This document shows positions 1 to 64,000 of a stretch of DNA of 64,000 bases, one piece after another. Under the pieces are notes generated by a model. That model had not been told where the DNA came from, made no database searches, and worked only from the letters and a program-made list of their open reading frames with translations. Origin of the DNA: Saxidomus purpurata (lineage: Eukaryota > Mollusca > Bivalvia > Venerida > Veneridae); assembly GCA_022818135.1 (NCBI GenBank), contig JAFMSR010000008.1, forward strand, positions 6,719,987-6,783,986. The letters run 5' to 3'. The number at the start of each line of letters is the position of its first letter. The first letter of the stretch is position 1. The translations under genes were made by a program, and so were the position numbers.

Positions 1-639
1 TCAACTTGTGGCATATCCTTTGAACGTCCGTAACGTAATAAACCGTATACGCTGGTTAGGTTTGGCCTTCAATGGAAGTGACAGTTACCGTATGGAACAC
101 GTTTTGTCTGTATGAATTTAAAGGCTATGCCGACAACACATGAATGTTGACAACCGAGGGAAATGTTGACTCTTTTAGACAACCTTGAAAATGACCTTGG
201 ACACAATTTTACCAGATTTGAAAATTTTCATTTTACCAACGTTCGTGTGCAAGGATTGTGTTTTTGAGAACATAGAACATTATCAAGAAACACATTCTGA
301 CCAATTTTAAGGATGATTGGGTGCAAAATGCGGTCTCTCATATGTTCGCAAACAATTGTGGACGAACGGACGACATACTTCGAGCTCATGTGAGCAAAAA
401 ATTGTGATACCTCGATTCCAAGCAGTACTATTTTGCTTTTATTTCATTTACCAATATCAACACGGACGGCATGATTAAGCATACTTTGCGCGAGACGATG
501 GTAAAAATGAAATGAGTTAGTTTACTTTGGGAAAGAAACACACGGCGGCTAGCCTACCGTATCATTAGTTTATACGAATTTATTTTTAGTTCGATTACGA
601 AGAAAGCACCGTAGCTTATTGAATCGCACTCGAACACAC

Positions 640-838
640 ATTCCAGACGTCATCACGCTCACGCGGGACAGGCAGCGAGTTTTTCATCATTGTCACCCAT
701 TTACAGCCGGGTGGACTGAGGCACGTGTGGCATCAGTGTCTTTGCCCAAGGACACACCTTGTGCTCGGGCTGGGATTCAAACCTTGGAACTCTCGTTCCG
801 GAGGCGAACACCCTAACAACTGAGCTATCGAAAGCCCA
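640..838 (-). mobile_element. tRNA-derived SINE, upstream of gene A
   Basis: On the minus strand, a tRNA-like head (838 down to about 771) has an A-box-like run around GATAGCTCAGTTG and a B-box-like GGTTTGAATCC. The body that follows contains GTCCTTGGGCAAAGACACT and CCACCCGGCTGTAAATGGG, a core shared by many animal tRNA-SINEs. The rest of 1-1096 shows only AT-rich sequence and dispersed-repeat wording; no gene is visible. Confidence 0.65.
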
Positions 839-1122
839 CCGTATCATTAAAGAAGTCATATGAACATGTGACCGAAACTTTAAATCTGGTTTTGTAGGAT
901 AATTGAAAATTTGTTTTTTCAGAGTAACCTCACTATTCTTGTAAACTTCGGCATACACATACATGTATCACTGAATTGAGATGGAGTCTGATCAATTCCA
1001 GACAGATTTTCAAATTTGCGTCTAGATTCGTTTAAATGTCATCACTGGTTTTATCACTTACGCTAAAATAATTAACAATGTTTTTATTTTTTATAGGTCG
1101 AAACATCAAGGCATAAAGTAGA

Positions 1123-4100
1123 ATGGCAACGTCCGGATCAAAAAAAAGACATTCCTCTATGTCCGACGAAGGATTTGAAATTATTGAAATTGATGAAGCA
1201 CTACTAAATATAAAAGTGAGAAACACAGTCTGAGAGTAGTTTAAATGTATAAGAGAGATACACACAGAGAGAGAGGGGGGCTATATCGTAGAAAATATGG
1301 ACTGTACTGTACAAACTGTTTTATACGTATTAGTTTGTAATGGTTGCAAATAATTTTATATCGGCCAAACAGGTGATAAGCTTCGTAATAGAAGGACAGT
1401 GCATGTTCAACAAATAAGAGACCCGTTAACAGGACAATTGCCTAAATGGTCATTTAGATAATTGTTCAAAAAACGACCCTAAATATTCAATATTTCCCTT
1501 TTACAAATTTCATAGTAATGATGTTTCAGCTAGGTTATCTAAAGAACGCTATTTCATTGACATTTTTAAGCCTAAATTAAACAACTATATATATGAAAAA
1601 TGTTAAACGATATGCCGGAATAAGTAAATTATAAAAAAAATGAAAATAATGACACTATATGAGTTTCCTATTTGTATTTGCCAACCGGCAAATATAGCAT
1701 ACACTATAAAATAAATTACTTAGCAACGTTACGTCAAAGTTGTGTACGCAAAAATGATCACGTCATGAGGCACTATTCCCCGAAATCTAAAATTACTAAT
1801 TTGAAACTCGTCTAAGCGTTGGTTATATGGTTTATCCGGTTGTGCAGCGTCATGTATGACCACCGACGGGCCGTCTAGGTGACGATTTTTTGTTCTTATC
1901 CGGCATTTTCTATAGTAAAGATGATAATTATTGCGTCAGGTCAGACAGGAGTATATTAATTAAACAATGATCGACGCACAGCAATGCGATATGATATCGC
2001 GACATTTTCTTTCGAAAATATCGTGCGTCATATGTTGAGTGTCGTATCACATTTTTCGCGCGTCGCTACGCGCTGTCGTGAGTCTCGCTGAGCTACAATG
2101 CAGAATCGACACGGCGTCTGTGCGTCGCTATCGCGTTGTCGAGCGTTATGCAACGGTTATTTTTCCTCTTCATCATTCTATAATAAATACAGGAATTTTG
2201 CACATTTCCTGTTACTTTCACAACAAAATTAAAGCAATCAGCTGTCCTTATTTTATGGTTTTCGATGATTTACCGAAATCTAACGGCGGTTTATTTCCCG
2301 TTAAAAGTGGAAATTATCAAATCTGTTACACGGATTAACGTTAAAAAGTATACCACGCGTACTGAATGCCGAAACCATATGACAATGAAGTAGTTATAAT
2401 GACGTCATCTTTGCGATGCTTTCTGGTGACGTTTCCCGAGATTTTCGACATTTTAGTGAAATAAACTCAACAAATGTTTGAGACATAAAATAAACAGAAC
2501 AGTTGTTCGTATCGTTGTGATATCACGATAAATTCACCCATGAACACCAAAATTAGTTATTTTCACTCGTGGCTGCGTCATAATAACGTGATATTACACC
2601 GAAACAAACAATTATCCTCTATTTATTTCTCGTCTTCATCATTATCACAGTCAAAGAAAAGTTACATAGTCAACAATGATTGTTTGCTATTACTCCATGC
2701 TCAAAGCCACTAAATATTTTTTTAGCGAACAAACTGTCATGTCTGCTGGGGCGAAGTAATCTTTGAACCCAACCATCATGTAGTCCTGAAAAACACATTT
2801 AATTAACTATTTAACAAAAAAACAACAACACAGCAGCAATAAATACGGTTGATAATGATCCAGTTCAGCTTTGAACAGCATTAAAATGATGACATCAAAG
2901 TTTCATAGATTGAACTAGTTTCTAGTGTACAACGACCCGGAAGTACTTGTTGAACGGCGTGTCACCTTATGCAGAGGCGTCGCACGACAATGCAACACAA
3001 CATCGCGACAATGTCGTTTAAATTGTCGTCCTTCGTAGCACGTGCTCCACATTGTTGTGTGTCACGATGAGCTAAAATGCAGGACGCGTTTGTGCGTCCG
3101 TCCGCCCGGACTGTATCACCCCCATGCAATGATAGATTTTAAATGTGCTTGGCTTGATTGTTCACCATGATGGGGCAGCGTGTAGCATGCAAATTAGAGA
3201 TTAAAGGTAAAAATTAACACATGATACCTTATCTGGCATGTCGTAGCGCATTTGGCGGGCTTGACATGTTGCCAGTCGTTACGATATAGTTTTTTCCCTT
3301 CTTTCTTAGCTCACATTGCACTTTGTGCCAGGACGAGCTTTTATGATAGATGATTGTCCGTCGTCCGTCCGTCTGTACGTCGTCCGACAACATCTTTTCT
3401 GAAACCACTGGGCCAATATTAATGAAACTTGGCACGGATGTTCCTTGCATAAAGTTCTACTAATATTGTTCAAAGAATTCAATTCCGTGCAGAACTCTGA
3501 TTGCTATGGCAACATATAAGAAATTCTGTGAAACCACAAGGCTTACAGCTTAGATATTTAGCAGGTAGTATTGCCTAGTAGACCACTATACACACTGTTC
3601 AAATTATGACCCCCTGAAACTGCCCGGGATGCCACTTGATTTTACATAGGCTTAAATAGGAAAAACTTTTAAAATCTTCTTCTCTGAAACAACAAGGCAT
3701 ACATCTTTGATAATCGGCAAGTGGCATTGCCTAGAAGACCTCTACCACAATTGTTCAACTCATGACCCACGGGTCAAAACTGACCCCGCCCAGAATTTTA
3801 CATAGGCTTATATAGGAAAAACTTTTAAAGTGTTCCTCTCCAAAACCACAAGGCCTAGACTTAAGATATTTAGTTTACATTATTGTCTAGTAGACCTTTA
3901 CCAAATATGTTTAAATCATGCCTCTGTTGTTAATATTGGCCCCTCCCGGAGGGTCACTTGTTTTACATAGACATATATAGAAGCTTTCATAAATCTTTTT
4001 CTCCAAAACCACAATCATTGTCTAAAACTTATATATTTAGTGTTACCGGTATATGTTGTCTAGTAGATCTCTTCAAAATTTACCCTGCACGGAGGTTCAC

Positions 4101-7100
4101 TTGGTATAGAAAAATCTTCTTCTCTATAGCCGCAAGGCCTAAATCTCAAATGTTTGGTAAGTAACATTGTCTAATAGTCCTATACCAAAATAGACCACGC
4201 CCGGGGTTCCTTCATTTTTCTTTATAGATATAAGAGAACCCTAGCTTCCAATGAGTTCTTATAACTACGACCAGTGACTTTACATAGCAACTACTGACTC
4301 CCTTTAGCAACAAGGTAAGTGCACACGTATTTAGGTGAGAGATACAGGGCCATTATGGCTGTCTAGCTTTTTTTTATTTTTTTTACGTATTTTATATCTC
4401 GTGTCCATAATGATCGTTATCTCGGATAGAGGACATTGAGAGGAAGTGCTTAACTCTAGCTTGTCCTATTTTTGAATTATCTCTCATTATTGAATTTAAT
4501 TGTCTGGGCATGTCTTACATGGCTCTTGTTATATCTTGTGGCCATGAAATAACTTTATCTTTTCTAAAACAAATTTACTACATTTCGTGGCCACGAGAGA
4601 ATTTATATAAAAAATACATGTCCCATCTGTGCTTCCGTATGTTACAGTCCACAATTGTTTTAAATTATGTGGACTGCGTTTTAAGCAAAATCAACTGAAA
4701 TAATTTATATTGTTGTTCTTTTATTTCCCCGTCGCTTTAATATAATTTAATATCTATCGACTAATCTTGAATATACTGTATTTAAAATACATATAAATCG
4801 TGTTGTCATAACATCATTTTTAACAGATATATTGTAGTAAGCGTTAGATTTTTTAACAAAACTGATACAAGTGACAAAAAAGTCTTCTCAAAACATGTAC
4901 ATGTATGTAACAATACTGTATTGAAATAGACCTCAGAACATTATTTGTTCACGTAATAGGTTGTGCCGACTTTTGATAAAGATGAAAACAAACAACTCAG
5001 AAGTGAAAATCAAGAACTTCGGAGAATTAATAAGAAATTGAAGAATCAAAAACAACAAACAGAATCAGAGTGTAGAACTGAAATATACAAACTGCAGCAA
5101 ACTATCAGCAGACAACAGAAAGAAATAGATGACCTAAAAAAATCCCGGCTGGATGCTAAGCGTGGTGACTTTGACGATGCAATCAAGTTGAAATTAGAGT
5201 CTTATGACACAATCGTTCTTCAGCTTAAAGAAACACAAGACAAACTAAGGGAAACAGAGACTGAACTAGATGCTACTAAAACACGGTTAGTAATTTCTTA
5301 TGTAAATATTTCATAACAGGCTGAAAATAGTCAACGGACCTTGATGCCCAACTACTATTTATGACTATTTATTACAACCTAACATATATAGTACTAGTAT
5401 TATTACCAAGGAATACTTCCATTTCAGACTAAGTAAGTCCATGGGAGACAAGCTTACAGACAACAATCCCAACATTGCCGACTTAAGCGACAATAACCGA
5501 CCTACAAAGCTGGCTGAGAAGTTCCAAGAACTTTACGATAATCAATGGACCGATGCGTTTGAAATTGTTGATACAAAATGCAAACAGGAAGATAGGGAAT
5601 ATGAAGAAAAGAAAACAACTGCAAAATTAATCACGATATTGATGGTACATTTGTATTTGTTTCATTTACAATATCATATATATGTTATGAATACTGAATT
5701 CCGATTGCTCTGAAGTGATCACACATCGGGTTGTCAAAAGTATGTATGGACATGAAAAAATGATAAGAAATCCTGCTCGGATTTCACAATGTCATGTTTT
5801 TCATATTTTCAAATATTTTATTTACAATTTTGAATGAGGAATACGACACAATTATTTATGAATCATGAAGTAAAGCCAAGATACGTTAATTGAGCTTCCA
5901 AATGACGCCATTCAATTGTGTACTTATGCAACGTAGATGCGCATGATTTTCGTGGCGACGAAGCTGTCTTTAATTATTCTAGTATTTAAATCAGTGAAAT
6001 GAATTATGATTAATAAGTAATCGTAACGCTGCAAAAGTCAGCATTTATATCTAATACTTATTTTTGTTCTTACAGGAAACGTTTATATATTGTGAAGAAC
6101 ATGCGAATCTCCAAATTAAAGCTATGCAGGAGGCAGTTGTTGCACCGATAAGTTTGGTAAAAAATTAAAACTATTTGATACGAAGGTACATCGAAATGTC
6201 CCTGGCTTAACGTTTTCTGAATTTTAATTAATTAGATTTTTAAAGATAACCACCCTTGATTTCAATGCATTTGTTCCATTGATGCTCAAACTTAATTTTG
6301 CCACCTTGAGAGAAGTTTTCTTCCTGATCCATCGAAAGACCTCAACAGCAGCAAAAACGTCATTTCAATAAAAATGTCTCCCGCGCAGCTACTTTTTGAG
6401 CTTAGAAAAGAGGTAAAATTCCTAGGGTGCTAGATTATGTGAGTATTTGGTACGTGGCTGGAGTTCAAAGCAAAACTCCTTAGCTGTAGCTGCAGCTACT
6501 GCAGTTTGTGAGTTATGTGCAGGCGAATTATATTAAAGTAAATAATACTTGCTCTGAGTATTAACGATATACCATAGCTTTAAAAGTGTCGTCATGGTAC
6601 AAAACAATGATACTAATAGTATTCATATGAAGATATGACCAGTAAACGATAACTGATAAATAAAATATCAGTAGACTATTTTGTAAAGTCCTTTACTTTT
6701 TAGCCGATTATTTCTTAGTACAACTTAAGTGACAATGTTACAGTATAATGCGGCTTTTCTCGTGAAATTATGACCATATTTTATACGTGTAAACGCAAAT
6801 TCCCTTCTTTTCATAGTGATTTCGACAAAAATGCGATATAATTTTGTTTTCAGAAAACCAGAAACATACATATCCCTACGAATGTACACAAACAAATAAA
6901 AGATTGCCGAAAAAATGTTGCAGTCTTTTCCGGGAAGCAACTGTTTCAGGTAGTCCTGACTGCTAATGATAAAATAAGCGAAATGAAAAGATAGTATTAC
7001 CTTTTAAATTACAAAACTAAATCTTACAAAACTTGTTACAAGAATATTGGTTATTTTTCTAAATATTTGCCGCCTGTTGTCACACTTTTATGCTTTTAAA

Positions 7101-8014
7101 CGAACCGTTTTATAAGATTATGATACTTTTATCAAAGCAACGAATGTTTTGACTGAACACTTTTATATTTAGAAGCATTGGTTGTTAAATTGCAAGGGCT
7201 TTTACATTTTACAGAAATATCAGGACAAACTTCAAAGCTCAATTTCCTCAAAAGCGATGATGGCTGAAAGTATCCCAGGCTTCTTCGAAGAGTGTTTCAA
7301 CATATGCTGGCTCATGACAGTAAGTATTAACTACAAATAAAATTGTTGAAACATCCACATTAATTCATCAATATACATGTATCAGGACACTTTTATAAGA
7401 TTGAAATGTACTTTAAACCACCGCCTATATTACAATATAGGAGGCGTCAACAACAATCGTAATGATTTTTTTTGTAAAGCGTTTAATGAATTCAAGTTCC
7501 GTTTACTAGTTTGTAAAATGGCACCGATAGGCCCAATTCTAGCATCACCCCAATTATTTAATGTGGACTTCCTGTAGATGTTTTCTTTTGAACCTAGTGT
7601 TAGATAACACGAGAATCAATGAACATTGTGCTTATTTGCTGTTGTCTGACAGTTAAGCAAATTTGGCACTTTGCAATATTCTTAATTAAAATATTTTAAT
7701 TTGGCTTCTCAGTAACATCCATAGTAGATGCTACTTCTCATGCTTACTGGGAGAAAAATGCTATAATTGTTTATATGTTATAGGTGCAGGATCCTCCACT
7801 GGCATTTGGACCAAACATAAATAGTGGAGAATTGTTTAATACAGATATATACAAGGCATACACAAAAAGCGGAAGTAGAATTGATTTTGTTGTGTGGCCT
7901 GCCTTGTTACTACACAAGAATGGCCCGGTCCTAACAAAAGGTATCGCTCAAGGACTTGTTGAGCAAAGACGTGAAAGATCTGGCTCGGCGCATCGTCGTT
8001 CTGACAAGCTGTAG
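1123..8014 (+). CDS. Gene A: MIEAP (SPATA18-like) domain protein, short-tail type, 7 coding exons
   Basis: Hand-assembled exons: 1123-1215, 4960-5285, 5428-5644, 6076-6156, 6854-6949, 7215-7319, 7784-8014. All have AG/GT borders and matching phases, giving 382 aa with no internal stop. Residues 1-31 are a short N-terminus. Residues 32-139 are a Lys/Glu/Gln-rich coiled coil. Residues 141-382 form the conserved domain, with NRPTKLAEKFQELYDNQWTD in exon 3, ICWLM ending exon 6 and DPPLAFGP...FVVWPALLLH...LTKGIAQG in exon 7. Vertebrate SPATA18 has the same order (acidic/Trp segment, DPPL, HVWPAL, KGEA); there it acts in degrading damaged mitochondrial contents. The start is the first ATG after the acceptor at 1096, so a 5' untranslated exon must lie upstream. 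Exon 1 lacks the helical segment present in gene B. A candidate poly(A) signal at 8775-8780 is conserved downstream of gene B. Domain assignment is strong; exact function is inferred. Confidence 0.78.
1330..1606 (+). mobile_element. Degenerate Penelope-like GIY-YIG endonuclease fragment
   Basis: Conceptual reading gives FYIGQTGDKLRNRRTVHVQQ followed by IRDP, and after frame breaks a segment ending RYFIDIFKPKLN-like. This is the layout of GIY-YIG endonuclease domains in Penelope-like retroelements. Frameshifts and stops make it dead. It sits in intron 1 of gene A. Confidence 0.6.
1975..3115. repeat. CpG-rich, palindrome-rich repeat patches in gene A intron 1
   Basis: Two GC/CpG-rich patches (about 1975-2160 and 2930-3110) stand out from the AT-rich surroundings and share wording (GAGCTA.AATGCAG, GTCTGTGCGTC / GTTTGTGCGTC). 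Between them, 2498-2660 matches 34497-34625 (TGAACACCAAAA..., then CGAAACAAACAATTATCCTCT), so this is a dispersed family. The 99-codon open frame at 2039-2338 is not conserved and is probably incidental. Confidence 0.5.
3330..4375 (+). repeat. Dispersed bivalve-type repeat with ~157-bp internal tandem units
   Basis: Opens with a GTCCGTCCGTCTGT-type run and a GAAACTTGGCACGGATGTTCC segment. About five degenerate units follow, each holding an ACCACAAGGC-like box near 3532, 3688, 3844, 4008 and 4130. It ends near an ATACAGGGCCATTATGGC segment. A second copy with the same order lies at about 50500-51700 in pseudogene D. Noncoding. Confidence 0.7.
4960..5285 (+). CDS. Gene A exon 2: coiled-coil exon
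   Basis: Begins after a ...taatag acceptor in phase 0 and ends ACACG before gttagt, leaving two bases of an Arg codon completed by the A at 5428. It encodes 108 codons dominated by Lys, Glu, Gln and Asn with regularly spaced Leu/Ile, as expected of a coiled coil. Its last stretch (QLKETQDKLRETETELDATK) is nearly identical to the end of gene B exon 2. The middle is more divergent. Confidence 0.8.
7784..8014 (+). CDS. Gene A last exon: C-terminal end of the MIEAP-like domain
   Basis: Follows a ttatag acceptor and reads 76 codons to TAG. It carries the diagnostic DPPL, an FNTDIYKAY segment, IDFVVWPALLLH and LTKGIAQG, then a short basic tail ending RRSDKL. The match to gene B's last exon is near-complete, with substitutions concentrated at NS/DR, L/W and in the basic tail. 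Confidence 0.85.
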   Translation: MQDPPLAFGPNINSGELFNTDIYKAYTKSGSRIDFVVWPALLLHKNGPVLTKGIAQGLVEQRRERSGSAHRRSDKL

Positions 8015-10560
8015 GCGAAAACAACTTTGAAGACTGTGAAATGAAATGCAATATCTTTACTCTACAATGAGACAATTGCAGGAAATATGACATGAATGTT
8101 AACATTGTGAGTCGAAACTTCCCTGGCAATAATTAATGAACAAGTGTAATTATCTTTTGAGTAAGTTTAAGATATACTACCATTCAAAATACACAAACTG
8201 AGTTACAATCAAGAACGAAGAAATGAGTACGAAACCTATAATTAATGAGTTATGCTGAGTTATTTCTCCTATTGAAAGGTATGAATTGAAAACAAAACAT
8301 GTTAGGAAGGATGAATTCTCAATTTGTGACTTAGATAGTCAAAAACGAGTTTCACTAATTTTCTTTATATTCAATGGGAATAGAATTGTCATACAGATTA
8401 TTATGTTTTGATTATTACTTTGAAATTGTTCATTTTTTAAGTTTATGGAGTATAAATCAGCAATTATTGTCTTTTTTGAAATTATGATTATCACTGTGAA
8501 GGGTACATGTAATACACCTGTAAACTTTAACTCAAAACTTCATTATAGGAAATGTGTATCGTGGATTCCGACAAGTAATGGTACTATAGTACTTTATTTA
8601 GTGTGATATGATATCGTTTTCTTTCCCAAACATGAGTCTAATTACATTTAATTTACTTAAAACTACTTCATAACCGACCCAAAGCAAACCAAACAGGCCG
8701 TCTCATTTTTTATTTTTCTACCTCTTATCAGATAAGACCCTATTCAGGCTGGTCATCTAGTCCAAAAATCAGATAATAAATTCCATTGTGATATATAGAT
8801 AAATGGTTCAATGCTTATTTCCTGTTGTTTGTTTAAAACGCATTTCCTTATAATTAAATATTGTGAGTTTACAGGCATATTAAGTGATATGTTGATACCC
8901 CAAACACATCATATTTGCAGCAAACGTGTTATGTTTTTAGATGATGTGTGCAGTTGAAAACGTTTATCTAAATCAAATGTCGTGTTTAGCATACTAATTT
9001 TCCTTTTATGTATTTACTTTGTCCAGTCCATTGTTGCAAAACCTTGTCTTGCATAAAAAAAATCAGTATAAATGGTATTTGATAAATGTGTCTTCTCCTT
9101 TGCATACGAATATCACTAAAATGAATTATTTGTTACTTTGTGCAAGACAGAAAAAATTAAAAATTGTCTCAGTCTGTTGCAAGAGTAACTTACTTGAGTC
9201 ATGTACTCTAATGTCTCAACTCTTTACTTTTATTTGAAAGAGAAACTATATACCTTAAAGGTATTATAATAACAATGCATTTACCATCATGATTATCATG
9301 TTAAACATTGTGTTTAAACCGCAATTATTATAATAGTAAAATAATAGTGCTCTGTATGTTTTACAAATTAATATAGTAGGTAATCTATACAAATCAAATC
9401 CCTACTGTGATGTATGTCTACATATTTTAGTTGTCTTTAATTATTCAGCTAGTAAAAGATCAGATATGATTTATAAGTTATTTCCCGGCACTCATCTGAA
9501 CTCAGAGAACAAAAACATAAAAAGAAGACAAAGTAATTAAAAGAGTGAGAAAAGGCATCGGACACGTTTCACAGAACGATTCAAATGCCGAAATACATAA
9601 TGGCCACACTTTAACCAAGTGCTATAAAGTACATTACTGACAAAACACATCTAAAATATAAACAAGATGGCCCTATATTGCTCACCTGAGTACTTTAACT
9701 CCAGATTTCAAGAATATTAAGTCAAAAGGTCATGATCAAGTTAGACGAGGACACTTTTAAAATCGGCATGCAAAACTGCACAAACAGTTAAATTTAATTT
9801 CTGCAGCTAGTTGGTCAAAAAGTCAAGATGAACGTACCAAGTGGATTAATATATCGCGCAATGTTACCCACTTTCGGAATTGACCTAAAAATTATCAAAA
9901 TAAACACCCTGACCAATTTTCGTGATTGGTTGCAAATTATGGCTTGTAGTTTGAACACAAGGTTTTCCTACTGTTTGAATTTTTACCTAGTTTTTGACGA
10001 AATGTTACCTACTTTTATCTTGCCCTAGGAATAAACAAGTCTTACGTTCTGACCATTTTCCAGGATAAGTGAGTGCATCTTTATGAGTGTTCCCAAAATT
10101 GATGAGTTATGTTACCTGGTGACCTAGATTTTGACCCATGTGACTTACTGTAGAAATCATCAAGAGAAACATTCTGACAACTTTTCATGATTATTTGAGG
10201 CCTCAATACGAAGTCACATATAGGTTATGCGATTTTGCATTTTATGCTGTCTGTCCGTCTTCCATTAATCTTTCCTTGATGGTCACAATTTTCATTTTAC
10301 TTTATGGAACTTGCTTAAAAGGTTGCATGCAACCTGTACATAATTTGGATTGAAATTGAGCCAAGCTGTGCCAAAAATAACCATGCTACAATCGATAATT
10401 GTTAAACCTTGATAACACTCTACAGGTCACATTTTCCTATGGATTTTTTTCAAAATTAACCAGCAACCTGTAAACGCTTTGAGATCATGAACACCGCTGC
10501 GCAAATCAAAAAATGCTACAGTCAATCATGTTAAACCCTGATAACACTATATATATTGTT
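8015..10560 (+). repeat. Gene A downstream flank, duplicated after gene B
   Basis: No gene is visible. The sequence aligns collinearly with about 20850-23348 after gene B, from the first bases past the stop to a TTGATAACACT motif. The homology is part of the segmental duplication that made A and B. From about 9660 it incorporates a dispersed clam-type repeat (GACCTAGATTTTGACCCAT, GTCTGTCCGTCTTCC), which therefore predates the duplication. Confidence 0.8.
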
Positions 10561-10589
10561 ACGCTTTTGCTAGTGTTTAATCAAAGCTG

Positions 10590-11560
10590 ATTCGCTACCT
10601 GTATTTCTTATTGCTGATAAGCACCGCCCACTGAACATTATGAAAATTCCCATTGATGGTGTCAGAAATAAAATGACTATCAAACATGAATATTTTATTA
10701 TATACTGAGATATAGTTTATTCTGGACTTATAATTGTCTGAAAGTGCAATTGTCAAAAGATGGATTCTCAGAATAATCCAAGAATTGAGAGAGAAAAGAA
10801 AGAGAATCTTTGAGCAGTTTTTCACAGAACTGAAGTTATTAGTCAAGGACTGTCGATATCATGATAAATAAGAGACGCAATGATTCGTGATCATATTGTA
10901 TCCGGTGTCAGTTCACCAAAAATACGAGAAAAAAATGATAAATGAAGGATCGGGACTCAACTTGGAGAAATGTTTCGACATTGTTCGGACATACGAATGA
11001 AGCCAGATTCAGCCTAGAGACATGAATAGTCAAACGCAAATCGTAAGCACTGTTGTGAGACGGTCATCATAGAGATCTCAACAGCAGACCCAAGGACGAA
11101 ACCACCAAGTTTAAAATGAACCAATTGGCAGGAAATCACAAAACAAGTACCAAACGAACTATCAAAACGGTCACCAACCTAGACATGATAGCTACAGTTC
11201 CGCGTGTGGAAAGTGGGGACATAAACATTCGCAATGCGAAATATGTCCTGCAAAAGGGACAGTTTGTTTATATTGTAGAAAACTAAACCAGTTTTCTTCA
11301 ACAGTGTGTAGACAAAAAAAAATATAACTACAGAAACACTAATGATTTGATTCTCACCTGATCTTGATAACCCAGATTAAGATTTCACCCTTAACTCTAG
11401 TGAAGAACTGTATGCTTATAAAATTTAACACGATCATATTTCCAACCAGGCTTTTGCAAAGTTTGTCATCAGTTCCTCACCGGTCACATTTAAGATTGAC
11501 ACGGGTACACACGTAAATGTCCTCCTTACAGTATTGCAAACAAATTCAATATTTAATCTC
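10590..11560 (+). mobile_element. Degraded Ty3/gypsy-like gag-protease remnant
   Basis: Frame-shifted reading yields EQFFTELKLLVKDCRYHDK and HIVSGVSSPKIREKMINEGS, typical of gypsy gag. Then comes a Cys/His cluster CGKWGHKHSQCEICPAKGT...CLYCRK...VC (nucleic-acid binding zinc knuckles). It ends with FKIDTGTHVNVL, the D-T-G active-site motif of retroviral-type aspartic proteases. Several stops interrupt it and no LTRs are evident. It begins where A/B flank homology ends. Confidence 0.7.
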
Positions 11561-11596
11561 AATGCAATTTACTATGACCTTTAACCTATTTTTGGG

Positions 11597-13110
11597 TCGC
11601 TTTTTCGGAGAAAAAGCGATAAATAGGGATCGCTTTGTCCGTCTGTCGGCCCGTCGGTCCGTCCGTCACAAAAACTTACGTTGGCTATAACTTTGCCATT
11701 TCTTTAGATTTCTTCATCAAACTTTACAATTGTATTGCTTATGACAAAAGGGTCATGCTGCTGGCAACTTTTGTAGGTCAAGGTCATATTTGACAGAGTT
11801 ATGCCCCTTTTTGTAATTAGATTTTGTCACGAAAACTTAAGGTAGTAGACCCCTAATGGGCACCTATTCAAATCATAATAGGCTTAATATTTTCTTAATC
11901 TGTATCATCACCTGGATTTAAAAACAAATTTTAAAAGAATTTTACCATGAAAAAAAAAAGTTATAGGAATTTGAATAACCCTACCCCCATTTTGGAATTA
12001 TCTATAAAATGACATCACACAAGAGATAAGAAAATACATGTATTTCATTTATTATTCAAAGCTTTGGTACAGATTTGGTATCAGAGTAACAAGAACTATG
12101 TTTTCCTTCTTCAGAAATTACACACCATTTACTATATAATCAACAAGTTTTATAAAACTTTTATGAAATAATCAGATAGTATTACAATTTTCATGTACTT
12201 TTTTGGCCATGTTCAATTTTGAACATCAAAGTTTTTAGGAAAAATCAACATTTTCTAAAAATGGGGCATGTCTTTTTGTATATTAAAAATTATCTATAAC
12301 ATTTTGGGAATAGCATACCAAAAATTCACAATGTTTTACCGTCTCTATTTAAAATAATTTGATTTTGAAAATCTCCATCGACAATTTTAGATGTGTCTAC
12401 AAGAAACAAAATCTTCAAATAAGCCAATACTAATTCCTAAAAAAAATATTTAATTTCTTTTTAGTCTAAAAACAATATAAACATATGAAGAAAAGTTCAA
12501 AATAATGAAAACAACGAAGAAAAAGTAAAAAAAAAATTTGGTTCCGGCTGGATTCGAACCTACGCCCCCAAAAACCTGAAAAGATCTTCAGTCCAATGCT
12601 TAACAACATAGGCTAGCTCATTAAAATTGAAGAGTTTCAAATGGAGGTTTTAATTAGGGGTGTACTACCTTAACGTTGGCTATAACTTTGCCATTTCTTA
12701 AGATTTCTTCATCAAACTTTTGAATTGGAGTTATGCCCCTTTTTGTATTTATATTTTCACTATAACTTTGCCATTTCTTTATCAAGCTTTCAAATTGTAT
12801 TGCTTCCGGCAAAAGGGTAATTATGCCGCGAAATTTAATAGGTCAATGCGATATTTGACAGAGTTATGCCCCTTTTTGTACTTAGATTTTGTCACGCAAA
12901 CTTAACCTTTGTCATAAATTTGCCATTTCTTGATATTTATTCATCAAACTTTCAAATTGCATTGCTTATGACAAAAGGGTCGTGATGCCACCAAAGGTTG
13001 TAGGTCAAAGTCATATTTGACAGAGTTATGCCCCTTTTTTAACTTAGATTTTGTCACACAATTATTTGTTATCCTGACAAAGTGTAAGAGGGCGACACAA
13101 GTGTTATACT
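11597..13110 (+). repeat. Hairpin-headed ~155-bp tandem repeat, interrupted by a MITE
   Basis: It starts with a perfect 10-bp hairpin (TCGCTTTTTC, loop GGA, arm to 11619) and a GTCCGTC-rich run. Degenerate units of GGCTATAACTTTGCCATTTC ... GACAGAGTTATGCCCC ... GATTTTGTCAC follow. One unit lies before the insertion at 11841 and about three after it, ending in ATTTTGTCACACAATTATTTG. No coding potential is conserved. Confidence 0.7.
11841..12669. mobile_element. 829-bp nonautonomous transposon (MITE) with TTAA duplication
   Basis: Ends are inverted: GGTAGTAGACCCCTAAT at the left and the complement of GGTAGTACACCCCTAAT at the right, one mismatch in 17. Both sides carry TTAA (11837-11840 and 12670-12673), the target signature of piggyBac-type elements. 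It splits a unit of the surrounding tandem repeat. No transposase is present. Near its right end (12540-12625, minus strand) lies a tRNA-like stretch with a perfect B-box GGTTCGAATCC. Confidence 0.75.
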
Positions 13111-13861
13111 GAACACCCATCTAGTTTGTTTGTGAACCTACAATCGTGAAAGTTTGACCATGTTTGTGGTTTTACAATTGTGTTTCTCTTCATTCAACTA
13201 CTATACATTTGCCTTGTTTTCTATGAGCCTGCTGTTGACTTTGTATAATGTCTTATGGTGCCCAGGTGAACGATATAGAGCCATCCCTCATGGTATAAAC
13301 AAATTAGCATAAATTTGTTTGCAACAATAATGGCCTTTTTACACCCAACTAGATTTTCTATACGTTCCACATAAATCCAGCTCCTGTTTGTGAAATGTCA
13401 AAGGACATTTCCTACTACAGCTTAAGGAGAACATCTCAAGGAACGCATATAAGACCCCAAAACATAATATTATGTCTGACCTCAAAGTGTTTACTGCCGG
13501 TCTCAAAATGTTATATGAAAATGATCAAAAATAATATTTTAAAGTGTTTTAGACAAACATTAAAAATAAAAAAATACCAAACCTACTTTCATAATTGTTT
13601 TGGCAAGGAGACCGAAAACTGATAGGAGTCAATGTCATGTTTAAGTTACAACATTTGTTTCATTCTCGTCATCTTATGTCCTTACTGTATAGTATTTAGA
13701 AGTTTGACCAAAGCGTGCTTCTTCTAAACGGCTTAAGCCCTATCGGTGATCTAATAAATTATTTCTTGATATGTTTTACGTCGAACCGTTTAGAAACCGA
13801 ATAATTTCGTAAATTATTGTAGGATCATGATCAACGAGTTGTAATTGGGTCATATTCCTAG

Positions 13862-13980
13862 TCTGGAGTTGCCTTTGATACCGATGTATATACATGTAAA
13901 GCATATACAAACACTGGAAAGACAATTATAGTGTTTGTGCTAAGGTATCGAGTGTTAAAGTAACGATCAAGGTGAAGGAA
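13862..13980 (+). pseudogene. Fossil last exon of a C/D-type MIEAP gene
   Basis: TCTGGAGTT, then TTGATACCGATGTATA, AAGCATATAC and GGAAAGACAATTATAGTGTTTGTG follow gene C's last exon (33359 onward) in order. An internal deletion of about 40 bases then jumps to a match of AAAGGTATCGCTCAAGGTGAAGGA. The frame is lost and no other exons are visible nearby. It is a relic of a lost copy between A and B. Confidence 0.7.
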
Positions 13981-14764
13981 ATTGAAACAATGAAACGGTC
14001 TTTGAAAATGAAAGCTCGTCGATTCTGGACGTTGTTAAGGAATGTGAGGCAAACACACAGGGTTCTGAAATTCTAAAACGTTTTGTTGAAGACAAGACCT
14101 CGTTTCTTTCATTTCTTTCATAACATTTCTAGCATGGATACTTATCTTTTATACTCCGTGTTCCAGCCTTCGTAAAGTTAACAGGTGATTTTATGTTCTA
14201 TCGGACTATGTCCTCGTGCTTTATCCTCGTGCCTAAATACCCGCTCTTTGTAAGAAAATACACTTACAAAAAGCTTGGACGAGCTAATTAGGCATTGTTA
14301 TTATGTTATTGCTAAGGACAAAATGTCTATATCTCTCCCATTCATGATTGTGAACTAGATCATTATGTAGATTCAGCCGGTCGTCAAGGTAGTTCTTTGC
14401 TAGAAATTTAGGATGTCGTTATAGATAGTGTAAGAAGTGCCTTCGCAAGATACCACATGATGATGGAAATATCAAGTGACAGCATGTTAACAGTTATATT
14501 AAAATCACTCTTTTCAAGTATTTTTAATTTGCATTTTACTATTAAATATTTCATGAAATTAACCTCATAGTAAAAGCAATTAAAAAAATAATGCTAAAAT
14601 TCAAATTTGTATTTTAAACATTTAAACAATTTCTTGTTAAAATGGTTTGTAGTGGAGGGGTTTACTATAAACTGTAAGGGGAAGTAACCGCTAATGGGAG
14701 TTTTGCATTCGACTTTTTTAGATTAAAATGGCCTGTTGCCAGATATTCGTTTAAACTTGAAAAC

Positions 14765-14777
14765 GGAAGTAAATTGT
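14765..14777 (+). promoter_or_regulatory. GGAAGTAAATTGT box upstream of gene B
   Basis: Identical to a 13-base box upstream of gene C (24180-24192) and one base different from the box at D (44616-44628). It lies about 1.05 kb before gene B's first coding exon, in the position expected of a leader exon or promoter. GGAA is the core of ETS-type sites, but no factor is assigned. Confidence 0.35.
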
Positions 14778-15824
14778 GTAACCGGTAACTGTTTACGATG
14801 ATAAACCTTGACAAAACAATACAAGATATTAAACTTGTTACATTACACCAAATAGTGTGCATGCGAGTAAAATTAAAGGAAACAAATTGAATGAGGTAAA
14901 ATTATTGTGTTATGTTTTTATGTAATTCATGCAATATATTAGGTCGACGTTGTTCAGCACTTAAATTGAAATCAAATTTTTTTACAATGGCTATAACAGC
15001 TACACAAAAAGTTAAACATACATGTTTCGTAAATAGGTCTAAGTCACAAGTATCGAATAGATACAAAATATTCACTCAAAAGAAAAAAAGTAGACCTATT
15101 CTCCTCTTTGACATGAGAAAAGTAGCCTTATACAAGTAAAAACAATTATTTTCAAAATGATTTAATTGAATAAATAATGTTATGAAGAAGCATTCCTTCT
15201 ATAAGGCCGAAACGATTATTACTGCCCGTTTGGTACACCTAAATACCAACTTTGTCTCTATCCTAATTAAGGTTTTAATTAATTACATAGCAAATTAGGC
15301 CACTCTTTCGTAAGAAGAGAAGTGTGCTTAACATAAGTTTAAAATACTTTTGAAAACACTAAACAGATCTCTTTACTACCTGTCTTTCATATGTTATAAA
15401 AACCACAATGTATATTTCTTGACAGAAGGCATATCTAGATGATATGGATTGATGTGTAGTTAAGAAAGATTGTATTTTTTATGTTTGATTTGTGATTAAA
15501 CAATTTAGTGTTAATGTACATTCATTTACCTTGAAAGATATGTTACATACTTGTAATGTAAAACTTCTTTCGATTCCTGTATTGCAGGATAATTGAATAA
15601 TGGCATATTCTTGTTGGTATGTTCTCATATGAAATCGCAGTCGGTGAAATGATAGCTTTCAATTTTGACAGGTCTTTAAACCTTTCCAAATGTCTGAATT
15701 TTTCTCTTACTATTGTTCCAATCTCGGCACAGGTTATTTTACTATGATTATGATTTTGAAATAATACAGCATTACATGTTTTAATATAAAAGTGCTTTTG
15801 ATTGATTTAGGACGAGAAAATATA

Positions 15825-18800
15825 ATGGCAACATCTGAAGCAACTTCATATGACAATGATTTTGAACATCTTGAAAACCTTAAACACCCAGAACCTAGCA
15901 CTCAGAAGCTGATAAATTTGATAGTAACTAAACTCCCCGAGCTTGCAAAGGACGCTCAAAAAGAACTTAATGAAGCACTAAAAGCAATTACAGTAAGTTT
16001 GACTTATTGATTTTTCCCTTTAGATTTTGAACACTGCACTTGTAATATATTCAGACTATTCCTAGATACGTTTTATGTGATATCAAAAAAAGAAACTGAA
16101 AATATTCGTTATTGCAAATCACAAGTGTCCTAATAAAGAGTTGTCTGTAAATTAATTGTCATGATCTTCATCTATATGAAATATAAATAGAATACTTTAC
16201 TTCTCTTATATTGTCAGAGTAAGAACGATTGTGTTTGCATATTAATACACTCGGAAGTTTGATACAGAGATGTTGATATTTTATTAACGTTACAGACAGC
16301 GGCCAATTTTGATGGAATCGAAAACAAACAACTTAGAAGTGAAAACAAACAACTTCTTAAAAGATTAGAGGAGCTTAAAGAAAAAAAGAGCGAAATTGAA
16401 TCAAAGTGCCGAGATGAATTATACAATCTACAGCGAAAAATAAACGAACAAGAAAAAGAAATATGTAAACTCAAAACAAATCGGCCCGAAGAAAGAACCT
16501 ATGCTAAACTTGGCGATATTGAGGATGCGGTAAAGTGGAAGTTAGAGTTCTACGACACCGTTGCACTTAAGCTTCGACAAACACAAGACAAACTAAGAGA
16601 AACAGAGGCTGAACCAAATGCTTCTAAAACACGGTCAGCTATTCCCTCCGTAAATATTTCATAGCAAGCTGAAAATATTATATACCTAACAATGGAGAAA
16701 TAAGTAGGCCATATGCTATGAAAATAAAGATACATTCATGGTCATAAACGTGTATGTATATGTAAGAAATAACAATTTAATGCGTACTCGAAATGTTGCA
16801 TACTTTTTAAAGTATAAAACATGTTGAGCGGGATTTTGTCGAATTTGCTGACCAACCAATATTTGCACTCAACGGATTTTTATGCCCAACGAATATTTAT
16901 GACTCAACAACATAAGCTATTATTACCAATGAATACATTCCATTTCAGACTAAGTAAGTCCATGGGAGACGACAAGCTTACAGACAACAATTCCAGCATT
17001 GCTGACTTAAGTGACAATAACCGACCTACAAAGCTGGCTGAGAAGTTTCAAGAACTTTACGATAACCAATGGACAGATGCATTTGAAATTGTTTATACAA
17101 AATGCAAACAGGAAGACAGTGAACATGAAGAAAAGAGAACAACTGCTAAGTTAATCAATATATTGATGGTAGGTTGTTTTTACCTAACAATATCGTATAT
17201 AAATATGTATGTTTTTTTATTTTGTTAACTTACACTTCCAAATAACGATATTCAGTTGTGTACTTAGACAGCGTAAATGCCCCTGATTTTCGTGGCGATA
17301 AAGAAGTCTTTACATCTTTTAGTATTTAAATCAGTGAAATAAATTAAGATTTATAAGTAATCGTAACGCTGGAAAAGTCAGCATTTATATCTTGTACTTA
17401 TTTTGTTTTACAGGAAACGTTTAAATATTGTGAAGAACATGCGAGTCTCCAAATTAAAGCTATGCAGGAGGCAGTTGTTGCAACGATAAATTTGGTAAAA
17501 AATTAAAACTGTTAGATACGAAGGTACATCAAAACGTCCATGGCTTAACATAATAAACACAGTGGTACTCACGTGTAACTTTTCAAACTATTCGTGCATC
17601 GTTCGTGTATCGTGCATTCCGTTTGCATTCATCATTTGTTTATCGTTCGTGCATTCTTCGTGCAACATACATATCGTCTTTTGTGTAACGCATCGGTCAT
17701 TCCGAGTGATGAAGGACAATATAAAAGTGGTCTGAGATAGGTTGAACAACCAGTGGTGTAAGTCTAAGCCTAAACGTGCATTGTTCATATATTACTCAAA
17801 GATAAGATAAAATTGTGTAAGAATCACTGATAAAATAGAACGAATGACTCTTTCAATTTACCAAACTATCTTCTGTGAGATATGTTTCTTTTCCTTGTGA
17901 GATATGTAAACTGTGCCTGTATATTCTGGTATGTTATCCAGACTCAATATGTTTTATGTTCAACATTGTTCAGACAGATTTATCAACACACATAGACAGA
18001 TTGTCTTTGTTTAAAAGAAACAGTTTTAGCCGACAGTTGAAAATTCTGTGACAAGTACATAGACTTCTTAAAACATTTAGTCATTTCTTGGGCACTTTCA
18101 TATGATACCTGTAAAATCTGTGAAGGTCACACAGGTGTTTAAATTTTACACCTTCGATTCCAATGTCTTGCACCTTTTCAATATGACAGCTTTGAATGTT
18201 TCGACTGCCTTAAATTGGCAGACGTGAAATATTTGATTTGTTGGTGTGACTATGTAATTAGATTTTTTTATAATAAGTATATACGTGTGTCGGTATTCAA
18301 ATACTAATTACTCTTATGATCTGTTTGGTTTTGCTTTAAATTAAAAAATCGAGGTGTATAAATATGATAGTATGTGTAAAAGATAACAATGTTTACATGT
18401 CAAAAAGTGCAACCGTCGCCTGATTTTCATGTAGTTTCTCTACATAAACGCAACAACCACCTAAGTGTCATGTGCCAATTTAAAAGGCATTCATTCCTCT
18501 TAACATCAATATCAATGACTTTTCACCTTTCTGTAAACATTCTTAAAAACACTGGCAAAATCAACCTCTACACATCTGTAGTCGAGAAATCCGCCAATAT
18601 ATACCGGCCCCCGATCCGTATTCCGGATTTTTGCGGAAATGCTTAAACTGAAGAATTCCAAAATTCGCTGATACAGCAGTGCAGTTTTATTCAAATTGAC
18701 AAAGAAATGCACGAACTGATAATTACAAAGATCAATGTGTAGAGATATTGGTAGACAGGTTACGATTTACGCAAAAGTCCGGTATACGAGAAACTACATG

Positions 18801-20849
18801 CAAATCAGGCGATGGTTTCACTATTTGACATGTACAGTGTAAGTATTGTATTTTTACACATGTACTCGTACACCTCGAATTTCATTTTTTTTAAAACGGC
18901 ATTTGCGTGTTGTATGGTTATTCAGTTGATGATGGTATATGTCAGTCATGTAAAACTTGGACATTGGGCCATTTTGTTATGAGCGAGAGATTTTGAGACC
19001 AAGCTGACACGCTCACCTGGGACAGATCCCCGGGTGTCTGTGTTTTCAGGTCTATTTATAAGTTTGTTTTTCAGTGTACAAAATGACCCAGTTCATCGAA
19101 TAATCGTTTTTCGTTTCATTCATTGGGAATCTTATGTTATATCGTTCTTAATTGCTCATCATCATCGTGCAATCCGTTTGCGCGAATCATTCGTTGAAAT
19201 AGTGTGCAACGATGCCTTGATGTATCTTTGTCGATTGAATTGTTTCAAAGTAAAACCATATACTAAACATTTTTGACGAACGGACATTTAATCGTGCAGA
19301 CAATTCATAAACCAATACAGAAGTGATATTACAGTATGTGTATGTTCTTACTTATGACAAGTAAACGGTAACAGATGAATACTATATCATTTTTGAAAGC
19401 TACAATATTTGAACAGTATTCTCTTGTGTGAAATCCTTACGTTTTTTTAATAGCTGTTGACGTCTTGGTAAATCTATATTCTCAATACATGTAAAACAGT
19501 ATGGCAGAAATTATTTTCGTCTTACGATGAAAAGTTTTGTACATGTGACATACTGATTATTGCAAAAATGCGAAATTTTGTTTTCAGAGAAACAGAAACA
19601 CATATATACCTACATATGTACACAAACAAATAAAGGATTGCCGAAGAAATATTGCAGACTTTTCCGGGAAGCAGTTGTTTCAGGTTGTTCTTACTGCTAA
19701 TGATAAAACAAGTGAAAACAGATTTTAACTAAAAAACTTAATCTGCTGTAACACAGTTTCTGTGCTTACAAAACTGCCTAGAAATATATTGATTAATTTT
19801 TCTCACTCTCGTGCTCTCAAACTCCTGTATAAGCTTATGATACATTCTATCATAGCAACTAAAGTTTGATTGAAAAACGTTGTCTTTAAAGAGCATTGGT
19901 TGTTTAACGGCATTTTAAATTTTACAGAAATATCAGGAAAATCTTCAAAGCTCAAGTTCTTCAAGAGCAGTTATTGCTAAAAGTATACCCGGCTTCTTAG
20001 AGGAGTGTTTCAACATATGCTGGCTCATGACGGTTAGTAGTAACTACAATTAAAATTCAAAAGAAACAATTTACATAACAAATTTAATGAATACACAAAT
20101 AAACAAAACATTAACATTGTACATGTACATTTTTGTATCAGGACAGATTTGTGATATTGACAGGATGTAACGAAAATCCTTAAAAATTACTGCAAGAAGA
20201 CGTCTCAACAAACATTAACAATAAACATAAACATTTCTTTGCAAAACATTTATTGAATTTAGGTACCGTTTACGAGTTCATAGAAATGCCACCAATAGTC
20301 CCGATTCTAGCATCACCCCAATTATTTAATGTGGAAATCTCTGTAGATGTTTTCTTTTGAAACCGGGGTTAGGCAACCGCACGAAAATAAATGGTAATTG
20401 TGCTTATTTGCTGCAATCTGACCATAGCCAACAGTAAAGCAAATTTAGCAATTTGCAACACTCAACTTTACCGAAATGCTGATACCATTGATAAACAGTT
20501 AGATCTTTTTAAGTTGGCTCCTCAGTAACATCCATAGTAGAGATTTTTACTATTGTTGTTAAAAATCTGTGTGCTGAGAGAAAAGGGCAATACAATGTAT
20601 ATTGTTTAAATATTATAGGTGCATGATCCTCCACTGGCATTTGGACCGAACATAGATAGAGGAGAATGGTTTAATACAGATATGTACAAGGCATACACAA
20701 AAAGTGGAAGTAGAATTGACTTTGTTGTGTGGCCTGCCTTGTTACTACACAAGAATGGTCCGGTCCTAACAAAAGGTATCGCTCAAGGACTTGTTGACAA
20801 AAGACGTAAAAGATCTGGCTCCGCGCATCGTCGTTCTGACAAGTTGTAG
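15825..20849 (+). CDS. Gene B: MIEAP (SPATA18-like) domain protein, short-tail type, 7 coding exons
   Basis: Exons: 15825-15992, 16296-16633, 16949-17168, 17414-17494, 19588-19683, 19928-20032, 20619-20849. Borders are AG/GT with phases 0,2,0,0,0,0, giving 412 aa without a stop. Residues 1-56 include a helical segment (LINLIVTKLPELAKDAQKEL). Residues 57-168 are coiled coil. Residues 170-412 form the MIEAP-like domain, with a Trp-containing exon 3, an ICWLM exon-6 end and DPPL...FVVWPALLLH...KGIAQ in exon 7. The start follows the acceptor at 15810, so the 5' leader is on an upstream exon. Introns 2-6 and the 3' flank align with gene A, whereas intron 1 and the 5' flank do not. Intron 4 is about 1.4 kb longer than in A and holds a 528-bp inverted-repeat element. 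Mitochondrial role is inferred from family only. Confidence 0.82.
16296..16633 (+). CDS. Gene B exon 2: coiled-coil exon
   Basis: Starts after gttacag in phase 0 and ends ACACG before gtcagc. It encodes 112 codons rich in Lys/Glu with heptad-like Leu/Ile spacing. The opening ENKQLRSENKQL and the closing RQTQDKLRETEAE are shared with gene A; the centre has changed. A minus-strand open frame over it is a shadow. Confidence 0.85.
18350..18877. mobile_element. 528-bp inverted-repeat element (MITE-like) in gene B intron 4
   Basis: The first ~95 bases (CGAGGTGTA ... ACATGTCAAAAAGTG ... CGCCTGATTTTCATGTAGTTTCTC) reappear inverted at the right end (GAGAAACTACATGCAAATCAGGCG ... TACACCTCG). The element is missing from the matching intron of gene A, so it entered after the A/B duplication. 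No transposase. The target duplication is unclear. Confidence 0.65.
20619..20849 (+). CDS. Gene B last exon: C-terminal end of the MIEAP-like domain
   Basis: Follows a tattatag acceptor; 76 codons to TAG. DPPLAFGPNIDRGEWFNTD, IDFVVWPALLLHKNGP and LTKGIAQG are present, with the same RRSDKL terminus as gene A. The tail differs from A mainly by acidic/basic swaps (VDKRRKR versus VEQRRER). Confidence 0.88.
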   Translation: MHDPPLAFGPNIDRGEWFNTDMYKAYTKSGSRIDFVVWPALLLHKNGPVLTKGIAQGLVDKRRKRSGSAHRRSDKL

Positions 20850-23348
20850 GCGAAAAAAAAACCTTGAAGACTGTGAAATGAAATGTAATATCTTTACCCT
20901 ACAATGAGACAATTGCAGTAAATATAACATGAATGTCAACATTGAGATTCGAAACTTCCTTGACAATAGTTAATGAACTAGCGCAATTATTTTTGGAGTA
21001 AGTTAGTTCTAGTTCCCTTCAAAATACACAAAATGAGTTACGATCAAGAACGAAGAAATGCGTACAAAACTTATAATTGATGAGTTATGCTTAGTTATTT
21101 CTCTTATTGAAAGGTATGAATTGAAAACAAAACATGTTAGGCGGGATGGATTCTCAATTTGTAACTAGGATAGCCAATTTTCTCTATATTCAATGGGAAT
21201 ATGTTTGTGATACATATTATTTTGTTTTGATTATAGCTTTGAAAATGTTCATTTTGTATTATGTAGTATAAATCAGCGGTTTTTGTCTTTTTAAAAAAAT
21301 ATAATGTTCACTGTGAAGGGTAATACACCTATAATCTTTAACTCAAAACCGCATTTTAGGAAATGTGTATCGAGGATTTCGAAAAGTAAAGGTACTATAG
21401 TACTTTATTTAGTGTGATATGATATCGTTTTCTTTCCCAAACTGTGTCTAATTACATCTAATGGAATTAAAACTACTTCAAAATCGACCGAAAGCAATCA
21501 AACTGTAGGTCAAATCCTGGCGTTATACATATGTACACTTGTACCTCTTATCAGATAAAACCCTATTTAAGCTGGTCATTTAGTCCAATAATTAGATAAT
21601 AAATTACATGGTGATGTATTGATGAATGGTTTATTGCTTATTTCCTTTTGTTTGTTTAAAACACATTTCCTTAAATAGTGTACATGTGATTTCACAGGCA
21701 TATTAAGTGACATGTTGATACCTGAAACACATCATATTTGCACCAAGCGTGTTATGTCTTTAGATAAATTATGAAGTATGGAAAGTTTTTATTTAAAACA
21801 AATCTTGTAAAACAAAGATAAGACGTATTATTCTAATTTTCTTTTAATGTTTTTACTTTAACCAATCTAATGTTCCAATCATTGTTTTTGAAAAAATCTG
21901 ATTTTTCCAGTATAAATGGTATTTGCTTAACAAAGTAAGGTACATGTTCCTTCTCCTTTACATACGAATATCACTAAAATGAATAAATTGATAACTTGCA
22001 AGAGAAAAATTGTATAATTGTTTAAGTCTGTGGCAAGCGTAATTTACTTGAGTCATGAACTTTTTAATTTTATATCTTTTATTTGAAATATATCATTTAT
22101 ACCTTAAAGGTGTTACAATGACACTGGATTTACCATCATGATTATTATGATAAACATTGTGTATTAAACAGCATTAGTAAACTAATAGTGTTCTGTATGT
22201 TTTACAAATCAGTATAAAAGCTGATCTATTGCAACCAAAGCCTTACTGTGATGCACATGTATGTCTACATAGTTGTCTTTAATTATTAAGCTAGATATGC
22301 ACGTATACGATCAGATACATGTATGATTAAGTTATGTCCCTGCATTCATCTAAACTCTGAGAATAAAAACATATAAGGAAGATACAGTAATCAAAGAGTG
22401 GACACGTTACACTGAACTATTGAGATGCAAAAATACATAATGGCCACGCATTTTCCAAGTGCTAAATTACAGTACATCACTGACAAAACACAACTAACAA
22501 ATATAAACGAGTTGCCCTTTTATTGCTCACCTGAGTACTTTTGGTCCAAAATTCAAGAAAATTAGGTCAACAGGATCATGATCAAGTGAGATTAGGACAA
22601 TTTTGAAATATGCCTGCAAAACTGTACAAACAGACAAATTAATATTTCACGCCATGTTACTCACTTTCGAACTTGACCTGTAGTTCATCAACATAAGCAT
22701 TCTGATCAATTTTCATGATGACTGGATGCAAATTGTTGCTTGTATCCCATGTTTTTCTATTGTTTGAACTGTTGACCTAGTCTTTGACGAAATGTTCTCT
22801 AGTTTCATCTTGCTCTAGGAATAATCAAATCTTGCATTCTGACAAACTTTCAGGATGATTGAGTGCGACCTCTAGAGTGTTCACAAAGTTGTTCAGATAT
22901 TTGACCTGGTGACCTAGCTTTCTACCCATGTGACTCAGTGTAGAAATAATCAACAAAAACATTGTTACCAATTTTCATGATGATTAGGGGTTAAATGTGG
23001 CATGAAGACGAAATCCTATATATGTTATGCAATTGTGCTTTGTACGTCGTCCGTCTGTCTTCCAATAACCTTTCCTTGATGACACTCTATAGGTCACAGT
23101 TTTACTTTATGAAACTTGCTGAAAAGGTTGCATGCAAATTGTAGATAATTTGTTAAAGTAGACGTTCTCCAGTCGATAGTTTACAAGCTTTATACCAATC
23201 TACAGGTCACATTTTCTGATGGATTTTATAAACGTTGCCAATATGGTTGCCTGTAACCTGTAAATGATCTAAATAGATAATGAGCATCGCTGTGCTAAAT
23301 CCATCAGTGCTACATACTATCATGTAAAACCTTGATAACACTCTACAG
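20850..23348 (+). repeat. Gene B downstream flank, duplicate of the gene A flank
   Basis: Collinear with 8015-10560, including the embedded clam-type dispersed repeat and the conserved AGATAATAAATT (here 21595-21605). Small indels are scattered throughout. No open frame is conserved between the two copies, so I see no gene here. Confidence 0.8.
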
Positions 23349-23359
23349 GTTACAGTTAA

Positions 23360-23700
23360 TATATAATTAACTAAATCCCTACTGTGTATTTCAGTTGTCT
23401 TTAATCATTAAGCTACATATGCACGCATACGATCAGGTATAGTTAAGTATTCGTTTTTTTAACACTGTGAGTTTAGATGATGGCAAGGACAGACGACCCT
23501 GTTATCATCTAAACACACAGAGTAGAAAACATATACAGAAGACAAAACAATCAAAGAGAAAGAAAAGGCAGCAAACATAGTCAACAGAACGGTTCAAATA
23601 CCGAAATACATAACGGCCACTCTTTTACCAAGTGTAACAACAAGAGAACATTACTGACAAACATAATTTACAAATGATTTGCTCAGTTTGGAAAGATCAC
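23360..23700 (+). repeat. Extra partial copy of the A/B 3' flank
   Basis: Repeats wording found at 9400-9650 and 22240-22500: TTGTCTTTAAT, ATCTAAAC.CA.AG, AATACATAA.GGCCAC, CCAAGTG, TTACTGACAAA. It directly follows the gene B flank. Between it and gene C's promoter (23700-24170) I see only AT-rich sequence. Confidence 0.6.
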
Positions 23701-24171
23701 TATAGGTATGTTGGTAGGTTGAGATTTAAGAAGAGCACAGACTTGTATACAAAAGAATACATCAACTTTGATTAGAGAACAAACACTAGCAATTAAGTGA
23801 TTCACAATAAAATTACAAAAATAAGCAAAGTCTAATTCAAACCAAAGTACTCTATAACGTTTCAGAAGTCAAAGTACCTACTTCGAAAGGCACAAATAAA
23901 GCAAAGCCTGTGACAATACCTTACGTTTCTGAAATTATGCGCTGGAATTTAGGAAACTAGTATCTTCTTAATATTCTAAAATTGAACGATCAGCCTTCGT
24001 TTCTACGGCCTGTTTAACAAGATTTTATACTTTAAACTTTAAACATATTGATTATTCAGATTTCTTTATAGTGTACAGCTTGAAAATAAACAAAGATATC
24101 TATTCACCAAATTTGTTGAACTCTAGCGTCAACTGATCAATGAATGATCTAGTATTGATTGGGTTTAGTTT

Positions 24172-24358
24172 CAGAACAAGGAAGTAAATTGTATTTCATG
24201 AATTAAAGCGGTCATAAGGTCGAAATTTATTTACATTAGTTACCGATTGTCACAGTTTGTATGCAGTCAAGATAAATTCAGCTGAATCAAAAGTTGATTA
24301 AGTTGAACATGGAATAGGTACTTTACATATTTCCAAAGTAAGGAGCTATGACGGACCG
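24172..24358 (+). promoter_or_regulatory. Gene C promoter region and noncoding leader exon
   Basis: Shares blocks in order with 44608-44768 upstream of D: GGAAGTAAAT, TTATTTACATTAGTTACCG, a GAACATGGA block, then GGACCG followed by gtaagttag. The last block is a strong splice donor at 24358/24359. The ATG-bearing exon begins after an acceptor near 24645, so this is most likely a 5' untranslated exon with upstream promoter. The transcription start cannot be placed from sequence alone. Confidence 0.6.
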
Positions 24359-24676
24359 GTAAGTTAGCATTTTTCGTGTACGTTTGTAGAAGTGAGTAAA
24401 AACTGTTTAATATATCCGGCGTTGCAAATACAAATGTAATCACAATTGCACTTTTAGTACCTGTAATGAGTTCATTTAATTTCTTATAAAATTATGAATA
24501 TTATTCTTTTTACTTTATTTATGCATCTAATTTTACTGTTTTAAGTTTTTATACAAGTTTTTATTGTATAAATTGCATAATAACTTCTTCAAACTAGCTT
24601 TAACTATTTTTACTACTACTCATAACGTCAATGTTCTACATATAGACAAACAAGTGGCTTTGAAAATAGCAAAATC

Positions 24677-27600
24677 ATGTCTGAAATGGAATCAAGGCCG
24701 AAATCAGTGTCTTCTAGAGCCAGCTTTGAAAGTAGAGAGAATTCAGACCGCAAGGAAGTTCGACTAAGACAGTTATTGCACTTGTTGACATCAGATATCC
24801 AAGGACTAGCGAAGGATATAGTTAATGACTTAGATGATGACCAGAGAAATAAAGTAAGTATACCACTTATTAGTCTTAAAAGTTTTATATTTATTGTTAC
24901 GGGAGTTTTGACCGCTTTAACAACACCAGAAAGAACAAAACGTGTAATTCAAACAGATAAAAGTGTGATTTAAAGTAATCTCAATTGATATTCATTTTTA
25001 TTCAACCTTCAGAAATTGTTTCCAAATTCAAACATACATTGTACTTGCTTAGTTTCAGGTATATTACAAAATGTACATACTTAGTATGGGTTTCTGATTG
25101 TACTTCTACGCGAGTACACAACAGCAACAGTCAATCTGTGACACACACTTTTCTCATAGTTTTAGGATTCATCCCATTCGCGTAGTTTCTGGTTGTTGAT
25201 GGGTACTGTTTTTTTACAATGTATAGATAATACCCTCCTTAACTTATAATTACAGCAGTATTTAACAATACAGATTTATTGTTATAACATTCGCCTCCAT
25301 GGTAAAGTGGTTTGAACCGCTGACTTGTATCACTGTAACCGCTCATAGATTAAGGATCATTGGTTCGAACCCTGCTTCCGACCATGACTTTTTTTGCGAG
25401 AAATTTGCAGTTCCGTACGAAGGATAGGTGTTAGTTCTTCCTAGGGGATGGTAAGGTAAACAACTTAAACTACGGTTTGAACTAGTGTTAAACTCCATAC
25501 AGCAACAACATTGATATAACATGACAAGTTTTAAATCAGATTAATATTTATCTTGGTATCAATTATTAATAATTGAGTAATTATTATGTATTTTTTATAT
25601 CACTACTTATTAACAAAAAGATACTACAGGTAAATACTGAAAGGGAAACATCAATATACACTTGCAGTATGGACTGTTACAGTAACTCCCTATTGCCAAG
25701 TTCCAATTTCCTTGTCCGGTATAATTTAATCATCACGGTACATGTGCATCTAGGGTCATCGAGCAATCGTAAAATTTTATATAGTTTTATTGTGATCTAA
25801 GCATGGTTTAAAACTGCTTCAAAAGTTTCGCTAAATAGCCTTGTAATGTCTATGCCTATGTAATCAACTCCTATTTTACCCGTTTCACATCAATTTATTA
25901 CCGGTGTCTATCGGCGCGAAAGATATTTATCTTAAAGATGACAATATCAGGTGTTCTCTGCTGCCGACATCAGTTTCCATTAGAAACTATGCCAATGTCC
26001 GAAATGTTCGTGGTAGAAACATTTTACGCCAGGTTACCAGTTTCTCAGCCTTTGTATCGCCACCACAAGGCGCGCAAAAGCTTAGTGGAAGAAAATCCAT
26101 TCTGACGTCATTTGGCATACACGTTTTTAAGCAAATTCATCATAGCCAGTCATCTCGCATGTCCCCATATTTCCCATAATGTGCACCTCTGCGCAAATTG
26201 CCATAAAAGTTATCATTACATATCTTTGGTTACAAAAACAAACTTTTACTAAATGTACCAAAATCTATACAATTTTGCTCTAAATTTCATCTTGATCATT
26301 TAAATCGCCATCGGTGGACGTCTCTTTAAGGTAAAGAGCAACTACAGTACATTTGTACATCTCTTGGGGATGATTTGGTAAATGCTATTTTATATCTTTT
26401 TTGTACTTAATATCACCTAAACAAAGGAAAACTTCCAAGCGTCGTTAAGCAAGTTTGTTTACAGCATGAACGTTATCGCAATACGTCGGTTATAAATGTA
26501 AATCATAGTGTATATATAGATACAATCCGCCTTGCGATGCCGATACGGGTATTACTCGGACAAGTAAGCATATCGACTTCTATTAGCATAACCTTACGGT
26601 GGACATATTGTTTATATAAATCTTAGGCTATCAGTTCACGAATAACCATAACATAACTGATAACTTCGATTGGCTCAGTTTGTAGCGAAGTTATTTAAAT
26701 TTATGGTATTATTTATCTGTACCTTGTGTGTTCTTGTCCTGTAAACGTCTGTTCGAAGTCACCTTTATTCATAAAATGTTTTAAATTGATTGTGTTTTAG
26801 GCATTTGATGTTATTTTGTCTTATTTTTTATTTAATGTGTTTTCTTTTAAAGAAACAAAACCTAGCGGTACTCATGTATTCCTTATTCGCTGGCATTACG
26901 TATATTAGAAAAAAACAGTTAATACGTGATTCGAACCCTTATGTCGTTCACTGGTTTTTCACGCTAACCACTTACCTACGGCGGAGAATACACCTCTAGC
27001 AGTGTATTAATATTACAAACATTTGTACACTTGCGAGAATGTCTGCGTACCATCAATGCACGATATGCGTATGTCAATAATGTGTTTATGCATAACGTTC
27101 AGGCAAGTTAACTTGTCTTGACATTGATAAGACGTTGCTAAATTTCTGTAATGGTATATGTACCACTTGGGTATCCTTTGGTTTGTTAAATTAAACTCTG
27201 AATCGGTATGTGAATAACGAAGAATGAAGGTAACGAATTCTGGTTTTAGAAATTTTGATATATACATGTACGTTAGCAAAAGAATAACTACATTGCTTAT
27301 ACAGTAATGGGGTATGGGATAAAAATTATACCGTTCCAAAGATCGGTCCTGTATATAAAAAAGGTATCAATTAGTGACGTGAAAATGATATGGTGTGATT
27401 GAACATGTAAATATGGAAGCATACGTTACCAATCGGGTAAATGACCTTCTGTTTTTCTCACTTAAACCTATAAACTCATGTAACGGACTGGCTGAACCTA
27501 TTCCAACGAAAAATGACAAAGGTAATGATTCTAGTTTATAAAGGTTTTCCCGATTAGTATACGTTACCAAAAGTTAATAAGCAAAATGCTTATCAAAACG

Positions 27601-30600
27601 GTAATTGACCCCCCCCCCCCTCCCCCCACCCCTCCAAGATATCTAATAATACCGATAAAGTATCTGGCTGTGATCTCATTACCAAGACAAGAATAATTGA
27701 ACTATATCAATTCTTTTATTTATCATGATCAGGGTGGTAGTATTTTGTATTGAACTTTAAATATGGTATGCCCATAAGTGTTACTTGTAACTACGTTAAT
27801 AAACGGCTGTTCTAATCTAAACTGTTATAATTCTTTCTCTTTTGGCATAATATGAATTTTTACAGTAACACAAACCACAGGGCTTTAATTAGATCACTGC
27901 AAAACCTTAAGTACCAAATAGTTTTTCGTTTTTAAGTAAATTGTTAATAAACCTAATAAATAAATATACAAAATTACAACGGCTTCTTGACTGAGAGCTA
28001 TCTCAAAAACATTAAACAAAACGAAAATACTGTTAATGTTTCTTCTATAAATTTTTACACTCGTTAATACTTTTTACTTCTTTTTATAGATATCTTTTTC
28101 TTCTCTTTTTGACTGCGCAATATTTCTACAAAAACAGTTCTTCTACTGCGTTATAACACTAAATAAAGAAACCACGAGGCAAAGTGGTTCAAGCGCCAAT
28201 GTACGCTGGATCTTTTGGCTACTGGCATTTTCACACACTTTTACTAATCTTTGGACAAAACTTACCGGTTTATTGCAGTAAGGTTAAACATAACTCCCTA
28301 GTTTTTCAAATTATTTGAGGTACCAGAATGCATGGAAGTCATACTGGGGTCTTGGGGAATTCACCAGAGAGAAATCCAATGGTCGGCCTGGACTATAAAC
28401 AATAAAAAAGATGGTAACCTGATAACGCAAGTTTACGTTTTTGCAGTCAAGCAGAATGATGTTATGCAAATGTTATAATTTGGGATAAAAATGAAATGTT
28501 TATTTTTTTTCATATTCTCGCCATTCACAATTTGATAAGATTTATCGTAAGAAGTTTTACATATACTGACGTCATTACAGAAAGTATCAAAGCCACTAGA
28601 AAGCGAAAACGATCAGCTTAAAAGAGAAAATGAGGGACTTCTTCAGCAGATACAGGAACTTGAACTAAAAGTTTCACCAACAAACCAAACCGAGAAACAC
28701 AGATTAGATCAACTAGAAAAACAAGTTTTGCATGAACAACGGAAACGAGCAGAAGCTGAAAAGAAAATTGAAGAAGTGAAAACTACTAATGCAGAACTTC
28801 TTCAGTCATGTCAAGATGAATTACATAAATCCCAGAAAGAAACAGAGCAACATAAGAAGAACATACTAAGGCAGGAACAAGAAATTGCAAGATACAAGTC
28901 AAGAAATGGCCATTATGACAGAACTGAGAACGAGCTTCAAAGAACGAAAGAAACCCTCAAGAAAAAAGACGATGAGCTGGAAGACTACAGAACAAGGTCA
29001 TTACATTTTAATAAAGAACATAAAATCATTTCGCATGCTCATTCATACATGACACAGTCAGTTATAATAACGTTACTGTGTGTTCAAGCTCATACCCTGT
29101 CGGTTGCAATGGATTCTCCCTTTGTCGGTTGCAATGGATTCTTTCATTGCAACCAGTGAAGATTATGATCAACATACCAAGCCATGTAGACTCACCATCC
29201 TATGCATTGGTTTCTTTTCGGTCTGCAGAGTTTTAAATGAGCACCCCTTGGACAGTTACTGATAGTGTATAAAAAGATAAACTTTGATGTAAAAGAAACT
29301 AGATATAAAATATCATAATTATTTAGTAAGTATATCGGTTAATTAATTACTTATAACACTTCATTGTGTATTTCAGATTAAGTAGACAAATGGGTGACAA
29401 ACTAACAGACAATAACCCAAATGTTGCCGATCTTAGTGACAAAAACCGCCCGACAAAGCTTGCAGAACAATATCAAGAAATCTATGATAATGAATGGACA
29501 GATGCTTATGAAACTCTTGACAATGGAAATGAAGAGAAAACAATTGCTTCTTTGATTAACATTTTACAGGTATGTCAAACACAGTGCACCAATCAAACAG
29601 TTTTAAACATATGAATATTGAAATAGTAAGTTGTATTTGCTTTTATTTTTAATTCTCTGGAAAATTGAAATAATATAGTCTCGCGAAAAGATAACAACGC
29701 TCTGATAGATAAAGTGCATACTTAGAGTATATATAGGTAAAGTTGTTAGGTAACTTTAGTGATTGTAAGGAGGTCAGAGATAAACTGGTTAGAAAGCCAG
29801 ATGTAGCTCACGTGTATCGGTGCTATACACCGGGCATGTAAAGAACCAAGGGGTCTATTCATAAAAGAGCTAGGATAAAGTACCCGGATTCCCTTGTATC
29901 TGCATCTGTCTCTCTTCAACCTGCATGTCAGAAGGTCAGCCTGGACTTATAAAAAGCAAAGGAAGGAAGGAAGGAGGTTATATTAATAAAATCTTAAAAC
30001 TCATTATATTAAATGCATTAATATGGCTCCTAATTACCTTACCACAATATGACGTATCGCAACATTTTTTTTCTTTATTTAGGAGGCGAGAAAATTCTGT
30101 GACGACGAGGCAGAGAAACAAATGGCAGAAATCCAAAATGCTCTTACACAAGGATCATCTTCGGTTATGGTATTTTCAAATTACTGAATTATTAAAGTTA
30201 AAAGACAAGTAGGTAAATACGTTCAATTGAAATCCATCAGAAAGGATGTTAATTCTTTATTTTGCCAAAACGCAGTTTACATTTATATTATTCGAAAAAA
30301 GGACATTTTAAATGCATCAGTGAAATTCATGTGTCCTTTTACTAATCATTTCTATCTTATTACTAGGACGTTTGCGTAGAAAAGCAGTAAATTGCAAATC
30401 AATAAATGCTGATACTGCAAACAATTTAAAGCTTTCGAGTAATTTGTTAGTAATCTAACTGTTGATAAACAAAGACAATGTCTTTATATATATATAACCC
30501 CTCTTCGTTTAAAGACGCAGAGTCTGTATTAAAGTCAAACTTGCAGTTCCAGTCTCTTTGTCAATCAGTCGATCGATTTACTTTCCTTTCCTTGGGGAAA

Positions 30601-33600
30601 ACTTCCTAGTTGCTCAATATTGTACGACACTAACTTTACTATGAGCAGACAAAATCAAGCTCCTTCGTGTCAAGGTCATGCGTAGAGGCCACAGGAATTT
30701 TTCGTTTCCTAAATAAACTTTCTTAACCATATGATGGATTTATAAAAAAAATCATACATAAATGTTCGCAGTGAACATACAATGTGCCCCGTGCAATACC
30801 AATCTCTCTGACAACAAGGTCAGTATCACATTTTAGATGTTAAACATTTGTAGAAGGCTACATCAGCCTAATTACTATATGTTTACTATTTGTCACAACT
30901 GGTATACCACTCTTTAATGTAATTTTTGTGTCATTCAAAGTGCAATACATTTGTATCTTCACATGGTCCTTAATTTAAGACAAATTTATTTCAAGTCTGT
31001 GCGGTTTGAATTTGCATAAAATCAACAAAATTAGAAGTAATCAAATATTATCAATTTTACTGATATCTAGGAAAGCAGTAGGATACATGTACATGTGCCA
31101 GCTGGCGTGAAGAAGCAGTTAAAAGATTGCAGGAAGAGTATGGCTGAACATTCAGGAAAGCAAATGTATCAGGTATCGACAACCTTAGCCTTTCATTCAC
31201 ATCACTGAACGTTTCATAATATCAAAAGAAAATCTTCTTCGACTTGACACCAAAAAAAGTGTTAAACAAAAACCTAGAAATAACACGTCTGTCTAACTTT
31301 GAGACATATTGCCATAAAGTTTAAAGCTTGGCAAAGGAACACAGAATAACATCAGCTGACACGCATGTATATCACACGTTATATCTCTCAAACAAGAGTT
31401 CTTTAAAAACTGAACCTATATATTTGTATCATATAAAACTTATTATGAAACAAGAGTCTATAGATTTATCTTACGTTTTTTTTTTTTTTAAAACGAAAAA
31501 TGACAGGATGTCTTTAAATGTTTATATCTTGCAATTATGTTCTGCGGGTATGAAGATCTTTACATTTTAGAAAGGTCATTTTATTGTCTAAGCAAATTAT
31601 TGTGTTTATGACGGTAGGCCACTAAATGCGTTTAAATGTAACATGTATTTGACATGCTTCTGACATACTTATTATTTCAAATATTTCTGTTTCTCGGCTT
31701 TCCTAAAGTATTAAAAGCGTTATCAATATCTATTTCAGAGGTACCACAACACGTTGGAACGTTCGTGGTCACAGACGACAGCAAGAGATGCACTAAAGGT
31801 TCCAAAATTCCTAGAAGCATGTGTCAAGATCTGCTGGTTAATGGCTGTGAGTATTTTTACAAAATGTGCAGCAAAAGGTCTTGATGGGTCAGATTCTTGC
31901 AAAGCTCAATACGAGTTACATACATTTACTTCAAAAGAAAAGAAACAATACATTATAATGTGAAAATGTAAAGATTTCCTAAAATTTGAAAGCTATAATT
32001 TTAAAAGCTTAACTGTAAGTTGGCTTCAAAAAGACCAAAGGATAAGTTAAAGCTTGCTCTAACAAAATAGAAAAAGAAACTTTAAAATGAAAATTTGATA
32101 TACATGTTCTTAAAACTATCTAGGTCCAAAGTAATACATTGATGTCATCTGTGAAACATTTGAATGTTTTTAGAGGAATACTAATTCGGTTCCCATTTAT
32201 CCCAACTTTTCAACACTTTTATTTGCGTTAACTGCTATATTGTATATTTTGGAGGGGAAATATTTTCTTTATGACATGTATTCTAATGATCTTTTTATCT
32301 GTGACATACAAAGTACACGTCTTTGAAAAGATAAGAGAATTTGATTAGTGCTTGTTACCGATATTTCATTTCTCCAGAATTATGTTTTAGTGCATCAATG
32401 TACCAAAGTGTGATCCAATCATGCCATCATTTTAACAGTAATTGGTCTTTCAGCGTAAGTTCAGCGTAATAATTTACTAGCCTAACTAGATTTGTTTATC
32501 AAATGCAACAATATCAATAGTATTTCGAAGCAAATTTTCACCACGAAAACACAAAGTACGAATTGTCGGACACAAGATAGACGTTGTATCAGCCATCACA
32601 CAAAGAACTTTAGTGTAAAAGTTTGTTATTTTTTGCTCGCAGCATAATCGTCTATATGATCAATTAATAGTATATACTAGTATACATACGGAATATTGTA
32701 ACAGTCGGTTGATCTGCGGCGTCGTATCTTTTGAGTTGGCTGTGTAGTTCCGGATCACACGAGATGCGGAGCCTCGAGTGTGATCCTGATCTATGCAGCT
32801 AACGAGAAAGATGCACACGCAGATCAACAGACTGTTATAATATACCTTATATCATATACCTTTTATCGAATATCATGATAGATTTTATATAAACGTAAAT
32901 TTGTGTCAATAATGGCGTAAAATCAACATAAGGCGCTATTTCGTGTCATGTTTTATATGACGTCAATGACGTCACTTGTGTCTTCCGTGTATAAACAAAC
33001 AACAGTTACTGTAATAAAAAATAAATGCAAAATGTAAATTATCGTTCTGGTTTATTTTATGCGAAAAAGACGTTGTATTCATTTGTCTTCAAATGTGACA
33101 TAAAAACAAATGTGACAATAAAACTAAACTTATTTTACTGCAGCAATGTTGATCTATTTGTCAACTTTTAGCGTAGGAATACAATATGAATATGCATTTT
33201 TGTACAACTTACACGGTGGACAGATAAGGTACGGCATAATTCATCTGATACGGAAAATTTGATATATTGCTGGTGTCGAACTGTCAGATAATCAAATTAT
33301 CACTTTAAATCATTTGTAGGTTCAGGACCCACCAGTTGTATTTGGACCGTTTTCACAATCTGGTGTTGACCTTGATACCGATGTATACAAAGCATATACG
33401 ATGAATGGAAAGAAAATAGTGTTTGTGGTATGGCCTGCTCTTCACTTACATAAGGATGGTCCATTGATGTGTAAAGGTATCGCTCAAGGTGAAGGATCCC
33501 AACGACCTAAATCTGCCCCACCATATAGGACAGAAAAGCCAAACTCTGATGCAAGACCTTCAAGTACAAGTACATTTAAACCTGTAGCAGTATCAGAGAA

Positions 33601-34243
33601 CGATCATTACTTAGCTGCAAACAAAAGCCACGCTTTCAATGAAAAAGATTATCATAAAAGAAGAGGATCATATGAATCAGATTACATAAATGAAGAATCA
33701 AATTATCCTCGATATGAATCAAGTACAAGTACTCGAGGTTACAAATCAGAAAAAGAAGGTTATGGAAAAAGTGAACATGATGATGAATCTGTCACTGGAA
33801 GTTATGTATCGAGCTTAAGTGGACGTGAACCTGGCTTAAGCAGCTACGAACTAGACTCATTAGGTTACAGTTCTCGCACAAGTGGCTACAAAACAGACAC
33901 CTTACGTTATGAATCAGGCGCTCGAGGTTACGATCCAGGCACTCGTAATTACCTTTTGAGCACGAATCGTTATAAAGGTGACACACGATATAACGAATCA
34001 ACAGCTGATTTTTTCGAATCGGGCACTAAAGATTTCGGTACAAGTACAAGCAAATATTCATCAGACGTGAGACACTATGAAACATCACGCACACCGAATC
34101 TAGTTACAGCCAATTACGATTCTCTGGCGAGATATTCTCGAGCACGTCCCTCGAGTGCTTCATACCAGCAAACGGTAGCATCACGTTCCTATAAAGCAAA
34201 GAACATCAAACGTGACCCCCCTAAAAGCGTTTGGCGATATTGA
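24677..34243 (+). CDS. Gene C: MIEAP (SPATA18-like) domain protein with long Tyr/Ser/Gly repeat tail
   Basis: Exons: 24677-24853, 28581-28996, 29377-29569, 30083-30169, 31071-31172, 31739-31846, 33320-34243. All AG/GT, phases 0,2,0,0,0,0; 668 aa with no stop. Residues 1-59: N-terminal segment with LLHLLTSDIQGLAKDI helix. Residues 60-197: long coiled coil. Residues 199 to about 420: MIEAP-like domain, with YDNEWTDAYE in exon 3, ICWLM ending exon 6, then DPP..FGP and FVVWPALHLHKDGP..CKGIAQGEG. Residues ~421-668: low-complexity tail of degenerate short repeats, roughly Y-x-S-G-T-x-x-Y. The tail is absent from A and B and from vertebrate SPATA18 as I know it. A noncoding leader exon lies at about 24172-24358. 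AATAAA-like signals occur near 34717. Most complete gene of the window. Confidence 0.87.
25293..25510 (+). mobile_element. tRNA-derived SINE in gene C intron 1
   Basis: 25293-25383 resembles a tRNA with a long variable arm: an A-box-like GGTAAAGTGGTTTGAACCG and a perfect B-box GGTTCGAACCC, closing CTTCCGACCA. A non-tRNA body follows. The acceptor stem does not pair convincingly, so it is a SINE head and not a working tRNA gene. Confidence 0.6.
26926..26998 (-). mobile_element. tRNA-like SINE fragment
   Basis: On the minus strand GTAGGTAAGTGGTTAGCGTG (A-box region) and GGGTTCGAATCAC (B-box) are spaced as in a tRNA, but stems are poor. Intron 1 of gene C (24854-28580) otherwise shows only AT-rich sequence, a 12-base C run at 27609-27620 and short unconserved open frames. 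Confidence 0.55.
28581..28996 (+). CDS. Gene C exon 2: long coiled-coil exon
   Basis: Starts after cattacag, seven bases beyond a TGACGTCA palindrome, and ends AACAAG before gtcatt. It encodes 138 codons, Glu/Lys/Gln-rich (ESENDQLKRENEGLLQQIQE at the start, KKKDDELEDYR at the end). It is about 26 codons longer than in gene B and has little sequence identity with the A/B coil apart from composition. Confidence 0.88.
29755..29990 (+). mobile_element. 5'-truncated tRNA-SINE in gene C intron 3
   Basis: Matches the body of the full SINE at 60712-61035 (opposite strand there): GCTATACACCGGGCATGTAA, GGGGTCTATTC, AAAAGAGCTAGG, GGATTCCCTTGTATCT, GACTTATAAA. It ends in a short AAGG run. The same SINE sits in the same intron of pseudogene D (55018-55270), so it predates the C/D duplication. 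Confidence 0.75.
32692..32842. repeat. Foldback (imperfect palindrome) in gene C intron 6
   Basis: Arms AATATTGTAACAGTCGGTTG...ATCTGCG and its inverted partner CGCAGATCAACAGACTGTTATA enclose a second inverted pair (GGATCACAC / GTGTGATCC) around a GC-rich centre. The whole ~150 bp can fold on itself. Two TGACGTCA octamers lie just downstream (32958-32965, 32967-32974). Confidence 0.6.
33320..34243 (+). CDS. Gene C last exon: domain end plus repeat tail
   Basis: 307 codons to TGA at 34243. About 59 codons finish the conserved domain. The rest begins with a Pro/Ser/Thr stretch (RPSSTSTFKPVAVSEN). Recurring Tyr-Gly/Ser units follow, such as SLGYSSRTSGY, TLRYESGARGY, DPGTRNY and STNRYKGDTRY. The tail is predicted disordered from composition. 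A minus-strand open frame inside is a shadow of the repeat. Confidence 0.87.
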   Translation, partial: VQDPPVVFGPFSQSGVDLDTDVYKAYTMNGKKIVFVVWPALHLHKDGPLMCKGIAQGEGSQRPKSAPPYRTEKPNSDARPSSTSTFKPVAVSENDHYLAANKSHAFNEKDYHKRRGSYESDYINEESNYPRYESSTSTRGYKSEKEGYGKSEHDDESVTGSYVSSLSGREPGLSSYELDSLGYSSRTSGYKTDTLRYESGARGYDPGTRNYLLSTNRYKGDTRYNESTADFFESGTKDFGTSTSKYSSDVRHYETSRTPNLVTANYDSLARYSRARPSSASYQQTVASRSYKAKNIKRDPPKSVWRY

Positions 34244-35285
34244 AAACCTTTTTAATTTGAATTTTTAGAAGAATAACATTTTTGCGTACATTCACTTAAT
34301 TTAACTTTTTCATTATCTTTCCTTTATCAGCAATGATCAGGCAATCTGTTTGAAAAGTGTTTATATAATGTTACATGTATATTAAATGTGATATTGGAGA
34401 GGTTTGATTCCCGATGTTTTAAAAGCGCGTAGCTTGATCTTGTTGTCTATTAATTTGTCTATTCCATTATATTTTGTATTTTATTCAGAGAACATTAAAG
34501 TATGAACACATACTCGTGAACACCAAAAGTAATTACTGCGCCATTAGTGAAAACTATCACTTTTGGTGCCCACTCGGTGAAATATAACATGATTTTACAT
34601 CGAAACAAACAATTATCCTCTGTAACTTCTGGTTACACTAAGTAGGTCGCTTTTATTGTAATGAGTGCACATGAAACGTTTCGACTATGGTGTATGCATT
34701 TTGTAAATAGTATAAAATAAAACGTATTTTAAAACTGAGAACTGAATGTATGTGATATTTCAAGAAATACTCAATAATTGCGAACAGTTCTGTAAAGTAA
34801 AATAATTTCATCATTTTAACTGGTTCAGTCACTTATAAACTCGAAATCTGATTTTCACCGTTGCCCGACCACACCCCCAAAAAGGAAAAAAACATTCAAT
34901 CGCCATTGTAAGATTTATCTTTGCAGCGCCGTTGGTTTTTAGGTTAAACATCGATTCCACACGGAAGAGCTGAGTGCTACTTATGCCGGCGCCCCAGGTT
35001 TATATTTGTGCACATTGAGCGAGGCTAATGATGTTTTACACATATGAAGGTCTAAACCCCGTGATTTATCAATAAACTCATAGGAAGGAGTAAAAAGTGA
35101 GTCGCGTTACAGCCTACACTTCTCTGCAATTTCCATATGAACTTCCTTTAAGATTTCTTAAAGCCCCAGGAGCACAATTATACTTATTTTTATTTTTACC
35201 AGTTAGCAGAAAGATGTCTTACCGGCGAAAACGAACTTTATTTGTACCATAAACATCAATAACTTAGCTAATAATACATAATTAT
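34244..35285. other. Gene C 3' flank
   Basis: No gene is visible. It contains possible poly(A) signals (AATAAA near 34717) and a dispersed repeat at 34497-34625 shared with 2498-2660. From about 35205 the sequence resembles 43230-43290 (CTTTATTTGTACCA.AA.CAT), a piece of a duplicated intergenic segment. Confidence 0.5.
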
Positions 35286-36265
35286 GTTACTATATATAGT
35301 AACACTTTTGTATAGAGAAAAAAAGCTTTATCCTTCCTCCTGAAGTATTATCAGCTTCTGTCCCTGCACGCGCAGGGCTATTATCGCATAACTGCCCTAG
35401 GAAAAACGTGCACGTGCAAACGTGACGTCATTTAACGGAAAAAACATGGCTGACGCTGAACGTTCACTTAGATACATTAGCTAACAGAATGATTCTTTTA
35501 GATGATAAAAAGGTTCAGAAAGCGCGTCGTGAATCGCCATGTAACCGAAAAAGAAACGTACAACTTCAAAAATCGGCAACGATGATAACAAAGCGCTTTA
35601 AAAATGTTTTGTTGAATAAGACGGATAAAGACCTTTTTAAAGCTATTTGAATTTTGTCTTCAAAATTTTCGCTTTAAAGGCCAAGCAGGTCGATTTACAA
35701 CAGTGAAAACAAACAAAATATATTGATATATAGCCAAGAACCACTCTTCCATGCTATTTGTTGAAGAGCTGGCTTTGTTGAAACTACTTGAAGCAAGCTG
35801 AGGAAGTCAGTTTGATTCTAGGAAAAAGAAGGAAACACGTTATAAGAAAAGAAATGGTGAGAGGGCTTGGTGAACCGGGTATGAAAATGCCAGAGGGCAA
35901 AGTAAAACGGCTTTCCCAAAGGCCCTTTCCCTCTGTTCCTTCACCACAACAACTTAATACAACATGCGGGTCTGCAACATTTTCACAAGTTGTGCGTTTC
36001 TTCTTCGGTTACATGGCGATTCACGACGCGCTTTCTGACAATTTTATCATCTAAAACAATCATTCTGTTAGCTAATGTATCTAGTGAACGTTCAGCGTCA
36101 GCCATATTTTTTTCCGTTAAATGACGTCACGTTTGCACATGCACGTTTTCCTAGGGCAGTTATGCGATAATAGCCCTGCGCGTGCAGGACCAAAAGCTGA
36201 TGATATTTCAGCAGGACGAATAAAACATTTTTTCTCTATACAAAAGTGTTACTATATATAGTAAC
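35286..36265. mobile_element. 980-bp element with ~280-bp terminal inverted repeats
   Basis: Both ends begin with the palindrome GTTACTATATATAGTAAC. Inverted arms of about 280 bp then match closely, including GCGCAGGGCTATTATCGCATA, GTGACGTCATTTAACGG, GGCTGACGCTGAACGTTCAC and GCGCGTCGTGAATCGCCATG. Each arm carries TGACGTCA (35423-35430, 36122-36129). The central ~400 bp holds an unrecognised 88-codon frame (35788-36054) that runs into the right arm. No transposase. Flanks continue a segment homologous to 43230-43465. Confidence 0.75.
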
Positions 36266-36984
36266 ATATGTATTATTCTATAATTAAAACGATAGGTACA
36301 TGTTAGAAATTTAGTGCAGTATTTTTTTCAATGATATTGCAAAAAATAAGGATTTTCTGGTAACTATTTTTCGTGAAGAAACTACTTGAATACGAAATAA
36401 GGCATATGTCAATATTGTTTTAGAGTGAACAGAACATGGTTCTATCCTTATCCTATTTCTATATCAGTAAATTCAAAGTGATCCAGGGACTTTAAGGGTC
36501 AGAGTTATCCGGTCCCAGAATTCTACTGTCAAAGATTCTTAGTAAACTTTATTTTCAGTCATTTGTTATGTCAGGGTGTACCTGTACTCTTAATTTAGCT
36601 TGGTCAACAGACATCTAACATTTTGAGATTCGAAAACGTTCTCTAAACACGACCAGTCCAATTATGTTGGTCATTGTACTACTTTATTACCGACCATCTT
36701 TTCAGACGTGCCCTGAATTGCTCGTGCACCGCACCCCCTACAAGTATATAGTCTGGCGGCTGATTGTGGCTGACACACATTCCCTTAATGACAACTGTTG
36801 GTCTCTGTATAGGGCGCTGCTACAGACGAAGGTTTCAACATCATACTGAACTTTCTGTAGTAAAATGATAAGTGATATTTGCACCATGGTGTAAAATGTA
36901 GCATGCCTAATTTCCAGTTCAATTGGTTATGACTATGGGGAACAAGTTCATTGAAGTGCCTGTGTCTAAGTGATATTTTCTTCA

Positions 36985-37877
36985 CTACTGCTTACACATA
37001 CAAATATTATCATCCCCAAATTTGCAAACAATTAAGTGTTAATTATTATGCCTGACCAGTTACCCTAGCTCAACGGTTTGGCATCGACAACAGCGCATAT
37101 CAGCGCTCTGCCTTAGTAACCAAGTCGCTAATTTAAAAAGTAGCCGACTAGAAATCACTCAACGTCTTAATGTTTGAGAGGCATGTGTTCGAGACCCATT
37201 TTCTACCGGATTTTAAATGAAGAAAAGCGAAATATAGTTTAAATTAACAGTCTGTGTGACTAGCAGATGGAGGAAGTAAGAAATGTGATAGAATACTTTT
37301 AACGAATGTCGGATTATAAAAGAATAGATTCCGATGATTATTAAAATATAGTAGACTGCTACATGAAATGTTTAAACAGCTAAAACACCTAGTACACAGG
37401 GACCCAATTTTATTTTATTTTTTTCTAACTCTGCGGTTGATATCAGTCCCCAAAACAAATACATTTCGTACAATGTGCAATCTATAAACATAGATAAAAT
37501 GTAGTAAAATCTCATATATCATATATTTGAATGAGCTAGGAAGTAAATTACAGTGTGTTTTCTTAGAAACCAATGACTGTGTGTTTAGTACATAAGTGCT
37601 TTAAACAAACTAATGTAAATGTTGAAAGAAGAGAAGATCATGACAGGATATATTTGACCTGATTTGAAAGTAAATTGTGTAATTATTTTAGTTCGAATGC
37701 AAAGACAAAATTTCTTACGTATATTTTAGTTATCCGGCCTCTGTGTGGAGTGATTTTGTTGTTTGTTCTGGCGTTGTTTCAACGCTGTGGATTTTTTTTT
37801 TGGCAAAAGTAAGATCAGTGCATTCATCAGTCAGTGTTATGATAATAATCATGAAATATTAGTATTTAGCACAGGTA
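36985..37877. repeat. Intergenic unit Y, copy 1, with tRNA-like head
   Basis: A tRNA-like stretch (37065-37200; CAACAGCGCATATCAGCGC, AGTAACCAAGTCGCTAA, GTGTTCGAGACC) is followed by noncoding sequence. This matches 40970-41820 collinearly, and its last ~180 bp again match 42270-42420. Short open frames in the three copies disagree with each other, so I do not call a gene. Confidence 0.6.
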
Positions 37878-39366
37878 CACTTGATATGCAATACCACTTT
37901 TCTAAGTATACACTTGCAAAATGTAATATAGCAAGAAAACTATAAAGCCTTTTTTCTTGAAAATTTCACTAAACCTAGATCAAATATATCTCTTTAATAT
38001 CACATAATCACAAAGTATCATATCAACAAATTACTTTACTTCAATAATAATTACAGAGGCTCCCCAGCATGTCAAATTCACAACCAGTTTCAATAATTTG
38101 TGTGTCCACCTGCTGCCCTTATAACTGCAACACATCTCGACCTTATAGAACGAATATACTGCCTAATGACGGCCTGTGGTATAGCGTTCCATTGCTGCAC
38201 AAGAGCATTCTCCAGCTGTCTCAATTTTGAGGTTTATTCCGCAGATTTCGGACTCTTCGGCTACGTTCATCCCACAGGTTTTCAACTGGGTTAAGGTCAG
38301 GAGATTTTGAGTACCATGGTAAAGTGAGAATGTTATTCCCATTTAGAAAGCGAGTAGTACTCGCTGAAGTGTGGCAAGGGGCGCCATCATGCTTTAATTG
38401 CATTCTCCCATGTCTTTGAATATGTGGAATGGCTACCAGAGTAAGGATTTGGCGTTGATATTCGGCAGAATTCAGATTTCCACAGATGGCTACCACTCTG
38501 GTTTTTGTGTGGAGGGGTACACCAGCCCAGAACATAACAGAACCGCCTCCAAAATTATCTCTTTCAATAATATTTTCTCTGTTTAAATCGTTCACCAAGG
38601 CGACGATATCAACGAACCCGAACATCATGATGTTGAAGGCAAAGTCTGCTTTCGTCGCTAAACAAAACAGTCCCCCAACCAACCCTTGTAAAGCGGCGAT
38701 GACGTCTTGCCCAAAGGAGACGAGCATTTCTGTGATCCTGTCTAAAGACGATTCCATTAAACGGTCGCCTGGCTCGAAGACCACGTTCCCGAAGACGTCT
38801 CCTCACGGTTTCAGCTGAAATCGAATTATGGTGAATCCCAAGTAATCGCCTAGCAGTCAATGTGGCAGGTCTGAATCTCTGCTGTGTGTGCAGTCGTTGG
38901 ATGACGCCATCTTGCCGTCTCGACGTCACTCGACCTCGACTTTGCCTTGGTCTTTCTGTTAGAGTTCCAGTGTGCTCAAACTTTCTGACAAGTTTAACGA
39001 TCGCCATTGGAGTTCGTTGAAAAATTCTAGCAACCTGAAAGAAAATACAGCAAAATATGGATGCGGAAGGAAATAACCTGCACTATTTTTCAAATAGTTA
39101 CGTGTTCTTTCGATGTGAAAACGAACAAAATATAGGCGTGTTAGCCAAAAAGTTCACATACAGACAGTGAAAATCTTAAAACAGAGAAAAACACGAAATA
39201 CACGTGCAACCCGGACCTGTGTATCTCGAAGGTGCACAATAAAGTTTTTCACAGGATAAGCAAAAAAACCGGCTTAATGCTAGCATACAAAATTTCAACA
39301 AAAATTTTTAAAAATGAAACGAATATCTTAAAACAAAAAGTGTATACTTAGAAAAGTGGTTGAGTG
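37878..39366 (-). mobile_element. Tc1/mariner-type transposon, near full length, inactive
   Basis: Inverted ends share CCACTTTTCTAAGTATACACTT, flanked by TA on both sides (37876-37877, 39367-39368). The minus strand encodes transposase in two frames. 39007-38609 gives the helix-turn-helix half ending VLFSDESRLCLQ (first catalytic D). Below about 38570 the other frame gives DNFGGGSVMFWAG, LKHDGAPCHT (second D) and SKSPDLNPVENLWDE (final E). A stop after VRVR near 38609 and a frameshift near 38575 break it. Catalytic residues remain but the protein cannot be made intact. Confidence 0.9.
38221..39007 (-). pseudogene. Tc1-family DDE transposase, broken by stop and frameshift
   Basis: Two overlapping minus-strand frames together span the usual Tc1 transposase order: basic DNA-binding N-terminus (PRQSRGRVTSRRQDGVIQRL), SDES, FGGGSVM.WAG, HDGAPCHTS and PDLNPVENLWDE. 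The product would cut and rejoin transposon ends in the nucleus. The break lies between the first and second catalytic Asp. Plus-strand frames over the same bases are shadows. Confidence 0.85.
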
Positions 39367-39369
39367 TAT

Positions 39370-39960
39370 GTATGCTCTATTTTTCTTTAGCACAGTAGCT
39401 TGTCATTTTGTTAAAGTATAGCACAATGTCTCCAGACTTTTCTTCTATGATAGTCAAACCCAACTCTAATTTTCAAACCGTAAGGCAGTTATTGGTTCAT
39501 GTAATAGGATTACACTAGAGCTCTCCCTGAACGTGATTAAATACCCCAACAAACATGCTTTGTCACAACAAACAGCTTCTCTCATTACCCTAATCTCAAT
39601 AACTATATGATTAACCAAAATTGTCGAGAAACACATTATGTTCATCATCTTGATATGGTGAACATTTAACCCAAGTTTTATGAAAGTTCTTAAAAGGGTT
39701 TAGCAGATAAAGTATCATGACCTTTGACCCTAAATTCTGGTATTTGCCTTACAGTAAGCTGGCACAGTTAAAACATATGTTTCGCAAGTCAAAGTAATTA
39801 TCTGCACATTTGACTTAAGTTTCATGTAGATTTTACGAAGGGTCAAGAAGGTATAGTCCAATGACCTTTGACCCCTTAATAGGACATTGAGCTTGATTGT
39901 CTCAATCAGGTAACATCTCAACCCAACTTTCAAGAAAATCCTTCAAGATGTTTAGGAAAT
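39370..39960. repeat. Dispersed repeat shared with 61631-61795 and the window's end
   Basis: 39370-39520 (TGTATGCTCTATTTTTCTTT, GCTTGTCATTTTGTTAAAGT, CAGACTTTTCTTCTATGATA) is nearly identical to 61631-61795. 39800-39950 (CATTTGACTTAAGTTTCA, GACATTGAGCTTGAT, GGTAACATCTC) matches 63900-64000. Related GACCTTGAGCTG wording continues to about 40960. Noncoding. Confidence 0.7.
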
Positions 39961-40079
39961 AAGGTCTCATGACCTTTGATCTTAAAGTATCAACTTGACC
40001 TTGAGCTGCAGGGTAGGAACATGGGTTCTGCACATCGTCTTGGTCAGACATTTGGTCAATCACATTGAAATGTAAATAA

Positions 40080-40215
40080 TTGATTTATAATTACATTCAG
40101 AAGAAACTCTTCAATTAAATTACAATAACACACCGGTTTATAAAAATTTATGTAATTAATTGAATTACAATTACATCAGAAATGTAATTAATTATATTAC
40201 AAATTACATATATCA
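40080..40215. repeat. Low-complexity AATTACA-rich tract
   Basis: Runs of ATGTAATT, AATTACAATTAC and their complements alternate for about 135 bases and can pair with each other. I see no gene. 40215-40970 is AT-rich with dispersed-repeat fragments and a T-rich run near 40610-40640. Confidence 0.5.
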
Positions 40216-40969
40216 AAACATGTAATACAATGTGACACTTTCAAGCCATTCTTGTTATCAAGTTATGTCCCTGATTTTGAACAGTCATACACATGTTTGA
40301 GTTAAAAGTGTGCATACATTTAATCAGCATTAGTTTTTCAAATGTGTTATCAGACAGTCTGCATCTTTCAGTTCTAAATGTTTATCCAGTATGACTATAG
40401 TGTTTCTACTGGAACTGAGGTATCTTTTAGCTAGTCTAGCAACACGTGGTTTGTCATTGATATTATTTTGCCAGTACTCTAATGGATTACCTTTGATATC
40501 AGTACATGGTACATTTATATAAATCTCAACTTAGTGTTGTGCAGTTTTAATAATGCCTAGGGGATTTCTTTTTCTACAAGGGGTGGAAGGTAGGAAACTG
40601 AAGAAAAATGTTTTTTGTTTTTTTTGTTTTACATTCAATAGCATCAAATTTTATAACTGAATACAGTCAATTACAATTACTTTTTTCAATTACCCCATGT
40701 CTGGTCTTGGTAAGATGAAAATTGGTACCAAATGTCATTACAATCCCTCAAGGGGTTAAAAAGATAATCATGGAGCAGAGAGGAAAACTGAATTTCCGCT
40801 AAATGTGACGTTTACCTTGAGCTGAAAGGTTGAAACATGCGTTCTACATGTCAACTTGATTGGATAAACATTTAACAAACATTCAAAGTATATAGAAAAT
40901 ACAAAGTGGAAACAAATAAAACCAATGACCCCTCAGTATGATCTTCACCTTTGAAAAGCGGTGATGGGA

Positions 40970-41820
40970 CATACAAATAAGATTATCTCCCAATTTTTAA
41001 ACAATCAAGTGCTTATTATGACTAAACAGTTACGGCATTGACAACAGCGTATATCAGCGCCCTGCCTCAGTAGCCAAGTGGTTAAAGTCGCCGACTACAA
41101 GTCACTGGACGTCTAATGATTGATGGTCATGTGTTGGAGCTTCGTTTTTTACCGGACCTTTTATGTTAGAAACGTTAATAGGTTTAATTAACAGTCTGTG
41201 TTTCAAGCAGCTAGAGGAGGAAAGAAATGTTATATAGAATACTTTTAACAGATGTCGGATCATAAAATATATCAAAATACAGTAGATCGCTGCATGAAAT
41301 GTTCAAAAAGCTAGAAACACTTACACAGGTTTACATTTTTTTCTATATTTGTGGTTGAAATCACGCAATCTAGTCCAAAACTTTTACATTGGTATAAAGT
41401 TTGTACAAATGTACACAGTATATTTAAAAAAACCTAGATAAATGTAATAAAATAGTGTCCTTGTTATATCTAATCATACATTTTAATGAGGAAGTAAATG
41501 CCTTAGTAATAGTGTGTTTTATTAGAAATCAATGACTCTAAGTGCTTTTAAAATTAGTGAAACTTATGTACATGTTGAGATGATCATGAGAGGATATATC
41601 TGGCCTGCTTTGTTAGTAAATTGTGTAATCATACGAATTCGTTTGATTTTGATTACAAAGGCATGATTTCCAAAGTATATCTTAGTTCCTATCTGACCAT
41701 TAATAATGAAGTGATTTTGTTGCTTGTTCTGACTTTGTTTTTTTCTTTTGCAAATTTTAAAGTAAAAACAATGCACTCAGCAGTCAGTATTGTGATAATA
41801 ATTATGAAAGACAAGTAATT
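40970..41820. repeat. Intergenic unit Y, copy 2
   Basis: Collinear with 36985-37877, including the tRNA-like head (CAGTAGCCAAGTGGTTAAAG, CATGTGTTGG), AGCTAGA, GGAAGTAAAT and a final GTTTTG..TGTTCTG..TTTG ... TGCACTCA.CAGTCA.T block. Small open frames on both strands are not conserved. Confidence 0.6.
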
Positions 41821-41839
41821 ATTTTTGTAGGGTCAACGC

Positions 41840-41960
41840 ACGTTTTTTCGTGTTATAACATCTGCAGAATCCCGAGGGATGGTTGGTACCCGAGCCCGTC
41901 AGGGCGAGGGCACCAACATATACCGAGGGTTTCTGCAGGTGTTATAACACGAAAAAACGT
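41840..41960. repeat. 121-bp foldback palindrome
   Basis: ACGTTTTTTCGTGTTATAAC at 41840 is exactly inverted at the right end (41960). The arms continue as imperfect complements through CTGCAGAA.CCC and GTTGGT.CCC to a centre near 41900. GC-rich relative to its surroundings. About 270 bp later ACACGTTTTTTCTCCTGTTA echoes the arm, so the whole unit may be 41840 to about 42250. A TGACGTCA lies at 42083-42090. Confidence 0.7.
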
Positions 41961-42254
41961 TCGTTAGCGCTATTCTAGCATAAATAGCATTAAAAAATCA
42001 TAAAAATAAAAATGAAACGCTCTTACTGGTACGACGTTCAATAATGCGCGGGACAACGTCCGTGTTGTTTACGTCATATTTATGACGTCACCAGCGGTTT
42101 TTAAGCCCGGCAGTGTTGACGCTGTACATGATGTAAGACTTGGGAGACAGGTCCATTGTTTACAATGGCCCTGTACTGCGCATAAATGAAAACGGGTTAT
42201 AACGGCGCGTGAATCTCCCCGTTAACACACGTTTTTTCTCCTGTTAAAACACCG

Positions 42255-42425
42255 GCAAAATGGGCAAAAACAGCACATTTTATGCTAGAATGTTCGAATA
42301 CAAAGACAAGATTTTCAAAGTATATTTTAGTTATCTACTAATGGTGTTATTTTGTTGTTTGTTCTGGCTTTTTGTAAAAACAATGCACTCAGTAGTCACT
42401 ATTGTGATAATGAAGAAACCGGAAT
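42255..42425. repeat. Intergenic unit Y, partial copy 3
   Basis: ATGTTCGAATACAAAGACAA, TATTTTAGTTATC, TTTGTTGTTTGTTCTGGC and AACAATGCACTCAG.AGTCA follow the ends of copies 1 and 2. A 73-codon frame over it is not matched in the other copies. Confidence 0.55.
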
Positions 42426-43224
42426 GTAAAATTACAACACCTATAACATTGGCTAATACCATCAAAATAATTATTTTTTGACCACCACACTTTGAACTAT
42501 TGATAAAACTTTGATCATGTTGTTACCAATGCATAAATTGAAAATGTTCATGCGTGTAACCTGATTGTACTAATAAAGAGTTGTCTTGTCTCTTGATAAT
42601 GATGAAGAAGTAAGAGTTTCGAGCACAATACCCGATGTACACTTACAACAGCAGTTGTTCATGCAAATGCTGCTCCCTAGCGTCCTAGCGATCTTAAAAC
42701 TAATACATTTGCCAGGTACCAATGATATTCGATACCCGGATTTAATATATTTGTTAAACGATGATCATGTGTTGCAATTTTGAATAATACGAAGCATTGG
42801 GACAAAACGGTTGTACCTGTTTGCTAATCTGAATGTAGTTAAGACGTCTTTGCAATAAATCCTTCGCAAACTCATAACGACGAACTGCAAATACAAGATC
42901 AGTCAATCATGACTGCCCTATATCTTTACCAAATGACTAACCGGGGAAAAATGTATGTTTTAAAGGCTGCTATACTGTTCGTTTTTTGTGTGTTTCAGTA
43001 TCTTTAGGATAATATGATAGAGGCGTGATAGGTGTATGCGCAAAATTTTACAATTTGTGGATAATAGGATAGATCATGCGTGCAACAAGAGAGATTTAAT
43101 ATTCACTAACTAAAGACAATAATTTAGGATTCATCTGCTGTGTTACTGTCACATTATCCTTAATGAATTGTCAGTACAAAATGACCCATTGTAATATCTC
43201 CGGACCACAATAACGAGTAGCTCT

Positions 43225-43465
43225 AATTTCACTACCGAAAGAATCATCTTTATTTGTACCAAAAGCATTCATAACATTAGTTTTTAAATGATATGGCTTT
43301 GTGACAACTATTTCTCATAACGAAACGACTTGAATACGATGGAAAGGCATACATGTATGTCAACATTATTTTAGATTGAATAGAACACAGTTCAATTATA
43401 ATGCTGTCAGTAAATTTATTTAACTAATACATGTATCAGTAAATTCAAAAAGATCATGGGACTTT
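43225..43465. repeat. Segment X', homologous to the flanks of the long-TIR element
   Basis: CTTTATTTGTACCAAAAGCA, GACTTGAATACGA and ATTTTAGA.TGAA.AGAACA..GTTC through GGGACTTTAAGG match 35205-35285 plus 36350-36500, without the inserted 980-bp element. 43465-44600 carries another clam-type dispersed repeat (about 43990-44400, GTCCGTCTGTCCGTCTGTCC) and no gene. Confidence 0.55.
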
Positions 43466-44607
43466 AAGGAAATGAATATCATGCTCTTAAAGGTGTAAAT
43501 ATTGGTAGAAATTAGAAAAAGGAGTTGAACACTCACCAACAAAAATACTTGCACAACGATATACATTTACGATTTTGAAACGCAAAGGTTTCCCCTGTTG
43601 AACATTTTTATTTGAATGACGCTATTGTTTTTATTTCTATTTATTAATTTTTATATTGATTTGGTTGTGTATGAAATTTGAATAAATTTGAAACACGATA
43701 ACACTGTTAAAATAAATATTTTGCCACTTTTGCGTTTCTAAACCGGTTGAGTGTATTTATTCCCCAACAAAGAGAACACGCAAAAGGAAATGTACACTCT
43801 TCTGCTCCTATACGTCAATTATATTAAGGCATCGCTTTTGTTACAAGTCAAACATAGGATGTTTGAGTGTGAACTGTTTTCATAATTGTTTTTTTATTAT
43901 TTGATCTAATACACTAGCCTTTTTTTACCCCATGTGACCTATTTTCCAGCTTATCATAGAAAATCGTAGAGAGAAATATTTTAACCAATTTTCTTGACGA
44001 GTCCACCAGAGCCGTTGCGATTGTGCTTTGTCCTTCGGTCCGTCTGTCCGTCTGTCCGTTAGTTTTTCTTTGGTGACTCACTGTCACAATTTTTATTTTT
44101 TGAACTTTTTGAAGAACCACCTTAGATGAGTGACATTTGCCTACGAATTGTCGATAATAACACTGAAAATTTTATTTGACTCTGCGGGTCATTTTCCAAT
44201 AGATGTTTAAAACTTGCTCCAAAGGTTGTCTATTCATAATCTGTGCGGAAATTAGGCTGTGAAGAAGCACATAGCCAAATTGTTCTGTTGAGACACTCTA
44301 AGGAATTTCCACTAAATTTTAACAAAACTTGCTAAGATGGTTGCCTGCAACACATGTATATTGAATTTGGGAAGTTCAATTTTGAAAAAGCTTATTACCT
44401 TCTAACCTTTATAACAAAGCAAGCATTTCAAAATCTCACAACCTTATTGGAAGCAGTCGCTAGGCGATATTTGCCACCAACAAGTGAACGAAAATCCGGT
44501 ATTGTGATATCGCATGGCTTTGAATAAATGCCTTAAAACCGGTGGTAGTTTTCATATCAAATGTTTAATTACCTAAACTGAAAAGTAAGCGGGTCATATT
44601 GTCCAAT

Positions 44608-44768
44608 ATCGATGAGGAAGTAAATCGTATGACATGAAAGTCAAAATTATTTACATTAGTTACCGCGCGGAATAAGCGATTTGCCACAGCTTGTATACGA
44701 ACTACCGTACAAGTGAACATGGATTAACTAATTTGCCTGTTTCTCAAGTTAGGAAGTACGTCGGACCG
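44608..44768 (+). promoter_or_regulatory. Pseudogene D promoter region and noncoding leader exon
   Basis: Shares ordered blocks with 24172-24358: GGAAGTAAAT (44616), TTATTTACATTAGTTACCG, GTGAACATGGA, GGAAGTACG, then GGACCG before gtaagttag. The donor at 44768/44769 would splice to the acceptor at 49302, making a 4.5-kb first intron. Retention of these blocks suggests D could still be transcribed. Confidence 0.55.
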
Positions 44769-44999
44769 GTAAGTTAGTAATATTATTTACTAAGTGTTCC
44801 ATCACAAAGATTATCAAAGCACAATGTAATATACAATGTAGATAGATAGATTCTTTATTTACATAGATTGTTTGTTTACCTCCATTTATAAATATTAGGG
44901 ATGGCAACGCTCGAACGTCCGAATATTCGATTAGCTAAACGGTATTCGGGTACTCGAAAAATGATAATTTTTGGAGGACAAAAATCGCATAATCCAAAA

Positions 45000-45975
45000 T
45001 CACACGCTGTGTAACCAAGATCACATGACGAGTGGACATCATAACACGCCCTTTTTACATAATGACACGTTTGTTTGACATAATAAGACGCATAGTGAAC
45101 AAGTCATCACCACTGATTAACAAATCAATACGACACTTTGACATAATCACACGCTGTATAGACGAGTGGACATGATAACACGCTCTTTTAACATAGTAAC
45201 ACGTTTATTTGACAATATAAGACGCATAGTAGACAAGTCAACACCACACACTGACAAATCAACACGGCCATTAAACATAATTACACGCTGTATAGACAAG
45301 ATCACATGATAAGTTGACATGATAACACATTCTTTTAATATAATGACACGTTTGTTTGACACAACAAGACACATACAGGAACAGTCAACACCACATATTG
45401 ACGAATCAACATGGCCTTTTGACATAATCACACGCTGTATAGACAAGATCACATGATAAGTGGACATTATTACACGGCCTTTTAACATAATGAAACGTTT
45501 GTTTGACATAATAAGACGTAAAGTGGACATGGCAACACCACACGCTGTATAGACAAGATCTAATGATAAGTGGACATAATAACACACTCTTTTGACATAA
45601 TGACATTTTTTTTACATAATAAGACACATTGTCGATCAGCCAACACCACACACTGACAAATCAACACGGCCATTTGACATAATCACACATTGTAAAGGCA
45701 GGATCGCATGCTTAATGGACACGCAATTTTAATATAATGACACGTTTATTTGACATAATAAGACGCATAGTGGACAAGTCAACACTACACATTGACAAAT
45801 CAACACAGCTATTTGACATAATCACGCAATGAATAGACAAGTTAACATGATAAGTGGACATGATGAAACGTCTTCCTGACACAATCACGCAACAATTTGA
45901 CATAATTAGACACGGGGCGGACAAGAAAAAAAGAAAGAAATATGACAACATAAGACAGCTGTGGCGTTCCATATA
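45000..45975. repeat. Minisatellite: 21-bp units in a ~147-bp higher-order repeat
   Basis: Units resemble GACATAATxACACGxxxxxxx (plus strand). Seven diverged unit types recur in fixed order, marked by CGCTGTATAGACAAG-like boxes about every 140-147 bases (near 45152, 45290, 45434, 45544, 45690, 45830). Because 21 is a multiple of three, the minus strand reads open for long runs (a 146-codon frame at 45587-45147) as heptapeptides such as RVIMSTY-HVILSIQ. I read this as a consequence of the unit length and not as a gene. In intron 1 of D. Confidence 0.8.
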
Positions 45976-46379
45976 AGATATTGGGTTGAAGTTTTCGCAG
46001 TTTGTTTAGAAATTAAAATTAAGTGCATAATAGCAATAATACACTTTGTCGCCTTTGCGTTTGTTTGATAAACTGGAAAGAAATGTTACTCATTTTTCTA
46101 AAATTGTATATATAGAATATAGCAGTCTTTCAATGTGTTTTTTGAATATCTCAGTAAACTGTACACTTGCCTGTCAACTTAAAAGTCAAATTTGAAATAT
46201 GCCTCAGTCGAAATCGTCTTCTTTGAAATATTTTAAGCGGTGTAGTGATGACAAAACTTGTGAAATGTACTCTCTGTAGTATTGAACTTACATACTCTGG
46301 TATGTACTGCTATATTTAGAACCTTTGTTGATACCTTCACTGGAGAAGGACATTGAATAAAATATCTTCTTTTCACTAA

Positions 46380-46920
46380 ATTAGGTTTGGCCTTGATTGG
46401 CCTTTTATCAAGTTTGTTGGGCTCTCATATTGTTTCCAACCTTTCCCGCTGGTTCAAAATAGTCTACTAAGATGTCATCACCAGTGACAACTTTTCAAAA
46501 TTGCTTTACGTCATATTTTGGAAATATCTTCAGCAATTAATGACGGTTTCAACACGCATCTTTTTTGGACTTCAGTCAATAGGTGGGACACCCACATAGC
46601 AGGTATCTGCCTAACAATCAAGATATTCTTTGGAATACATTGTAAAATGAACTCTTGATAGTGAAACACCAACAATGCGTGAAAAAGGACGCACTGTTTG
46701 TCTAGCATCATTTTCAAAACTTTCTCTTGATATATTGATGCTTTCTACCATAATGAATTGCTGTCTTCGGCCGACCTGATTTTGCTGCATACTGAACAGA
46801 GTAATTTCGGCAACAATCGCTTTCAGAGAATAGCCAAGCTTTCTGCGATCAATGATGAGAACCTTAACCGGAACAGTTTTTACAAGTAATGCAAAACAAA
46901 AAGGTTTACTGACCACAGAC
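46380..46920 (-). mobile_element. Decayed mariner transposase remnant
   Basis: Minus-strand frames give an HTH-like region ending ...RIVGVSLSRVHFTM, then MWVSHLLTEVQKR (compare the mariner WVPHxLTxxQK motif), then VTGDDILVDYFEPAGK-like residues in another frame (compare TGDExWxxYFxP with the first catalytic Asp). Several frame breaks. Related to the Mos1/SETMAR type and distinct from the Tc1 element at 37.9 kb. Confidence 0.6.
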
Positions 46921-47529
46921 TATCCGGACATAGCGTATCAGACAATAATCTGATCAACAGTTGAAATAAGTTTAGAGTGTGTAAGTTATCATACGAGTAT
47001 CCCACTGAATCACAGAGACTGTCTGATATGTTTTGACAAAAAATGACTGCATGTAATGTTACATTATCCGTTGAACGAATGCGAGTAGCGCAATGATCTA
47101 ATTTACAGAACGATACAATAGTTAATGCACCTACAGCAGATTAGCGTTTGTATTTTCACATTTGGATAACGTCTAAGAAACATCCAAAAGTAACAGTAGT
47201 GAATGACTGCTAGATATCCGTATCTAGGTAATTTTATATATAAATGTAGATGTTAAGACTAAGGGAAATATTTTTAATAATCCTTAGGATGAATATCTGG
47301 GATGAAACCGAGTACCTGTCTTTATAGAAATGAACGAGTGTTTTGGCGACACAACTGACAAAACTTAAATTTACTACAGTCGATTTTGCTTTCAAGTCAC
47401 CACCAAGACAGCTAAAATAAAATTCAACATTTGCATAAATAGGCTGATTTATAGATTTCTTCTTAATACTTTAAGGGGACCCGCGCAATTTGATCAAAGC
47501 GTCATGAATATTATTAGATTAGCACATGC

Positions 47530-47800
47530 ATTGATCAAAGGTAATGCCTAGGTATATATATTGCTCAACTTCTGAATTTGTATCTGCACATACTGTCCAT
47601 CACCTGTCTGTCCTGTTTTCTAATTTACTCCCATTAATTACGATGGAATAGCATTTACTGGCGTCGTGGAGAAAGCACAACTTTCTGGAGTATTTGTCGC
47701 ACGTATCAAGCATTTGGTCTAGTCCACATTTTGTGTATGATAAGAGTAGCATGTCGTCGGCAATTGTAGAACCATTAACGCTCGTCTTTTACACGCATAT
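47530..47800 (-). mobile_element. LINE reverse-transcriptase fragment
   Basis: The minus strand reads GSTIADDMLLLSYTKCGLDQ (the ADD catalytic motif of reverse transcriptase), then CDKYSRKLCFL and, after a stop, EVEQYIYLGIT, in the order found in non-LTR retrotransposons. Truncated at both ends. 46920-47530 and 47800-49300 show no gene; a TGTGATCTACCACTCA phrase is repeated near 48119 and 48182. Confidence 0.65.
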
Positions 47801-49889
47801 TCTGCAGTCTTCTTGTTCGAGTCTGAGACAATTTATATAGAAGAGTTTTTTCACCCTGTCTTGTAACTTGTATTACTCTGAACCAGTCAGACAGAAGGCT
47901 ACGGTTACGGACGCGGTTTTACGATAAACGGTACAGTTTCTGGCAGGCATAATAAGAATTATCATCGATACCAGTTTAAAGTGGTTTCTATAAGGCCATT
48001 TAATTAAAAGGTGGTTTCTATCGGCAAAGGCAATTCTAATCTTGCTCATTCAATAGGGTTTAAGCTGTCTAACGTTTGGATTACTCGCGTTTGGTGTTTG
48101 CACGATCGCAAGATGTATTGTGATCTACCACTCATGTCCTGGTTTGACAGAATACTCGCGTTTTTTGCACTGCCAATGAATGTGATCTACCACTCAAAAC
48201 CCAAAAACAAGTGAACGTTTTTGTATTGGCGCTCCAGTAAAGTTTGAAGTTTTAATTTTTTCTCAAAGACATTCACGCAAAAGTTATGAGAGAAACTCTT
48301 CCAGTTGTAAGACTTATCATAACTTTCGTAAATATACCATTTATAACAAATACTTATTTCTGTATAGGTATGATACTGCAAAATATGTGTTTTGATGAAT
48401 AAAGATGTACTTGTATTAAGCTTAAACTCAACTGTTAAAAGAACACCCTGATCTTGAAATCTGAAATTGTTACTAATCGGGGTGATACTTTTTTCAATTG
48501 TATACTATTGGTACTGATTTGTCATCTATCAAAGTAAATTTATTAATCAAACTGGTATTAAAGGTCCATAACTAACACCAAATTGAATTTTCTGGAATTG
48601 TAAGAGGGAAACGTAAAATTGGCTTCAACTTAATTGCCGGGGAGTATTTCCCGGTTTGAAATACTGCTGCAGAAAAACAAGCGAACGTTTTTGTATTTCC
48701 TTTTATTGACCTGGGTGGTCTTTTTGTCCTACTTTCGTTTTATTGTATGTTGTAAACAGTCAGGAATATAAGTTGCACATCATTTGAAGTAAAATTCGTT
48801 CAACTATAATTAAAAATAGGCTTATTCATAAACAACCTATTAACAGCCTCTTTCTGTGAGATTTCTTGAATATTTGAAAACTGGAAAACCTACTTTCGTT
48901 TTTGCAAATGCAAAATACTATCTATTGATTCTTTTGTAAAACTCAAATTTTCAACACAATATGGTCACATTCAATGCAGTATGTCATATTTCTTCTTCTG
49001 AGAAGACGCCCGTTACAACTCCAGATTTAAAAAAACAATTCGATTTGATCTTAGTAATGGACCTTTAAAATCTAATGAATCTATGTTCCAAAAATATTTA
49101 AATTTTGCGACAATTTTTGATTGAATAGATAATTCTAACATGACTCACGATTTTGTCTCTATATACAATTCGTGGCTAATTACTGCGTATCAGTACTCCA
49201 TATCACAGTTTATAAAACGATGAACACCGCTGGAACGGATGTTATTTCATAATTTTATCACTGCTACTCTGTTTATAAAAGTGGGCGTATATATAAATGT
49301 AGAGAAACCAGTGGCATGGAAAATGACAAGATAACGGCTGAAAATGGATCCAGACCAGAGACAATGTCTTCTAAAACTAGTTACGAAGCTGGTGAGAGTC
49401 CAGATGACAAGGAAGTTCGTCAAAGAAACTTCTTGCAATGGCTGTCGTCAGATGTGCCAGGACTAGCGGAGGGTATTTTGAAAGAACTAGAAAATGACCG
49501 AGAACAGAAAGTAAGAAAAGACCTTATGATTCGTTAGTCCTTTTCATTTGATACGAATCTTTACTGCTTTTACAAGAAATTTTCTAATATGTTATTATGA
49601 TCACACATGTAGCAAACAGATCATTAGTAAAAACATGACAAAAATCACATCAGCATTTTATCATAAACAACAAGCTAGCTATCAATTTAAAAATATAAAA
49701 TAATCATTATCTACGATTCTTATCTCTACTTAAAAATATACAAATAACTAAATAATGGCAAAATTAATACATAAGACTTTTGCTAAATATATATTATGTA
49801 ATTATGAAAACGAAGAAGGCAAAGGTTGCGAGATAACGCAAGTTAATCTGTTTTGCAGTTTTGAGCAAGGCATTTTCATTTTAGAAACT

Positions 49890-52000
49890 TCGGGTGTCAT
49901 ATAAAAATTGACTCGTCCGTCTGTCCGTCCCCACGTTTTGTCCGCAGCAAAACTCCAAAAGGATCCAAGGGAATAACTGAAAAATTGAAACTGCATACAG
50001 TGATAGAGCACAATGATGGAAAGTGCAGTAGTCTACCTTGCCATATTTTTGAATTACCCCTTGAAAAACTTGAAAAGTACTGAAGGAAATATAATGACAG
50101 AGGCCACTCACGGAAAGTGCAGTGCCTAAGTACCATTACCCTGTGTTTCCTTTATTCAATTGTCTCCTTTTATTAGCTAACATGACCACCAAATCATATA
50201 TAATGTTTACTCTCCAGAACCTTAATATCTACTCTAATCCTAAGCATATTTACAGAGAATGTGTATGATCATATCATTGGCTTGATCGGATAAGTTATTC
50301 TATAGTTATGGCCCCTAACTTAACAAAAATAGCAATATTTAACTACGTTTACACTCTAGTACCTTCATTTCTTCATCAATCCTAATCATAATTACGCAGA
50401 ATGTGTATGGCAATACGATCTCGGATGAGTTCAGTTATGAGCTTTATAGGATATTAAGTTCTTCTAGAGCAATGGCCCTTGATTTAATAAAAATGCAATA
50501 CTCAACTGTATACCCTCTAGCACCTTCATTTTTTCTAATTCTAATCAATGTTGATGAAACTTTGCAGGGATGTTCCTCGCACGAAGCTATATCAAAACCA
50601 AACCAAAAATTTCATTCCACACAGAGCTCTGATTGCTATGGTAACAAATAGGAAAACGTTAATGACCTAAACTCTAAAACCGCAAGTCTTAGAGCTTAGA
50701 TATTTAGCATGTAGAATTGGCTTGTATACCTCCTTAAAAATTGTTCAAATTATGATCCTAGGGTACACATTGACCCTGCCCGCGAGGGGGGGGTCACTTG
50801 ATTTGACAAAAGCGTATATAGGAAAAATATCTTCTCTGAAACCGCAAGACCAAAAGCTGGCTCAGAGATATTTGGCATGTAGCATTGCCTAGTGATCTTC
50901 TACCACACTTGTTCAAATATCCCCCGGAGTCAGAATTGACCACACCCAGGGTGTCATTAATTATATAAGAACAACCTTTAGATTCTTCTTCTCAGAAACC
51001 ACATGGCCGATAGCTTAGATATTTAGTATGTGTCTAGTGAACCTCTACCAAGTTTGTTCAGCTCATGCCCCCGGGGTTAAAATTGACCCTGCCTGGGGGG
51101 CGGTCAGTTGCTATAAGAAAAACTGTAAAAATCTTCTATTCCAAAATCACATTGCCTAGAGGTCTAGAGCTCAGATTTTGGAGCACTCACCCATTTGACC
51201 TCTATTATGTTTGTTCAAATCATGCCTCTTGGGTCAACATTGACCACGCTCACTTGGGGTCCCTTTATTTCTTTAGCAACCAGCGTCTAACCAAGAAACA
51301 ACTAACCTGCGAGGCAACAAGTGTCTGCCTAAGCAACCAATTACTTCCTTAGCAACTAGTTACTTTTCCTACCAACCATTGACGTCCAATAACAAAAAGA
51401 ACATCCTTAGCAACAATTTAGTCCTGTAGCAACTACCATGACTTTTCCTAGAAACCAATGAATTCCTTGGCAACAAGTGACTTCCTAAGGGTTTGGGTTA
51501 GGGTAAGGGTTAAGGTTAAGGGTTAGGGTTAACTTTAAGAATCATCTTGCCATCGGTTACTTCCTTAGCCACTAGCAGCAACTGTGTGTGGCAAACACTG
51601 ACTTTTCAGTACTGAGCAGTGATTCCCTTAACAACAAGTGACTTGCTTATGTAAGGGCACTGGTACTAAGTTGAGCGATATAGGACCATCATGACCATCT
51701 TGTTGATTTCTTTGTTCGGAGCATAACTTCAAAAGAACTGAAGGGAAGCGCTTGAAACTTCATACAGCGATAGAGCACACTGATTGGAAGTGTAGTGTTC
51801 AAGAACAATAACTCTACCTTGCCTACATTTTGGACTATCCTCCTTTGTTACAGATTCTTGTACTGAGCATAACCATAAAAGAACTGAAGGGTATTCCTTC
51901 AAACTACATACAATGAGAGAGGACATCTCGGGGAAGTGCAGTATTTGGTAGCGTGATTTTGAACGCAAAAAATTTTTTATGATGATTTCATGTCTTCATT
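49890..52000. repeat. Dispersed repeats filling gene D intron
   Basis: 49890-50160 and 51700-51960 are related units (ATACAGTGATAGAGCACA / ATACAGCGATAGAGCACA, GGAAGTG.AGT.). 50170-50640 has degenerate ~160-bp repeats (TAGTACCTTCATTTCTTC). 50640-51290 repeats the tandem unit of 3510-4230 (ACCGCAAG near 50680 and 50840, ACCACATGG near 50998). 51280-51660 is a TAGCAACNANTGACTTCC array. 52000-53100 shows only AT-rich sequence. No gene. Confidence 0.65.
51488..51531 (+). repeat. Short interstitial telomere-like tract
   Basis: GGGTTTGGGTTAGGGTAAGG and TTAAGGGTTAGGGTTAA are degenerate TTAGGG repeats, about seven units, inside the TAGCAAC array. Flanking sequence is ordinary repeat on both sides, so this is internal and not a chromosome end. 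Confidence 0.7.
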
Positions 52001-53234
52001 TTTAGGCTTAGAATTAATATTGACTCCATTGTTGCAGTATCTTGGTAAACAACATGAATCTTTTCTGTATCAGAAGGTTAATTCTGTCTGCTGGTAAATT
52101 ATATAGTTTTGCTGGAAATGTTACATAAAATGTTTTCAAAGAAAATAATGTTAAAAAGTGCAACTTTGTGATAATCAACTTCCTTTGTTTGCTAATTATT
52201 GCTTTTATGGAACATCTGCATACAACTAGTGGTCTGTTCTTACAAATGCAAACAATCACAATTGATGACAATTGAGAAGCTAAAAGATTTGACAATTACT
52301 AAATTATGATAAATGCCACTACAGTGTTGGTTTTTGCTTATGTATAAAAAAACATTAGAGCCCGTATACACAGTAGACCTTGATATACATGTATAGACCT
52401 AAGCTGTAAATTTTTAAGGTGTAATTTATGACCGTTTACAGTAACATTTTTAATTAGTTGAAAAAAAATATCTTTCGCACAGTGGGAAGTTTAAAATGTT
52501 CATAACATGTGTGTGTTCTTTTTAAAAGTAATATCGCTAGTAGGGATATTATTTATAGGAAGACCATGAGTGAGATCCTGGACGGCTGAGAAAGATAATT
52601 TCTATTTATATCATATACTATTTTTTATTTACAAAATAATTTATATATCTAACTATGTTCATAGCCCCTATTGAATTAGCAATGATGGTTTGTCTAGGTT
52701 TCGCAATAATTATAAACTCTCTCTCACAGCACTGGAATTTTACTGTCCTCTGAGTCATGAATAAAATCTCTGTGTGGGGTTGTTACAGCAAGCTTTACAG
52801 GATAAGACTTTCTACATCCCCAAATGAAATATAAACCTCCAGAAAATTGTACAATCGATCAATCTACACAGTAAATTTTGCTTATATAATAAATTTATAA
52901 AGCAAGATTTACTCTAGATGGGCCTTTAGCTCCACCTTCTGACTTTTTGAAAGGTTTAATCACAAGATACATCTAGTAATAGTCGTGATGTGGAAAATAA
53001 TGCCAACATCCAGCAATGACCAATTATGAGTGATAAGCAGTTTTGATTGATAGATGGTTGATAATATTGTGTATAGAGCTAATATAATATATATTGCCCT
53101 TTCCCAAGTAGCGTTTAATAGGGTCCATTTGTTAACGCCCTCGGCTTTAAATGCAGGGATCGCAAGTTCGACCCCTTGCTCCTTCTCTAACAAAATAAAA
53201 CGGTTTACCAATTCGACATAAACGAGGTCAAATG

Positions 53235-53835
53235 TTTCGTCTCTGTAATGGGACGCGTTCTGTATCTTGCACTATCTCCCAAACCTGAAATGACTAAAAC
53301 TCTTCTGGTGGCGTTGGTCAAATGGATTATCCGGTCCGAACGATAAAACTCTAAACTACATACTTACTGAATAAAGACAGTAAATAAGTAAATATTTTCT
53401 CCTGTTGAAAACATATAATAAAGTTTGATGAAGCTATACACATATTTCCTCATCAGACTGTAACTCTGTTAAACATCGAAGTATTTTACCAACAAATCAA
53501 GTCGGAAACACAAATAGTTCAGCAAATTAGGATAACCGGTTTTTCGAATGACACATAAAACTAGGGCCTGTATCGTTCGGTAATGGGACGCGTTCATGTA
53601 TCTTGCACTATCTCCCAACAACTTGAAATAACTAAAACTTTTACGATATAATGATTTTTTATAATGGATTATCCGGTACGAACAATACAAATGCTTAATT
53701 TTTGTCACATTCACAAAATAGATAGTAATGCATTTTAAGATATGTTTTCCCATTAAACATATATATGAATGTCATTGATGCAGCTATAGCGACATATGTC
53801 ACTGTTAGACTGTAACTAGATAGAACTGAAAAGTA
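53235..53835 (+). repeat. Direct duplication of a ~260-bp segment
   Basis: TAATGGGACGCGTTC, TGTATCTTGCACTATCTCCC, ACTAAAACT and TGGATTATCCGGT.CGAAC occur first at about 53250-53345 and again at about 53582-53685, followed in both by GACTGTAACT. Upstream, 53105-53180 looks like a tRNA-like SINE head (GTTAACGCCCTCGGCTTTAA, AAGTTCGACCCC). In D intron just ahead of the exon-2 relics. Confidence 0.6.
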
Positions 53836-53840
53836 TTTTA

Positions 53841-54375
53841 AAATGATGCACTTCTTCAGCACATACAGGAACTAAAACTGAAGTTTCACCAACGTAAACG
53901 CCAAGCCGTATATGCAAGAGTAGGTCAAGCAATTGAAAAAAACATACGTTTAATGCATTTTGAATAATGGGAAACGATCTTAATGCTTATTTTTGTAACA
54001 TTCAAGAAGTAGAAATCTTTTAATGAATTTTTCTTCATTCCTATATAGGATGTAATTACAGATAGTGACAAAGTCTCTAGTAAAGAAGTGATGAACAGCA
54101 AAAGAAAAATGAGGACTTCTTCAACAGATACGGAACTTGAACAAGAAAGTTTACCAACATACCAATCCAAGAAACGAGCAATAGACCAGAATTGAAAAAC
54201 GAGCTTCAAATGAACAACGGAATCCAGCAGAAGCCGAAAAGAAAATCGATGAACTGAAATTACGAATATAGAACAAGTTCAGTTAAATCAAGATGTATTA
54301 CATCAATCTCAGAAAGAAGGATGTACAATACAAGAGTAATACTAAGTAGTCAAGAACTATAATTGCAAGTTACGA
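53841..54375 (+). pseudogene. Two relics of the gene D coiled-coil exon
   Basis: 53841-53962 (CTTCTTCAGCACATACAGGA, AAGTTTCACCAACG, GTCAAGCAATTGAAAAA) and 54062-54375 (AATGAGGACTTCTTCAACAG, AGTTTACCAACA, CAGCAGAAGCCGAAAAGAAA, TCAGAAAGAAGGA) each align to the first half of gene C exon 2. Both carry indels that break the frame; the second retains an acceptor-like taattacag. The end of the exon and its donor are missing. Confidence 0.75.
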
Positions 54376-55017
54376 TGTCTAAAATATTACCATTGCTGTC
54401 GGCAACTGATTCTTCCTTTCCGACCAGTGCAGATCATGATCAGGATACAGAGCTTTCCAGTCCAAACATTATATGCACTGTTCACTATTTAATTAGTAAA
54501 TTTTCAGACGGCACCCCTTGAACAATAAAAGAGTCATAAAAAGTCAAACATTGATGTATAAAGAAATACAAAAATCGAAGTTATTCAGTAAGTATATCGG
54601 TTAATGAGAGAGTAATTAAACATATGATTGTGTATTTCAGTCTAAGTAAAAAAACGGATGACAAACTAACTGACGAAAACCCAAATTTTGCCGATCTGAG
54701 TGACAAAAACCGCCCGACAAAGCTTGCAGAACAATATCAAGAAATCTACGATAATGAATGGACAGATGCATATGAAACTCTTGACAATGGAATTGAAGAG
54801 AAAACAATTGCTTCTTTGATTAACATTTTACAGGTATGTCAAACACAGTGCACCAATCCAACAGTTTGAAACATATGAACATTGAAATAATAAGTTATAG
54901 TTGCTTTTATTTTAAACTCTGTGGAAAATTGAAATAAAATAGTTAAGTCAAAAAGCAAAGCTCTAATAAATAAATGCATACTTAGAGAATGTATAGGTAA
55001 ATTGTTTAAGTAACTTT

Positions 55018-55270
55018 ATTGATTGTTAGGAGGTCAGAGATGAACAGGTTAAAAACCCAGAGGAAGTATCTCGTGTAGCGGTGCTATACACCGGGCATGT
55101 AAACGATCCAAGGGGTCTATTCGTAAAAGAGCTAGGGTCTGGTTCTTGGATTCCCTTGTATCTGAATTTATCTCTCTTCAACCTGCGCCTGTTAGGAGTC
55201 TTGGCAAGTTCACCCAGGGAGACGTCCCAGGGTCTGCCGGGACTTATAAACAAACAAAGGAAGAAAGGAG
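55018..55270 (+). mobile_element. 5'-truncated tRNA-SINE in gene D intron 3
   Basis: Same family and same intron as 29755-29990: GCTATACACCGGGCATGTAA, AGGGGTCTATTCGTAAAAGA, GGATTCCCTTGTATCTG, GTTAGGAGTCTTGGCAAGTT, GGGACTTATAAACA. It is slightly more complete than the gene C copy. Open frames on both strands here are incidental. Confidence 0.78.
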
Positions 55271-57544
55271 GTCATATAAACAGAATTTTCAAACTCATTA
55301 TTAAATCCATTAATATGGCTCCTAATTTTCATTACTAATATGAGATATCGCAACGTCTTTTTAATATTTAGGAGGCGAGGAAGTTCTGTGACGACGAGGC
55401 AGAGAAACAAATGGAAGAAATCCAAAATGCTCTCACACAAGGATCATCTTTGGTTATGGTATTTTCAAATTTCTGAATTATTAAAACTGAAAGAAAAGTA
55501 GATAAATACATTCAATTAAGATACATCAGAAAGGATTTTAATTCTGTATTTTGCCAATTGTCTTGACAGCGCAGTTTAAAATTCGAACAAAAAAGGACAT
55601 TTTGAATGCATCACTGAAATGTACGTGTCTTTTACTTATAATTTCTGTCTTATTACTAGGACGTTTTTTGCTGAAAAGTAATTGCAAATGAGAATGCTGA
55701 CACTGCAAAGATTCGAGTAATTTGGTAGTAATCTAACTGTTGTAAACATACTTTTATATATATATATCTAACCTTCGTAATGGCAGAGTCTGTCAAATCT
55801 GCAGTTCAGTCCCTTTGTCAGTCAGTTGATCGGTTTATTTTCCTTTCCTTGCGGAAGACTTCTTAGTTGCTCAATAATGTACGACACTTAATTTACTATG
55901 AGCAGACAAAATTAAGCTCCTTTTTATCAATGTCATACGTAGTGGTCAAAGGTATTTTATTTTCCTAAACCATTTGAAGGAATTATAAATAATTGTACAT
56001 AAACGTTCGCAGTGAATATACAATATGCCACGTGCAATACCAATCCCTCTGACAACAAGGTCAGTATCACATTTTAGATGTCAAAGGTTTGTAGAAGGCT
56101 ACATCAGCCTAATTACTACATGTATTACTATTTGTAACAACTGGTATATCACTCTTTAATGTAATTTTTGTGTCATTTTAAGTGCAATACAATTGTATCT
56201 TCACAGGGTCCTTAATTTAAGACAGATTTATTTCAAGTCTGTACGGTTTTGAAGTACATTTGTAGCATAAAGTCAGCAAAACTAGAAGTGATAAAATATT
56301 ATCAATTTTATTGATATCTAGGAAAACAGTAAGATACATGTACATGTACCAACTGGCATGAAGAAGCAGTTACAAGATTGTAGGAAGAGTTTGGCTGAAC
56401 ATTCAGGAAAGCAAATGTATCAGGTATCGACAACCTTAGCCTTTACGAAGGTATTTCACGGATCACTGAACGTTTCAATAATATCAAAAGCTAAAATCCA
56501 AAGTTGAACTTCGGATAAAACGTTTATGATAACCAAAAACGGTTAAACAAAACCCTAGAAATAACACGTCTGTCTAACTCTGAGACTAATTGCCATAAAG
56601 TTTAAAGCTTGAGCAAAGAAACACAGAATAACATCAGCTGACACGCATGTTTATTTCACACGTTATTCTCTCTCTAAAATTAGAAAACCTTCAAGAGTTC
56701 TTTAAAAACTGAACCTATTTCATGCATTTGTATCATATAAAACTTAATATAAAACAAGAGTCTATAGATTTATCTTAGGTTTTTTTATTTTGAAACGAAA
56801 AATGGCAGGATGTCTTTAAATGTTTATATCTTGCAATAATGTTTTGCGGGTATGAAGATCTTCACATTTTAGAAAGGTCATTTTATTGTCTAAGCAAATT
56901 ATTGTGTTCATGACTGGAAGAAATAGACCACTAAATGCGTTTAAATGTAACATGTATTTGACATGCTTCTGACATACTTACTATTTCAAATATTTTTGTT
57001 TCTCGGCTTTCTTAAAGTATTTAAAAGCTTTATCAATATATATTTCAGAGGTACCGCATCACGTTGGAACGTTCAAGGTTACAGACAGCAAGAGATGCAC
57101 AAAGGGTTCCAAAATTCCTAGAAGCATGTGTCAAGATCTGCTGATTAATGGCTGTGAGTATTTTTTCCAAAATATGCAGCAAAAGGTCTTGATGAGTCAG
57201 ATTCTTGCAAAGCTCAATACGAGTAACACATATTTATTTCAAAAGAAAAGAAACAAAACGTTGTAATGTGAAAATGTAAAGATTTCCTAAATCTTGAAAG
57301 CTATAATTTTACAAGCTTAACTGTTAATTGGCTTCCAAAGGCCAAAGGTTAAGGTAAATTTTGCTCTAACGACAGAAAAGAAACTTTAAAAAGGAAAATT
57401 TGATATACATGTTCTTAAAACTATCTAGGTCCAAAGTAATACATTGTTGTCATCTGTGAAACATCATGAATGTTTAAAGGAATACGTATACGGTTCTCAT
57501 TGGTCACAATTGTTCAACGCTTTTGTTTGCTGCACATTTGATTA

Positions 57545-58530
57545 CGAAAGCTAAAAAAAAGCTAAAATCTGCATTTTTCTACTAAAATGACTTCTTAAAT
57601 TTCATAGAAAACAACTGTTGCAATAATATTCTGTTCGGATTAAACTGATCAGTTTCCATCAAGCCATCTACTGCTTTCTTTTCAATCTGCTAAGGGATAT
57701 ACATGTATTCATTATATTTTTTTATAAATCATACTTAACAGTTTATTGTATCATGATATTATGCACAGATACTTGGGGTATGGACTCGCTTGTCCCATGT
57801 TGTACGGAACGTATATAAATACAAGATTTGAAACAACTGAAAACTCCAATCGCATTCATGTAAATAAGGAATAACTAACCGGATTTTCCGATGCAAAACA
57901 ATATTCTGAATAAAATCCCACTCCAAATTGCATCGAATACGGTTGAATTAAGAGAATTTCGAGGAAAAACACTTCTGTTACTTGCGCACAAATCAGATTT
58001 AGTATATACATTAAGTTATAAAAATAGGTTCCCCGCATCGCAGTGTATAAAAGAGCGTGCGCGGGTTACCATTACGTTTACAGCGGGGATTTTTTCTTGT
58101 GGGAATGCTATATATAGCGGTAAATTTTAATGCAGATTTATAAATAAAACGACTGGTTACATTTGTATTGCCTAAAATTTTCGAATCGTTACTATTTTTA
58201 GAAACAGTATAGGTGAGATGTGATAGAGGAAATCGATTTGTTTCAAATCTTGTATTTATATACATTGTCACTATAAACATGTGATCAGTAGGTAAGTAGA
58301 ATAAGGACTTGCATTTGTAATTGGTTAGCTAACACGCAGTTGTAGGATGTATATAAGGTACTGCAGTGAGCAGGGGCGAGGGTCAGGCCTAAGGGGATGA
58401 GGTCAAGACCCCAAGCATCTGTGATATTATGTTAGCGATCCGCTCTATTTAGATGTTGACACTGTTACGAATAGGGGACATTCAAACACACAGGTAGACG
58501 AACCTTTCGAAAGAAGTTAATAAAAAAACT
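57545..58530. mobile_element. ~1-kb insertion in gene D intron 6 containing an inverted-repeat element
   Basis: Gene C intron 6 runs straight from a CAACACTTTTATTTGCGTTA region into GGAGGGGAAATATT (near 32250). D has about 1 kb between the equivalents. Inside, GTATATAAATACAAGATTTG plus AAACAA at 57811 is inverted at 58237-58262, bounding about 450 bp. Short open frames inside have no recognisable product. Confidence 0.55.
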
Positions 58531-59127
58531 GCTGAATTGTGGAGGGGAATATCTTCTTTATGACATGTATTCCAGGAGCTTTTCCTCTGTGAAATACAAA
58601 GTACAAAGTAAAACACGTCTATAAAAAGATAAGAGAATTTGATTAGTGATTGTTACCGACATTTAACTTCACCAGAATTACATTTTCATGCCACAACATA
58701 CCAAAGTTTGATCAAGTCATGTCATAAGTTTGACAGTAAATGGTCTGGGTTCAGCATAATAATTTACAACCTAACTAGATTTGTATATCAAGTGTAACAA
58801 TATCAATAATGTTCCGAAGCATATTTTCATCACGAAAACACATAGTATCAGTTGTCGGACATCGTCGACGATACCGAAAAATTGATTACTACACGTACGT
58901 TGCCCTTGTTGGTGGAGCAATCCACTTAAAATAACCTCAAGTTTGCCTATGTTCTATCAGCTATGTCGAAGTTTGTTATTCGTTGCTCGCAGCATAATCG
59001 TCTATATGATATGTTAATAGTATATATTAGTAGAAAATGTGATATTGGGTCATGTTGTGTTTTATTTCTTAATATTGCTTGTGTCGAACTATCAGATAAC
59101 CAAATTATCACTTTAAATAATTTGTAG

Positions 59128-60039
59128 GTTCAAGACCCACCACTTGTATTTGGACCTTTTTCACAATCTGGTGTTGACTTTGATGCCGATGTATACAAAG
59201 CATATACGAAGAGTAGAAAGAAAATAATGTTTGTCGTATGGCCTGCTCTTCACCTACATACGGATGGTCCACTGATGTGTAAAGGTATCGCTCAAGGTGA
59301 AGGACCCCAACGACCTAAATCTACTCCGCCAGGAAGGAAGACAGAGAAACCGAGCTCTGATACAAGACCTTCAAGTACAAGTACATTTAAACCTGTAGCA
59401 GTATCAGAGAACGATCATTACCTAGCTGCGAACAACAGCTACGCATCCCGTGAAAAATATGAATCATATTCCATGAATGACGAAATATATCACCCTCGAC
59501 ATAAATCTAGCAGTCGAGATCACAAGTCCAGAAATCAAGGTTATGAACGAAGTAGATATGATAATGAACCTGTTACTGAAAGTTATGTATCCAACTTAAG
59601 TGGACGTGAAGCTGGCGTAAGCAGTTATGATCTAGGCTCTTTAGGTTACGGTCGTCACACTAGGGGTCACAAGACGGACACTTATAATTATGAATCGGGC
59701 ACTCTGGATTACAATCCAGGCACTCCAAGTTACCTATCTGGAACATATAGTAATAAGGAATGTGACGAATATGACGAAACAGGAGCTGAACTCTTCGCAT
59801 CAGGTACTAGAGATTTCGATACAAGCACAAGCAACTACTTATTTGACTCTAAAAGCTTTGTACCACGAAGGCAGCATAACATATTACCAACAGAAGATTA
59901 TGATTTTGCCAAGCGAGATCGACTTACACGTCCCTCTAGTACTTCGTACCAACAAAAAGTTGTTACAAAACCATCACCTCAGACATTCACAGTAAAGACC
60001 TTCAGATATGATTCTGCCAGACCTCCTTGGAAGATTTAA
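59128..60039 (+). pseudogene. Gene D last exon, open, with repeat tail
   Basis: 303 codons to TAA. The domain part keeps every landmark of gene C. The tail aligns with gene C's with indels and substitutions (SLGYGRHTRGH, TYNYESGTLDY, NPGTPSYLSGTY). No stop has accumulated over 900 bp although upstream exons are broken. That could mean youth of the pseudogene or use of this exon in some shorter transcript. Confidence 0.8.
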
Positions 60040-60711
60040 CTTGTGACGACTTCTACAAGTCTTTTCTCAGCAAGAGTACTGATCAGAATTCCAGGAAGCA
60101 AACATTGAGTGTAATAAAAACGTTATACGGGCACAAGTCTACAACAGATATAACTAAAATAACTAGCAACCAACGAAAATATAAAACTTATTGAATTTTA
60201 CTTATTTTGTGCAGTACTTGTATATTGATATCTAGATTTTCTATACTATTTAATAATCTGTTGAGTTATGTTAACAGTTTTATATGTTTTACAATAAAAC
60301 ACTTTACCATGTTTATGCTATACAGATAAGTATAGGTCAATTCATTTTTACTTTTATTTATCCGTTGATTAATTATTTTCATATTATTTATTAGTTTTCA
60401 ATTCATTGTCACATCCTTTTTAGTAACATGTTATTTCCATTACCAGGTCAACTGTTTGATATGTGTGTTTATTACAGTTTAACTGTGAAAATAAATGTGA
60501 CATTTCTGATGTTTCTTTGTCTTGTGGCTGGATCCTACTGTCAGTGTGTACAATGTATTTTTAACCAGAAATACCAATGAATTGTATATGTAGAGTTCTT
60601 TCCTTGCTGACACACATAGCAAAATATCCAGTTATGCAGTTCCATATATTTTAATAATGCTTAGAAATTTAAAGATGTTTTGAAGATTTTTGCTGTTCTT
60701 TTACTTTGCTT

Positions 60712-61035
60712 GTTTATAAGTCCCGGCCGACCCTGAGATTACTCCCTGGGTGAACTTGCCAAGACTCCTGACAGGCGCAGGTTTAAGAGAGACAGATGTA
60801 GATACAAGGGAATCCGGATACCAGACCCTAGCTCTTTTACGAATAGACCCCTGGGTTCTTGTTTACACGCCCGGTGTAAAGCACCGATACACGCGAGAAC
60901 CTATTGGTTTCCAGCCTGGGTGGAAATAACTGAAAAGCGTTTCTGAAATTTCCAGTGCCCTGGCCATGATTCGAACCGGGGACCTCCGGATTTGTAGTCC
61001 AGAGCGTTAACCACCCGACCACCGCACCACCCATG
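60712..61035 (-). mobile_element. Full-length tRNA-derived SINE
   Basis: Minus strand from 61035: GGTGGTCGGGTGGTTAACGC (A-box), an anticodon-arm-like CTGGACTACAAATCCGG, and B-box GGTTCGAATC. The body follows with TGTATCGGTGCTTTACACCG, AGGGGTCTATTCGTAAAAGA and GGATTCCCTTGTATCTACAT, ending CCGGGACTTATAAACA. It serves as reference for the truncated copies in genes C and D. A minus open frame over it is not a gene. Confidence 0.82.
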
Positions 61036-61194
61036 AATATATTTGTTCTCTCTTTACAAAATATTGACACTAGGTGGAACACAAATGTACCTGTTCCAAC
61101 AGATCCTTCAAAACTCCCTTCATCTTCATACCATATTTCTGCATCATTTGAAATGAAATTGTCTCGTCTCCAAGGTCGATTGGTGCTGATTTAC

Positions 61195-61335
61195 TAAAAC
61201 CTTTCACTAAGTTAGGTTATGGGTTCGAGCGCTGTCACCGGCCTGACTCGTTCTACATGAAACCAAGCAGTTTCTTTCGGGGTAATACTGGTATATCCCA
61301 GAAACAATGGCTAGTTAAATAGCCCACTTGAAAAT
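61195..61335 (+). mobile_element. SINE fragment
   Basis: GGGTTCGAGCGCTGTCACCG carries a B-box. It is followed by GGCCTGACTCGTTCTACATG and GGCTAGTTAAATAGCCCACT, a body distinct from the 60.7-kb SINE. The A-box half is missing. 61335-61630 shows nothing recognisable; 61631-61795 is the repeat shared with 39370-39520. Confidence 0.5.
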
Positions 61336-61794
61336 AAAGGAAATTTAGTAGAAACGGATCTTTACTCCGAGACAAAAAGAGAGATCCAAATGTAGTAGTA
61401 CGTATGGACGCCTTTATATGCTGCGGAAACAGTTTAAAAATGAAATCAAGGTACTGTGTTAACTTCTTGGTTACATCAATCAGGTCGATTTAACTGGAGC
61501 GTGCATGAAACGACTAACATTTATGCACCTAGTTTTTATGAAAGAGAACGTGTTCAATCAAAGCACTGAAAGTACTGGTAGAGCGATGTCCTCAAACAAC
61601 AGAGGAGGTAGTTAACGCAAAGAAAAAAACTATGTATGCTCTATTTTTCTTTAGCACAGTAGCTTGTCATTTTGTTAAAGTATAGTACAATGTCTCCAGA
61701 CTTTTCTTCTATGATAGTCAAATTCAACTATAGTTTTCAAATTGTAAGGCAGTTATGGGTTCACGTTATAGGAATACACTACAGCTGAAAGACA

Positions 61795-63815
61795 ACAACG
61801 TGTTGTTATTAATAACACAAGCTCCAACTGGACAACGGTCTCAGCTGGAGTGCCTAAAGGTTTGATCCTTGGACCTCTTCTGTTCATTATCTACATAAAT
61901 GACATTGTTACCAAAATTAATTCCAATATCAAATTATTTGCTGGTGTACACATGTATAGTAGTTGATACGCCCAATGAAACATCAACCAAAGTTAATGTA
62001 GATCTCAGTATCTTCTTCCCTTCAATATTCGATCACATCCTTGATTCAATCGGCCCCGGAAACTTGTCATCCCAGTCGAAATAGAGAACTAGTTAGTATT
62101 ACTATTCCCAAATTTCTCTATTCATTATCACATAATTTTATCTAAAAAATGTAAAAAAATCGAAATTATTTACGTTCACTTCTGCTTAGATGGATATTTT
62201 CCAAGGCCGAAATTTCGTCATACCTGAATTCAAAGTATACTTACAAGAAAAAGCTATGTGCAAACACATGAATTTGCTTATCATCCATTCCTAACATAAA
62301 TTTAATTGGATAACAAATGATAAATCTTATTCCAAAACTTTAGTTCTTTTTCTCTCTGTTTTTCAGCCAATTATATCTGTTAGTGGATCCTATAGGTCAT
62401 ACAACACAGAATGTGTAACAAGGGCATATCAATCAGTAAAAAATATTTTATTCATTCTTTGCCCCTTATGTGCTTCTACTGAAAATTAGCACTGAAACCA
62501 TTCATCAAATAACTGTACACATGTTGAAAACTGTTAAAATACTGTTAAAATTAATATTTTTTGAATATGTTCATTAGTTAAACATGTGATATATTTTCAA
62601 TTGTGTGCAGCGCTTTCTATGTTGTGCAGTATAAGGATAAAGATCAGTGTTACTGGAGAAGCTCGCCTTGATCGTATCAAGGTTGTGTTCTGGTGCTGAA
62701 ATTAAAATGGCGGCAGATTTAATTTGTCCCGATAATCTGATATTGTTTTCGTAAGACTTAGTATAAAACATAAAAAAATATTTTATTGAGGAAATGGTTG
62801 TTGTTCATGATTTTATTGATGTTTTGCTTGAAGGATTGATGTTTTGCTTCAATAAAATTATGCGCACAGAGAAATGAGTTAGGTGATCGAATATTGGTTG
62901 GACGGGAATAGTATACACAACTGGGCAACAAATTGGTTAATAAACTTTAATCCAAACAAAACAGAAACAATGGCAATCCCAAGAAAACTACACAAACCGA
63001 ATCATCCTGATCAAAGTATGAATAATGTTTTAATAAAAATATTAATGAACACATTAAAGACTATTTCTGGCTGTCGATGGAAAGAGGAAATCACCATTTC
63101 ATATATACTAATGCGTTCATGGAAGCAAAATGGCATGCTACGTTCGTTTAAATTCTTACTAAAGAGAGGTAGTCTTGATAATTTTCCTTTATTCTTCATA
63201 TTCTAGAATATTGTGACGTTGTCTGGGGTTTGCACTAAAGACGAAATAAATGAACGCGAATCAGTCCAAATCGAAGCCGCGCGCATCGTGACCGGGGCAA
63301 CCAAACTATGTAGTATAAACAAACTAATAAACGATGTGAAATGGGAAACCTTATTAACTAGACGAAATAGACATAAACAGTATTTTACATAATGAAAAAC
63401 AATCTTAAACCTGATTAACTTTCAAACTTAGTTCCTGAAGAGCCATTAAATAGATACAACTTTAGAAATAACATCAGTATTCCCCATCAGTATTCCCCTA
63501 GTCAATTGCAGGACAGAATTATATAGGGATTCCTTTCTCCCATCTGTTATAGGACATTGGAATAACATACAAATGTACCAGATAACGTTAAATGCAATAC
63601 CACATTAAACAAATTCAAAACAAGCTTAAATTCTAATCGATTTAAGCCTTCATCATATTATCATATTGGTAGCAGATCCGGCCAAATACTTCATACACGT
63701 TTCAGGTTAGAATGCAGTTCAGTTTAACATGATCTATTCAGAAAAAATATAATAAATGATCAGTTTTGTTCGTGTGGAGAAGTCGAATCAGCAACCCATT
63801 ACTTAATTTAATGAT
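61795..63815 (+). mobile_element. Non-LTR retrotransposon (LINE) 3' half, decayed, with nested insertion
   Basis: 61800-62008 reads VSAGVPKGLILGPLLFIIYI then NDIV, the reverse-transcriptase core, and ends ETSTKVNVDLS. The frame resumes at about 62912 with IHNWATNWLINFNPNKTETM, then EYCDVVWG, VQIEAARIVTGATKL, CRTELYRDSFLPSVIGHWNN and a CSCG.VESATHYL-like terminus near 63810. Stops and frameshifts are frequent. The order and the Cys/His end are typical of non-LTR elements. Between the parts lies an unrelated ~900-bp insertion. Confidence 0.82.
62010..62911. mobile_element. ~900-bp nonautonomous element nested in the LINE
   Basis: It splits the LINE between NVDLS and IHNWA codons. Its ends are partial inverted repeats: TTCCC..C...CAATATTCGATCAC at the left and GTGATCGAATATTGG...GGGAAT-like at the right, with AGTAT at both junctions as a possible target duplication. 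The interior is AT-rich with no transposase. Confidence 0.55.
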
Positions 63816-64000
63816 AATGTAATAAAATTATAATTTATTTGAAGATTTTCTGAATGTCTGGCACTGTTGAAACATATGTTTCGAATGTCGTAGTAATAAT
63901 CTGAACATTTGACTTAAGTTTCACCATGTCACCCTAAATATGACATTGAGCTTGATCGTCTCTGTGAGGTAACATCTCGACCCAAAAATTCCTTCAAGAT

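What the first reader, a model, noticed from the sequence alone, without database searches (positions are those of the whole stretch)
1123..60039. Tandem array of MIEAP (mitochondria-eating protein) domain genes
Seen: four same-strand copies with the same seven-exon plan and phases, three intact and one broken, plus two relics. Known: vertebrates have a single SPATA18 with this C-terminal domain. Inference: a lineage-specific expansion in a mollusc. The constant C-terminal module joined to changing N-termini and tails is what one expects of paralogues acquiring different inputs.
Basis: partly seen in the sequence, partly recalled or inferred. Interest (0 to 1): 0.75.

Follow-up and report, generated by a model that had tools for sequence, protein, structure and literature searches.

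The report
Clam MIEAP gene array, known expansion
A clam chromosome carries a row of four related genes for mitochondria-eating (MIEAP) proteins, three that look whole and one broken, which is a fresh local example of a gene-family expansion already published for bivalves.

Summary
Four same-strand genes (A, B, C, D) share a seven-exon plan and intron phases. Spliced A, B and C match Pfam MIEAP at 69.5, 70.5 and 61 bits (cut-off 27). D has a decayed putative coil exon and one internal stop. One clear relic (13826-13939) and one weak one (53842-53886) were found. Colinear annotated proteins of the clam Mercenaria support the exon chains (A and B with P0084, 54% and 51%; C with P0073, 45%). All four copies fall in a well-supported group of Mya, Ruditapes and Mercenaria proteins (99/99); A-B and C-D are local duplicate pairs. 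'Lineage-specific expansion in a mollusc' is right but not new: Regan et al. 2021 (PMC8382680, passages) list a MIEAP orthogroup of 807 members, mean 53.1 in 15 bivalves against 0.6 in 17 others. Genome-wide copies could not be counted: the genome tool did not complete. In passing, a MIEAP domain turned up in a bacterium, Endozoicomonas sp. Mp262, although a 2024 paper reports none in bacteria. That is the more surprising lead.

The parts
1123..1215 (+). Copy A, exon 1 (31 aa, start codon; acidic F-E-I-I motif)
   Evidence: ATG to GT donor; only weakly like the N-terminus of P0084 (E 2.4; aligned)
4960..5285 (+). Copy A, exon 2, putative coiled coil
   Evidence: AG/GT, phase 2; 46% to P0084, E 6e-20
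5428..5644 (+). Copy A, exon 3: conserved NPNIADLSDxNRPTKLAE motif and start of MIEAP domain
6076..6156 (+). Copy A, exon 4, MIEAP domain
6854..6949 (+). Copy A, exon 5, MIEAP domain
7215..7319 (+). Copy A, exon 6, MIEAP domain
7784..8014 (+). Copy A, exon 7, end of MIEAP domain and short tail, stop codon
13826..13939 (+). Relic of a MIEAP last exon with an internal stop
   Evidence: tblastn E 1.5e-5 to copy C; DNA 71-74% to last exons of D and C
15825..15992 (+). Copy B, exon 1 (56 aa, acidic F-E-H-L motif)
   Evidence: 49% to N-terminus of P0084, E 9e-11; GT donor
16296..16633 (+). Copy B, exon 2, putative coiled coil
16949..17168 (+). Copy B, exon 3
17414..17494 (+). Copy B, exon 4
19588..19683 (+). 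Copy B, exon 5
19928..20032 (+). Copy B, exon 6
20619..20849 (+). Copy B, exon 7, stop codon
24677..24853 (+). Copy C, exon 1 (59 aa)
   Evidence: 40% to N-terminus of P0073, E 3e-7; GT donor
28581..28996 (+). Copy C, exon 2, putative coiled coil
29377..29569 (+). Copy C, exon 3
30083..30169 (+). Copy C, exon 4
31071..31172 (+). Copy C, exon 5
31739..31846 (+). Copy C, exon 6
33320..34243 (+). Copy C, exon 7: end of MIEAP domain and a 250-aa tail rich in Tyr and Ser by eye, stop codon
   Evidence: tail weakly like P0075 (E 0.006) and aligned with P0073
49316..49510 (+). Copy D, exon 1 (65 aa, open)
   Evidence: 72% DNA to C exon 1; E 0.001 to P0073 N-terminus; GT donor
53842..53886 (+). Possible relic of a coil exon
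   Evidence: tblastn E 0.23 to copy C exon 2, weak
54049..54373 (+). Copy D, decayed exon 2 (stops in all frames)
   Evidence: 75.8% DNA to C exon 2
54641..54833 (+). Copy D, exon 3
55372..55458 (+). Copy D, exon 4
56322..56423 (+). Copy D, exon 5
57049..57153 (+). Copy D, exon 6, with one internal stop
59128..60039 (+). Copy D, exon 7 and long tail, stop codon

Best explanation
This is a local cluster of MIEAP-family genes in a heterodont clam (nearest database relatives: Mercenaria), one piece of the published bivalve MIEAP expansion. It was built by at least two rounds of duplication: a probably older A/B versus C/D split, then local A-B and C-D duplications, with D now a pseudogene. Each intact protein has a variable first exon, a putative coiled coil and a conserved C-terminal domain, modelled on a relative as four long helices followed by a small beta sheet. 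Most likely mechanism, inferred by analogy with human Mieap: the C-terminal domain binds mitochondrial phospholipid (cardiolipin), the coil self-assembles the protein, and the variable N-terminus and tail choose partners, so that damaged mitochondria are handled or removed; parallel copies let bivalves use this in different tissues or stresses (hypoxia, heat, infection). Shown here: genes, exon plan, family match, kinship, decay of D. Inferred: lipid binding, assembly, partner choice. The confidence below is for the gene-family reading; for the mechanism alone I would say about 0.4.
For: Pfam MIEAP 69.5, 70.5 and 61 bits against cut-off 27. Same exon plan and phases. Colinear Mercenaria proteins. 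Tree of 54 rows: all four copies in a 14-row group at 99/99; A+B 100/100, joined by P0084 at 92/86; C+D 100/100, joined by P0073+P0075 at 88/82. Purifying selection between A and B, dN/dS 0.32 in the MIEAP domain. Published expansion: 807 members, mean 53.1 in 15 bivalves, 0.6 in 17 others (PMC8382680, passages). Human Mieap binds cardiolipin and forms mitochondrial condensates (PMC10845071, abstract and passages). MIEAP Pfam annotation over-represented in mussel gill transcripts (PMC5549309, passages). Domain model pLDDT 92, pTM 0.88 on the relative P0006.
Against: No transcript evidence for the window copies. No functional test of a bivalve MIEAP was seen. The motif NPNIADLSDxNRPTKLAE lies ahead of the Pfam match and, from recall only, is not evident in human SPATA18, so biochemical function may have shifted. 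In the 115-row tree the C/D join with P0073+P0075 is unresolved. The acidic F-E-x-[ILV] motif in A, B and P0084 looks like an LC3-binding motif (pattern recalled), but family-wide enrichment is not convincing: 22 of 137 N-terminal regions against a shuffle mean of 9.4 and maximum of 16, where 5 of the 22 lie in the domain's own WTDAF stretch, three are near-identical proteins, and B itself does not match the pattern used.
Confidence: 0.8

Rival explanations
1. The copies are an immune or host-parasite gene family: MIEAP paralogues diversify because intracellular bacteria target or mimic them.
For: A MIEAP domain sits in the bacterium Endozoicomonas sp. Mp262 (P0055). A-B amino-acid identity is 0.55 in the coil and 0.86 in the domain. 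Pseudogene and relics show copy turnover. Endozoicomonadaceae form intracellular microcolonies in bivalves (PMC12491435, passages). A precedent by title and start of abstract only: an intranuclear parasite of mussels expresses apoptosis inhibitors acquired from its host (PMC11521996, search listing).
Against: No positive selection signal: A-B dN/dS is 0.32-0.49 in the regions measured, and the coil also has higher dS (0.80 against 0.20). No expression data under infection. Only one named bacterial carrier was seen.
Confidence: 0.15
2. The array is mostly drifting redundant copies with little specific function beyond one ancestral gene.
For: D is broken and a clear relic exists. C-D dN/dS is 0.59 overall and 0.48 in the domain.
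Against: A and B keep open frames and purifying selection; A, B and C align with annotated Mercenaria proteins over their exons.
Confidence: 0.1
3. The copies are uncollapsed haplotypes or another assembly artefact.
For: A-B and C-D are similar DNA blocks.
Against: DNA identity is 72-89% between the matching pieces; synonymous divergence in the domain is 0.204 for A-B and 0.125 for C-D; spacing of exons differs between copies.
Confidence: 0.03

Closest known systems
Bivalve MIEAP orthogroup OG24 (Regan et al. 2021, PMC8382680)
   Same: Many MIEAP paralogues in bivalves, few elsewhere; three duplications in the bivalve ancestor conserved across all bivalves in that analysis (passages)
   Different: The passages read give family counts, not a local array with exon plan and pseudogene; the word 'tandem' does not occur in the main text held
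Mya, Mercenaria and Ruditapes MIEAP proteins (e.g. P0001, P0073, P0084)
   Same: Same core motif and domain; P0084 aligns over the exons of A and B, P0073 over those of C
   Different: A lacks the short stretch of exon 1 that B and P0084 share; A and B lack about 80 residues at the end of P0084
Human Mieap/SPATA18 (PMC10845071)
   Same: Coils ahead of a structured C-terminal half (passages); the Pfam model named for it matches the window copies
   Different: Single gene in vertebrates (recalled); R/S-rich disordered segments described for human, whereas the C/D tail is Tyr/Ser-rich by eye; no vertebrate sequence was aligned here

Membership tests
MIEAP family (PF16026) | Pfam MIEAP domain above curated cut-off | tested here: met
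   A 69.5, B 70.5, C 61 bits, cut-off 27, profile 1-193 of 195. Spliced D was not given to Pfam; the session's own clam profile gives it 242.1 bits over positions 2-219 of 220
MIEAP family (PF16026) | Coiled coil ahead of the domain | tested here: inconclusive
   Exon 2 aligns with the region ahead of the domain in relatives; long helices there in the P0001 model. No coiled-coil predictor was run
MIEAP family (PF16026) | Same three-dimensional fold as SPATA18 | tested here: inconclusive
   Only clam relatives P0001 and P0006 were modelled; no solved MIEAP structure by sequence; no clear fold match
MIEAP family (PF16026) | Cardiolipin binding, mitochondrial condensates | not testable with these tools
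   Reported for human Mieap (PMC10845071, abstract)
Bivalve MIEAP expansion | Groups inside the bivalve paralogues | tested here: met
   All four copies lie in a 14-row group of Mya, Ruditapes, Mercenaria and one unnamed protein at 99/99 in the 54-row tree. No non-bivalve animal sequence was in the tree
Bivalve MIEAP expansion | Many copies genome-wide | not tested

The most novel reading that the evidence does not exclude
Bivalve MIEAP paralogues are an arms-race repertoire at the mitochondrion: intracellular Endozoicomonadaceae have captured the domain from bivalve hosts (P0055, perhaps P0085) and use it as a decoy or to steer host mitochondria, and the host array diversifies in response through changed N-termini and tails.
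Probability: 0.1. Interest if true: 0.75.

Novelty: new member of a known kind. Interest (0 to 1): 0.33.

Why it matters
The array gives an exon-level example of how the bivalve MIEAP family grows and decays, with matched pairs (A-B, C-D) and Mercenaria counterparts for testing whether paralogues differ in function. The bacterial MIEAP domain, if confirmed, would contradict a printed statement that the family is absent from bacteria and would tie the bivalve expansion to intracellular bacteria.

Full report
WHAT IS THERE. A self-comparison of the window's open frames showed two pairs of duplicated blocks on the + strand; DNA comparison places them, in pieces, at 4971-10551 with 16307-23357 and at 28568-34056 with 54049-59837. 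Reading these stretches gave exon chains with GT/AG ends at all 19 joined introns and the phase series 2,0,0,0,0 in A, B and C; D has the last four of these introns, in phase 0. Each chain has a separate first coding exon followed by a GT donor, at 1123, 15825, 24677 and 49316.

FAMILY. Spliced A, B and C match Pfam MIEAP at 69.5, 70.5 and 61 bits, cut-off 27, over profile positions 1-193 of 195. Unspliced last exons of C and D do not pass. A strongly conserved stretch of the clam proteins, LTDxNPNIADLSDxNRPTKLAE, begins before the Pfam match.

ARE THE EXON CHAINS REAL? No RNA was available. The best substitute is annotated proteins of Mercenaria. P0084 (505 aa) aligns with A (371 residues, 54%) and B (395, 51%), and P0073 (640 aa) with C (599, 45%), from first exon through the domain and, for C, a weakly similar tail. 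P0084 has about 80 further residues at its end, and A lacks a short stretch of exon 1 that B and P0084 share.

BROKEN COPY AND RELICS. D exons 3 to 7 are open except for one stop in exon 6. Its putative coil exon has stops in all frames. A last-exon relic lies at 13826-13939 (E 1.5e-5) and a weak coil relic at 53842-53886 (E 0.23). C-D: domain dN 0.060, dS 0.125, ratio 0.48; tail ratio 0.66. A-B: domain 0.065/0.204, ratio 0.32; coil 0.303/0.80, ratio 0.38. The coil differs more than the domain at synonymous sites too, so its faster protein change is not by itself a sign of selection for new inputs; uneven divergence or gene conversion of the 3' part is possible.

KINSHIP. The protein search returned 67 proteins; of the 50 with a name, 49 are bivalve and one bacterial, and 17 have none. 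Of 148 sequences that matched the session's own MIEAP profile (144 proteins and the four window copies), 120 had a full domain. A quick tree of 115 rows was made after adding the cut-out P0055 region and leaving out up to seven isoforms by hand, and a careful tree of 54 chosen rows followed. In one search all four copies sit in a 14-row group at 99/99 with Mya, Ruditapes and Mercenaria proteins; A+B and C+D are pairs at 100/100; A+B join P0084 at 92/86 and C+D join P0073+P0075 at 88/82, which are moderate values. In one search the A/B join is 92 and the three subgroups otherwise form an open fork. The likely reading is that the A/B and C/D lineages predate the split from Mercenaria and each was duplicated again here. 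By the contig-length column, 14 of 19 Mya entries share a 93.0 Mb contig and 19 of 32 Mercenaria entries a 97.8 Mb contig (isoforms counted), which suggests, without proving, clusters there too.

WHAT IS KNOWN. Regan et al. 2021 (PMC8382680; passages) list orthogroup OG24, 'Mitochondria-eating protein', with 807 members, mean 53.1 in 15 bivalves and 0.6 in 17 others. Three searches pairing the family name with mollusc, bivalve or gene family expansion put it first. A mussel atlas reports the MIEAP Pfam annotation over-represented in gill (PMC5549309; passages). The present array is a new local instance of a known expansion.

HOW IT MAY WORK. Human Mieap binds cardiolipin and forms mitochondrial condensates; its N-terminal coil region and C-terminal hydrophobic half are both needed for their multi-phase structure (PMC10845071; abstract and passages). 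The domain, modelled on the clam relative P0006 and not on a window copy, is confident (pLDDT 92, pTM 0.88): four long helices followed by a small sheet. No solved relative was found by sequence and no clear fold match. The mechanism is by analogy. An acidic F-E-x-[ILV] motif in the first exons of A and B and in P0084 resembles LC3-binding motifs (recalled pattern); it is a lead only.

BACTERIAL MIEAP. P0055, 464 aa, is a hypothetical protein of Endozoicomonas sp. Mp262 on a 5.16 Mb contig (taxonomy). It passes the Pfam cut-off (40.8 bits) and matches the clam profile in two pieces, 100.5 and 89.1 bits, with profile positions 85-111 missing between them. Apart from itself, no hit of its own search covers more than 52% of it (capped at 7996 candidates), so its flanks look foreign to the family. 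PMC10845071 states, from OrthoDB v10, that Mieap orthologues were not found in bacteria. P0085, unnamed and on a 4.1 kb contig, also has an N-terminus without relatives. GTDB scans found none, so carriage is rare or the species is not held.

VERDICT. Observation confirmed; interpretation right in kind but already published; mechanism inferred. The bacterial domain is the item most worth a second look.

Noticed in passing
P0055 (Endozoicomonas sp. Mp262), residues 174-355: A bacterial protein carries a MIEAP domain with the bivalve core motif, between flanks unlike the clam proteins; likely host-to-bacterium transfer, contrary to a printed statement that bacteria lack the family.
   Followed up: partly
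P0085 (unnamed ENA protein, 4.1 kb contig): 577-aa protein with a C-terminal MIEAP domain and a 340-residue N-terminus without relatives in the search made; possibly a second bacterial carrier.
   Followed up: partly
window 1165-1185 and 15852-15872; P0084 residues 34-40: Acidic F-E-x-[ILV] motif shared by the first exons of A, B and Mercenaria P0084, resembling LC3-binding motifs.
   Followed up: partly
window 38224-39082, minus strand: Tc1/mariner-like transposase in two overlapping frames: DDE_3 33.8 bits and HTH_Tnp_Tc3_2 39.8 bits, both above cut-off.
   Followed up: no
window 35270-36277: About 1 kb element bounded by roughly 298-bp inverted repeats, 91.6% identical.
   Followed up: no
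window 45027-45868: Tandem array with a unit near 147 bp, roughly 5-6 units by length; a 154-aa open frame on its minus strand has no Pfam match.
   Followed up: no
window 51488-51539: Short telomere-like AGGGTT array inside the window.
   Followed up: no
window 29807-29934, 55069-55262, 60701-60897: Dispersed repeat in the same intron of C and D and inverted just downstream of D, 86-87% identical.
   Followed up: no
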